The notes beneath the pieces are model-generated. The model saw only the letters and a program-made list of their open reading frames with translations, was not told where the DNA came from and made no database searches. This document shows positions 1 to 64,000 of a DNA stretch of 64,000 nucleotides, one piece after another; position 1 is the stretch's first letter, and every line of letters begins with the position of its first letter. Origin of the DNA: Rhizopus arrhizus. Its lineage: Eukaryota; Mucoromycota; Mucoromycetes; Mucorales; Rhizopodaceae. The DNA lies in assembly GCA_024220505.1 (NCBI GenBank), contig JAKZZE010000011.1, positions 1,240,001-1,304,000 on the forward strand. Direction: 5' to 3'. Position numbers and translations under genes: made by a program.

Positions 1-130
1 TCTGTAAGCTGTGTCGGTGAATCTCTGGATCCAAAACACCTAACCCATCCAAATTTGAAAAAAGGTGTAAATGATGTTGGTCTTCCTTTAGGGTTTTGTA
101 TTTAAAGTGCAAATCAAAAGTAATACAGAA
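1..130 (-). pseudogene. LINE ORF2 fragment (decayed)
   Basis: On the minus strand, roughly positions 60-1 read NLDGLGVLDPEIHRHSLQ in one frame. This resembles the GGLGILDP..QQMALQ block that follows the RT domain in the intact LINE ORF2 at 5914-9867. The sequence upstream of it is out of frame or interrupted, and the window edge cuts the rest. I read it as a relic of a related non-LTR retrotransposon. A chance match is possible because only about 20 residues support it. Confidence 0.4.
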
Positions 131-354
131 ATGAATTTTATGTGTTCCAACAAGGTATCGCTAAAAAAATTCTTTTTATCTTTATCCTGAGAAGATTTTA
201 TATCCATCATGATTATTCTTGCAGAAACAGCAAGACCTTTCAGTTACTCAGAAACAGAAGTTATAATTGCATTAACGTCGGTATTTAAAATATACTTTTG
301 TTGCTATTGCATTTCAGACTTGTTTTTTTGCCATTTTTTTTTTTTTTTTTCTTA

Positions 355-1964
355 ATGTACAGTTTTATAAAGAAAAGAGGATATGGCTCAATAGAACCTA
401 TAAAGTTAGAAAGAGCAGAAACAACAAGAAGAGTTTATGATTTAGAATTAAGCCGAACAAAGGAATTCGCACTTACTCACCGAGGTTTTTTTTTAAAAAA
501 AAAATACGTTTTCCTGCGGTGAGACTTACAATTGTAAATAATAGGCGGAGTCACTTCAATAAAGATAGACACTAGTGAACAGCAATAGTAAGCATAATAC
601 AAAATCATGCCAGAAAAGATAACATAATATTTTTCATACAGCTTATTATCAGGAGGAGGAGATGGTAGACTACATATTTATGATTTAAATTCAATGACAG
701 ATAAAAACGAACCAGTTGCCAGTGTGGCAAGGTATTAGTATAAAAAATGCATAATGAATTAGGATTAACATTCAAGTAGAGCTGATAGACATAAATATGC
801 TGTTACATCAGTCTCTTGGTATCCAGAAGACAACGGGTTGTTTGTCACATCCAGCTATGATTCAACCATCAAAGTGTGGGATACGAATGAAATGAAGGCA
901 AGTCCTCTATTGTTATTGATAAAATACAGTAATAACATAAAGTAAAAGTCAGTAGAAGAATTTGACTTAGAATGCCGTGTTCACTGTCAATCTATGTCCA
1001 CTATTGCAAGCCACTCACTCGTTGCATGTAACAAAAATAAAATAAAAAAAAAGCAAACACTAATTTCCTTTTTTACAATAAAAAGCTGCGGCAGCAGAAC
1101 CAAGGATTAGGTTGTGTGACTTAATCAGCGGAGCATTTACTCACTCACTCACTGGTCATTCTGGATCTGTATTGTCATGCATTTGGTCAACATGTCAAGA
1201 ATATATTTTATATTCAGGAGGGTAAAGAGAATGTATCTATTGTGCTATATTTCTTTTTTATTAATCATTGTTTGTATGTACTGTTTTTTTTAGAAATGAT
1301 GGTAAAATACGTACTTGGGATATAAGAAAGGCATCCGCTTGCCTCATGTCTTTAGATCAAAATAATGCAGGTGAGTACGAAGGTTTGGAATAAAAAATTC
1401 ATATGTCCTTATATCTTCTTTGACGTAGCTGATCCACTAGCCGATACAAATACAGCGCACAGTCGAGGTATCAATGGCCTGTCGATCACAAAGGATGGAA
1501 GACACTTGGTATCCTTAGGTTTAGATGAGAAGATTCGATTATGGAATACACAGTCCGGACAAAACACATTTGTGAATTACGGATCTAATTGGAGAAATCG
1601 ACATAAGCTATATTTAGGGTCCACAATATCAAGTCCGGATGTTTGGCCACCTTTACTTTATGTGCCTAGCGATGATAGACAGGTTCTGGTTTATAACCTT
1701 ATAGAAGGCACATTAGTGAAAAAGTTAAAAGGTGCTTATGGAAGAGTGACATGCGTTGAAAGTCGGGAAACACATCAGCAGGTCTACAGTGGATCTAATG
1801 CGGGAGATTTGTTAGTTTGGGAACCACCCTCAAATATAGACTTTGAAGAAAAGACAGTAAGAGCAGACCAAGAATGTTTGTAAGCGTGTATTGATATTTC
1901 ATAGTTTGATGTAGATGAGTGGAGTAGCGAAAATGAAGACATGGAGTTATTGGATGGTTTATAA
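355..1964 (+). CDS. ERCC8: CSA/ERCC8-like WD40 repair protein
   Basis: WD40 substrate receptor of the CRL4 ubiquitin ligase acting in transcription-coupled nucleotide excision repair (family knowledge). I place nine exons: 355-484, 545-587, 642-731, 780-897, 949-1027, 1086-1221, 1294-1370, 1429-1856 and 1905-1964. They give 386 aa, close to the family length of about 396. Visible landmarks are the CSA-type N-terminus with KLERAETTRRVYDLEL, WD repeats ending VWDTNEMK, TWDIRKAS and LWNTQSGQNTFVNYG, and an acidic tail DEWSSENEDMELLDGL that matches the CSA C-terminal WSS-acidic pattern. Intron 4 starts GCAAGT, a GC-AG intron. Intron 1 has a weak GTTTTT donor, chosen because it alone keeps the frame. 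The start ATG follows a T-rich leader. Confidence 0.9.
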
Positions 1965-2086
1965 CACCAAAAAGAAGATGTTACACTTGTTCAAAACAGT
2001 GTGATTCCGGATTTGCCTAAAGATGAAACGACATTGTTTTGTTTTGCTTTCTTTTTTCTTTTCTCTTTCTTTAACAATAATAAATT

Positions 2087-2445
2087 ATGGGTTGCTGCAT
2101 GTCTAATGATTCTTTCTTTAAAAAGGTACTTTATTCATTTCGTTATAAAACTGTTGATTGAATGTGAAATAGGAGACTGTTTATGAAGTAGTACTAGATA
2201 CGAACGGTGTTGCTCAGCGTGTACCTAAAGGTCAAGGAACACACTTTATTCATGTATCTCAAGATGAAGAGACTGTTTTGAAAGAAAAGGTAAAACTCAT
2301 ACTATTTTATCTATTTTTATTTAATTGAAATTTTAAGTCTGAGATTACTCGTCCTTCACCAACCTATCTAAACAAATGGCCTTCACTAACCAAACCAGTA
2401 TTATATCAAGAGCAACGTATTCATCCATTACCAGAAAAGGCATAA
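2087..2445 (+). CDS. Small MGCC-start (putative dual-acylated) protein
   Basis: Three exons (2087-2125, 2173-2289, 2338-2445) joined at clean GT-AG sites give 87 aa. I do not recognise the family. The N-terminus is MGCCMSNDSSFKK. A Gly at position 2 followed by two Cys is the pattern of N-myristoylated and palmitoylated proteins such as LAMTOR1 or small G-protein anchors, so membrane association is inferred. The rest is hydrophilic, with a VYEVVLDTNGVAQRVPKGQG block and a Pro-rich tail. It lies only 122 bp past ERCC8. There is no ORF long enough for routine gene finding, and the support is the frame-keeping introns. Confidence 0.65.
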
Positions 2446-2831
2446 AAATAAGAATGTGATTAATAATACAGGCTTATTATTGTTGTTATATCATTCTGTA
2501 CGTGATGTTTTAATACAAAATAGAAAGGTACTGATCTTTAATAGATACCCTTTTCTTTACTCTTTAAATAAACTATACTTTATTTTTATCTTTTACTATC
2601 AAAACATAATGTTTGTTTTCTCGGGTGAAAAAGAAGAAAAACAATTACTAAAAGAAGAAGAGCTTTATCAAAACACTAGCATTTTTCCATTATCTTTTTT
2701 ACAGTGGTTCCACCATCGATTGGACTTTTTTTGAAACACTGGTCTAATTTTTTGCTCACTTGTTTGAGAATCATTAGGTTATTTTACTGAAATAGCTTTC
2801 TTCCTATTCTTCATTTGAATTGATTAGATTT

Positions 2832-2832
2832 T

Positions 2833-2865
<33 letters not shown>
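2832..2865. repeat. Poly-T tract
   Basis: A run of about 33 T followed by ACAAGG, immediately before the Tc1 relic. It could be a slipped homopolymer or the reverse-strand tail of a retroposed piece. Confidence 0.8.
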
Positions 2866-2867
<2 letters not shown>

Positions 2868-3450
2868 GGACAGTCATATCAATGTTTTTATGAGAAGGGC
2901 GATGAAGCAACAAGTTTAATTGAGGAAGAATCATTCCGATTATCTAATTTGGCTAATAAAAAGAATGTTAAAATCTAGGCAGTTCAGTTTGAATCAACTG
3001 ATTCTTGCGATACCATCATGAAGGAAACCTCTCCTAAGAAGAGAAGAGGGCTACTCAATATAATATTTATACTAACAAAAATTACAAAAGATATTCTTAT
3101 TTTTTAAACAGAAAAGCCTATGAAGCCAAAGGAGATAACTAAAGCTACGAATATTAAGCAAGATACCGTACGCAGATGGAAACAAACATATGATAATGAC
3201 CCAAAGAAGAATATACCTTTAAAAACCTAACCGCAACTTTAATCGACCTGTCAACCAGCTAAGCGAAAAGCACAAGGACCATTTGATCAATTTTTTGATG
3301 AAAATCCTTCAGCGATTATTCAAGTATTTATAGCGATATATATTCATATGAGAAACGTCTTTATTTGCACAAGTTGTTTTTAAGCTTCATTTGAACTAAT
3401 GACTAATTTAAGAGAAAACGTTGAGCCACTTAAAAAAAAGCGAATATAGT
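2866..3450 (+). pseudogene. Tc1/mariner transposase N-terminus relic
   Basis: Broken plus-strand frames encode EESFRLSN, then IMKETSPKKRR, then a helix-turn-helix stretch EITKATNIKQDTVRRWKQTY, then DENPSA. The same order (EEQFRLE, VMKETSMKR, HTH ending RTAQNW, then an I-D-like segment) is on the minus strand at about 31000-31600. That order is the N-terminal DNA-binding part of fungal Tc1/mariner (DDE_3) transposases. Stops and frame changes rule out function. A putative intron sits at about 3319-3382. Confidence 0.6.
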
Positions 3451-4416
3451 ATACAATTGAAGAACATTTTATTTTGTGAATGGTAGCTTGTCAAATGTCA
3501 AATCAGGGTTATGGATATTCTTAAACTTTCCATCACTGGTTTCATAGGACCTGTAATTGTCAATATTTAGCTTTAATGAAGACGCTTCTTTGCTTTCATT
3601 TCCTTGTTCGCTTCATCGTCAAACAGCAGAGTTGTTTTGTCTTTCTTCTTATACTAACGTTTTTTTCCAAACAAATGGAATAGTATAAATGACTTGGATC
3701 AGTCAATATTTGGAGAAGCATACCATATCAAATGCTTGAATAAATAAATATCTTACTGTTTAAACTTGTTGTATTTTACTCTTTTTCCATGTTTTTCATC
3801 ATTATCTGCTTTTAATGTCGACTCCATTCTACCCTAAATATTTAACAATCATTAAAAAAATTTGGAGGCCAAGTATATAACAGCACATTTAGTGATTTCC
3901 ATCAATATAGCCTACTAAAACAGCTTTTAAGCATGCAAACATCTCTAAAAAAGCATTTCAAATCATTGACGTTTCGAGGGAATCTAACATCAAATTCCAA
4001 CACAGCGGCACCAGATGCGCTAATAAAGTTCTATAATTTATGCCACTAAGATGGAAAACAAATAAACAAAATTGTTGCCGTTTTTGTCTTCTAAAATACT
4101 GAATGTTTTGTCCACTAGATCCTTTCCTGCTCAAACAAGTTTGGAGCTATCAATAGGGATTTTTCGCTTATCATCAGTTCTCTAACAACACTTTTCTGCA
4201 CTAAGATCAATTTTTTTTTCATCAAGGTCATGTATGATACGATTATCCAACTTGAAATCAACTACATCTTTCATATTGTGGTACATGTTTTTTTGTTTTC
4301 TATCAATACTACAGCAATAGTTTCACCAGTTTTCAGTCTTAACCGCTTGTTTATGTTAATAACGTCATTCAAAACTGGTGTCCAAATCTCAGCTTATATT
4401 TGCAAATACTTTGAAT
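3451..4416. other. Intergenic, possible outer end of MULE relic
   Basis: No coding region is supported. The last 200 bp before the LINE have weak similarity in order and spacing to about 17960-18120, which lies just upstream of the second MULE relic. The LINE therefore probably landed inside or at the edge of an older MULE copy. Similarity here is too eroded for exact borders. Confidence 0.35.
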
Positions 4417-4444
4417 ACTCCCATTCTCCAAAGCTCTTCTACTC

Positions 4445-5926
4445 ATGCTTCTTTCAACTAACGCTGCTAAGCCACCTGACGAAGGCGACATATCAGCTCG
4501 ACCATCACCACCAGCGAGCACCAAACTGACCTCAAAGCAACCTAAACAAGTGCTTTACTCCAAAGTTCATCAACGACCTGCGAAATTACATGAGAGTCTG
4601 TTACATGTTTCTAATTCGAGATCTCTACCATCCTCAAATTCATCGTCCACAGATCCAGCGGACGCACAACCTGTGATTATTGACACTGTTTACTGGGGAG
4701 CCTCTCAAACTCCTGGATCTATTTTCTTTGATGTTACTACTCGTAAAGAGTCAGATCGTGAATTGTACAAAATTTCATTTTATCAGCTTCAAGATTTTGT
4801 TGGCCAGCTTGTCCATAAGTCCGGCTCTAACCGTTACTTGGAAATTAATTTTGATAACAATGATGCTAAGCAGAATGCCTGCAATAACGGCCTTAAGTTC
4901 GACAATGGACACATTGTCATCCGTCCTGCTATAGCGTTAGCTCCTGGCTCAATTGTTAAACGAGTCAACCTTCACCGCCTTCCTTGGCTTCGTCCCAAAG
5001 AACTTTTGGATGGCTTGAAAGCTACACTTGGTAACTATGGTGTAGTTCGTGATGTTGGAATTATAAAAGATAATGACACTGGTACTTTCCTTGGCTCTGG
5101 ATATGCCTTTTTGGATGTTACACCTTCTTTGGTACCTGCAGGACAGCCTCCTTTTCTGGACCTGTCTCATGTTATTACGTGGATCGATGAGGATACCAAT
5201 CGCTCCGGAAATGTATTCATTCACGCATATTGGAACGATATGCCTGTTTATTGTAAATACTGTCACGAGTCTGGACATAATGCTTCCTCTTGCCCTAAGT
5301 CACCTAGTAGCAAGCGAGTTTGTTTTTCATGTCTTAAACGTGGCCATGTTCGTGCTGATTGTCCGGACAAACATAAGTCGGCCAAACGACACCGTAATGG
5401 TCGAGTTGTTTCACCAGCTTCACCAGCCCCCGATACTTTGTTGAATATTGATACTGGGTCTGTTGACTCTTCAGATTCTGTGGTTTCTCCTGCTTCCACT
5501 CAGGGTCCATCTTCGGCTCTAGTTATAAATACGACCGCTTCCACTACTACACCAACTACTGTCCAAGTTGGACAGGAGGTAACACCTGCTGTTGACCAAG
5601 GGACGTCAACTTTGAACTCTGCTGGTCCCGATACCGCGACGGAATTGGATGACTTGTCTCATCAGTCCGCCGCTGATGATGTTGATATGGATGGCTCTTC
5701 TTCCGAGTCTACCATTGACTATGCTCCTGCCGTTACGCGGTCTCCTGCTCCAAGCCCCGATACTACTGGTTCCGCCGCTACTGATCCTGCCTTTCCTGAC
5801 ACTGTTACTACTAGGACTACAGCTACTAATGTGCCTAATATTACTGGTACTGGTGCTGCTGGTACGAGACTGGTTCAAACGCGTAGTGGCCGGTTTTCGA
5901 AACCGCCTCCCAAATGGGATTTATAA
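4445..5926 (+). CDS. LINE ORF1 (gag-like, CCHC zinc knuckles)
   Basis: A 493-aa ORF1 protein, expected to bind element RNA in the ribonucleoprotein particle. Two CCHC knuckles are visible in tandem, CKYCHESGHNASSC and CFSCLKRGHVRADC, both with C-x2-C-x4-H-x4-C spacing, at about residues 274-308. The preceding 100 residues, with a PKELLDGLKATLGNYGVVRD segment, may be an RRM-like fold. After the knuckles comes a Lys/Arg-rich patch, then about 170 residues of Ser/Thr/Pro-rich low complexity. The start ATG is only 14 nt from the element's 5' end. The stop TAA shares a base with the ORF2 start ATG. Confidence 0.9.
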   Translation: MLLSTNAAKPPDEGDISARPSPPASTKLTSKQPKQVLYSKVHQRPAKLHESLLHVSNSRSLPSSNSSSTDPADAQPVIIDTVYWGASQTPGSIFFDVTTRKESDRELYKISFYQLQDFVGQLVHKSGSNRYLEINFDNNDAKQNACNNGLKFDNGHIVIRPAIALAPGSIVKRVNLHRLPWLRPKELLDGLKATLGNYGVVRDVGIIKDNDTGTFLGSGYAFLDVTPSLVPAGQPPFLDLSHVITWIDEDTNRSGNVFIHAYWNDMPVYCKYCHESGHNASSCPKSPSSKRVCFSCLKRGHVRADCPDKHKSAKRHRNGRVVSPASPAPDTLLNIDTGSVDSSDSVVSPASTQGPSSALVINTTASTTTPTTVQVGQEVTPAVDQGTSTLNSAGPDTATELDDLSHQSAADDVDMDGSSSESTIDYAPAVTRSPAPSPDTTGSAATDPAFPDTVTTRTTATNVPNITGTGAAGTRLVQTRSGRFSKPPPKWDL

Positions 5927-8900
5927 TGTCATTATTAATGACTATAAACTCACGCAAGGCTTTTACGTTACTATCCTTAAATGGCAATAGCTTTTTTAAG
6001 AGTAGTAACCCATCTTCACGACAACATCTCATCCGGTACATTCGCTCTTACAATCCTACTTTTGTCGCTCTTCAAGAAATTGATGGCAGTGACGCTAACA
6101 ATGCTCAACATTTGAACATCTTACATAAACAGTTCTGTAGTCAACAGTCTTTATGGACTAAATATTGCGGCCTACTCTGTTTTGATCCCCAGTACTCCTT
6201 AACTCGTATTCCTCTCCCTGAGGATTCGCGATGCATTTTAGCTCAAGTATCACACGCCACTGGAAACATGGCTCCTTTTCACATTTTGGTGATCTATGCC
6301 CCGGCTTCCTCTCATCGTGCTCGACTTGAATTCTTTAACACTTTATTGACTTTTCGACAACTATCTCCACTTGATCCTCTTTCTTGTATAGATCGCATGA
6401 TTATTGCGGGAGATTTCAACTACTCCTTGCCACCGTCTTCATCCTCACAAGGTTCTCGTGCACCAGAACGTTGGCTGCATTTTTTACAGTGTCATTTTCA
6501 AAATGTCATGGCTGAACTTCGATCTTTGGATACGGCTACTTTTCGCCGCGGTGCAACTACCAGGTCTACCATTGATTATATATATCTATCATTGGATATG
6601 GCTATCAACTATGTAGATGCTGATGTCGACTTTGTCAATTCATCTTGGACTGACCACGCTCTGATGACGGTTACTCTGAAAGCCGATCTCCTTACTGACA
6701 CGGGACCAGGTATTTGGAGGGCGAATCCTGTGTTCACGCGAAGTAAAGCGTACCGTCAGAAATTGGCGAGTATGCTTACAAAACTATACGACCAGCAAAT
6801 TGCCACGTCCTCATCGTCTCCTCAAGAACTATGGGATATGGTAAAAACTAAAGTTAAACATTTTACTCGCAAATTCGGTCGACAGCACGTTGATTGGAGG
6901 AAACAACAGTTGGTGGCGCTCCAACGTAAACGTCAACGATTACTTAGGGGCAAAATTCCCTCCTCACTCTTGGCTATACACCTACCACGCGTTGAACAGC
7001 AAATTCAGATACTACAAGAGGAGGTTACTTCGATTGCCATTTTGAAAGCAGAGAGAACCTGGCGGGAAAAGGGCGAGACTGATGCCGGGTACCTTAAGAA
7101 ATCTGTGGCGACACGTCAACTACAACGTTCAATTCCTCTTCTAGTGGATCCTTCTACAGACTCGGTTTGCTCTTCTCGTTCGCAAATGTTGGAGGTCACC
7201 GAACGTTTTTATGGGGATTTATACTCAGCTGACGATATCTGTCCTACCTCGTTGGACAAAATGGTTACCAATATTCCTCCTTCTTGTCGGCTTTCTGAAG
7301 ACGACGCAGACATGATGACGCATCCATTCGAGTTGTCTGAGATCCTTGATCAAGTGAAACGCTCACCGAAAGTCAGTAGTCCTGGTACAGATGGCCTGTC
7401 GTACGTTTTTTTTAATCTGATCTTTAAACATCCGAAGTATACCGAGTTGATCTTACGTGTCTTTAACGATGCTCTGTCTTGTAGTCTTTTCCCTAGCTCT
7501 TGGCTTGAAACATGCGTCTGTCTTCTTCCCAAAAAAGGTGATCTTACACTCCTTAAGAATTGGCGACCAATTACGTTGATCAACTGCGATGCCAAAATCT
7601 TCACACGCTTACTCAACTCTCGTCTTGTTTCTGTGGCCTCTTCTCTCATCTCGCCCTGGCAGAGTGGGTTTATGAAAGGCCGTTTTATTGCAGATAATGG
7701 AGCTTTGGCGCAGATTACTCTCGAACAAGCTTCTCTACGGCAGTCTAAAGAGATTGGTTTGCTATGTGACCAAGAAAAAGCCTACGACCGAGTACATCCG
7801 GACTATCTTCGTGCCGTTTTGGTTCGTTTTGGCCTCCCTGCTCAATTTGTTTCTGTTATTGATGGTCTTTTCTATGGTACATCCATGCGTGTAAATGTTA
7901 ACGGATACCTTACCCTTCCCGTTTCCCTTGGTCGTGGTTTACGTCAAGGTGACCCCATCAGTCCACTTTTGTTCAACTTGGCCATGGAACCTCTTGTGAA
8001 AGCGATCAGTCAGTCCTCTGACATTAAGGGCTTCAGTGCTCCGCCTCTGTCACTTTCATCCATCAGTGCTCCTATATTCGGCCCTTCTGGTCTCCAGCCC
8101 ATAAAAGTTCTGGCTTATGCCGATGACTTACTGATATACTTGCAAGACCAGTCCGATCTTGACGAAGTTCAGCGTTTGATTCAGTGTTACAACCAAGCGT
8201 CCAATGCAAAGATGAATTTTGAAAAAACAGTCGCTTTTTCCGTGTCTGGTCTACCTCATCCTCACTGGCTACCTGCTCTTGCTTCACATGGCATTACAAA
8301 ATGGCATGACCGGCGATCTCCTGAACCTCTAACTTACCTTGGGTACCCTTTGGCACAGTCAACTGGCCAACGCCAATTTTACCAAGACCAATTGATTGCG
8401 AAGGTGTCTCGCGCGTGTGACATTCATAAACAACGTAATCTCTCGGTCCGTGGTCGTGCAACTGTACTCAATACATTGATCCTGTCGACTCTCTGGCATG
8501 TACTTCGCGTCTCATGGGTTAGTCAACATACTCTTGGAATCCTTCGTAAACTCTGCCGTGAGTTCCTTATGTTTCGCATTTTCCCTTCGGTATCCTTTGA
8601 TGTGCTTCAGTTGCCTTTGACAATAGGCGGTCTCGGTATTCTGGATCCGACATCCCAACAAATGGCTCTCCAGTTTCGTTGGCTTACTCCATTGCTACAG
8701 CATAGCTATCCTCGGTCTATTGTGTCTCGTTGGATTGCTGCTCACATTGCAAGTATATCGCCTATCGCGCTCCCTGATCACCGGCTGCCTTTTCTTTTTG
8801 CTCCAGTTCGTCGAGGTCTTCTGCATCCGTCTCGACCTGGTATCTGTCCTATTCTGTTTAAAGCCTTTGACGCTATGTTTGATCCAGCTACAGTTTCCAA

Positions 8901-9867
8901 TGAAATGAATGCACCTTTTGATCAACAAGGTCCCATCCCTCTGCATTATGTTCTAGATTTACCGTTGTCTGCTGTGGTGCTATGGCCTCCTGAGATACCT
9001 ATACGCCAGCAGCGTTCTTTTGACAACCTTTTGGTCCAAGATGCCTTTGTCTTTGATGAGGAGATTTCTTGTGTCCGAAATAAAACGTCCAGTTCGATTA
9101 GACATCCCATTACCATTGGTCGAAATCGCATTCTTAAGCTTCTTCGTTGGATCAGCACTGGTACTGTCTCTTTGGCTCCATTCCTTGGTCGTTATTGTCT
9201 TCCTCTTCCCTCCGGGGCCCCTTTGGCTTTTGATGAAGCCGCTCGGTTTGATGCATTTTGCAATTCCCTCCTCTCCTGTTACTTAGATGTTCGTACACGG
9301 GTTATCTCTCCGAAAACCTATCGTGCAGTCCGTTACAGTCGGCTTATGGCATCCTTTTCTGAATCTTCTCCGGTTCACCTTCGCTCTGCAATTTTTTGGA
9401 AATCTTTCTGGCGTCAGCCCGTTCCTCTTGCAATACGCAATCCTTGGTATAGATTGCTTCAGAACAAATTTCCTTGTGCTGAACTTTTGCATAAAGTGGT
9501 TCCTGCGTTGTGTCCTCCCCACTGTCGTCTTTGTGGCACTAATACTATGATCGAAGACCCGGAACACTTTTTAATACTTTGTCCACGAAAATTACTGGTC
9601 TGGGTACAAGTATGGGACAGGTTTTTTAGACGGACCCCCTTCTCCTATCAAAAAGTTGCCCAGGCAGTTTTTGATTTGCATTTCCCACAGCAACGATTAT
9701 CTATGGTAAATAATGGCAGCATCATTGGTTGCACCATTCTTGCGATCTGGAAAGCTCACTGGCGCTTCATTTTCGATAGTGCTCCTTTTGACCCCGGACA
9801 GGTTTTCCAAACCATCCTTGCTACTGTTGGCCCTCTTCGGGCTAACATCCGCCGCTCTCCTTTGTAA
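5926..9867 (+). CDS. LINE ORF2 (AP endonuclease, reverse transcriptase)
   Basis: The protein needed for target-primed reverse transcription. In the frame opened at 5914 it is 1,317 aa. The ATG at 5926 overlaps the ORF1 stop (TAATG) and is the likelier start, giving 1,313 aa. Using 5914 numbering: an AP-type endonuclease with Glu in LQEIDG (about 55), GDFN (166-169) and TDH (246-248); an RT with PITLINCDAKIFTRLL, GFMKGRFIADN, CDQEKAYDRV, GLRQGDPISPLLFNLAMEP and YADD (735-738); then a C-terminal Cys/His motif CRLCG...HFLILC from about 1204. I see no RNase H domain, which argues for an L1-like rather than Tad-like clade. All catalytic motifs look intact. Confidence 0.95.
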   Translation: MSLLMTINSRKAFTLLSLNGNSFFKSSNPSSRQHLIRYIRSYNPTFVALQEIDGSDANNAQHLNILHKQFCSQQSLWTKYCGLLCFDPQYSLTRIPLPEDSRCILAQVSHATGNMAPFHILVIYAPASSHRARLEFFNTLLTFRQLSPLDPLSCIDRMIIAGDFNYSLPPSSSSQGSRAPERWLHFLQCHFQNVMAELRSLDTATFRRGATTRSTIDYIYLSLDMAINYVDADVDFVNSSWTDHALMTVTLKADLLTDTGPGIWRANPVFTRSKAYRQKLASMLTKLYDQQIATSSSSPQELWDMVKTKVKHFTRKFGRQHVDWRKQQLVALQRKRQRLLRGKIPSSLLAIHLPRVEQQIQILQEEVTSIAILKAERTWREKGETDAGYLKKSVATRQLQRSIPLLVDPSTDSVCSSRSQMLEVTERFYGDLYSADDICPTSLDKMVTNIPPSCRLSEDDADMMTHPFELSEILDQVKRSPKVSSPGTDGLSYVFFNLIFKHPKYTELILRVFNDALSCSLFPSSWLETCVCLLPKKGDLTLLKNWRPITLINCDAKIFTRLLNSRLVSVASSLISPWQSGFMKGRFIADNGALAQITLEQASLRQSKEIGLLCDQEKAYDRVHPDYLRAVLVRFGLPAQFVSVIDGLFYGTSMRVNVNGYLTLPVSLGRGLRQGDPISPLLFNLAMEPLVKAISQSSDIKGFSAPPLSLSSISAPIFGPSGLQPIKVLAYADDLLIYLQDQSDLDEVQRLIQCYNQASNAKMNFEKTVAFSVSGLPHPHWLPALASHGITKWHDRRSPEPLTYLGYPLAQSTGQRQFYQDQLIAKVSRACDIHKQRNLSVRGRATVLNTLILSTLWHVLRVSWVSQHTLGILRKLCREFLMFRIFPSVSFDVLQLPLTIGGLGILDPTSQQMALQFRWLTPLLQHSYPRSIVSRWIAAHIASISPIALPDHRLPFLFAPVRRGLLHPSRPGICPILFKAFDAMFDPATVSNEMNAPFDQQGPIPLHYVLDLPLSAVVLWPPEIPIRQQRSFDNLLVQDAFVFDEEISCVRNKTSSSIRHPITIGRNRILKLLRWISTGTVSLAPFLGRYCLPLPSGAPLAFDEAARFDAFCNSLLSCYLDVRTRVISPKTYRAVRYSRLMASFSESSPVHLRSAIFWKSFWRQPVPLAIRNPWYRLLQNKFPCAELLHKVVPALCPPHCRLCGTNTMIEDPEHFLILCPRKLLVWVQVWDRFFRRTPFSYQKVAQAVFDLHFPQQRLSMVNNGSIIGCTILAIWKAHWRFIFDSAPFDPGQVFQTILATVGPLRANIRRSPL

Positions 9868-10016
9868 AATTTATTACACTGCGAGTCTTTTTGATTTTAT
9901 TATTCGCCGTTTATCAAAAGCTCACCCCTATCTCATACGTGACTTTTTCTTTATTTAATAATAAACCTTCGGCCTAAAAGCCCCTACAAAAAAAAAAAAA
10001 AAACTCCCATTCTCCA

Positions 10017-11110
10017 CTTTTCACCAGTCATTATACATGTTTTTCTGGATTTCCATCTTCATTTCTGTCCACTTGGAAACGAATCGTGTTGCTCTCTTCT
10101 CATCTTTTAACAACAAATCAAGCAGTAAAATAAACAGATTTAATAGCAATTATAGTTGTCGTAAGCAAATTTCTTACCATAAAAAAAGGCTTCATATTCA
10201 GTTTAACCGTTAAGCTTCATTTTTGTTTTAATAACAAACCTAATCAATAAAAATGTTAATTGGTGTCTTTATAAAGTCTATGTTGTGTTAAAAAATAATG
10301 GTCCTGGTAGTAATCTTCCAGTTTAAAGGATGATGATTGAGTGCAGCCATATTAAGGTGTCTGCTATTTGCAATGTGTTTGGGGATTTAACTAATGTATT
10401 GTTGTGCTATTGGGTATGAAAATAGCGTGAGAAAAGCATATACGAACAATTAAAGTCCTATTACTTTGGTCTCTCTGGAAATACTTAAGTAGATGAAACA
10501 AATATATTCTTTCACAAATTACAATTATTGACTATCAACAAGATGCTGCATGTGTTCAATTTAGTGCAAAAAAGAGCATTTTTAACGAGAAAAGAAAAAA
10601 GAAAAGAAAGGACAAATAGCATTGATACTGATGAATCAATTTATATAATCACTGAAAACGTAGATATTGTAAGTTGCTTGACTTTTTAAAGAGACATAAT
10701 TCAAATATTCCTTTTTAATAATAGTTTATGTTTGAATCCTTTTCTGACACAACTCTTAATTATGCTTTTACTTGGCAGAATAACTACCTTTCTAGTTGTT
10801 CATGCCTTGATCAAGTTAGATATACAAGCATAATTTTTTTTTTCAAAAGTGAAAAAATATCTTACGCAGCTACAAAAGTTAATTTTTCTAACAGTTTCAA
10901 TGAAGAAACAGTTTGTCTAGGTAACCGCAACAGTCTGAAATCAAAATAAGATCATAGAAATGCTGCTTCTAGATTAGTAAGCAAGTCTTATTTCTTTTAA
11001 AAAGTACAAGAACAATTTGTAGATGTTAAATGACAGAAAGCTTAAATCGAATATACATATGATAATGCCATCTCACCCAACCAGGTCCAAATAGACAGAG
11101 CTAAATAAAT
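10017..11110 (+). pseudogene. MULE-type transposase relic, copy 1
   Basis: Plus-strand fragments in shifting frames read VLLSSFNNKSSSKINRFN, IECSHIKVSAICNVFGD, IDYQQDAACVQFSAKK and SSCSCLDQVRYTSI. The order fits a Mutator-like transposase: catalytic core, then a C-x-C...SWIM zinc finger at about 10790-10840. Nucleotide similarity in the same order is seen at 18200-19320. Multiple stops make it dead. The full-length LINE abuts its left side, so it is probably split by that insertion. Confidence 0.6.
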
Positions 11111-11889
11111 ATCCTTCAAAGATATATAATTTAGCTTCTATGTGGATGCTGAAAAATGGGAGGAAGGGTATTTAAAGACATCCACTTTTTGGAATGACTG
11201 TAATTCATCTATAACATTGGACCCCATGTGAAATCAGGTCTCTTCTGCTTTGGCTCCTTCCTGTAAAATTATCAACGCAACGTTGTTTAATAATCGAAAA
11301 ACTAATTCTTTAGCAATGCTCACTTGTTACCCTGCTGCTAAAAGTAAAACTGTAAAAAAATAAATAAATAATAAAAAAAATTAATAATGAACTTCTTAAT
11401 AGGTATCATTTGGTTTTTCATGTCTTGATGCTCATCATCTATCTTCAAACTAATTTTGAAATTCCTTCGTAAGTCAATTTCGGGCATGTGAAATCCTAAT
11501 TGTCCAGTGTAAAGCTTTTATCTCTGTGTGAAATAAAATTACAAGTTTCGCATGTTTAATGCCCACGAATTAGATAAAACTTTTGTTCATTCATTTAGAC
11601 ACATAACTTGTGTTAATAATCGTATAAGAAATTATCTTTACTTTCATGTATTATTTAAAGCTCCATTAATATATAACAGAAAATAGAGATACATACCTTG
11701 TATGAATTCACTTGTGATACTAACAAAAGACACTAATTTTTTTTTTAAAAAAAATAGATATTTACTGATTTTGTCCTGTATATCAATAAGGGAAAATGTG
11801 AACAAAGCTAGATATTGGGTAAAATAAAAAAGATCTAAAAGTATCACTTCTGTTTCTGTTTTTTAAAGAAAATTATCCTCCATTGTCAT
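11111..11889. other. Intergenic, no gene seen
   Basis: A+T-rich sequence without supported coding regions. It runs up to the left border of the inverted 3.5-kb duplication. Confidence 0.6.
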
Positions 11890-12995
11890 GTTTCTGGTTT
11901 TAAGAAGTATGTGCTACTCTCTAGAATTATGCTTTTTGGGCTATGGCTATGATTGCAATGTAGATGAACACCCTTTTCGTAAGACCATTTCTTTTATGTC
12001 GAAATGCATTTGAATACCATTAACCAACAATTCAAAGAAACAGCATATTCATGCTTTGTGATTTGGCTAGGAGAATGAAAACAGGAAAACATTGTTGATA
12101 TTGACAGTATGCGAGGATGACTTACAAAGCTGAACATGCGCAAAAACCATTGCCCAGTTTTACGAAGCAGTTGATTTCAAAGGTTATTTGTTGGCATCAT
12201 GTCATCTTCTAGCATATTAGGAATTCTTACACGAATAAACTACCTGGAGCGGGTCATCTGTATATCAGAACTAGCTCAAAGACTAAAAGGTATATCCTTC
12301 TTAACACAAATATTGGTTAAAATACCATAGTCTATTCAACATTCTGCATTAATCTCTTGGATTAATTATATGTAATCTATCCTCTTCTTTACTTGGTAAT
12401 ATCCTTACAAAATCAACACAAATAAAAACGAATTCACAATTAATAAAATACACTTTTATTTAATTTCACAATGAACAAGGTAGAAGACAACCCAGTAAGC
12501 ACTTTTTTATACTTTAGAACCGATATAAACATCATTATGAATTTTTCTTTCTTTTTTCCTCATGCTGATCTTTGTGTTTACTTGAAAGAAATTGTCTAAT
12601 GATTCATTTAGATGTTGTTATTTTTAATTGCATTTACATATTGAATATTAAAACAGTATAAATTATCACCAAAAGCACTATCTTTAAGCTTAACATCAAA
12701 TATATCTCATTGAATATACTTTGATACGCTTCATTATACATGTATGCTTGCATCTTTCTCTTTTGCTTAAAAAAATATACTTATAAAGCTACGCAACTGT
12801 TAATTATATTAAAAGGCTCTTGGCAGTTTATACTCTAATAAATAGAGTAATAAATTGAAAATGTCGTTGAATATGGTCTTTTATAGATTGCACAACTATC
12901 ATTTATTCTTTTATCGAAATAGCATTTCTGTTTGATTCTTATCATGTACGTGATGTTACAATTTTCAGGTTCACCATACAGGACATAAACCATAG

Positions 12996-13190
12996 ATGTT
13001 GTTTAGCAGTCATTTGTATGGAATTTTAAATAGGCCTAGAAACAGTTTCCCTCCTTATAGGCATACACATACACCCATATCAGAAGCAGATTTTCAAAAG
13101 GTCTCCAAATCGGAAAAATCAGTTGCTAGATCATGGAATATGAAGCTGAGTATTATTTTAATTGTTAAACAAATGTCCCTCTCTTATTGA
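12996..13190 (+). CDS. HMG-box-like ORF, copy A
   Basis: A 64-aa ORF. Residues 12-46 run NRPRNSFPPYRHTHTPISE, then QKVSKSEKSVARSW. This follows the fungal MATA_HMG pattern: RPRN[A/S]F..YR at the start of helix 1, S-E-x-S in helix 2, and W near its end. The third helix is not in the frame, so this is either an exon of a larger gene (an AG lies just before the ATG) or a fragment. The inverted copy at 44355-44549 encodes the identical 64 residues, and the two nucleotide differences I count are both synonymous. Function is unknown. HMG proteins of this class bind DNA, some as mating-type regulators, but no mating-locus neighbours are present here. Confidence 0.45.
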   Translation: MLFSSHLYGILNRPRNSFPPYRHTHTPISEADFQKVSKSEKSVARSWNMKLSIILIVKQMSLSY

Positions 13191-13493
13191 TCTCAGCGAC
13201 TTTCTGTTAATTAATAAATCTGTCATTTCCTTTTCTTATGCTTAATTTCGATGTATATTATATTAATAAAATATTCATGCGATTTCTGCATGATCATACT
13301 TGCAATAGGGAGAGTTTGTTTTGTAAAGATACTGCATTCAGTATTTACATTCTCAATGTTTCAGACAAGCTCAGTCCAAATAACTGCAGAGTCTTCATAA
13401 TTATATTAATGTAAGAACACGATGGGTATATGTCTGTGACCATAATATGGATCTAAAATGTTTTAATCAAAAGTATCTTTTATTTAAACATCT

Positions 13494-13907
13494 TTAATCT
13501 TTAATAGCTGAGACTACAATTTCTACATTCATTTCCTTTATAGCAAGGGACGTAACGCCAATGGATGTCCATAGAGGAGCTCTCTCACCAATATACTTTT
13601 TGAACAAAGCAGCGATTATACTGAGGACACGATCAGAAGTTTCAGAAAAGTTAACATGATATGAAGTAACACTGTAAACATCTTTCCAGGAAGCACCTAC
13701 AGTACTCAATACATGCTCGACGTTTTTAAAAGCTTGTTCAATTTCTTCTTCCAATGATTTGTATTGAAACGAATATCCATTTGTCAAATCACCCCAACCG
13801 CCTTGACCTGAAATATCAATTCTATTTCCATTCTTCAAAACCTGATGGTAATTAAAATCTTCCAGTATCTTCTTGTAGCTATCAGGAGAATTAATAACTG
13901 GAGCCAT
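13494..13907 (-). CDS. RidA/YjgF/UK114 family protein, copy A
   Basis: A 137-aa single-exon gene of the Rid family (reactive intermediate/imine deaminases and relatives; trimeric, with active sites between subunits). Visible features are GQGGWGD near residue 35, the central helix EEEIEQAFKNVEHVL, VYSVTSYHVNF, and the C-terminal block GERAPLWTSIGVTSLA followed by EMNVEIVVSA. The Arg in GER is at the position of the family's substrate-binding Arg. The length is normal for the family. The near-identical inverted copy is at 43638-44051. This copy keeps the usual Pro in APLWT and Thr in GVTSLA, so it looks nearer the ancestral sequence. The exact substrate cannot be read. Confidence 0.88.
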   Translation of the reverse strand: MAPVINSPDSYKKILEDFNYHQVLKNGNRIDISGQGGWGDLTNGYSFQYKSLEEEIEQAFKNVEHVLSTVGASWKDVYSVTSYHVNFSETSDRVLSIIAALFKKYIGERAPLWTSIGVTSLAIKEMNVEIVVSAIKD

Positions 13908-14199
13908 CTCTGCTTTTTTTTGCGTGTATGTTTTTTTCTTTCAGATTAAAAAACAAGGCTTTCCTTTATAGTTGTTTTTTAGGTTCAGAAGCTTCGTCTT
14001 TTTATGTGTCATCAAAAGCCTTGGCTAAGCATATAGATTTAATGAGTCAAACAACACTTTTGATAAAACGATGGCTTTCAGATACAAATTTAACCAAGAT
14101 AGCTTACTCTCATATACCATTAAACAAGAAATATCTTTTAATACATATTCGATTTCTCACCCAAAAAAGAATTCTCATTTTGAATGAACAACTATAGTA

Positions 14200-15362
14200 A
14201 GATCAAACCTTTTGATTATTAATGAATTGATTATTAATCAAAGTTTATATCGCTAATTAAATAACTATGAATATAACTGATATAACTAGAAAATAACAAC
14301 TAAAAACTTCTAAGAAAAACCAAAAGCTTGGAAAAACGTCAATTCGATTTCAAAATTAAAGCACCGAAAGCCACATTGTACATAAACAGAACCTGTTTTT
14401 TCCTATCTTTTTTACGTAATTTTAAGTCTTATTATACAAGTCGTCTACAAATTTGTGAAGCTTAAGAATTTTTATAAGAAAATGATAAGCTATTAGTTTT
14501 AAGCTGCTAATACAGTTCTTTTTCCTTTGCATAAATCATACTCCGATGTAATGCCGTTCAAGATTGTCTGACACATTTTTAATCCACGTAGTTTTCTTGT
14601 GCAATGATATGCATCCAGATACCAGAAAAAACAACATAAATACTTTCAAATCATACGATACTTAGCAATAACTGTCGTAGGTTGTATTTCATCAATTAAA
14701 AAGCAAATACTAGAAAATCGCGTAAGATTTAGAAATAAAAAATACTTTTATTGAATATCAAAACTTGCTAGCCAAAAGATGAATGCCACATATTCTATAT
14801 ACTTTTCTATGACCTAAAATTATTCCAATACCGAGAAACTTTTGGCTTCATATACAGACATAAATAACAGATTGTTACGTTTATTAAGGCTTTGAATATC
14901 ATTGCAGTTTGCTCTTTTAATAGTGTGCAAAAAAACTAAAATACATAATTATAAGTAGTATTAACATTAAATGATTCAATAAACTCGTGCATAAGCCCAT
15001 GGTTTTTTCTTGTTTCAATTCTAGAGAATAAACAATATACTGGGTTTCAATGTAATGTCCTTTTGTCCGATAAGTTTCTATTTATGAATAAATTATTACG
15101 CGTCCCTGTGAATCCTTTATAGAAAGAAGATTGATAGAAGAATATTTAGCCGATTTAGTTCATTCTAATCTTATAAAAAACATATATACTTTAAGGTTAC
15201 ATAAAATTTCCTTCGATCTATTTTATGGTGCTACTAATCAGAAATAGACCTCAATGTATTGCCCTCTATTATTCACAAGCTATGCTCTTTTATTTTTATT
15301 TCCCAAGATAGATCCAGAAGATATTTGAATTGTCTATTAGTTAACAATCAATGCAAAAAATA
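14200..15362. other. Upstream part of duplication, no gene seen
   Basis: A+T-rich, with no supported gene. It is conserved with 42170-43340 only because of the duplication. Confidence 0.6.
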
Positions 15363-15960
15363 CACTTTTTTTTTTTTTTTTTTTTTTTACGAACGAAGAT
15401 TGAGAGAAGGAGGGTAATCCATATTTCACATTCTACTGGCTATCTAACCACTTTCAATGGTAAATTAAGCATCACAGATTAACAAAATGCCAGCAATTAT
15501 TGGGAATCATTGCTTTTAGTCATATTAAAATCAATATTATGCGACTAAAAAGACAATAGGTCAATAGAAGAAAAACAAATGCCGCGCTGAAAACAGTGCA
15601 TCATTCTGACTCGTTGCTACCTTATTGTTATGATGTCTTCACAGATACAGATAAACACCCGAAACCCTCTGCTAAACCAAAAAAACCTCTAAACAACCAA
15701 AACAGGTGAAAGGATTTAAATAACTTGTGAATTTAAGATGTTTGGCGAGTATATTTTAAAATCATATGGATTTCAGAACACATAGAAGGATTCTCTAAAG
15801 TATAGCACAAGACATAGCGTATGTATTCTTTAAATTAACCATTAGAGTCATAGTCTACTTGAACCATTAATTTACTATGAAAATGCACGGAGGAATTGGG
15901 CAACCCCTTCTCAGCCAACACAGACCAATAAAACATTTAGCTTCTTTAACCATGTATTTT
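15363..15960. other. Intergenic with T22 tract
   Basis: A T run at about 15367-15389 marks the right edge of the duplicated segment. No coding region is supported beyond it. Confidence 0.6.
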
Positions 15961-15969
15961 GTTTATGGA

Positions 15970-16570
15970 CTTACCAAATAAATACCAAAATATATTCTTA
16001 TCTTGAATGAATTCCAGTACTTTTCTTTTTTGAAGCTCCTTACTCAATTGATCGATCAATACTTCTACCTCAACCTCTAATATGCCACTAAACTTATTCA
16101 CAGCACCAAAACTCAAAATAACAGCAGCTATAGACTGCAAGTAAGATGAAGAAAGTTAAAAATAACAATTAGTATAACATCTCATAATCTGCTTTCCTAT
16201 TTTTTTTCTGTTGACGATCATTTTGGAACAAAAAAAAAAAAAACCTTTGAATAAAAAAAAGCATCTTTAGTTTATCGATCTTTAAATGACATAATCAATT
16301 TTCTTTTTATCTATTGTATTTAAAATAAATATTGATAGAGAGAAAGTAGTAAGTCCTTGAGGAGGTGTTACTGTTTGCTTTAACAAACATACCATAAGTC
16401 AAGAAAGGATCACTAATCGTGAGCCATACTTGGCTTCCCACGCAAATCTTCAACATAAAATACATTTCATTATCTGGCTTAAAGAAGCTTTTCATCAAAA
16501 TAAACACATTAAATATATTTTGCGAAAAAAGGGATTTCTTTAGCCTTTCTTTTCTTTTAAATCTTTCCAA
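15970..16570 (-). pseudogene. Cytochrome P450 N-terminal fragment
   Basis: Two minus-strand pieces match the front of Mucoralean P450s in order. The first (about 16570-16320) has FMLKICVGSQVWLTISDPFL then VKANSNTSSRTYYF, the segment before the B helix. The second (about 16131-15970) has SIAAVILSFGAVNKFSGILE then EVEVLIDQLSKEL, the C/D-helix region. The second piece starts after a clean acceptor TTACTTGCAG and ends at a consensus donor GGTAAGTCC, so it is a true exon remnant. The I helix, ExxR and haem-Cys regions are absent downstream, so the gene is truncated. Confidence 0.5.
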
Positions 16571-16604
16571 GACAAATAAAGAACAAGAAGAAAGAAAGCC
16601 CTAG

Positions 16605-17425
16605 CAGATACTAAAACAAAGACGTTTTCTCTGGTTCTACTGATATTGGTGTTGCTGAGATCGACTTTTTATATATAAAAGAGTTATACAGAAAACTCTG
16701 GAGGCAATTGCTAAAGTATTTATATTATTTTAAAAAATTGGCAAAACCAAGCGAAAGTTTGAAATGGTTGCGTAAACAAATAAGTAATTTTGAGCAACAA
16801 TTTATATTTATCTTTATTCATTATATACTGTTAGATCAATTCTTATTCGATAAAACCTTATTTAGAGTGAGGATATATCAGCATAAGGAATACTAATATT
16901 GTGCTTTCCTGTTTATCAAAAGATTCTAACTATATATTCCTTTGTGGCTTTTCATTTGGAGCTGGTATCGAGGGTTTGATTATATCAAGAGAATCACAAT
17001 GTCACCATTTGTTTGAATTAAAAAAACTTGCTACGAGGTAATAACGGTTAAGATAACACGAGAATATTGAGCGACCTAAACATTGAATTATATCAACATT
17101 GGGCGAAGCATCTTTAAGGACCTTTGTATATTGTAAGTTGATATGATGAGGATACATAGGCCACTAATCTATTATTTACATGTACTTTTTTCTCTATATA
17201 AGCAAATTAATTTGAAGAATAATGAAAAGCATGATATATCCCATGCATTAAATGCTTGTTCTATTGCAGCTTAGAACTTTTGTAACTCTTTAGATTATAC
17301 ATTCGTATTTGTCACTCAGAAACATGCACAATTCAATTAAGTGCAGCCATCAACAAAATGCAAGTTCCATAAAAGTTAAAAAATACATATTTTATTTACA
17401 ATAAGCAACAGTTCAATTATTGGGA
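16605..17425. other. Intergenic, no gene seen
   Basis: A+T-rich sequence. A short plus ORF at 16708-16896 has no recognisable features. Confidence 0.5.
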
Positions 17426-18080
17426 TCATTTTAGAGTAAAATACATTCGATTGGGACGAGCTGAGAACGACAACCGAATCCCTTTAGTAACTGGTCGGTT
17501 AGTATTGGATATTTCAGAACAAAACATATTTGCCAAGTTTTCGAGTTTCTTATTCAAATTCATAATGTCCATAATCTTCATTTCTTCATCTTCATTATCA
17601 AACGATCCAGGCGTACTCGTCAAACTTGATTTCACTTGTCTATCGTGGCACTTTATAGTATTGATAAAACTTCTTCAGGGATGATTGATCAGCTCAGCAC
17701 ATCCAGAGCAATTTGACAAAAAATTGTGATGTGGCCATGATACTCGAGATTTGGTCTTCGAAACCTTAGTCGGCCAGAGTAAAAATGGTGTAAGATTGGC
17801 ATCAGTGATCATCTGTAAGTGACATGGAAGATCTAAAGAGAATGTATGTTTATATGAAATTGAATTGAGCTCTGAATTGCCGCAACTGATGAAGCGAGTC
17901 ATATGGATTGATCATTCTAGTTTCTTTATTCTTTGCTAGCAAATTTGCTTTTTAATTGATGTTGCATCCAGAAAAAAAGTTGTCATTTTGGCAATGTTGT
18001 GATCAAGATCGAAATTGACAAGAGTGTCATCCACACTTGAAACTGTGATAATGTCAACCTGTAATGAAGGCGTTGCGAGA
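17426..18080 (-). pseudogene. Unrecognised minus-strand coding relic
   Basis: Minus-strand frames with stops between them read SSVDDTLVNFDLDHNIAKMT, then SFSLDLPCHLQMITDANLTP and FLSNCSGCAELINHP, then EDEEMKIMDIMNLNKKLENL. Composition looks protein-like, and the reading direction is constant over 650 bp, so an old gene or transposon ORF is plausible. I do not recognise the family. It abuts the MULE relic on its right and may belong to the same element. Confidence 0.3.
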
Positions 18081-18189
18081 ATATTCCAACTACAAGCTTC
18101 TTCCTACCTTGATCTGTCCTTAGCGTAATCTAAATATCTGGGTGCTTACTTTCTGAAGGTGATAACGATCAAAAAGTTCACATGCCCTC

Positions 18190-19320
18190 AGTTTCCATCT
18201 GCACTTTTACCCCTTGAAAAAAACCCTGTTGTTCTCTTATCTCCTTTTAGCAACAAACCAAATAGTAGAGTTAACAGGTTTAATATCAATTACAATCATC
18301 GTGGGTAAGCTTTTTACCATGAAAAGGTAGTTCATCTTCAGTTTGACTGCGAAGCTTTATTTTTGTTTTGACAGCAAAGCGTAGTCAATAAACAGGCTAA
18401 TTAATTTCTTTATGAAACCTATAGCGGGTTAAAAAACATGCCGCTAGTAGTAACCTTCCAGTAAAGAATATAATGATCGATTACAACCAAATCAAGGTAT
18501 CCGCTTTTCGCAAAGTGTTTGGTGGATCAATCAGTATATTATCGTGTCATTGGCATATCGAGAGAGCATAGAAAAAGTACATAAAATCAAGTATCAAAGT
18601 TGTTGATTCTATAATGGAGATTGTATAAGCATATGCTTGACCAAAACCATTTTAAATGCTATGATTATGTTTTTAGTTTTGATTCTTTTAAGGCTGAATT
18701 CCAGGAAAGAGCTTTTTGTTTTTTCAGTTGTTGCCATGAACAAAAGAGAGTTATGGGTTCATTCTTGGAGAAAAGATATACCATTATTATAAATGGCTAT
18801 ACTGAGTCATATCATAATCAGTTAAAGTCGCATTACTTTGGTCACAGTAGAAATACTCATGTATATAGGATAATCTGTATTATTCTACAAATTGTATTAT
18901 TGAATATCAACAAGATGATGTATGTATTCGATTTAGTGTAAAAAAGAATGCTTTTATCAAGAGAAGAAAGGGCAGATAGTATTGATGATGGTAAATCGAT
19001 TATATAGTCACTGAAAATGTAGATAATGTAAGTTGTTTGATTTTTTATGTGACATTTAAGTATTCCTTTGAAGTAACCTTTTAGATGTGCATCATTTTCT
19101 CAGTTATACTTACCAGAATAAACATCTCTGACTATTCACACCCTGATAAAGTTGGACTATACAAGCATATACTTTGTTTCAAGTGTAAATAGATTCGTTA
19201 TATTGCTAGAAAATTTCTCTGACAGTCTCAATGAATGAGGGATAGAAACCTTAAATGGAATATATATGATCATGCCATCTCACTCAGCCTGGCCCAAGTA
19301 GACAAAATTAAATAAATATT
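18190..19320 (+). pseudogene. MULE-type transposase relic, copy 2
   Basis: The homolog of 10017-11110. Plus-strand pieces include VFGGSISILSCHWHIERA, MLDQNHFKCYDYVFSFDSF, YTESYHNQLKSHYFGHSRN and TLIKLDYTSI. HWHIERAW and ESYHNQLK..YFG are typical of fungal MULE transposases with a SWIM finger. The 106-aa ORF at 18621-18941 is the longest surviving piece. Several stops and frameshifts make it non-functional. The right end carries CATGCCATCTCACTCAGCC, similar to 11064-11083 in copy 1. Confidence 0.65.
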
Positions 19321-19511
19321 TTGCGGTGGAAAAACTGTACGAAGCAAGTCTCTTGAAACAATCATGAAAACAAAGTGTTCATTGGACGATTGCCTTTTTA
19401 GTGCATGCGTCCAATAAGAAATAAGGGGAGGGGAAAGAAAAGTGAAGCATGATGTGTTGAGTTTATTTCTATTTTCTCTCTCTTTTTTTTTTTTTTTCTT
19501 ATATTAAGAAT
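19321..19511 (+). promoter_or_regulatory. Upstream region of VPS27
   Basis: Ends in a C/T-rich run (TTTTCTCTCTC then about 16 T) immediately before the ATG, as seen at many gene starts in this window. No specific factor site is identified. Confidence 0.4.
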
Positions 19512-21608
19512 ATGAGTTCTTTTTGGTGGGGGCAAAGCGCATTTGACGAATTAGTTGAAAAAGCTACTTCTGAACTATTACCAGCAGGTCAAGTAGACTT
19601 GGCACTTCACTTGGAAATAAGTGACCAAATTAGAAGTAAAAAGATTACTCCTAAAGAAGCCATTCGTTCATTCAAACAAAGACTATCTCATAAAAACCCA
19701 AATGTCGTTTTGGCTACTTTATCGGTAGAAAAATACCAAGCACAAAAAGATAATTTCTTATTATTTTTATAGCTAGTAGATACTTGTGTAAAAAATAGTG
19801 GAAGTGGATTCGTAAAAGAAGTGGCTACACGAGATTTTATGGAAGAAATAACGCATATTTTAAAGGTAAAAAAAAGAAACAACTAAAATAGTCACCTATT
19901 AAACAGCATAACATTTAGACGGGAAGTAATCAGGACGTGAAGAATAAAGTACTTTACTTGGTTCAAGTTTGGGGTATCGCAGCTAAAAATAATCTTTCAT
20001 TGGCTTATATCACTGGAATATACACTCTTTTGCAAGTCGAAGGTTACTCGTTTCCCCCTGTTACAGAGAAAATTGACTCTACTTTATTAGAAACTGCGAT
20101 AGTAAAGCTCATTATTTTCCTTACTAAACTTTATCTAATTGTATTTTGCTTAGGCGCCAGAATGGACTGATTCTGATGTTTGTGAGCGTTGCAGAACACC
20201 CTTTACTTTAACAAATAGAAAGGTAAATTGAGTGAAATTATAAAAGAATAAGCGCTAATAAACAATGAAAACAATAGCATCATTGCAGAAACTGTGGTGG
20301 CACGTTTTGTCAACAATGTTCATCTAAAAATGTTCCTTTACCTCATCTGGGTATTAATGATACGGTACGCGTATGTGATGGTTGCTATATTAAAGTGAAG
20401 TTAGCTAAGGTAGCTGATAAAGATACCATCTCCCAATTATTGGGTAATGCCGTCTCTACCTCAACTTCTTCTTCCTTAGTTCCAACATATGCACCCTCCA
20501 CAAGTCAAAAGACAGCAGATACGGCCAAGGATGAGGATCAGTTTGAATTAGATTTAAAAAAGGCAATTGAAATATCCTTGAAGGAAACTCAGCAAAAGTC
20601 TGTTGGTTATACTCCTGCTGCGGTAAAACCAAAAGAGAAAGAACAACCTCAAGAAGAAGATCAAGAAGATGCGGACCTTGCAGCAGCCATCGCAGCTTCA
20701 CTTGCGGATATGAAAGTATCAACTTTGCCAACATCGATTAAGACTCAAGATAAGAATGAGTTGTCATTGACAGACATGGAGAATATTCAATTGTTTTCAA
20801 CTTTAATGCAGCGTGTTCGATCTGCTGGTGGGGATGTCTCCGGTGACCAGCAGATTAACCAACTTTACACTCAAATTGGCTCTCTTCAGCCTAAATTAGT
20901 ACATACTTTGAATGAAACTTGCAGAAAGCATGGTAAGGAAATGAGATAGCAAACATAAAAGTCTTTTTTTAAAAAAATTCTTATATAGAAACATTTGTTC
21001 AGTTACATCATAAATTAAATGAAGCTGTTAAGGCTTATGATCGCTTACTGCAACAAAGATTATCAAGCACCAGTAGAAGTGGTAGTTATGATTATTCACA
21101 AAACTATCATCCTCCTGTCAATCAATATTATCCTCCACCAACGCCCTCTGTCACATCACAAACTGCTTATGCTTCCCCTCTTAATAATGCTGCTCCTACT
21201 GCTATCACTAGCGCTATTGCTACTGCTCCTGTTACTACTCCTACCGCAAGCGCCATATATCCCGAGTTAAACTCAATATCTACTGCACGACCAGTACAAT
21301 ATCCTACTGCCACTGCTACTACTCCAGCTGCAACCACAGCCATTCCACAGCCATCACACTATACTTCACCGCCTCCTAATTATCCCATGCAACCATACTA
21401 TCCACCTCCTACTCCTGCTCAAACAAAAATACAGTATCCTTCTATTCAGCAACCACATCAAACACAACCACAGCAATACAATCAACAAATAGAGCCTACT
21501 AGTTACTATAGCCAGCATGCTCAGCAGCAGCAGCAGCAACAGCAGCAACAGCAGCAACATCAACAACAACAGCCAACAGTTGATGAAGCACCACTTATTG
21601 AACTTTAA
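19512..21608 (+). CDS. VPS27: ESCRT-0 subunit Vps27/Hrs
   Basis: Endosomal sorting protein that binds PI3P, ubiquitinated cargo and clathrin to start multivesicular body formation. Six exons (19512-19724, 19773-19865, 19919-20101, 20154-20222, 20278-20932, 20989-21608) give 610 aa. A VHS domain covers about 1-140 (FDELVEKATSELL, VDTCVKNSG, STGSN-type segment). A FYVE finger follows, with WTDSDVCERC, the R(K)HHCRNCGG signature split by an intron, and RVCDGC. Two ubiquitin-interacting motifs follow, FELDLKKAIEISLKE and DADLAAAIAASLADM, then a helical segment. The tail is Pro/Gln-rich with a pure Q run from CAG/CAA repeats at about 21522-21580, ending in APLIEL, a clathrin-box-like terminus. It converges with PIG-X, leaving 61 bp. 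Confidence 0.95.
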
Positions 21609-21669
21609 GCGCGAGAGTGTGAAAGGAGATTTATTATTGCTATTATTAAATAAATGCTACTTTTTATTA

Positions 21670-22317
21670 TTAATCTGACTTCCTTCTCTTGCCTTTTGCC
21701 TCTGTTCTCTTTCTTTTTTTGACAGACAGCATGATTGAACGGGCGATCCAAACTGTACACCAGACAACCACACAAAAAGTACCCAAGGTCACCCACTGTC
21801 TATCCTGTACTCTACCAACCGGGACAAACAAGTTCAAGGGATCCTGCTGAGAAATATGAATGGGAATAAATCGTGGGTATTCTTCTGTCTTTGGTAGTAG
21901 TGGATGATCTAGAACAGGCCAGGGAGCTCTGCCACAGGTCCAGCCTGCATAAGGCGGTTGAATCGTCACGGATTGATAAATTTTATCGGATGCAGGTCGT
22001 TGGTATCGGTTATGTATTGGTAATTCGACAACAGGTGACGAGCTGGTTTGTCGAAGAAAGACAAGACTTCCTTGTGGTTCCTTGACCTTTTCTAGTGGTA
22101 ATTCGAGATCGTGTTCACCAAAGACTGTTGCTTTTCCAATGCTGGATTCCAGGTCTTGCAGTTGGTAAGGATCCACGAAAACACTCGCCGGTAGTTCATA
22201 CACAAGGTCAAGTTGACAGTCTTCACTGGGCTTTTCGTCTTTGTCAAATTCAATATATGTAATTATTTTTGGGTGAAAACTATTTGCTGATGTCAAGTTG
22301 GAGCGGATTTTAACCAT
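21670..22317 (-). CDS. PIG-X/Pbn1 family GPI-mannosyltransferase I subunit
   Basis: ER membrane protein that stabilises the first GPI mannosyltransferase (PIG-M/Gpi14). A single exon of 215 aa. The PIG-X domain shows VYELPASVFVDPYQLQDLE, LELPLEKV, then VELPIHNRYQRPAS and PPYAGWTCG, which is the family's P-x-H-x-RYQxP and C-terminal aromatic/Cys pattern. A hydrophobic segment at about residues 178-200 gives one C-terminal transmembrane helix, followed by a basic tail KKRKRTEAKGKRRK. The short length agrees with mammalian PIG-X rather than the larger yeast Pbn1. It shares a 121-bp divergent promoter with PHB1. Confidence 0.85.
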   Translation of the reverse strand: MVKIRSNLTSANSFHPKIITYIEFDKDEKPSEDCQLDLVYELPASVFVDPYQLQDLESSIGKATVFGEHDLELPLEKVKEPQGSLVFLRQTSSSPVVELPIHNRYQRPASDKIYQSVTIQPPYAGWTCGRAPWPVLDHPLLPKTEEYPRFIPIHISQQDPLNLFVPVGRVQDRQWVTLGTFCVVVWCTVWIARSIMLSVKKRKRTEAKGKRRKSD

Positions 22318-22384
22318 TTTATTATGAAGAGAAAAGAAAAAAGAGTGGAGAATGATTTGACTTTATTTTCAAGAGTTGTGCCCC

Positions 22385-22419
<35 letters not shown>

Positions 22420-22438
22420 TGCTTTGTTTTTTATATAA
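22318..22438. promoter_or_regulatory. Divergent promoter PIG-X / PHB1
   Basis: 121 bp between two divergent starts, with a T run of about 29 (22389-22416) on the PHB1 side and TTTTATATAAAT just before the PHB1 ATG. Poly(dA:dT) tracts commonly exclude nucleosomes, so shared regulation is inferred. Confidence 0.5.
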
Positions 22439-23382
22439 ATGTCTGCTATACTTGGAACTGTTGCTAAATGGGCTATTCCCGTTGGTCTTGCTGTTGGTGG
22501 TGCACAAGCTGCCATGTATGATGGTATGTGACTTAACAATCTCTCACTTGTCTAAAATAAAAATTCATAATCTACATGTTTTGCAGTCCAGGGTGGTTAT
22601 CGAGCTGTCATTTTTGATCGTATTCAAGGTGTCAAGCCTGTTGCTGTTGGAGAAGGCACTCATTTTTTAGTACCATGGCTTCAGCGTGCTGTCTTATTTG
22701 ACGTTCGTACTCGACCTCGAAACATTTCTACCACCACTGGTTCCAAAGACATGCAAATGGTCTCTTTGACACTTCGTGTCTTGCACCGTCCTGAAATTAA
22801 AAACTTGTCATCAATCTACCAAAACTTGGGTCTTGATTACGATGAAAGAGTATTACCTTCCATTGGTAATGAAGTTTTGAAATCGATCGTTGCACAGTTT
22901 GATGCTTCTGAATTAATCACCCAACGTGAAGTGGTCTCTGCAAAAATTCGTGAGGAATTATATAAACGTGCAAGAGATTTCAACTTGGCTTTGGAAGACG
23001 TTTCTATTGTAAGATACAATTTGAATTTTTATACATAAAAGAAACTAAAAAACTGCTTATTTAGACACACATGACCTTTGGTAGAGAATTTACTAATGCA
23101 GTTGAACAAAAACAAATTGCTCAACAAGAAGCTGAACGTGCTAAATTCATTGTCGAACGTGCAGAACAGGAAAAGCAAGCAGCTATTATTCGTGCCGAAG
23201 GTGACTCAGAGGCTGCTGAAATGATTTCTACAGCATTAGCAAACGCAGGCGATGGATTCATTGCTTTCCGTAGAATTGAAGCTAGTAAAGAAATTGCTCA
23301 AACACTTTCTAAAGCCTCCAATGTCACCTATTTGCCTAGCAACGGCAATGGTAACAATGTGCTTCTTGGTGTTAAAGCATAA
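22439..23382 (+). CDS. PHB1: Prohibitin-1
   Basis: Subunit of the mitochondrial inner-membrane prohibitin ring that scaffolds m-AAA protease and cristae. Three exons (22439-22523, 22587-23008, 23065-23382) give 274 aa. The N-terminal hydrophobic anchor [18 protein letters not shown] is followed by the SPFH/PHB domain with [33 protein letters not shown] and [18 protein letters not shown], then the coiled coil [20 protein letters not shown]. The sequence is PHB1-type rather than PHB2-type in length and in VLHRPE. Introns sit at conserved-looking domain edges. Confidence 0.96.
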
Positions 23383-23637
23383 AAATCTGTGCAAAATGAA
23401 TCCGAGAGACCAAAAAAAAAAGATATTTATTTAATTTGAAAAAAGAAGGTTTCTCTTATGACAATGACATCTTTTTGTTTCATTTCACAATAATAAAGTA
23501 ATTTTTGTGCAACTGTAAATGTCAAATATGTCATACTAAAAAAGTGAAATCCCCACATATACACGCATATACCTACAGTCGTTCTCAATTTAAATAGCTT
23601 TGTTAAATTCTATGTTTTTTTTCTTCCTTTCTCCCTT

Positions 23638-24754
23638 ATGTTTCAATTATTTATTTTGTTAACTTCAATTGTCTGCATACAATCGCTTGGTGCACAAAAA
23701 ACTGAGCCAATTGTTTGTGATTGTGGATTTATTGATGAAAACAATCAAGTATGGAGTAACGTTTGGTATGCTGATTATAGCAAGTACAAGTCTATAGCGC
23801 ACAACGATCAATATTACCAAATCATGGACTATACTCTTCATGCAAAAGGCAAGAATTCATTTGATCGAGTCTTTTCTGCAAACAATATAAAGTTAAGTGC
23901 ACAAGGCATGTCACTGGCAGTTAAAAAAATTACCGATAACAAGTATACTTCTGCTTCCATTGGTACAAGAAGGTTGAAAAAACTATTTACTATTATACTC
24001 TTATTAAACAAGACACCTTAGGTCTGATTTCTTGTATGGTACGTTTCGTGCACGCATAAAGACAAGTGAAATACCTGGTACAGTAGCTGCCTTCTATTAT
24101 TATCGTAACGTGACAAGCGAAATCGATGTAGAGACATTGAGTCGATTGAGAAACCCTTGGCAAACATATTTTGCTATTCAACCACAAATTTATAATCAAG
24201 ATGGATCTGCTTCTCCTCTAACACATACAAAGCATGATTTGACATTTGATCCAACACAGGTAAATTGAAATTGATTTTTATTCTAATTTTCTAATACGTT
24301 ATAGGAATATCATGAATATCGATTTGATTGGACACCAGGACTAGTCAAGTTTTTCGTTGACGGTCTTCATGCTGGTGACTTGACAACAAATGTTCCTAAT
24401 ACTCCGGGCCGTATTATGATTAACCATTGGACTGATGGTAATCCTAACTTTAGTGGTGGTCCACCCGATAAAGATTCGGATATGATCATATCGCACTTGA
24501 ATATGTTCTTTAACTCTTCCGAATCATTGTCACCTCCTTCTTGTCAGCAAATGAAGACACCATGCAGTGTACAAGGTATGCCTTGAAATATTGTATTACA
24601 TAATTATCTCTATTCATCTGATCTCCATATAGATATTATGAGTAACAATCTTTTGCCTGGTATAGAAACATCTTTTGCTGACTCATTAATATACAACCGA
24701 TATAACTGTTTATCATGCCTTATCTCTTTTATTTTGTTAATCCTACTTTTATAA
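23638..24754 (+). CDS. Secreted GH16-like glycosidase/transglycosylase
   Basis: Four exons (23638-23972, 24022-24259, 24305-24575, 24633-24754) give 321 aa. A signal peptide covers about 1-19 (LFILLTSIVCIQSLGA). The concanavalin-like core includes SDFLYGTFRARIKTSEIPG and the catalytic motif SEIDVETL, the E-x-D-x-E nucleophile/acid-base arrangement of GH16, then YHEYRFDWTPGLVKFFVDG and GRIMINHWTDGNPNFSGG. The C-terminus is a hydrophobic segment ending LISFILLILLL, suggesting a GPI signal or membrane anchor. The likely role is cell-wall beta-glucan remodelling, with the exact substrate unknown. It lies between PHB1 and the MFS gene on the same strand. Confidence 0.85.
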
Positions 24755-24901
24755 CAATAAAATCTTTTTATAAAAAATAAGAGAGGACACACAAGATGTT
24801 TTACAGATGATGACTGACATCATAACCTATAAAGATGTACATATTTAGGAGCTCACGTTTTCTTTTTATTTACTTTTTAAACACAATTTATTTACAAAGA
24901 G

Positions 24902-26489
24902 ATGGTCATTCAAAACACAAGTGAAAGTTCAATTGAAGAAGATAAAAAAGATGTGCACATTTCTTTATCTCATCACAATACTGTTAGACAAAAGTTGAAA
25001 AATTACCTTTTTGGAAACATCCATGCTGAAGATGATCCGAGGACATTACCTAATTGGCGAAAGACGATCATCATTTTCATTGTTGCTTTGAGCTCCATCA
25101 GTGGGTCGATGGGAAGCATGATTTACATGCCAGGTTTACCTGTTATCGCCAAGGATTTTCAAGCGTCGGACGCAGCCCTTAACGGGACAATCTCTGTTTA
25201 CATTGTATTTTCTGGCATTGCAGTAACTCCTTTTTAAATCATTGACAGAGAGAAATACTAAAGTTTCTTTAACAGCCACTTTTTTGGGCCAGTATGAGTG
25301 ACGTTCATGGCCGAAAATCCATGTTTGTCACCAGTACTTTGGTTAATATTGTTGCTTCCATCCTTTGCGGCCTTTCAAAAAATATTGCAATGCTCACTGT
25401 CTTCCGGTCTCTTCAGGCATGTGGTGCAAGCTCGGGTCAATCACTTGGTGCAGGCGTGGTTGCAGATATAATCCAGGTTTCTGAACGAGGGAAAGCTTAT
25501 GGTTTCTTCAGTATGGGTCCTCTGGTTGGGCCCGTAGTTGGCCCTACGATCGGCGGCTTTCTTTGTCAGTATCTCGGCTGGCAATCGTCTTTTTATTTTT
25601 TGGCTATCCTCAATGCTATGCTGATCATATTGATGATTGCTTTCATGCCTGAAACGCTACGAAAAAAAAAGATTGATCCGAAAGAATGCAAAAAATCCAG
25701 TCAGGCACTCATGCCTCTTCTTTGCATGTTTTTCGATCCAAATGTTATGCTCATCACACTTTGCAACACAGTGATTTATGCTTGTCTTTATTTTCTTGTA
25801 AATTTCTTCCATCTTTTTATATTATACTCAATTAGAGAACCAATCTTACTTTTCTTTTAAACTAGAATCCAACAATTACAGAAACATTCGAAGCTCTATA
25901 CAAGTACAGTGCATCACAAGTTGGATTATGCTATCTTGTATTCGGTATCGGCCTCATGATTGGCTCCGTTCTCAGCGGTTACTTTACTGACTACGTTTAT
26001 AAAATGCTTGGAGCAAAAAGAAAAGTGTTCTATCCCGAGATGCGTCTGATGGCTTCACTGCCTGCGTTTCTACTGATACCAGCAGGATACCTCATCTATG
26101 CCTGGACGACACAAAATCATGTTCCTGTCTATGCTCCTCTAATTGGTCTCTTTGTGTATGCCATAGGTCAATCATGCGCATTCACATCTACCTCAGTCTA
26201 CCTCGTTGACTCTCAACCCGGTCGATCTGCTAGTGCTGTTGCCATCAATAATTGTGTTCGATCTATTGTGGCAGCCATTGGAACAATTTTTTCAAGCCAA
26301 AGTGTGAAAGCAGTAGGTACAGGTGTCCTGTTTAGTATCCTGGCAGGTATCAATATTGTCAACCTGGTAACAGTCTTAATAATCTTGAACTATGGTAAAA
26401 AATGGAGGGATCGAAAGGAAAAGAAGGAAGTAATTGATGAAGAGAATCGGCAAAAAGATAGATTGGAAGAACTTATTTTTACTGAATAG
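24902..26489 (+). CDS. MFS transporter, DHA1 (12-TM) type
   Basis: Proton-coupled drug or metabolite exporter family in the plasma or vacuolar membrane. Three exons (24902-25222, 25276-25797, 25866-26489) give 488 aa. A hydrophilic N-terminus of about 55 residues is followed by TM1 (FIVALSSISGSMGSMIYMPG, with the DHA1 'P-x-LP' loop), motif A as SDVHGRKSMF, and motif C in TM5 as GPLVGPVVGPTIGG. The second half starts with SQVGLCYLVFGIG. The tail is Lys/Glu-rich. The substrate cannot be inferred. The reading frame and splice sites are intact. Confidence 0.9.
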
Positions 26490-26584
26490 AGGGAGAATAT
26501 AATCTAGTATAAAATACACCACATCGATTTTATTAATAATTTCGGGTAGGATATAATGTAATTCTTATACTTGTGTTTCTTTTG

Positions 26585-26990
26585 TTGTATGTCATATCCC
26601 AACATACTTTAAATATGATTCATATTCAATTTATAATAAATCAGAGTAGTGAATGCTTTACAAAGATTTATTACAGTCTTTTCTCCATCATTCGGTCATA
26701 ACTAATTCCACTCCTTTAACTCAATACAAGTTATTTTAATATAGCTCCTGAAGCAATGACATATAAAAGAAAATAAATTAGCTTAAGAAATATATTTAAA
26801 CAGTTCACTTGAATAACCAGGAACAGGTCTTCATACTAAAGTTTATTCATGCTAGCTCTACAGCTACAATTAATTAAAGTATCTTGAAAAGGATATAAAT
26901 ATCAGATACAATAATATTGAATAAAAAGATAACTTTTTAAGTCTTGTTGAATTTTATAGTCTTTTTTTATTCTTACGAGATAACGCACCC
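26585..26990 (-). repeat. Duplicated segment, copy A (3' end of an unknown gene)
   Basis: Recurs inverted at about 40530-41282 (with a 331-bp insert there). A short direct piece recurs at about 28397-28455, which begins at the same CGTATCCCA boundary. The shared boundary in three places suggests a real element or transcript end rather than random duplication. Confidence 0.75.
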
Positions 26991-27054
26991 AATAAACCAA
27001 TATGATAAGCCAGCCACAAGTAAAAGGTCATTCCACGTCCATCAACTGTCTTGT
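26954..27054 (-). pseudogene. Orphan last exon of an unidentified membrane protein
   Basis: After an acceptor TTTTTCTAG the minus strand reads KTVDGRGMTFYLWLAYHIGL, then LGALSRKNKKRL and a stop. It looks like a C-terminal transmembrane segment with a basic tail. Preceding exons would lie to the right, but the truncated LINE at 27110-28159 sits there and no upstream exon is visible past it. I do not recognise the family. The inverted copy near 40535 keeps only the last codons and has a one-base deletion. Confidence 0.4.
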
Positions 27055-27094
27055 CTAGAAAAAATGAATAAATTATTGAAATAGAGGAAAATTT

Positions 27095-28174
27095 TATATC
27101 TGCTTACTGCCTTAGCAGGCTTCCAGTTGATCCAATTCGACGCTCGTTGTCTCAACTGCAGTTGTCCACCTTCTATGTTCTTGAGCCTTCCACCAACCTT
27201 CTCCGTGCGTGTACCAATTCAGAGATGACTGTGCATCCCTATCTCGCTCGCAGATTTCTACGCCTTGTTCGGGAAAACAAAATCATCCTTTCTGCATTCC
27301 TGGTTCGTCCTTTCACTCCAGTTTATATGACATCTCTAGTTCCTTACCCGTTTACACCAGATCAGTCCAATGCGATAGACGCCATGCCTTTTCTTAAGGC
27401 TCTCAACTTGATCTCTTCTGGCTCTGTTGGGATTTTTTCTTCAAAGATATATCGAAATCGCTGCATCGCTGGTGTTAATCCTCCAACCCAAAAATGCCCT
27501 CTTCCTCTCAAGAAATGGACTTTACTTTGGAAACTCCCTCTTATCCCTGCCTGTCACAATTTCTGGTATCGACCTCTATATTGAAAGCTCCCGCATCGCT
27601 CTCTACTCAACTATCTGATCCCTGCTAACTTTCCGTCCGTTACTTTTTCTACCTTAACTTGGCACTGACACCTTTGAACATTTTATTTATCAATGCCTCA
27701 AGAAATGGTAAGTCTGGCAGAGGACTTGGGACGATTATTTTGATCTCGTTGTGGCTAGGCCAACACAAGTAGAAAACTCTTTGTCTACTTTAGTGTTTCC
27801 TCCCGAAATTTGTTGTCCTCTTCCTGTCTCTTTGGTCATCATTATTGGTTACACTTTAATTCCCATAGGAGTGCTCACTGGAACTCGATCTTTAACAAGC
27901 AGCCTTTCCCTCCTTCCTCTCGCTTTCAAAGCGCACACAAACTTATCCGTCAATCATTTCGTAAAAATCTTCTGCAAGCTGGCGTCGCTTACAGATCTTT
28001 TCCTTTATTTTCTCTCGATTAAACGTCCTGTAATATATCTCATCGCTTCACTGCAAAATATACAATTTAAACAACTCTATCAACAACAAAAAAAAATTGA
28101 AAACCCAAAAACAATTTATCATATTAATAAACTTGAGCTTTGTCTCCATATAAAAAAAATATATCTGCTTACTG
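27095..28174 (+). mobile_element. 5'-truncated LINE with 15-bp target-site duplication
   Basis: A perfect direct repeat TATATCTGCTTACTG at 27095-27109 and 28160-28174 flanks about 1,050 bp. Inside are fragments of a LINE ORF2 C-terminus: an ORF at 27147-27584, WKLPLIPACHNFWYR (compare NPWYRLLQNKFP in the intact LINE) and then, after an in-frame TGA and frameshifts, ANFPSVT and WNSIFNKQPF. The right end is A-rich (TATAAAAAAAAT). It belongs to a different LINE lineage from the full-length copy. The pattern is standard target-primed insertion, truncated at the 5' end. Confidence 0.85.
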
Positions 28175-28459
28175 TATCGCATGACAGTTATTTTCTTTGT
28201 TATAAAATCAAACCTTTTATTTTGTTGTCGCTTTTCTTTTATTCTTTGTTTAGTTCAGTTGTTTAAAGTATTAATCAAACAATTAGAAAAAGTAAGTTTT
28301 ATTCTACATATGGATAGTAAACATTATTAACTAAATATATTTATCAATGAAGCTGTTATTTTATTTTCTAAATAACCCAATCAGAACCTGTCGTATCCCA
28401 TCATACTTTAAACATGATTCATATTCAATTTATAAGAAACCAGAGTAGAGTATCAGGTG

Positions 28460-29303
28460 AAGACCGAGCCATCCTTGCTTCTTTATACTGCATCAAGATC
28501 AACGACAAGCGCTTGCCCGACACCCCTAAAGCTGTGATTGACGCTTATGAAAAGAACTTTGAAGACCAATCTGCCAACATGTCGTTTGTGTGATAAGAAA
28601 AAAAATGGGGGAGTGGATGAATTATTAAATTGGTTTTTTTTAGGTGCGAAAATGGTCTCGTTATTCCAAAAGCAACGAAGCTGATGGATGGCATTGGTAT
28701 GGTTTCCATTGACCAAAATGAACGTGTGCCTATCGAATCATCTGGGTAAGGTTATCCATGTTATTTGGGAAAGTTAGATGCAAATTCTTTTTTTTTTCAA
28801 TGGTAGACTCGAAGATGGATTGCACACCGGCGAAGACACGCTCAAGCTCTTGGAGTACATATCCATCTGTCTACAAGGCGAAAACGCCTTTTACCAGCAA
28901 GTCTCTTATGCGACCTTTGTAAAGCGACACCTATTTGACATTCAATTTGTTGGATACAAATTGACGCTACTCACTACATTCATTGGCGAAGACAATCTGT
29001 GAACGTACCTCTGGCAAGGGACAGCAACCATTCCATCCAGATGGGAAGAACAAGTGTACTGGATCCAAGCATTTGAATTGATCGTGAATTTGATGGTAAT
29101 AATTACTTATTTTTTAAAAAAAAAAAGACAGGGCGCTGACTTACTCTTGCATTTAGGTTTGCTCAATACTCAAGACCGTGTCATGCAACAGCTCATCGCT
29201 GAGCACAATGGGTTGATCTCTGTCGTCAGGGAAGACACCATGCACAACTATTGTCTCCGATATGCCTTTGCCCTACCATGTCAACAAGCCAACGGCCGCT
29301 AGC
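28460..29303 (+). pseudogene. Unrecognised intron-containing pseudogene
   Basis: Plus-strand exon-like pieces: GEDRAILASLYCIKINDKRL, then (after an intron about 28588-28643) CENGLVIPKATKLMDGIGMV, then (after an intron about 28749-28806) LEDGLHTGEDTLKLLEYISI and FVKRHLFDIQFVGYKLTLLT. The two introns keep frame with good sites. The frame then meets an in-frame TGA at about 29000, and the last piece (LLNTQDRVMQQLIAEHNGLI) is out of phase with the previous one. I do not know the family. The G+C content is higher than its surroundings. Confidence 0.5.
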
Positions 29304-29304
29304 C

Positions 29305-29435
29305 CTCAATCTTGAAGTTGTTGTAGAACAGCGTCTGTTCATAACAGATATTGAATAATCACAACTAAAAGAAGTATGTTAAAATTGATAAAAGGTAATA
29401 ATTTAAATCTTTATTAAATAAAATATATTCTTCTT
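29305..29435 (+). repeat. Short dispersed repeat, copy 1
   Basis: About 125 bp starting near TTGTTGTAGAACAGCGTCTG is repeated in the same orientation at about 40027-40145 with few changes. It has no coding capacity. It may be part of an LTR or other element. Confidence 0.7.
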
Positions 29436-29439
29436 CTTT

Positions 29440-30240
29440 TTATATAAAACTATCACTATTAGATTCATTCTATAAAGTAAACATGAAAAATAAATAAATC
29501 ATGACCTTTACTATTCATCATTTCTGTAAATGGATAATAATGGATCAGGTATCTAGTCAACTTTGATCTGACTGGAGGCATTTCATATAAATATATCTTT
29601 CCTCTCAGATCGGTTAAAGAACAATAAAGATCTATAAAAGCAACGAATTAAAAATTTTCATAATCGATTCAGTGATCATTCCTCAATCAAATACGTCAAT
29701 TATTGGTTCTACGTTCATAACTACCAGCCAACTGATAGAAGAATATAAATAGTAGACTTTGTAATGATTACTTTTAACAATTAAGAATGTCTTAAATAAA
29801 TTTTAGTCTCAAAGAGTATTCTTTGGTTTTATCGTTATTAATTAGTTTACCAGAACATAACAGAAGTTTGCCTTCCCACCTTCATCCATTTTTTTTATCT
29901 TGCCACTTTGACCCTCTTGAAGATATGATATATCTCCATCGCCATAGCGTTTTTTTTTTCGCGTTGGAAATAACCCCCTTTGCAATCTTTTTACGTTTGA
30001 TATGTAATTTTGACCTTTTGAGAGACTATAGCTTCATCTTCCCTAAAGCAAAAGCGACCCAAATTGGAGCGCAGCGCACTCCTTTATGCCAGCTCATCTT
30101 GGATATGAAGGAAAAACTCGAGGAAACTGAGGTGATCCATGGTTCCCTGAGCATTTTTTATTGCACGAGGCAGCACAAAAAAGAAAAAAAGGAATTGTCG
30201 TTGTGCATATTCAAATTATCGTCTTTGCTGTGAGATAAAA
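29440..30240. other. Intergenic, no gene seen
   Basis: The open frame at 29823-30233 shows no recognisable domain and is poor in protein-like features, so it is not called. Confidence 0.5.
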
Positions 30241-30610
30241 AAAATCCTCTAGGACACTGACGGTAAGCAGGGCGCCCTGAATCTGATGGGCCAGCATTCG
30301 AAGTTTCCAAATTATTACCTAATCATGGATAACGCGCCTATCCATAAGGCCATGGCCATCGATGAGCTCATCATCATCCGCGGGTACCGATGTATCTACC
30401 TCCCTCAATACTCACCTCAGCTCAGCCCAATTGAGCAATTTTGGTCTGCTATGAAGAGCAAGGTCAGACGCCACGAATTGAAAAGCTAGGAGAAGCTGTC
30501 TGAACGCATCAATGAGGCATGTAATGATCTCCCCAAAGATCACCTCTATAATTTTATCAACTATTTCTCATCTCGCGTTGTCGAATGCCTCAATGAAGTG
30601 CCAATATAGC
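30241..30610 (+). pseudogene. Tc1/mariner transposase C-terminal (DDE_3) relic
   Basis: The plus strand reads YYLIMDNAPIHKA, RGYRCIYLPQYSPQLSPIEQ and FWSAMKSKVRRHEL, then a TAG and in the same frame ERINEACNDLPKDHLYNF. This is the second catalytic Asp (MDNAPIH) and third acidic residue (SPIEQFW) region of DDE_3 transposases. The N-terminal half is missing here, and an N-terminal half lies nearby on the opposite strand. Confidence 0.8.
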
Positions 30611-30959
30611 TTAGATATAAAGTTTGTCTTTGGTCGGCGAAGGGACGCGACATTTGACTTATTTTTTGGGGCACTCCTGGTTTGGCACTTTGGCTGGGTG
30701 TTGAGGACATTGTGAAATGAAAGGGCGACGCTAGTATGCTCATGCGTGCTAATAAAAAAAAATAACGACCTATCTCCTCCCCACTCGCTGGCGATCAATC
30801 ACAATACACCTCTACCTATCCAGAGTACGAGGTCAGGGCATGTTGCTACAACAAAAAATGTCTGTCCAAGTGGTCTCCTTTTTTTTTACCTATTGCCATG
30901 CGTGACATGTTCAACCTGGTTATTAAGGTTCAAGTAGATTAAAGCTACTGTGTAGGTTT

Positions 30960-31600
30960 TAATTAAACCTAATGTACTCATCAGTTATTGACGTTAACGA
31001 GATGCAACCACTAGGTCATTTTTGTATCGAGGTTGTGGCATTTGAAAAAGTACTTTTGGATAGCTTTAATCCTGTGAATACTTGTCTTAAGTGCTTCATC
31101 ACGTCGTCCAAGACGACTGAAGAATTCGCATCAATGCACTCAAGAATAATTTTTTTTGTGCTCCTTATTGAGAATGGGTGGATGACCCGTCTTTCTCAGT
31201 TTCTCAAAGATACTATCAGAATCCCTCTCATACTATTCATCCCAATTTTGTGCTGTACGAACGTGAATCTCAAAACATTTTGCAGCAGCAGCCGCGCTCA
31301 GACACTTCTCAAACAACAGCTTGAAGAATCTCACTTTGTCCTGATCAGAATGGCGTGTATAATTTCGTTTCATTGATGTTTCCTTCATAACGACATCACT
31401 ACCAGGCTTCACTTCCTTTTTCACCTGCACTATCTCTATAATTTCCTCGTCCACCAGGGGCAGTTGAGCTAAATATTGTGTATGAAAGCTCAATGTTTCA
31501 AGACGAAACTGCTCCTCATCAACAATATAATCCATTGGTTCATATCTGCCATACTCTTCGACGGCAGAACCTTCCCCATTTTTATACAAGCATTCAATAC
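30960..31600 (-). pseudogene. Tc1/mariner transposase N-terminal relic
   Basis: The minus strand reads VDEEQFRLETLSFHTQYLAQ, VMKETSMKRNYTRHSDQDKV and AAAAAKCFEIHVRTAQNW, then frameshifted ERDSDSIFEKLRKTGHPPIL and CIDANSSVVLDDVMKHLRQV. This is the helix-turn-helix N-terminal half of a Mucoralean Tc1/mariner transposase. It faces away from the DDE half at 30241-30610, so the pair is either two elements or an internally inverted one. Confidence 0.7.
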
Positions 31601-32859
31601 TCACTATTATTATGCGGTTTTTGGTATAATTGTGGAAAAGAATAAAAGGAAGGCGACCAATTGGTCTACTCTTATATGTTGTTACTTTATTGGATGTCTT
31701 GTAGGTTAGTGCTTTAATTGGATAAAGCTTGCTTGTAGAGCTTGATCGTAAGGTCAAGATTGCCTCGTAAGTTATTGTTTTATGTAGAATTTAAGCGGAT
31801 GCCTGTTAAGTAGTGACCATTTGATCTTATATGTAAGATCAATGCGATGTTTCTTGATAAAAGTTAAGATAAAAAAAAAAAAAAAAAAAAAGAGAGAGAG
31901 AGAACAGGGACTTTCTCGTTAAAGTTTGTTATTTATTGAGTAAAAATATATGATTGATTCAAACTGAAAAACAATTTCTTCGCAAAAAGATGGGTTATGT
32001 ATTGTGAGACTGGAGTTTGTAAGGTTATTATAGTGTTAAATAGATTTGATTCAACAAACTTGATATAAGATCAAAGGTTTAGGTAGGATTTGGTTCCAAA
32101 AAGAGTAATGATTTGAATATGAGTTGTTTACTTTAAGTGATCACCACATCTTATAAGTAGATCAAACTGTTTTAAGTAAAGTAAAAATAAAAAGATAAAA
32201 TAAAAAGGATTACAATGAAGTGCATATTCTTCAAGGGACTTCTTGTTCTTGTGAAAATAAATAAAGATTTACTTCAAAGGATATTTATTTATATGTAAAT
32301 AAAGGTAAAAAGATAAGAGTATTCAAGTAAAGTAAAGTTTAGATTGCTGTTAAAATGTCGAGGTATTTATATGTTTTTTGAGTTTTCTAATTATCTGTTG
32401 TTTTTGGTTTTTAGTATTGTGGAAAATTTTTGTATGAATCTATAGCCATCTGAATTCAAACAATTGTCTGTATTTATTCAATTCTTGTGGTATTGTAATA
32501 GGTTGTTTTCTATTTAGGTCTTGTGTATTTATAGAGAGTTTAAAGTAGTTTTGAATATAAAGTAAAGTTATATTTGAGTATTTTCTTGATAGGAGTGACC
32601 ACCAGATCTTGTTAGTAGATCAAACTTGTTTGTAATAAGGTAACTTGAAGAGAGTTTTTAATAGGGTTACAATGAAGATATTTGGCTTCAAGGGACTTGA
32701 CTTATTCTTGATATTTAGTAAAATAATAATAATAAAAGAGATTTGCTTTGAATGATATTTATTTAAGAATAATCAAAAAGTAAAGTATGTCAGAAGTAAA
32801 TAAGATAACTGTTTTTATAGTTTTTATGAATTTTATAATATGCTTTAAATTTAAAGCAT

Positions 32860-33381
32860 TGTAATTTTTGTTCCTTCAATGGCTTGTAAGAGTTAACGGT
32901 TTTGAAATAGAGTAAAGTTGATGAAGATGGATAAAAAAATAAGAGTTGGGTAGAGTATTGATATTAGGTTCGCTTGTAAGTGACCACCAGATCTTGTTAA
33001 GTAGATCAAACTTGTTTGTAATAAAATAACTTGATAAGAGTTTTAAGAGTGTTTACAATGAAGATAATTGACTTCAAGGGACTTGTCTTGCTTGTGTTTT
33101 AAGAGTGTTATACCAAAAGATTCAGGGATAAAGATACTTGATTTATTGGATAAAATATATTTAAGATAAGTATTAAGAGAAGTGAAGATAAGTGAGGTAA
33201 AATAAAAATAAAAACTTGTCTATTTTATAGACAAAGAGAAATAAAGTTTCATTTTGATATAAAGTTTGATTTCGATATAAGGTTTGATTTTGAAATAAAG
33301 TTCAAAAAAAGAATAAGGTTCAAAATTAAAAATTCACAAACCACAGCCATTGCTGGTGTTAATGTTGTAATCTTTGTTACA
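32860..33381 (+). repeat. LTR-like repeat, family 1 copy 1
   Basis: 522 bp with ends TGTAATTTTT and GTTACA. The flanks GCAT and ATAT are degenerate versions of the ACAT seen at the other copies. Its inverted partner is copy 2. Confidence 0.7.
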
Positions 33382-33476
33382 ATATATATAATTTTTTTTT
33401 TTTTTCTTTTTTCGACTTTTTTTCATTTTTTTAGCATTTCTTATTTTTGCGGCTATTACTATTTCTTTGACAATGG

Positions 33477-34016
33477 TTGTTAAAATAATGTAATAGTTCG
33501 CGATCACGGAGTTTGAGTAATTGAGATAGATAAAATATAAGCGCATTTACTTGGAATAAAGGTAATTCTTGACTAAGTAGAATTGATTTCGGTTCTTGTA
33601 AGAGTGACCACCAGATCTTGTTAAGCAGATCAGACTTGAATTTGATAGAGTAAAAAAATAAAAGTAAAAGAATAAAATAAAAAGGGATTACAATGAAGAT
33701 ATATTGGCTTCAAGGGACTTGTTCGTGCTCGATATGAATAATTCAGAGGTTTATATAAAAAGGGAACTTGATATTTATTTGATAAAATATATGAGGGAAG
33801 TTAAGTAAGTCAAAAGTAAAGTTGAAAAAGGGGAGTATTTTATATCTTTTCATGTTTTTGGTTTTTCTCACGTTTTCTATTTTTTTTGTTAACATTTGCT
33901 GTTGTAAAAGTAAATCAATAAAAGCTAATTTCTGGCTAAACCTCTTTTGGAAGTAGTGTAAGGATAACCGGACGTTGATGGCAACAAAGCTACAATAATT
34001 TAAGTTATTTTAACAA
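33477..34016. repeat. 540-bp element with 12-bp terminal inverted repeats
   Basis: Starts TTGTTAAAATAA and ends TTATTTTAACAA, a perfect 12-bp inverted pair that extends outward imperfectly (ATGG / CCAT). It contains one copy of the conserved core at about 33605. It lies in the spacer of the family 1 inverted pair. It could be a small DNA transposon or an LTR variant. Confidence 0.5.
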
Positions 34017-34091
34017 TCCATGTCGCAGTTGGTTTGCGTTTCATCCAAAAAGCGATCATTCTCACAGTACCATCCAAAATTTTATAGATGT

Positions 34092-34639
34092 TGTAACAAA
34101 GATTACAACATTAACACCAGCAATGGCTGCGGCTTGTGATTTTTTAATTTTGAACCTTATCCTTTTTTTGAACTTTATTTCAAAATCAAACTTTATATCG
34201 AAATCAAACCTTATATCGAAATCAAACCTTATATCAAAATGAAACTTTATTTTTCCTTGTCTATAAAATAGACAAGTTTTTATTTTTATTTTACTTCACT
34301 TCTCTTGGCTTATATATTTTAACTTTACTTATCTTAAATATATTTTATCCAATAAATCAAGTATCTTTATCCCTGAATCTTTTGGTATAACACTCTTAAA
34401 ACACAAGCAAGACAAGTCCCTTGAAGTCAATTATCTTCATTGTAAACACTCTTAAAACTCTTATCAAGTTATTTTATTACAAACAAGTTTGATCTACTTA
34501 ACAAGATCTGGTGGTCACTTACAAGCGAACCTAATATCAATACTCTACCCAACTCTTATTTTTTTATCCATCTTCATCAACTTTACTCTATTTCAAAACC
34601 GTTAACTCTTACAAGCCATTGAAGCAACAAAAAATTACA
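34092..34639 (-). repeat. LTR-like repeat, family 1 copy 2 (inverted)
   Basis: 548 bp, the reverse complement of family 1, with direct flanks ATGT at 34088-34091 and 34640-34643 (the complement of ACAT). With copy 1 it forms a large imperfect palindrome with a spacer of about 710 bp. Confidence 0.8.
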
Positions 34640-36157
34640 ATGTTGTGAGATTGGAGTTTGTAAGGTTTTTATAGTGTTAAATAGGTTTGATTTAAGAGAG
34701 TCTTGATATAAGATCAAAGGTTTAGGTAGGATTTGATTCCAAAAAGAGTAATGATTTGAATATAAGTTCGCTTGTAATAAGTGACCACCAGATCTTGTTA
34801 GGTAGATCAAACTGTTGTGAATAAAATAAAGTAAAAAGATAAAAAAAGGGATTACAATGAAGTGTATTTGCTTCAAGGGACTTCTTGTTCTTGATATTAG
34901 ATAAAATAAAAGAAAAACAAAAGAGATTTACTTTGTATGATATTTATTAAAATAATCAAAAAGTAAAGTAAATAAGTGAAGTAAAACAAAAGTTAAAAGT
35001 GAAGTAAGTAAGTAAGTAAGTTAAAAGTATAAGAAATATTGAAGTTATTTATATGTTTTTGGCTTTTCTGATTATATGCTGTTTTTGATGATTTTGTAGA
35101 TATTCTGTATTTTTTGTATTTTTCTGGATTTATCTGTATTCATACGTATTCATACGTATTTGTTTGTATTTTCCTGGATTTGAATTAGTTGGAGAGAGAA
35201 AAGTCAAATGCTGCTGTTATTTTATAGGGTTGGCTTGTAGGTTTGTGTTTTAATAGAGTAAAATTTGCTTGTAAAGCTTGATTGTAAGGTTAAGATTGCC
35301 TTGTAAGTTGTTGTTTAATATAGAATTTAAGCAGATGCTTGTTAAGTAGTGACCACCAGATCTTATATGTAAGATCAATACGATGTTTCTTGATAAAATA
35401 ATATAAAAAGTAAAGTAAAATAAGAGATCAGGAACTTTTATGAGTAAGTTAGCCTGCTTTATTGAGTTAAGTATATATAAAAATATAAAAGAACTTGACT
35501 AATTTTTCTTTCTTGACTGAATGGTTGGGGATATATATATAATAATAATAATTTTTTTTTTTTTTTTTTGACTTTTTTCATTTTTTTTTTTTTTGACCTT
35601 TTTCACTTTTTGACTTTTTTCATTTTTTGACTTTTTTCACTTTTCGACTTCTTTCACTTTTGCTTCGTGTTGTGAGATTGTTAGGCTTTCGGGTTTAAGT
35701 AGGTTTGATATAAGTTTTTGAGACAAAGTTTTGATAATTGAATAAGGTATCGGACAAAGTAATATCCAAAAAGAGTAGATAATTTGAGTTGTAAGTTCGC
35801 TTGAGTAGAGTGACCACCAGATCTTGTTAAGTAGATCAGTCTGAATTGAATAAAAGTAAAATAAAAAGATGAAAGATAAAAGATAAAATAAAAAAGAGAT
35901 TACAATGAAGTATATGATTCAAGGGATTATTATTTCTTCCTATTTATAAAATAAAAGAAGTATTTTGTTTCAAAGGAGATTTATTTGGATAAGATAACAT
36001 AATAATAATAATAATAATTCTTGATAAATTGTTGATATTTATATGTTTTTGGTTTTCTTGATTTTGTGATGTTTTTAGATTTTTGTGTTTTCCTTTGAAT
36101 TGTGAATTTAGTTGAGTTATTCAATTTCATTGAGTTTATCAAAAATATTGAGGACAT

Positions 36158-36757
36158 TGTAATTTTTTGTTGCTTCAATGGCTTGTAAGAGTTAACGGTT
36201 TTGAAATAAAGTAAAGTTGATGAAAATGGATAAAAAAAATAAGAGTTGGGTAGAGTATTGATATTAGGTTTGCTTGTAAGTGACCACCAGATCTTGTTAA
36301 GTAGATCAAACTTGTTTGTAATAAAGTAACTTGATAAGAGTATTAAAAGGTTTTACAATGAAGATAATTGGCTTCAAGGGACTTGTCTTGCTTGTGTTTT
36401 AAGAGTGTTATACCAAAAGATTCAGGGATAAAGATACTTGATTTATTGGATAAAATATATTTAAGATAAGTAAAGTTAAAATATATAAGTCAAGAGAAGT
36501 GAAGATAAGTCAAGAGTAAGTGAAGTAAAATAAAAATAAAAGCTTGTCTATTTTATAGACAAAAGAAAATAAAGTTTGATTTTTGAAGTAAGCTTTTCTT
36601 TTTGAAATAAGCTTTACTTTTTGAAATAAGGTTTGATTTTTGAAATAAGGTTTGATTTTTGAAATAAGCTTCAATTTTTGAAATAAAGTTCAAAAATTGA
36701 ACAAGGTTCAATATGGGGTACTCACTAGGCGCAATCGTCATAGCTTGCTTCGTCACA
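36158..36757 (+). repeat. LTR-like repeat, family 1 copy 3
   Basis: 600 bp. It starts TGTAATTTTTTG, has a divergent 3' third, and ends CTTCGTCACA. Flanks ACAT occur at 36154-36157 and 36758-36761. Confidence 0.75.
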
Positions 36758-36835
36758 ACATGAACTTAGTTCAGGTCCGAACTTTCTTCGTCAAGTGGTA
36801 CAGTTTGATTGAAAAAATTTCTATTTTCGTCACAG

Positions 36836-37275
36836 TGTAACCTCTTTACTGCCTACTGTAACTTGTTAGTACTTGGGATTTGGATTGTGTTAAAGTGTTG
36901 TAGATTTGTTTAATTTGAAGTTTGAAGCCTTGAATGACTTGAGTTTGTTTAACTTGATTGAACGTTTAACAGTTCTTTTGATATAGTAATTTGGTTTTAA
37001 GTAATGACCACCAGATCTTTATAGATCAATAAGGTTAGGAGTAAGATTGTTTAATAAAAGATAAAAATAAAAGGGATCTTTCTTGATTCGTGATAATTCA
37101 GGTATCAGATCAGAAAGAATAAGTAAAAATAAAAAGAAAAGAAAAGGTGTTTGTGACCCAATAAGAAACAATTGCTTTTAAGCGCAAGAAGATTTTGTTT
37201 ATTGAATGTCTGTTATTTGGTTAAAAATATTCATCTTATTTATATAAAAAAAGGCGTGGCTTATTGTTGGTTACA
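36836..37275 (+). repeat. LTR-like repeat with TGTAACC...GGTTACA ends
   Basis: 440 bp with perfect 7-bp inverted ends and a core copy at about 37007. No clear target-site duplication was found. TGTAACCTCTTTA at its start recurs at about 40665 inside another insertion. Confidence 0.5.
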
Positions 37276-37309
37276 ATCTATGTCGAACGACATCAATGTC
37301 GCTGGACAT

Positions 37310-37876
37310 TGTAATTTTTTTGTTGCTTCAATGGCTTGTAAGAGTTAACGGTTTTGAAATAGAGTAAAGTTGACGAAAGTGAATAAAAAAAATAAGAGTT
37401 GGGTAAAGTATTGGTATTAAATTCGTTTGTAAGTGACCACCAGATCTTGTTAAGTAGATCAAACTTGCTTGTAATAAGGTAACTTGATAAGAGTTTTAAG
37501 AATGTTTACAATGAAGATAATTGACTTCAAGGGACTTGTCTTGCTTGTATTTTAAGAGTATTATACCAAAAGATTCAGGGATAAAGATACTTGATTTATT
37601 GGATAAAATATATTTAAGATAAGTAAAGTTAAAATATATATGTCAAGAGAAGTGAAGTAAAATAAAAATAAAAACTTGTCTATTTTATAGACAAAGAAAA
37701 ATAAAGTTTCATTTTGATATAAGGTTTGATTTCGATATAAGGTTTGATTTCAATATAAGGTTTGATTTCGATATAAAGTTTGATTTTGAAATAAAGTTCA
37801 AAAAAAGAATAAGGTTCAAAATTAAAAATCACAAACCGCAGCCATTGCTGGTGTTTATGTTGTAATCTTCGTTACA
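37310..37876 (+). repeat. LTR-like repeat, family 1 copy 4
   Basis: 567 bp, TGTAATTTTT to GTTACA, flanked by ACAT at 37306-37309 and 37877-37880. The 3' end can fold as a hairpin: TGTTGTAA, six bases, TTACAACA (one mismatch-free pair in copy 2). Confidence 0.8.
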
Positions 37877-38102
37877 ACATCAAAATTTGTTCTTGTGATC
37901 ATCATTGTTCTCCGGATCCAAAACTTCATCATTTGTGCTACACTACTTTGGTCACACTGCAAAAGTTTGCTGCATTGTGTTACAATGTCTTCATCATTCT
38001 CGATACAGTGTACACAGCAACAAAAACATTCGGTTCAAATATTATCCGTCAACGCAGCGGAAAAATATTAAATCAGCGCTTCTACAAAGCACACTGAGAG
38101 AT

Positions 38103-38174
38103 TTCCCCAACGGGGAATCGAACCCCGGCCATGTCGGTGAAAGCGACAGATCCTAGCCACTGGACCATTGAGGA
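38103..38174 (-). tRNA. tRNA-Glu (anticodon TTC)
   Basis: The 72-nt minus-strand sequence folds as a standard cloverleaf. The acceptor is TCCTCAA with TTGGGGA (one U-G pair), the D arm is GTCCAGTGGCTAGGAT, the anticodon arm TGTCG-CTTTCAC-CGACA carries anticodon TTC, the T arm is CGGGG-TTCGATT-CCCCG, and the discriminator is A. No intron is present. Box A and B sequences are intact. The nearest downstream T run on the transcribed strand is about 35-40 nt away (complement of GGAAAAATATT near 38060), so termination may be late. An insertion begins 8 bp upstream of its 5' end. Confidence 0.92.
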
Positions 38175-38554
38175 CATATATTAAGGAGAATACGCTACTG
38201 AAGCAGGAGACGTTTCCGGCAAAATACTTTTAGACAAACTACGGCCAGTTTCTACTGAGTCTTCATCTCTACTCATTTCACCATTAGATTAACGCATATC
38301 CAATATATTAAAAGCATAAAAAGTAAAAAGTAAAATAAAATAAAAAAAAGAGAAAAAGTAAAAAAGAAAAAAAAAAGAGAAAAAGTAAAAAAGAAAAAAA
38401 AAAAGAGAAAAAGTAAAAAAAAAGAAAAAGTAAAAAAAAAGGAAAAAGAAAAAAAAAATAACAAACAAAAATATATTTTATTCCTACTCTAGACCACTCG
38501 GCCTTATTCCTTCTCCGCCCAGTCTTCGACTGCTGGCTCCCTTTTGTATAGCAT

Positions 38555-38590
<36 letters not shown>

Positions 38591-39007
38591 ATCTTATATC
38601 CCTTTGGATATTAATTCTACTACTAACCCCCTTTGTCATAGCTATTACTATCTCTCTTAATACTATCTGTATTCAAGCTACAATAGCTCTTAAATCACTG
38701 TTTCAATCTATCAAACAGACATATACTCGTTACAACGTACTACCACCGCTGCCTAATCCTTTGGCCCTCCCCACATCAACCAAATCGCAAAATCAAACTC
38801 CTGGCTCACTACGCGACCACTACTAGAAAACAAAATCAAGCTCCTATTCATGCAGCTCACACCTCCTTTTTTTCAGTCTATACTGTTTTTTTTATTCATA
38901 TCCCATATTAATCTAAATATTCACTCCAAGGCGAGACAATATGCCCATACTGGCCACGTCTCCATAGCCTTCAATAAACAAAAATCTTTTACCTGAGGAC
39001 ATATATT
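38169..39007. mobile_element. Unclassified 811-bp insertion at tRNA-Glu 5' edge
   Basis: A perfect 14-bp direct repeat TGAGGACATATATT at 38169-38182 and 38994-39007 flanks 38183-38993. The left repeat includes the first six bases of the tRNA gene. The insert has a purine-only stretch (38311-38459), a pyrimidine-rich segment and a run of 32 A (38556-38587), but no ORF of note. A 14-bp duplication fits target-primed retrotransposition better than LTR integration, yet the right end lacks an A tail. Confidence 0.65.
38311..38459 (+). repeat. Purine-only A/G tract with some T (AAAGTAAAA repeats)
   Basis: About 150 bp of tandem AAAAAGAGAAAAAGTAAAA-type units. The complementary strand gives a spurious Phe-rich ORF. 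It may adopt unusual DNA structure. Confidence 0.8.
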
Positions 39008-40026
39008 CTGTGTTGATATGATTTAAATATAATTGTAAATTTATATTTTTGTGGCAAAACCTTTTTTTGGTATTTATAAGGTCATTTACGAAAGGCATTG
39101 ATAAACTGTCTTTTTTTTGGTGAGGCTATTTGAGCTTTTGGTTGTCTTCCTGGTTGCACTTGGTTCCTGTCCATTTCAGTTGTTTTGTTTACAAAAATAA
39201 AAATGGAGATTCTTGTTGTATATGTTATAGGTAGACATAATAAAATAATAAATTATGCTATAAACCAAACATCTCCAATACTAGCATAGTTAAACCATAA
39301 AGATCTGACGATGAATTATATCTGTTGTAAACATAGTTATTTTCTATATGATATCAGTTGTATTAAAATAAATAACGATACACAAAAGATTAAACTATGA
39401 TTGAACAATTCCACACTTTTCCAAATTTAGAACAATAAGATCAATATCTGTCATCCTAGAGAGTCTAATCAATTGTCAACCCCAAAAGTAATTAGATCAA
39501 AGTTAATTGACTGGTTATTATTTCTATTGTTCAATTTCAGATGCATATATTAGAACATCGACAAGCTTTAGCTTAATCATTGGTTCTTCAGCACGACATC
39601 GTGACCGAGTCTATATCTTTTATATCTACGCTCACAAAGAATATAAATAGATGCCAACTTTTTATCCATAAAGCGGGGCCTTTTCGCAATATAAAGAAAT
39701 CTGCAATAAAGAAGGATTTTAATTTTATATTGCTGCTATTGTTTTTTTGTTTAATTTTTTATTTAATCTTGCGATTAAAACAATATCATAAAGAGTAATA
39801 AATGTCTTGCATGTATAATACCAACCTGTTATAGTATTAAGTCTTTGCATAATCTCTTTTATGATCCAATGTATTTAGTTGCATTGAGACTATGTATGTC
39901 AGAATAGAATATTGTTTTTCTTGCATAGTAACTTTATCGATCTAAACGAATGATTGAGAAATATTCTCATCAATAATCCGATTGGTGCCTTAAGGACTCC
40001 TGTTGTCTCCATTATTAGGTTTCAAT
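39008..40026. other. Gene-free A+T-rich tract
   Basis: No coding region, RNA gene or clear repeat is supported. Confidence 0.5.
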
Positions 40027-40145
40027 CTTGTTGTAGAACAGCGTCTGATCATAACGGATATTGAATAATCACAACTAAAAGAAGTATATTAAAATTGATA
40101 AAAGATAATAATTTAAATCTTTATTAAGTAAAATATAATCTTGTT
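40027..40145 (+). repeat. Short dispersed repeat, copy 2
   Basis: Direct match to 29310-29435 starting TTGTTGTAGAACAGCGTCTG. Confidence 0.7.
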
Positions 40146-40529
40146 TAGGAAAGGGGTGTTGTATAATGGTAATAGTTATTAAGAAAAATGTAGAAACAAA
40201 GATCAAGAAACAGTGTGAGTACTTTTTGAGACTGATCTTTATTTCAGTTTAAGTTAAAGTAAAAATTATTCTAATTGAAGGTAGGTATTTATATCTTATT
40301 GAGTGAGTGGCTTGATATCTTCTATTGTAAGCGTTCTTCTAATATTCAGGTACTTTAGCAAGTGTCATCTATAATTATGATTATGAAAACTTTTCATTTG
40401 TTCTTTTATATGTCTGTCATAGATTATCTTTTATTCTGGGAATTCCTCACTGATTTGAATAACGTTATTTTACGCGTTATTTCAATTATGTGAAAGATTA
40501 GCAATATTCCTGATATTGGATTTGTGTTA

Positions 40530-41282
40530 TCTCGTAAGAATAAAAAGACTATAAAATTCAACGAGACTTAAAAAGTTATATTTTTATTTAATATTGAGAT
40601 ATTTGCAGATAAAAGTGAGAAAAAAGAAAGGAAATAGTACTTGAAAACTAGTGAATGAGTCTCTATGTAACCTCTTTATTAGATTTCAAGACGAGAGAGA
40701 GAACCCATTTAATCAAACTACGCCTTTATATAGGAAATGAAATTATTCAGGGACCGAAGTGAGCTCAAGGTCAATTTTAGTATTGAGCTTGAACAATATA
40801 AATATTGTATATGAGCTTTAAGGAATATGTAATAAGTAATATTATGTATTCAGTACTTGTTACTTCTTATATAAGATCTGAGTAATCTCATACGAATAAT
40901 AAGTATTTAATGATGTAAATACGACAAATATTATTGTATCTGGTATTTATATCCTTTTCATGAAGATTCAATTAAATCCTTTTCAAGATACTTTAATTAA
41001 TTATAGCTGTAGATCTAGCATGAATAAATTTTAGTATGAAGACCTGTTCCTGGTTATGCAAGTGGACTGTTTATAATTATTTAAGTAGATCTATTTTTCA
41101 TTTATGTCTCGTTGCATCAGGAGCTATATTAAAACAACTTGTATTGAGTTAAAGGAGTGGAATTAGTTATGACCGAATAATAGAGAAAAGACTGTAATAA
41201 ATCTTTGTAAAGCATTCACTACTCTGATTTATTATAAATTAAGTATGAATCATTTTTAAGGTATGTTGGGATACGACAAGAA
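40530..41282 (+). repeat. Duplicated segment, copy B (inverted match to 26585-26990)
   Basis: Runs from CTCGTAAGAATAAAAAGAC to ATGTTGGGATACGACAAG and matches the reverse complement of copy A with scattered changes. It is interrupted by a 331-bp insertion. Confidence 0.8.
40590..40932. mobile_element. 331-bp insertion with AATATT duplication
   Basis: The copy A segment reads straight through AATATTATTG. Here AATATT is present at 40590-40595 and 40927-40932 with 40596-40926 between. The insert lacks ORFs, contains TGTAACCTCTTTATTAG and CCTTTATATAGG, and may be a solo LTR or MITE. Its ends are not TG/CA if the duplication is exactly six bases. Confidence 0.6.
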
Positions 41283-42169
41283 AGCTTAGATATGCAACTT
41301 TTGTACGAAAAGAATAAAATGAAGAGAATTATTATATTGATAAGAAAAAAAAAATACATTACCGTCAATGTAAGAAAGTAACAGCATCGCCTTGGTAAAA
41401 AAAAAAAAAAAAAAAAAAAAAAAGCCTTCTTTTTTTAAAAGAAAATCAGAACCATTCTCAAAAAAAAAAAAAAAAAAAAAAAAATTAATGAAACAAATTA
41501 GTAAATCAAGCATAGATTGATCAATAATAAAACAGAAATTTATTATATAATTTGAAATTATTTTAATTAAATGAAAAGAGGTCTGCTTGTTACATAAGTC
41601 AATACAAAGCCAGTAAATAGTCTTTGATATAAAGATGGTCAGAAAATTTACATATTCCTTAGCTTGGGGATAGACTTTTTTTGAGCTGACTATTCAGTAA
41701 ACTTATACCAAACTAGTAGAAGATACACAGCCGTATAAACAAGTTATGTAGAGGCAATGTTCATTTGTCTTTGTTTAACAAATATACAAAACATACGAAG
41801 ATAGAAAAAATGGATAGATAATAGTAGATCGGTATATATCTCTGATTCATTTCTGTTATTTCTATTCTATTTTATTTCTAGTTTGATTTTTAAACCATGA
41901 AAATGAAGATGGGATAAAACTGGAGGATATATCACTGGGTACTTGTAAGTGCTAGCGGGGTCCCTTAACTATTAGAATCATTTCCTGATGGAAAAAACGG
42001 CAAGTTTATCGGTATTATTTACTTTAATCTTCCAAATTGTCCATTAACTCAACAGACAAGAAGCATGTTTTACATAAAACTTTTCAAACCTCTTTCATCA
42101 AACCTTCAAACCATAATAAGCAAATGCTTGATCCCAGAGTTTATTGGTATTATAATAATAAACAAATAA
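41283..42169. other. Gene-free region with two long A tracts
   Basis: A runs of about 26 each at 41398-41423 and 41460-41484. Nothing else is recognised. In copy A the corresponding gap (15.4-26.6 kb) holds five genes. Confidence 0.6.
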
Positions 42170-43637
42170 AAAAAAGTGTATCTTTTTTTGCGCTGATTGT
42201 TAACTAATAGACAATTCAAATATCTGCTGGATCTACCTTGGTAAATAAAAATAAAAACATAACGTGTGGATAATAGAGGTTAATGCTTTGCGATCTATCG
42301 TTGATCAGTAGGGCCACAAAAAGGGTCGAAAAATGTTTTATGTAAACCTCAACATATGTGTGCTTTCTATAGAATTAGATTGACTTAAATCGGCTAAATA
42401 TTCTTCTATCAACCTTCTTTCTATAAAGGATTCACAGGGACGCGTAATAATTTATTCATAAATAGAAACTTATCGGACAAAAGGACATTACATTAAAACC
42501 CAGTATATTGTTTATTCTCTAGAATTGAATCAAGAAAAAATCATGGGCTTATGCACGAGTTTATTGAATCATTTAGTATTAATACTACTTATAATTGTGT
42601 ATTTTAGTTTTTTTGCACACTATTAAAAGAGCAAACTGCAATGATATTCAAAGCCTTAATAAACGTAACAATCTGTTATTTATGTCTGTATATGAAGCCA
42701 AAAGTTTCTCGGTATTGGAATAATTTTAGATCATAGAAAAATATATAGAATATGTGGTATTCATCTTTTGGCCAGCAAGTTTTGATATTCAGTAAAAGTA
42801 TTTTTTATTTCTAAATCTTACGCGATTTTCTAGTATTTGCTTTTTAATTGATGAAATACAACCTACGACAGTTATTGCTAAGTATCGTATGATTTGAAAG
42901 TATTTATGTTGTTTTTTCTGGTATCTGGATGCATATCATTGCACAAGAAAACTACGTGGATTAAAAATGTGTCAGACAATCTTGAACGGCATTACATCGG
43001 AGTATGATTTATGCAAAGGAAAAAGAACTGTATTAGCAGCTTAAAACTAATAGCTTATCATTTTCTTATAAAAATTCTTAAGCTTCACAAATTTGTAGAC
43101 GACTTGTATAATAAGACTTAAAATTACGTAAAAAAGATAGGAAAAAACAGGTTCTGTTTATGTACAATGTGGATTTCGGTGCTTTAATTTTGAAATCGAA
43201 TTGACGTTTTTCCAAGCTTTTGGTTTTTCTTAGAAGTTTTTAGTTGTTATTTTCTAGTCATATCAGTTATATTCATAGTTATTTAATTAGCGATATAAAC
43301 TATGATTAATAATCAATTTATTAATAATCAAAAGGTTTGATCTTACTATAGTTGTTCATTCAAAATGAGAATTCTTTTTTGGGTGAGAAATCGAATATGT
43401 ATTAAAAGATATTTCTTGTTTAATGGTATATGAGAGTAAGCTATCTTGGTTAAATTTGTATCTGAAAGCCATCGTTTTATCAAAAGTGTTGTTTGACTCA
43501 TTAAATCTATACGCTTAGCCAAGGCTTTTGATGACACATAAAAAGACGAAGCTTCTGAACCTAAAAAACAACTATAAAAGAAAGCCTTGTTTTTTAATTT
43601 GAAAGAAAAAAACATACACGCAAAAAAAAAAGCAGAA

Positions 43638-44051
43638 ATGGCTCCAGTTATTAATTCTCCTGATAGCTACAAGAAGATACTGGAAGATTTTAATTACCAT
43701 CAGGTTTTGAAGAATGGAAATAGAATTGATATTTCAGGTCAAGGCGGTTGGGGTGATTTGACAAATGGATATTCGTTTCAATACAAATCATTGGAAGAAG
43801 AAATTGAACAAGCTTTTAAAAACGTCGAGCATGTATTGAGTACTGTAGGTGCTTCCTGGAAAGATGTTTATAGTGTTACTTCATATCATGCTAACTTTTC
43901 TGAAACTTCTGATCGTGTCCTCAGTATAATCGCTGCTTTGTTCAAAAAATATATTGGTGAGAGAGCTTCTCTATGGACATCCATTGGCGTTATGTCCCTT
44001 GCTATAAAGGAAATGAATGTAGAAATTGTAGTCTCAGCTATTAAAGATTAA
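43638..44051 (+). CDS. RidA/YjgF/UK114 family protein, copy B
   Basis: A 137-aa single-exon paralog of 13494-13907 with three amino-acid differences: Val to Ala in SYHANF, Pro to Ser in GERASLWT, and Thr to Met in GVMSLA. The last two lie in the conserved C-terminal block next to the substrate-binding Arg, where the family normally has Pro and Thr, so this copy may be relaxed or altered. The ATG at 43638 matches copy A; an upstream in-frame ATG at 43587 is in the leader and not shared as coding. The frame is intact. Confidence 0.85.
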   Translation: MAPVINSPDSYKKILEDFNYHQVLKNGNRIDISGQGGWGDLTNGYSFQYKSLEEEIEQAFKNVEHVLSTVGASWKDVYSVTSYHANFSETSDRVLSIIAALFKKYIGERASLWTSIGVMSLAIKEMNVEIVVSAIKD

Positions 44052-44354
44052 AGATGTTTAAATAAAAGATACTTTTGATCAAAACATTTTAGATCCATAT
44101 TATGGTCACAGACATATACCCATCGTGTTTTTACATTAATATAATTATGAAGACTCTGCAGTTATTTGGACTGAGCTTGTCTGAAACATTGAGAATATAA
44201 GTACCGAATGCAGTATATTTACAAAACATACTCTCCCTATTGCAAGTATGAATATGCAGAAATGGCATGAATATTTTATTAATATAATATACACTGAAAT
44301 TAAGCATGAGAAAAGGAAAGGTTAGATTTATTAATTAACAGAAAGTCGCTGAGA

Positions 44355-44549
44355 TCAATAAGAAAGAGACATTTGTTTAACAATTAAAATAATACTCAGC
44401 TTCATATTCCATGATCTAGCAACTGATTTTTCCGATTTGGAGACCTTTTGAAAATCTGCTTCTGATATGGGTGTATGTGTATGCCTATAAGGAGGGAAAC
44501 TGTTTCTAGGCCTATTTAAAATTCCATACAAATGACTGCTAAACAACAT
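44355..44549 (-). CDS. HMG-box-like ORF, copy B
   Basis: Encodes the same 64 residues as 12996-13190, including RPRNSFPPYR and SKSEKSVARSW. Only two silent differences are seen near the 3' end. The same caveats apply: the third HMG helix is missing from the frame and no flanking exon is proven. Confidence 0.45.
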   Translation of the reverse strand: MLFSSHLYGILNRPRNSFPPYRHTHTPISEADFQKVSKSEKSVARSWNMKLSIILIVKQMSLSY

Positions 44550-45650
44550 CTATGGTTTATGTCCTGTATGGTGAACCTGAAAATTGTAACATCACGTACA
44601 TGATAAGAAGCAAACAGAAATGCTATTTCGATAAAAGAATAAATGATAGTTGTGCAATCTATAAAAGACCATATTCAACGACATCTTCAATTTATTACTC
44701 TATTTATTAGAGTATAAACTGTCAAGAGTCTTTTAATATAATTAACAGTTGCATAGCTTTATAAGTATATTTTTCTAAGCAAAAGAGAAAGATGCAAGAA
44801 TACATGTATAATGAAGCGTATCAAAGTATATTCAATGAGATATATTTGATGTTAAGCTTAAAGATAGTGCTTTTGATGATAATTTATATTATTTCAATAC
44901 TCAATATGTACATACAATTAAAAATAACAACATCTAAATGAATCATTAGACAATTTCTTTCAAGTAAACACAAAGATCAGCATGAGGAAAAAAGAAAGAA
45001 AAATTCATAATGATGTTTATATCGGTTCTAAAGTATAAAAAAGTGCTTACTGGGTTGTCTTCTACCTTGTTCATTGTGAAATTAAATAAAAGTGTATTTT
45101 ATTAATTGTGAATTCGTTTTTATTTGTGTTGATTTTGTAAGGATATTACCAAGTAAAGAAGAGGATAGATTACATATAATTAATCCAAGAGATTAATGCA
45201 GAATGTTGAATAGACTATTGTATTTTAACCAATATTTGTGTTAAGAAGGATATACCTTTTAGTCCTTGAGCTAGTTCTGATATACTGATGACCCACTTCA
45301 GGTAGTTTATTCGTGTAAGGATTCCTAATATGCTAGAAGATGACATGATACCAACAAATAGCCTTTGAAATCAACTGCTTCATAAAACTGGACAATGTTT
45401 TTTGCGCGTGCTTAGCTCTGTAATTCATCCTCGCATACTGTCAATAGCAATAATATTTTCCTGTTCTCATTCTCCTAACCAAATCACAAAGCATGAATAT
45501 GCTGTTTCTTTAAATTACTGGTTAATGGTATTCAAATGTATTTCGACATAAAAGAAATGGTCTTACGAAAAGGATGTTCATCTACATTGCAATCATAGTC
45601 ACAGCCGAAGCAGTACAATTCTAGAGAGTAGTTCATGCTTCTCAAAGACA

Positions 45651-46505
45651 GAAAACATTACTTTATATCGATAATATACTTGGCTGTCTCCATATGAGCT
45701 ATCAACTCTTCCAATTTATATGATCCTTATATCTAAAGGTTTTGTAAATTGTCCTCAGCTTAATCTAAAGTTATATTTCACATCCTTGACTTCATGTAAT
45801 TTTTCTAATCGAATATACTGACAAAATGTATTTTTATATCGGAATAGAATTGGTATACATTAAACTATTTATATAGTATATGCTCTTCTTGAGCTCAGAG
45901 CTTATAGCGGTTTAAATAAGAACAGTTAACAAAAGAGACTCTATTATTTTAATGCTATTGAATTGAGCAGCAAAGTGAATATATAATCACACATACAATA
46001 TAACTTTTTTATGAGTAACATTTTCATAAATAACATGAGTGGTAGCCACTTAAGGAATTTATCCAACTATCAATAGTAGAATAACATCTAAAGGGGTAAC
46101 CTATGAAACAAAGCTTTAATCAACATCCAATATTTATAATGCAAGCTATTAACTTAATCGATGCTCATCCATTTCATGGAGTACTTTTTTTTTTAAAACC
46201 ACAATAGTGCTACAGAACTTAAATAGTTATATGATTATGTATTATTCATTACTTTCTTTGTAGATTATTCTGTGATGGTTTTTAAGGCTTATTCAATGCA
46301 CCTCACATTATCATACTAAAGATAATTCTTTATTTTTAGCATTGATCACAATAAATAGTTAAATGCTCACAAGTTTTGGACACAGCGTACTTCAATTAGC
46401 TGACTTTTTTATGATGAGCTTGTATGTTAATAGCAGAAGCCTGAGTATAAGCAATTTCACTTTTTAAACCATCCATCAAAATGGGATATTGTATTGCATT
46501 TTCAT

Positions 46506-46539
<34 letters not shown>

Positions 46540-47626
46540 CGCAAATTAGTCAAATGTTGACTTTTTACATGAGGTCATCAGGGTCTAATCTACCTGAGGA
46601 TTCTGTCTGCTGTAGCCTACAATTCTTTAGTTGCTGGATTTTAGAAGCTAAATCCAATAATTTTTAAGATCGTTAAAATCTTTACATTCAACAATTTATG
46701 TTGATATGTATCATACCTCTATCTCTTTGGCTCCTTCTGCTTTTGCTTTTTTTGTTTTTAACAACAGATTGCTTTTTTTTTCTCGACCCGTCCGCTATAA
46801 TGATAAAAAGTTATACATTACGTTTATACATATATTTTTGCTACATATGTAAGTACCTATATTCGCAAAACCACTTGGATATGTTCTCTTTCAGCGTAAC
46901 TTGTATCATAACAGGTTTTTCCCTTTACAATATAAAATGAATGTCTTTTCTAGAAGAAAAAAAGACCGGAATACACCGACTGCTAAAAAGACTGTATAGC
47001 GTACATTTGCTCATAGTGTATTGTATCATTTTAAATCACTTCAAAATTTGGTTGTAGAATAATACAATTTTCATGTGCTTCTCAAATTCATCAATGCTGC
47101 TTTGAGTTTCAGAAGGCAACAAAATAAATACATGTTTTCATTGGAAATATTTAAAGTCAGTCACTTCCTACTCCCAATAGAATGGATCTGTTTAAGTATC
47201 TGAGGTATTTTTAAAAATAAATTTTTATTTTCCTAATTTGGACTATAAAAGTTTTCTATCTAACCATCTATGGACTTCTAAATTGGGTAGAAACGGTTTC
47301 TGGGAGCTTTGAAGTAAAAGGGGATATTGAGCGCTTTTCAAATGAACTACTTTAAACTATCAAAGCTCTGGGTGCATGACATATTTCAAAAAAGTGAAAA
47401 CAAGCTGAAGAGCTACAAAAGGTCTAGTTATCGAAAAAAAGGGCTTTAAATCATCAATGCACAACTGCGTAGAGTAAAAAATTCAGTAAACAGATCAACC
47501 CAGTCCCCAAGCATTTTTTTTTCCAATTTTTTTTTATATATTAAAGGAGTTGTGTGTATACGTTGCGAGTGTATTTATTTGTGTATAGAATTTTACATAT
47601 ATAATATTATACATATTATATTTTAG
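45651..47626. other. Gene-free A+T-rich tract with poly-T
   Basis: A T run of about 32 lies at about 46508-46539. No gene is supported. The hydrophobic ORF at 46698-46940 is compositionally driven. The last 50 bp before the next gene are very A+T-rich (ATATATAATATTATACAT). Confidence 0.55.
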
Positions 47627-49102
47627 ATGAAGATTACAGCTTATTCAGCATCACATATTGTATTATTATTATTACTACTACTACTTCTACCATCACCATC
47701 TACACAAGATGACTCTTGTTTTTCTCTAAGTGGTTCAACAACCTGTGCAGCATTTCAAGACTATTATATTAGCCTCACCGGACTATCAACAAAATACCCT
47801 TTTCTTAAAAATGTGACAGATATCAAAACGTTTGATGCCGGCCTGCAATCTTTTGTTACTTCACCACAACTTTATCTGACACCTCTAGGCTGTACGGATA
47901 AGGCCTCGGTTGCTAGTACGATACCCTATGCACGCTACTCAAAAACGTTTCTGTGTGCTACTTTGATACAAGATTCCAGTTATTCACTTCCTTGTAACTA
48001 TAATAATAGCTTATCACCACCACCTTTATGCCAGCAAACATGTTTTGATTATATGGCTAGTATCGAGAGCCTGACAAATAATACAGACACATGTCCCAAT
48101 TTGGTGCAGCAGCGTGTTTATATGGCTGTTCTTAATTCGACTTGTCAGTATTGGCCTGGATTGAACGGAACTTATAACTGTGTGATTGGTATAGCAAATG
48201 AACCTAATAACTGTGGTAAGGCTCCTCTCTCTCTCTTTTTTTTGTTATTATTTAATAGTTGACAATAATTTGTAGGGTTTGAAAGTGAATCAGATGCTTG
48301 TGATTATTGCAAGATCAACGGAACAGATTCATGTTGTGTTTCAGTAAGTTGTAAAAATTTGTCAGTGGGAGGAATTGTTGGAATTGTGCTTGGTTGTCTT
48401 GTGTTTCTTGGAATGGTTGGAGGAGTTGCTTATTTCTTTTATTACAAAAAACGACAAAGAATCAATATTATCAAGCAGCAGTTTAATGATAGTTCCAGTG
48501 TGTTTGGTTATGATTCATTATTGGCAGCCTCATCACAGCGAATACTTTTACCCAATCAACAACAAGCATTTGTTAATCATGACAACACTAAACCTTCACC
48601 TTTAACTATCCAGCCGCAACCAATAGAAGAGTTTTATGAAGTGAAACATCCCTATCCACCACAGATGGGAGACGAACTGGGGTTACATATTGGCGATATT
48701 GTGTGTGTGGCCATGAAGTTTGATGATGGTTGGGCACTTGGATTTAATGTGACCACAGGATTAAAAGGCGTTTTCCCAATTGTATGTGTCGCGCCTGTGC
48801 CGGAAGAATTATTGGAGCAATTACTTTTACAGCAAAATGAATCGAGTACGAAGATATTAGTAGAGGATAACATAAAAAGATCCACGAGTATTGCTTCTCG
48901 AAATGCATTACCAATAACAGAGTTAACTCAACACAACAACATACCAAGAAGAACAGCAAGTATGATGCGATCTTATGATTATAAAGAAAGTGATTCACCT
49001 ACTTCACCTACTTTAAATACACCTTTCTTTGACCCTCATAATCCATTACCTCAATCAACTTCCTCTAATCAAGAAGCATTTGAAATGCAAGGAAAAAAAT
49101 AA
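47627..49102 (+). CDS. Single-pass membrane protein with Cys-rich ectodomain and SH3
   Basis: Two exons (47627-48215, 48276-49102) give 471 aa. A signal peptide (hydrophobic Leu run, residues about 10-22, ending before QDDSC) leads a Cys-rich, N-glycosylation-site-rich extracellular part. It ends CDYCKINGTDSCCVSVSC, followed by one transmembrane helix (GGIVGIVLGCLVFLGMVGGV) and basic KKRQR. The cytoplasmic side has an SH3 domain, YPPQMGDELGLHIGDIVCV, then DDGWALGFN and GLKGVFPIVCV, the ALYDY-like, W and G-x-FP positions. A Ser/Thr-rich tail follows. The layout is that of fungal membrane-anchored SH3 proteins such as Fus1-like surface scaffolds. The ligand is unknown. Confidence 0.8.
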
Positions 49103-49297
49103 AAAAAAAAAACATACAATTTTGGTTGGCCTCTTTTTTGTGTTTTAAAGTCCCTTCATTCTCCTTTTTTCTAGTTCGGTGTTTTTTTTTTTTCTTCTTC
49201 TCTTCTTTCTTATTTGAAAAATATCCTGACATACACACATACTCTTTTACTTGTATATACTTTTTAACCAATATAGTACATAAACACATAACAAACT

Positions 49298-51213
<1,916 letters not shown>

Positions 51214-51718
51214 AATAAGAAATGATCTATATTCAACAAAATAGACTGGTTTATTCTCTAGGATATTTTGTTGTATTTAAATTAACTTGACTTCGTTTCT
51301 AAGCAACCGATTTTTTTTTAGTTGTTTAATGTATTCTATTGATTGCATGCGTTTTATTTTGTGAGTTGTTTCAAAACAAATAGTTGACAGAATGTTTGTT
51401 GATCAAGTCCTCTATTGCTGTTATTCTTTAAGCACTTTTTTAAATAATTCGTCACGCTGACACCTTTAAAACGAAACAGGTGACTGTGATAGTTCTTTGT
51501 TCTTAGCGTTTCAAGAAATGCAGGAGACTTGACGTCATTTGACTTGCCAACTTATTTCCTTGTCATTTGTATAAAAAAAGAGTTCACCTGCTCTACAAGT
51601 CATCTTTATGGAAAGAAAAGAAATCAATGCACAATAACAAATAATTTAACATCCGACAATCCATTGGCTACCTATTTTTTTTATTTATGTGCCTGATATA
51701 ATATTTACAAAACATGAG
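51214..51718. other. Intergenic, 3' flank of kinase
   Basis: No gene is seen. T-rich stretches follow the kinase stop. Confidence 0.5.
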
Positions 51719-51952
51719 TTATTCGAATGGGTTCGTCTTTCCATCCTGTGGTCTTTTCTCTTTCCTTGTCTCTCTTCTGTGTTGCATGGATGTTTCAATA
51801 TTTCTTCTTAATATACACATTTTATTATAAAACCGATTAAGAGATGACGATCTTCTAAGGCGAGTGCCAGTTCTTGCTGATATTGGAATGGAATAAACTG
51901 ATTCTGTACTTTCTTTAAATTCCTGATCTTGAATTAAAACATATCCTGTCAT
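51719..51952 (-). CDS. Possible small basic protein
   Basis: A 77-aa minus ORF between the converging HRI kinase and kinesin genes. It starts MTGYVLIQDQEFKESTESVY and has RTGTRLRRSSSLNRFYNKM and HRRETRKEKRPQDGKT, giving a strongly basic, Ser/Arg-containing protein with no recognised domain. RRSSS resembles a basophilic kinase site. Its composition is less A+T-driven than the noise ORFs here. It could also be the 3' UTR of the kinesin gene or a chance ORF. Confidence 0.35.
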   Translation of the reverse strand: MTGYVLIQDQEFKESTESVYSIPISARTGTRLRRSSSLNRFYNKMCILRRNIETSMQHRRETRKEKRPQDGKTNPFE

Positions 51953-52061
51953 TATAAATAAATAAAAAAGAAAGAAAAAAAAAAAAGTATGCTTTTTATA
52001 TCAAAGATAATCGGAGTTTATTGTACAGTATTTGGAGCAGCAAAAGAGAAAAAGTTTATGA

Positions 52062-55000
52062 TCACCTCTTTCTCTTTCGTTGTTCTGGGATAAGAATTTC
52101 GTCATTGTCAATCAATGTCAAATCGTCTTTTGTTGCTCCTAGAATCGGACTAAACGTTTCGGATTCTACCTCGTTCATCTAATAAAAACGCATTTAATAA
52201 TGTCCTTTTTCATCATCATCAACTATACCTCTTCTTCTACTTTAGCTTCTAATTCTGTAATAGGTTCTCTTCTTGTCTTTTCAAACGCTTCTTTTAATCT
52301 CCTATGGCCTTCTTGCATAGTCTAAAAGAGAAAATGTTTTGTATTATATCTTTTTTATTAGTCCTCTTTACCTTTATTTTATATCTCAATCTATTGTTTT
52401 CATCTTGTAAACTATGAAGAGCACCACGCATATCAGATATAAATTCATCTTGATTGCCAGCATCTACACTAATAGCAACCATTTGACTGGGTTTCTTTGA
52501 TGCCAAAACGGGTATAGATATTTTAGCGTATTTTTTAAATAAGGTTTTTGCACGAAGCTTAATATTGTAAGGATCATTTTTAAATTCCCTTTGGGTAATC
52601 AATTTAAGCAGTTTGCCCATATTTGTTTCCTGTTTTATGCATAAGATTATATATTATTCCCTCTACTATTATCCTCTTTACCTTTACTAGTTCAAACGTT
52701 ACTTGCTCAAATTGTTCAATTTCTCCCATAATAACATCTGCATCATGAGAATACTATACTATTCATAAGCATACAATTACCATCTCTTTTTCCTTTTTTA
52801 CCTCTTCACCACGGAAAATACTTCGACGTAGCTTCTTTCTCAACTCTAAAAACTTTTCAAATAAAGGATTCTTCATGGTTGGTGCATGTTCATCCACTTC
52901 CATCGGTACATTCCTCTCTTTTTCTTCTTCTTTTTCTTCTTCTTTTGTCTTTTGATCTTTTTCTTTTAAATCTTGATGCAGCTGTCGAATATATTCTTGC
53001 TGCTTTTGCTTACTCTTTTCTAGTAGTGATATCCTCTCTAACAATTTGGATTTTGTATCTTCTTGTTCATTAATATGTGAACGTAACTGTTTAATTTCAG
53101 TAGACAGTAAATCTTGTCTATCAACTATCTTTTTTTTTTTCTTGATTCATGAGTGCAAATTTACATCGCATACACCGTTTTAACATTTACCTTTTTAAGA
53201 AAATCTAGAAGTAAAGTATCAATATCATTTTATCCATTTCTCTTACTTGTAATTTACCTTCATTTTCGCCATTAATGTCTAATTCATTAATTTGAGATTC
53301 TGCAACGTTATTCTTTACAAGCTTTTTAAGTCAACTGTTAAAATATAACGATCCTATTCTTACTTGTTTTTCCAATATTTCTAAATAGGATTGTTCTATC
53401 AGCTTTATCTTGTTTTCTGTTTCCATGGTTACTTTTTGTCTTATTTCTGTTTCCATGGTTGCATTACGTGCTTCCGCTTCAATCCACTTAATATATATGT
53501 TAGTCATATTTTTGTACATCTTTTCCTTCTTACTTTATTCCTTAAATCTTCTAGTTGTGTAATCAAATTGTCTACAAAAGGATCCTCTTCTTCTTCTTCT
53601 TCCTCTTCTTCATTATTGCTTCTTTCTATTACTGCAGTTTCCTCTTCATCTTCGTCCTCATTGCCATCGTCTTTCATCAAATCATCAACACCGTGATATA
53701 CTCTCTTTGGCTGTTTATATGCTGTCCTTGGTCGTTTGTTTGCTACAGAAAATAAGTAATTGTATCTTCTTTTTCATTATTATCTTTATACCAGAACTTG
53801 AGATAGATTCAGGCTCTAATCTTGGATGTGCTCTACGCCAGGTAGCTACATCTTTTGCTACTGCTGCAAACTTCATTACGTGGCTATTTTCATCAAATCC
53901 TGTATCAAATGGATTCACATTGACAACCATCACTGCCTTTCCATCTCCTTCAAACGAACTTTTGAATAACTCAGTCAATTTACTGTGTCGATAGGGTACC
54001 ATCATTGTTTTCTTTTTATCCATCGTAAGTCTTGTTATTGTTTATCGTTATGCCTTTCTTACCTTTCCTGTGGCCATTCTTAATTGATTGAGTCGAAGTG
54101 TTTCCATGCATTGTCCAAGGACCATAAGCGATTTATTGATATTGCCCGCCTCTTTCAGTCTTTGTCCTATAACAAAAGATTAGAGTACTTGTTTCTTTTT
54201 ATTATCGTTGTCATCATTACCAAAATTCAAAGTGTTTCTATACCTTTCTGAGCCAGCTAAATCAACAATTGAAAATTTAGATACAGTAGCATAGATCGGA
54301 TCCTACACAATGGATATTGAGTTCTCTTTTCTTTTTTAACCTATTCTGTTCTTTTCAAACCTCAATGACATAATCATTTTCATCAATAGGCACTCTGACG
54401 ATGCGGATAGTAAATATACTATGACTTCGACTACTCGTATGATTTGTGATTGTAGAGTATTCTGCACGATTTCGCTGTCCTTCCAACAAAATCGTATATG
54501 CTTCCTCAATACTTTTTACCCGAACTTCCTTTAAACCAGCAATGTACTTGTGTCCACTACTGTATTCATATTTGAGAGGAAGCGCCTGCCGTTTTGAAAA
54601 CTGATCAGGTCGAATCAGAAGGTCATAAATTCTTTCAGTGTAAATCTCTGCAAAAGACAGCCAGATGCCGTATTCAAAGTTTTCTTCAATTGGTATCGCA
54701 GTTTTGTCTCTATGATCCCAAACTTCTGTCTATTCAATGTTACTATTGCAAACAAGAGTGTAGAGTTCACATGAAAAACTTACTGCCATAGGATGGTGAT
54801 GAAATATATCTCTATTTTCGTCTGCATCATGAACATAAGTCTGCACCAGGCTATGCATGCAAGGTTTTACTTTTGAGTCGCTCATATATCCATCGATACT
54901 GTTGAATATCACATCCAATGTCCGGGGCAGCAGTCCAGGTTGTTTTCGTGTGCCTGTGATCGAGTAAGTCTTGCCAGAATTAGTAACACCATAAGCAAAG

Positions 55001-55445
55001 ATCAACGCGTTCTCTCCTCGCAAGACGTCTTGAATGAGCGGTAGTGTTGTCTTGTTGAAAAATTCTTGTTGATTGGCGGATTCTGTAAAGATGCGTGTGA
55101 ATTTATATCTCTCAGGTGCTCGATTTCTTGTACGATAGGCATTAGAATCCTGAATGTTTGAGCATGCATTTAATGAGAAAAGTAATAGTTGGTCTTATTG
55201 TTTTATACCTCTGGAGGTGTCATGGAGATTTCTAAATCGTTGACGATTTGAAGATAAGGCTCTTCTATAATTGATTCATAGTGAGGTGGTTTAGGTCGAA
55301 TGCGTAAGTAAGCCTTTACAGGTTCTTTATCTGGGTGATAAGTTAAAAAGTCATTACTGACTGCTGCCGTATATCGAATAGGAGTACTACGATGAGGTGT
55401 TCGTTGTGGTGTGGTTGGCTCTCGCGTTGGTGTTCTTAACAACAT
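52062..55445 (-). CDS. Kinesin-6 family motor (KIF20/MKLP-like)
   Basis: Plus-end motor family acting in the central spindle and cytokinesis. Minus-strand exons for the motor: 55445-55209, 55149-54784, 54729-54361, 54302-54221, 54166-54063 and 54011 to about 53795, then shorter coiled-coil exons to the stop at 52062. The motor shows VKAYLRIRPKP, the P-loop in FAYGVTNSGKTYS (the GVTNSGKT form is typical of kinesin-6), NHTSSRSHSIF (switch I), VDLAGSER (switch II) and VPYRHSKLTELF. A long insert between the P-loop and switch I is also a kinesin-6 trait. An acidic linker of nine Glu leads to Glu/Lys-rich coiled coils. It ends DNDEILIPEQRKRKR. An alternative start at 55463 adds six residues. Exons between 53500 and 52100 are only partly resolved. 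Confidence 0.88.
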
Positions 55446-55589
55446 ATTGCTGCTAAAAAACATGTAAAAAAAGTTCGTATTTATATGTGTGTGACGTAAA
55501 AGTGTGTTGAGTGGTGTGCACTTAGCACTGACAGAAAAAAGATAGATGTTTATTTTTTTTTTCTTTTTTTTTTCGCTTTTAAAAATATA
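55446..55589. promoter_or_regulatory. Divergent promoter kinesin-6 / ARS2
   Basis: 144 bp between the divergent start codons, with a T-rich run (TTTATTTTTTTTTTCTTTTT) on the ARS2 side. Confidence 0.45.
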
Positions 55590-57784
55590 ATGGTTTACAA
55601 CGACTGGTCTGATGATGATACAATGACAACCAAAGGAAGAGATAAATTTCGACATGAAAGAAGCTATGACGATTATGATAGAAGAAAGCGTAGTCGTCGA
55701 AGTCCAACCCCTCCTGAAGGTAGAACTTGTCGTCCTTTTTTATCTTTATTATTTATCTCTTTTTCTATTCTTTTTTTTTTCTCTTTTTTTATTATTATAA
55801 ATTACTCTTTCTTTACTGAATGAATCATGAAAAGAACGTCGACGCAAGAGAAGACCATCACCTAGACGTGGAAGAGATATGGAAATAGACCAAGACGCCG
55901 CTTTTGGCGCTTTTCCCATGATGGGTAAATAAATAAGGAGATATGCTTGTTTGTATACAAAATAATTTTAAACTATTAATAGACATGATGAATCCTCAAA
56001 TGATGGGAACAACTGCTTGGACAAGGTAAATGAGCATTTTATCCAACTCGGGTTTAAATAACACGCAAACAGATTTCCTGTGGATCCAAATCAATTGGAT
56101 TATCTTGTACCTTATAAACAATTCTCTGAATACCATCGAAGAACTGCCGGTAGGCGTATTGATGATGAAGATATTCAAAAGAGATATGCTCATTATAAGG
56201 AAAAGTTTGCTTCTCGTCAGCTTTCTCAATTCTTCTCAGCCAATAAGGATAAGCAGTGGTTCTTGGAAAAATACCATCCAGTACAATCGCGTGCTCGTTA
56301 TGAAGATATGATTCAACGTCGAAAACGATACTTGAAAGATTTCTTGATGAGTCTGGAAAATGGTGAATTAGACGACATTCGGTTGGATAAGACAACAGAA
56401 GATGTTGTGGAAGCGAAAAAGGAAGAGGAAGATGAAAACGAAGAATACGAACCTAGATTGGTGATCAAGACCGTTCCACCTACTATCGCTAGGGAAAAGA
56501 TTTTAGAGGTAACATTTTGTTCATTTGTAGCTCAATAGGATGGGATATAACATTTTCCTATAGATGTACAGCAAAGTGGATGGATTTGATTATCTTTCTC
56601 TTTCTGAGCCTCAACCTAACAGAAAGTTTCAACGTATTGGTTGGATTTGCTTTAAACCAGGCACAGACATCAAGCATGTATTTAATCAACTGGATAATCA
56701 AAAGGTGGATGATTTTGTTTTTCATTTGGCCTTGAACCGTAAAAGTAATCTTCAGAACCGTACACCTCGTGTTGCACCTGAAATCACTCAGTCCGTTGAT
56801 CGCTTAACGAAAGACCTCGAGCAGATTAGAGAGCTTGCATTAGCGCTTGAGGCGATGCTTTCGGATGATCTGGAAGAAAGTGGTATGAAGGCGGTCGAGA
56901 ATCGTGCTAAAAAAGTAATTGCGGATCATGAAGAGGAGAGTGAGACGTTCAAGTTGAAAAAGCGATTGGATATGTTGATTACTTATTTGCGTCGCGTTCA
57001 CATGTATTGTTATTATTGTGCAATGGAATGCGATTCTCTAGAAGAGTTAAACAGAAAATGTTGCGAGCCTCACTGTCGTTCTACTGTTGAAGAAAACAAT
57101 AATGATTCCAAGCAAGGAGCAAGGAATGAAAAAGGAGGTAAAACAAAGAATCATGAATTTTCCTTTTTAACCCATGCTCAATCTTTTCTTGTGTAGCCAT
57201 GATTTGGGCTAAAAACCTGGACCAGAAAATATCAATGAAAATACATACACCCGATGAACGTGAACTTAAAAAGTTGGGAGGAAAAGTAGCACAAGCGTAA
57301 GTAGATGCTCTTTTTACGTATATGCATTTTTTAAACTTTTTATGTATTGTTTTATAGTGAAGTTGATGAATTCGTGCAAGAACATGTATTAAAAGAACAT
57401 GAATCAAAATTCAAATGTCAAGTAGGTGAATGTTCCAAGGCATTCAAAGGATATGATTATGTAGAGAAACACATATTGACAAAACATCCTGATGAGATTG
57501 AACGTAAAAGAGCAGAGGTCGACTATTTCAACAACTATGTCTGTGATCCAAACCATCTACTTCCCAGTCAACAAACCATGCCAAACATGGCACAACCTCC
57601 TCCTTTTATCATGCGCCCTCCTGCTATCTCTTGGGAACAGATTCCTCGTTTAGGTATTGACATGTCATGGAATTCTAGAAGACCTAGACCAGATGAGAGT
57701 CTTCCAAAAGATCCTCGTCAAGTAAAATCTTATGTTGATTTGGATGCACCTGCTGAAGGTGATTCAAACATTTCTTTTTATTAA
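55590..57784 (+). CDS. ARS2/Serrate (Pir2) nuclear RNA effector
   Basis: Cap-binding-complex partner that routes nascent RNAs to processing, export or decay. Seven exons (55590-55719, 55835-55924, 55983-56025, 56073-56508, 56564-57137, 57197-57296, 57358-57784) give 599 aa. An RS/RR-rich N-terminus is followed by the Serrate/Ars2 N domain with LDYLVPYKQFSEYHR, EDIQKRYAHYKEKFASRQLS and WFLEKYHP. The central RRM-like part follows (GWICFKPGTDI), then YLRRVHMYCYYCAMECDS. Last is the C2H2 finger CQVGECSKAFKGYDYVEKHI with its final His pair and the Pro-rich MRPPAISWEQIP tail. All introns are short and canonical. The gene converges on SEN1 with 130 bp between stops. Confidence 0.94.
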
Positions 57785-57914
57785 GTAAACATCCCTCATC
57801 ATTCCCTACTTTTTTTATTGAAAATAAATGTACATCTCTTTGTATACAATACTAAAATTCTTTTATGTTATTAATGTTCTATTTTTTATAGTGTCAGTGG
57901 TTTATAAATCACAT

Positions 57915-60900
57915 TTATAATATCAAAAGACTTACAGAGTTTCTATTATTGATAAATAAGCTATCTATTTTATCATCAGGTTCATTAGGTAGTATCTCCC
58001 TCGCACTCTGCAGCTCACGCAACGAAGATGTTTTCTTGTTTGGATTTCTCATAAACAATGAATCTTCTAAAGAAATCTTCGCGCGTGTAGGTCTAATATT
58101 CTCTAGTTGCGGGCTCTGTTGGCGCTTTTCACCTACGCGTGGAGAACCAGGTGGTTCAGCAGGGGGCTCGTCGATCTTGGTAGGTCCTTTTATATCTTCA
58201 ATAGATTCTGTTGAAGGCATGGTGACTATGTCCTTTTCGTAAATATTCTGAGGTATTATTGACTCGCTCATATGATGATTAAAGTAAGGGTATCCGCACT
58301 AAATATAATTTTTTAGTTCACTAAATCATCATTATTGAGATTTTACCTCTCTCATGAGTGATCTTTTCTTGGCGTCTTGTACAAGATCTCCCCAATATTC
58401 ACTTCTTGATAATGAGTTTGCATGACCCAAGACGTATAAAGAGCATTTGGCTCTTGTTAACCCTACGTTCATACGACGCATATCAGCCAAGAAGCCAATA
58501 CCGCGTCCTAAAAGAAAGTAATGAGTTATAATTCCTTGGAGGAGATTTTATTATTATTATTATACCTGATCCAGCTCTAACACAAGAAAAAATAATAATC
58601 TCTTTCTCTTGTCCTTGAAAACCGTCCACAGTATTGAAATCAATAGCATCCACAATGCCATCACCAAATCGTTTTTGGAATCGAGCTTTCAGTTGGCCAA
58701 CTTGCTGTTTATAGGGCGTAATGACACCAATTTTGGATGCAAACTAATTTGATATTTTAATATCTAATATACAATAGCAAAAAAGATGGGCAATTTTTTT
58801 TAATACCTTCATAGTAGGTAATTTAGTAAGAAGTAGATCCACTAAAGAAACAGCGGCATCTGCCTCTGCTACGTTGAAGATAGATTTTCCTCGTCCCATC
58901 TTTTCCTGTCCATCGCGAACGTCATAAAAGCAGTAAGGAGGGAATTCAGGTAATGCATGCCAAACAGCAGATGAAATTTTATCCATTTCAGATCCATCTT
59001 GTAACCGAGATTGATAAAAGAGCCTACTTGGTAAATCACTAATCTCTGGATGCATACGATACTGTATGCTATAATGTGTTTTTAGTCATATATATAACAT
59101 ATAATCTATTTGCTATTACTTTAATAGATTGACTTCTTTTCCAATTGTTTTCTCTAGTCTCATAAACAGACTTTGCTGATAATCATACTTGGTTGCTAGA
59201 GTAGACATGACAGTCGGCGGCAACTGATTAGGATCACCAACAAGAATACATCTTTGAGTATCAAACTTCAAAGGTATTAAGGAACTAATCTCAACCGATT
59301 GAGAGGCTTCATCTACAATTACAGTTTCAAACGACGCTCCCATCGCTGTCATCATATCATGCCCACTTCCACTTAATGTAGCACAGACAACATCGGCATT
59401 GGTAAATACCTTTTGACGTGCACGTATACGAGAAATCTCCATCTCTTGTCCATAATTTTTTTGATCTTGATGAGCATCCCTAAGTGCAATTCTTGCCTTA
59501 GCTAATTTTTGTGCCAATGCCTTTCGCTTTCCGCGAAGAATAGACATTTGAACTATATCGCTCCCTGCCTGCGTAATCTCCCGATCCACTTCATCCATTC
59601 CAATCTGAATGTTTCGAATGTCATTGTGAATACCATCTAGACGACTTCCAATCTTTGTAATCGTATCATCGCTCCCCACATTGGCATCCATTTCGGCCTC
59701 AATCAGACGATCTAGGATACGGTCCTTGACACTTGCATTGACCGAATCCGATACACCAATACGAACTACATTTGGTTTCCTTAGACCGTGGGAGGTCATT
59801 ACTCCTTCTTTCAAACGTTTTGTAATTTCATCCACAGCAGCATTACTTGGTGCACACACAAGAAGTTTACTACCACCATACGGTTGCCCAGGTGTTGATT
59901 TGTGGCGTTGATCCAATAATGAAACAATTAAGGCTAAAATAGTTTTTGTTTTACCAGTACCTGGAGGTCTATATAGTCGCTAAATTAAGTTCCTGTTATT
60001 CTATTCTGCTTTTTCTCTTTTTACCCTTGAATTAAAGAGAACCCCTTTCTCTTCTGAATAGCAGCTGCAATGGCTTCAGCTTGTGGTTCATTGACATTAT
60101 AATTCTTACAATACTGTTGAATAATAAGTGCACTAGGTTTTGCTATTGTGGTAGGAGCAGGGTTAAGAATTTCAGGACCAAGTTCATAATGCTCTAAAGC
60201 TTCTAACGCTGCATATTCACGCATGGCCGTTGTAAGGCTTTTTTTTAATTAGGTATTTGTTATTGTTGCTATTTTCTATTTTCTTTTCTTTTTTTTCTTT
60301 TTTTTCTTTTTTTTACCTCATAATGCGAAGAATACTCCATGATGTCTTTGGTGAAATGGAGTTTAGGACACCTATACGATTTGGAGTAAAATAACATCGA
60401 ATAGTCACTTCTCCCATATTTTTTGTTTGGTTGATGGAAGCCACCTTGCCCAAAAAAGCTCTCTCCCTCCAAGGCTTTGTGACCTCACCTTCCTCGGTCA
60501 GGCTTGATGGATCATTGAAAAAGACAGAACCAAAGTGGTTAGAAATACAGACAAGATCATCCACAGATACATAGTTAGTGACCAAACTCATTGGCCAATT
60601 AAACATGATATCCACAAAATCATTCGTATGACGACGTCCCGCCACAATACACTGCTCCAATACATCAGATTGTGACAGACTTTCCTTTGCACGTTGAATC
60701 TGACTCCAGATTTCAGTAACCAGTAAGGGTTCAAATGTATTTTTATAATCTTGAAACGTTTGGAATTTAGTCGGTATGCACTTGTAAATTGTTTCATCCA
60801 TAGCTGGAGGCATGTCTCTGCTTAAACTAATGTCCCAGGAAAGGATAGCTTTGAAGAGGCGATCGATGTTGGGTATAATTTTCTGTCTTCGGTTCTTAAG

Positions 60901-63900
60901 TCGCTGTTCCTTTTGTTGTATATATTTTTTTGTAATGTTTGTATCGACTAATTTGATAGTACGCTTGGGTTTGGTATTGAATAAAGCCTTGACGGTTTCA
61001 GTATTTGCTGCACGGTCATCCATATCATTAACCAAATCCTGAAGACCTCCTTCTTCGTCATCATCTGAAGACTCTGAAGATGAATTGTCTTGAGCATAGC
61101 CTTTGTGAACTACGCTAGCTGCAGAGGGTGATTTAACTGTAGCCATCAAACGCTGTTCCGCCCGAAATTCATCTTTCAAGCTTTTTACTTTTGAGAATCC
61201 CATAGGTGGAGGTTTCAGTTTGCGGCCAGTAGAAGTCACAGCGTAAGTCTGTTGCTGCGTTTCAGGAACATATACACGGTTTTGATATCGTTTGGGCGCT
61301 TCAGTCACTGTTTTTTCTTTGAATACCTCCTTTTGTGTAGTAATGCTTGAGGTATCTAGATCCATAGGTTCAACGCTTGGTGTCTCATTTACTGACTCAA
61401 TCTCATCGTCGAACCAGCTCTCGTCAATCTGTAACATGTCGATATCACCACATTCGTTTTCAAATTCATCCTTTAATATTTCTTGCTCCTTATTCTGGGC
61501 AATATAAGTAGTACTTTGTAATCGAGGAGGAGTAGTTGTCACCATATTAGCAAAGCTTTCATCCAACGAAAATGGCGTTATTCTTTCAGGTATTGTCCTC
61601 TCGGAGGCTGTAATTTTGGTATGATCCGCTCGATTGGGAGTAGTAATCGATTGCCATTCAACTTCTTCATCATCGCTATCGTTGAAGAAAATAAAATTGT
61701 CAGGCTCATGAGCTCTGAGTGCCAAAGAGAGTTTTTCTTTCTCTGCAATGGTCAATTTGCTAACATTAACCCCTGTCGAGGCCGTCATTAGTCGATCATA
61801 AGCTTCAACAGATATCTTCATGTCTTTTAATTTTAGCGTATCCAACATATTAACGATCAAAGGAAGTAGTCGGGAAATCACATCCTGCCTAGTGACATAA
61901 ACCCAATGTGATAAAGAACCCACTGAGGTACAAATAAAAGAATATGAAAGTGTATCTGGCAAGACTACTTTTTTGAACAACAAGTGTGCTTCCATCATCT
62001 GCCTAGCTATATCAAGCACAGGTATCACAATATCTACCACTTCTCGAGGCTTATAGAATTCAGACCATTTCAAACAAGCTTCAAGTATAAGCTGATTTAC
62101 TTTCCAGCAGCTATCCCAAAATACACGAAACTGCCCACTCTCATCTTCCTCTGTTCCTTTCCCTAAGAGGCTTTCCAGGTATCCTTTAGATGTCAGCGAT
62201 TCTATATACAATTTTAAGACCAATGTAAAGCTTGGGAGAGATCTAAATATGTCTATATTGCTGGTCAACAAGGCCATATACTCTTGAATGATGAAGTTGA
62301 TGGCTTCAGTGACTTTTGAGGGGTTTAACATAAAAAATTCGTAAAAAGGATCTACGCTATAACTTTTGTTGGGTACAAAATGGATAGTTCGATCCCGAAG
62401 TTCTGGATACTGTGAGCACCAGAGATGAAGGATAGGTTTAATCATTTCAGTGTCAGTTATCATCTTCTTTTTTGTATTCCAATCCATGTGTTGTACTTTT
62501 GGTAGCAGTTGGATGACAAAGGAGCGAACATCAGATAATTTGCGAGTTACATAGGCAACTTCTGTTGGAAATGGGCTCTTTTGTGCTTGCTTTTCGAGGT
62601 CTGGCAAATCGACAGTTGCTATATTTGCATACGCTTTCAAAAAAACATTAATGAATAAAGTCGATGGTGGTGACTCTTCGAAATTGGTAGTCAAAGCATT
62701 CCAAATATTATCATAATGCGTGTTTTTAGCCAAAGAACCAACATTTTCTCCTTCCTCTATTATGGACGGAAAAACATGGCGGAAGGCATTCATCACAGAA
62801 GTAGTGTACTTGTCTGCCAAGTCGCCCAACAGATTAACAGCAACGTTTGGCATATTCTGAACAATGGCTGGTAAGGTAGAAGCATCAATTTTAGCAAATG
62901 AGATAATCTGTGGTATATATTGATCCAATTTGGGTAAGTTGTCATCTAGCAAGCATTGATCAACAATTTGTAAACCTAATTCTGCACAATACGCCCGGCT
63001 CATCACGCCCCATATCTCCATTTGAAAATAACCAAAAGTTGTATCTAGCATCCTCTCTGTCATCTGTGCCTCGACAGAGGATCGCCGCAAAGATGACCAG
63101 TAAGGATACATCCACTCAAGGATACTTTTGATTTTGGCCATTAGTTTATCCTCTGGATATCGCGTACCGTCCTTTTGTAAAATCTTGCCAATATTTCCAT
63201 CTCGCGCAATCTTCATTACTGACTGAAAGGCAGCATGCTCACAGATTTGTTTAATGATATTACAATAAAGCGTAGCATCGGTCTCAATGGTGCCCCAGAA
63301 TCTGGATTGGAGTTTCAGTAGCATGGCGGTCATTGCCTTTAGAATGTCCACCAGTCTTTCAGAAGAAGATGTAAGTTGAGTCTGGATTATTACTGGCATA
63401 GAGATTCTAGCGTCCAGAAGACATTGATGTAGTCTATCAGAGGACATGGCAGTTGCGGCCAGTCGCAGTGTCTTCCAGAATTCACCCTTATCCTGTGTGA
63501 CCTCAAACGGACAGTAATCAGTAGAGTGGGTTGGAGTAGTAAGTGACTGCAGCATGGCAATCACAAGTCCTGCAATCTGCGGAAAGTCTGTGTCTGGTAG
63601 CTTATAATCGTCCGTACCTATGAACTTCTCTAGCAGTTTTCTTGCCCAGAATCGCACCACACGGTGATGATGTAAGTTCAATTGAAAGACATGTACGGCC
63701 GTGTCGGTGTCTAATGTAGGGAAAAGTCCTGATCGGTGGATCTGATCAAACATCTTGCAAAACAGTTGATCGCATTCAGTATCTTTTAAAAATGCTGGGG
63801 AATAAACAATTTCGATTAAAGCGCATATTACTTGATCCGTCATGCTGAACTTCGATTCAAGTTGTTTTAAAGTATATTTAATTCTCGTTAGATCAAATCG

Positions 63901-63954
63901 ATTTAAAATCTGAAAAAAACCGATCGACTGTGGATCCAGGAAATAGACTTTCAT
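57915..63954 (-). CDS. SEN1: Sen1/senataxin-type RNA:DNA helicase
   Basis: Superfamily 1B helicase that terminates non-coding transcription and resolves R-loops. Seven exons (63954-60317, 60237-60025, 59968-59120, 59068-58807, 58743-58566, 58507-58347, 58298-57915) give 1,894 aa. Starting at 63963 would add three residues. The first exon carries the SEN1_N helical domain and then an acidic, Ser-rich linker (SSSESSDDDEEGG). Helicase motifs follow in order: PPGTGKTKTI (Walker A, over a splice junction), CAPSNAAVDEI, VDEASQSVE (motif II), GDPNQLPPTV, QYRMHPEIS, ITPYKQQ, TVDGFQGQEKEIII and MNVGLTRAK. A Leu-rich acidic prong insert lies between motifs Ia and II. The tail is disordered with PPAEPPGSPR. 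A donor-like GTAAGT near the stop leaves an alternative end possible. Confidence 0.94.
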
Positions 63955-64000
63955 ATCTAACAAGAAATAAAAATCAATACTCTCCTTTCTCTTTTAATTT

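Follow-up and report, generated by a model that had tools for sequence, protein, structure and literature searches.

Long inverted repeats on either side of a gene-bearing interval raise the question of whether the repeats exchange sequence with one another and whether the interval between them could then be turned around. In the window (the whole stretch of 64,000 nucleotides that was analysed), a preliminary description had placed such a pair at 11890-15362 and 42170-45650, each copy carrying a RidA and an HMG gene, and had proposed that recombination between the two would invert the DNA in between. Here, we follow the copies through the assembly, identify the gene they carry and ask what their pattern of differences says about their history.

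Three arms of alternating orientation

The inverted pair is real. In a blastn self-comparison of 129 kb around the window, two arms, termed B and C, align in opposite orientation with 95.75% identity over 3507 columns, and the alignment sets their borders as follows:

11888..15387, + strand: arm B, the core common to all three copies (blastn self-comparison)
42154..45658, - strand: arm C, the inverted copy (blastn self-comparison)
11441..17026, + strand: full extent common to arm B and copy A (5604 aligned columns, 95.1%)

The inner end of arm C lies at an A/T-rich tract, which faces the 23-base poly-T of arm B at 15366-15388. Searching all 41 contigs of the assembly (50.26 Mb) returned three arm copies, namely B, C and a further copy A, and no fourth. 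The count of two given earlier consequently describes the window and falls short of the assembly by copy A, which was matched by the whole query on the same contig (C3:1210327-1213807, - strand), 26-31 kb to the left of the window, and is about 95% identical to the core of arm B. Copies A and B have 5.6 kb in common, the counterpart in A being C3:1208667-1214250 (inverted, outside the window), whereas arm C shares the 3.5-kb core only; the part of B to the right of the core (15400-17026) is matched in A and B alone. A further 63-89 columns at 11360-11444 match copy A with 81-89% identity, beyond an insert of ~360 bp in A. Orientation alternates along the contig (A -, B +, C -), all three copies lie within about 77 kb, and their overall identity is 93-96%.

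Assemblies often go wrong at repeats of this length, and one copy might have been duplicated or misplaced on the way. This is hardly credible here, since the copies are 4-7% apart, differ in extent, have different unique flanks and sit on a contig of 1.8 Mb.

Interval and flanking sequence

Between arms B and C, the following features were found:

15388..42153, no strand: 26.8-kb stretch separating arm B from arm C
19461-21608: VPS27 frames (Pfam matches on one exon-sized frame: FYVE, UIM and Vps27 GAT-like)
21670-22317, - strand: PIG-X frame (Pfam match on one exon-sized frame)
22571-23382: prohibitin frames (Pfam Band 7/prohibitin match on one exon-sized frame)
23638-24586: GH16 frames (Pfam match on one exon-sized frame)
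24902-26489: MFS frames (Pfam match on one exon-sized frame)
31677..37894, no strand: repeat mosaic of a dispersed family, with internal repeats
38103..38174, - strand: tRNA-Glu (TTC)

The content previously ascribed to the interval, i.e., VPS27, PIG-X, PHB1, GH16, MFS, a tRNA and a repeat mosaic, is thus borne out by Pfam, by the tRNA-Glu and by the self-comparison. The repeat mosaic has at least 270 matches in the genome, with 40 of 711 candidates scored. The locus accordingly has one of the features that mark a flip/flop region, two long and near-identical inverted repeats around a gene-bearing interval (95.75%, 26.8 kb).

Arm B is flanked on both sides by pieces of a second dispersed repeat, which belong to the same family and run in the same direction:

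10050..11112, + strand: dispersed repeat left of arm B (70-83% identity to 18192-19319)
18192..19319, + strand: second piece, right of arm B

The left piece is possibly a transposon remnant, and the stretch 9900-11890 has 131 candidate places in the genome, 40 of them scored. Pieces on both sides of arm B would fit a 3.5-5.6 kb segment that was captured as cargo by a DNA transposon. Such an origin is nevertheless very improbable: a search for terminal inverted repeats around A, B and C gave none at E <= 0.01, save a 19-base match off the borders (14690-14708 with 17961-17943), no piece of the flanking repeat turned up next to A or C within the 129 kb compared, and the block was found three times only, always at this locus.

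Sister copies of VPS27 and prohibitin stand side by side on another contig, C17 (363-366 kb), and two genes to the right of arm C have their sister copies on a third, C24 (342-347 kb). A chitin-deacetylase-like match on C17 (40% identity) was left out of this comparison of sister segments, since the chitin-deacetylase family is large. As the sister of the interval lies on C17 and that of the right flank on C24, arm C is near a break in sister synteny, a picture compatible with either ancestral orientation of the interval. The sister genes presumably stem from a whole-genome duplication, an event reported for Rhizopus (PMC2699053).

Further to the right, the window holds a Sen1-like gene (60313-63954) with 98% identity to an R. 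arrhizus entry over 94% of the query. Together with the nearest named matches of the arm gene, this points to a Rhizopus as host.

The arm gene is a Rid-family member with a tryptophan at the RidA arginine

The gene of the arms, of which the genome search found three copies, was located in the window at two places:

13494..13907, - strand: Rid-family gene of arm B, 137 aa, intact frame (Pfam PF01042)
43638..44051, + strand: Rid-family gene of arm C, intact frame (134/137 residues equal to arm B)

With 68.9 bits (arm B) and 63.0 bits, both pass the gathering score of PF01042 (cut-off 27.3), and the best named matches of the protein are entries of R. delemar and R. arrhizus (90% and 84%). Membership in the family therefore stands, whereas the more specific name RidA does not: the NCBIfam model for Rid family detoxifying hydrolases (TIGR00004, cut-off 106.25) gives the arm proteins no more than 31.0 and 29.2 bits, and a tryptophan (Trp113) aligns with the arginine of the relatives 2dyy, 2b33 and 6l8p, for which a catalytic role in RidA is described (PMC4433059). 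This tryptophan is present in 39 of the 41 aligned rows, the other two being P0023, which is odd, and P0029, which is short (95 aa). Two other places in the genome, on C4 and C26, score above the PF01042 cut-off, and their frames read PARSAV..ARLPKDV, i.e., the arginine form. By its sequence, the arm gene is a member of the Rid family that lacks the catalytic arginine of RidA and falls outside RidA proper. The best solved relative by sequence is YjgH (1pf5). A tryptophan at the same place is reported for Rid4 and Rid7 (PMC4433059), so that the arm protein resembles Rid4 and the Rid7/YjgH-like proteins in this residue. The subfamilies Rid1-7 are, however, described there as largely confined to bacteria, while the arm protein is fungal and its Rid type was assigned from sequence.

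For the HMG gene that the arms had also been said to carry, we obtained no significant HMG_box match, and one short frame is faintly alike. Across the genome translated in six frames, HMG_box has 37 matches, all 47 candidates having been scored, and the arms contain none of them. The frame at 12996-13190 (RPRNSF..YR), which probably prompted the earlier call, is without a match in Pfam up to E = 10, subject to the filters of HMMER, and without a homologue in a protein search. We also built an HMM from 19 right-strand HMG boxes of this genome, which matched 11 of 11 held-out HMG loci, with half-sets matching their controls in 20/20 and 21/21 cases. Against this model, the frame reached a non-significant E = 0.11 in B and C (domain 7.4 bits) and a domain E-value of 0.79 in copy A. 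The best of the 520 arm frames was another one, located in A (E = 0.079); training on the full set or on one half-set placed the frame at 12996-13190 among the best, with E 0.11-0.13 in B and C, whereas training on the second half-set did not. The frame could conceivably be a decayed HMG remnant or part of an HMG box split into short exons.

A reading of the region as a sex locus was considered and rejected: the contig has a single HMG_box match, near 658 kb, which is some 0.55 Mb away from the closest arm copy.

A mosaic of similar and divergent tracts

In a three-way alignment of the arms, the pair of copies that agrees changes along the sequence. A and C agree against B at 12000-12200, B and C against A at 12400-12600 and 13500-14700, and A and B against C at 13200-13400 and from 14800 onwards. 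The 211 sites private to one copy (one further site differs in all three) fall into 58 runs of equal label against 132 expected, a value that none of 10,000 shuffles reached. When bins of 20-50 bases were permuted as units, so that short clusters of mutations stayed intact, P was <= 0.0025 in all 15 settings, whether or not the Rid gene was included. The most severe guard against clustered mutation was the merging of neighbouring sites with the same label, which collapses same-label runs only and thus works against the signal; at 12000-14800, it left P at 0.0047 for merging within 10 bp and at 0.33 within 20 bp (0.13 without the Rid gene, and 0.23 for 12000-13470). The stretch 14000-14800 alone was non-significant at 4 of 4 merging settings, while the runs were significant for 14000-15195, a stretch that extends into the end of C where identity decays. 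Homogenisation of the arms is therefore seen in the runs and in the bin permutation, becomes non-significant under the severest merging, and refers to one genome.

Two further patterns accompany the mosaic. First, the ends of C diverge from B by 15-22% and the core by 2.4% (52/269, i.e., 15/101 + 37/168, versus 50/2081; Fisher 3e-24). Secondly, the synonymous sites of the Rid gene differ between A and B at 18 of 88 positions (20.5%), as compared to 100 of 3761 (2.7%) in non-coding arm DNA (Fisher 6e-11), the regions of both Fisher tests having been picked after viewing the identity profile. The outer ends common to A and B show 8-10% divergence (9/99, 27/350 and 12/126), which is below that of the C ends and of the Rid gene. 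The second pattern extends to the DNA upstream of the gene:

13497..14200, - strand: divergent island, Rid coding region together with the DNA upstream of it (three-way alignment)

Within this island, A differs from B and C by 9-12%, and in the neighbouring non-coding arm DNA by 2-4%. The A and B proteins differ at 21 of 137 residues, with dS 0.24 and dN 0.085 (NG86). Differences lie in codons 6-47 and 88-116 of the gene, with one in between (codon 64) and none after codon 116, so that the gene itself is again a mosaic.

Taken together, the conversion-like mosaic, the decay at the ends and the divergent island in a homogenised background support the view that the arms recombine, as the preliminary description had supposed; the mosaic contributes to this with the reservation that it is non-significant with 20-bp merging. 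We infer from these sequence patterns that the mosaic reflects gene conversion.

The Rid proteins of A and B also have different closest partners in other entries. The A protein groups with the Rhizopus entry P0003, which is from R. arrhizus entries (133/137 residues, support 99/82), and the B protein with the Rhizopus entry P0002 (124/137 residues, support 92/77). The latter grouping is modest: at the 21 residues distinguishing A from B, P0002 is a mixture (11 with B, 6 with A, 4 with neither), and a smaller tree leaves the pairing of B unresolved. Since the A-like and the B-like type have their partners in separate Rhizopus entries, the split between the two is probably older than this strain.

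Age and maintenance of the arms

We favour, with a probability of about 70%, an old local triplication of a block with a Trp-type Rid gene, whose copies would have been kept alike by gene conversion. Such a block, carrying a single Rid gene, would have been duplicated locally and long ago into three copies of alternating orientation, which then repair and recombine with one another, so that conversion would hold the bulk of the non-coding sequence in the arms at about 96-98% identity. The C ends of the homology and the Rid gene of A would have escaped this process and show their greater age (15-24% divergence): conversion would not run to completion close to where homology stops, and in the Rid gene of copy A it would be prevented or its products removed by selection. 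Selection may keep both the A-type and the B/C-type Rid protein.

A recent triplication, in which all copies are of late origin and relaxed or positive selection sped up the evolution of the Rid gene in A, would agree with the overall identity of 93-96% and with the number of residues at which the A and B proteins differ. We regard it as unlikely, because fast protein evolution leaves silent divergence unraised, yet dS exceeds dN here, and the share of differing sites is about eight-fold higher at silent positions of the Rid gene than in non-coding arm DNA. Young copies also do not account for the diverged C ends or for the presence of A-like and B-like proteins in other Rhizopus entries. An import of the Rid island of A into a younger duplicate, from a diverged relative or allele by introgression or from an unseen copy by conversion, would explain why the divergence is confined to a short stretch (about 13500-14200) and why P0003 is almost the A sequence; it leaves, however, the divergence at both C ends and the A/B/C mosaic to the left of the Rid gene unexplained, and we regard it as similarly unlikely.

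Old copies kept alike by conversion bear on inversion, since the arms appear to recombine and this is the condition that flipping needs. Conversion requires pairing of the arms, and some of these pairings should resolve as crossovers. The three alternating arms delimit two invertible intervals, of about 37-38 kb (A-B) and 27 kb (B-C), and in addition form the direct-repeat pair A/C. A B-C crossover would invert the smaller and an A-B crossover the larger interval, whereas an A-C crossover would delete or duplicate DNA, not invert it. Occasional crossovers between inverted arms could thus flip either interval, and strains or nuclei might then carry both orientations, as the preliminary description had suggested. 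The more far-reaching proposal of a three-armed flip/flop locus in an early-diverging fungus, with two adjacent intervals polymorphic among strains or among the nuclei of a single mycelium and selection protecting two Trp-type Rid proteins, is tentative and in our view rather doubtful.

The closest precedent is a region on Saccharomyces chromosome XIV, where 24 kb lie between gene-carrying, homogenised inverted repeats of ~4 kb, and which, among strains and species, is reported in either orientation and as having re-inverted repeatedly (PMC9731477). Similarly, 27 kb lie here between inverted repeats of 3.5 kb with a homogenisation-like mosaic. In contrast to the Saccharomyces case, the present locus has one recognised gene per repeat, three arms and an arm identity of 93-96%, one of its gene copies escaped homogenisation, its host is Rhizopus-like, and it is known from one assembly instead of many strains and species. 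Over some 53,800 mitoses and 950 meioses, the Saccharomyces region kept its orientation (PMC9731477), and a flipping locus would therefore usually look fixed in one isolate. For the divergent island, the copepod Tigriopus offers a parallel, as regions of high divergence between its paralogs GOT1p1 and GOT1p2 persist despite apparent ongoing gene conversion (PMC3728101). These paralogs were compared across several populations, while our data come from a single genome with inverted arms, and the island described here comprises a coding region and its upstream DNA. Among the open-licence titles and abstract beginnings listed, none reports this locus or a flip/flop region of Rhizopus; such reports may exist elsewhere.

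Inverted repeats kept alike by gene conversion are the substrate of recurrent inversions, a well-studied fungal case being that of Saccharomyces (PMC9731477). While this class of repeats is known, the new elements here are a third arm, a mosaic that resembles conversion, and a Trp-type Rid gene that escapes homogenisation. A comparable locus in a Rhizopus-like fungus would allow asking whether the nuclei of one mycelium differ in orientation, as a mycelium of this kind holds many nuclei. Moreover, that one gene copy has escaped being homogenised speaks for two Rid proteins that may have different jobs, and this would concern a Rid type described as largely bacterial (PMC4433059).

Repeats around the Rid-gene block

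Since a separate 1.07-kb pair (91.5% identity) was found by self-comparison, the region holds more than one local inverted duplication. This pair, which is unrelated to the arms of the Rid-gene block, overlaps a piece of a WD40 gene, and its second member is located 9–10 kb beyond the window's right edge. Features considered here are (C3, contig coordinates; otherwise window coordinates):

1608-2660 and C3:1313038-1314107, inverted: second inverted duplication
4445-9867: non-LTR retrotransposon containing two long ORFs
30253-30489: DDE_3 transposase fragment (Pfam), within the interval between arms B and C
31677-37894, unstranded: repeat mosaic, units of a dispersed family
C3:1310455-1311578 and C3:1307628-1308600, inverted arrangement: large, coding-like short-period repeat arrays of GDDHGYDH type (self-comparison)

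The arrays are situated right of the window. Left of arm B, the second retrotransposon frame encodes endonuclease and reverse transcriptase domains (Pfam), with zf-RVT scoring slightly below the cut-off, and the ~100 bases adjoining the element on its right (9900-10007) recur at 96–100% identity at at least seven other places among the matches listed. Several mosaic units have near-identical matches (97–100%) at many genomic places, and ~200 bp separate the mosaic's end from the tRNA-Glu gene.

Coding content of the arms

One short frame was considered in all copies of the block:

12996-13190 and the corresponding stretches of copies A and C: frame of 64 codons, uninterrupted in each copy

Copy A differs by one residue. 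The frame faintly and non-significantly resembles the first part of an HMG box (HMM search, E = 0.11), and a protein search found no homologues of it.

For the Trp-type Rid protein, i.e., the PF01042 product of the arm gene (13494-13907, 43638-44051), protein searches show that this type is present in Mucoromycota and Basidiobolus entries, and the named bacterial relatives are mostly actinobacterial. An old transfer could possibly lie behind this protein.
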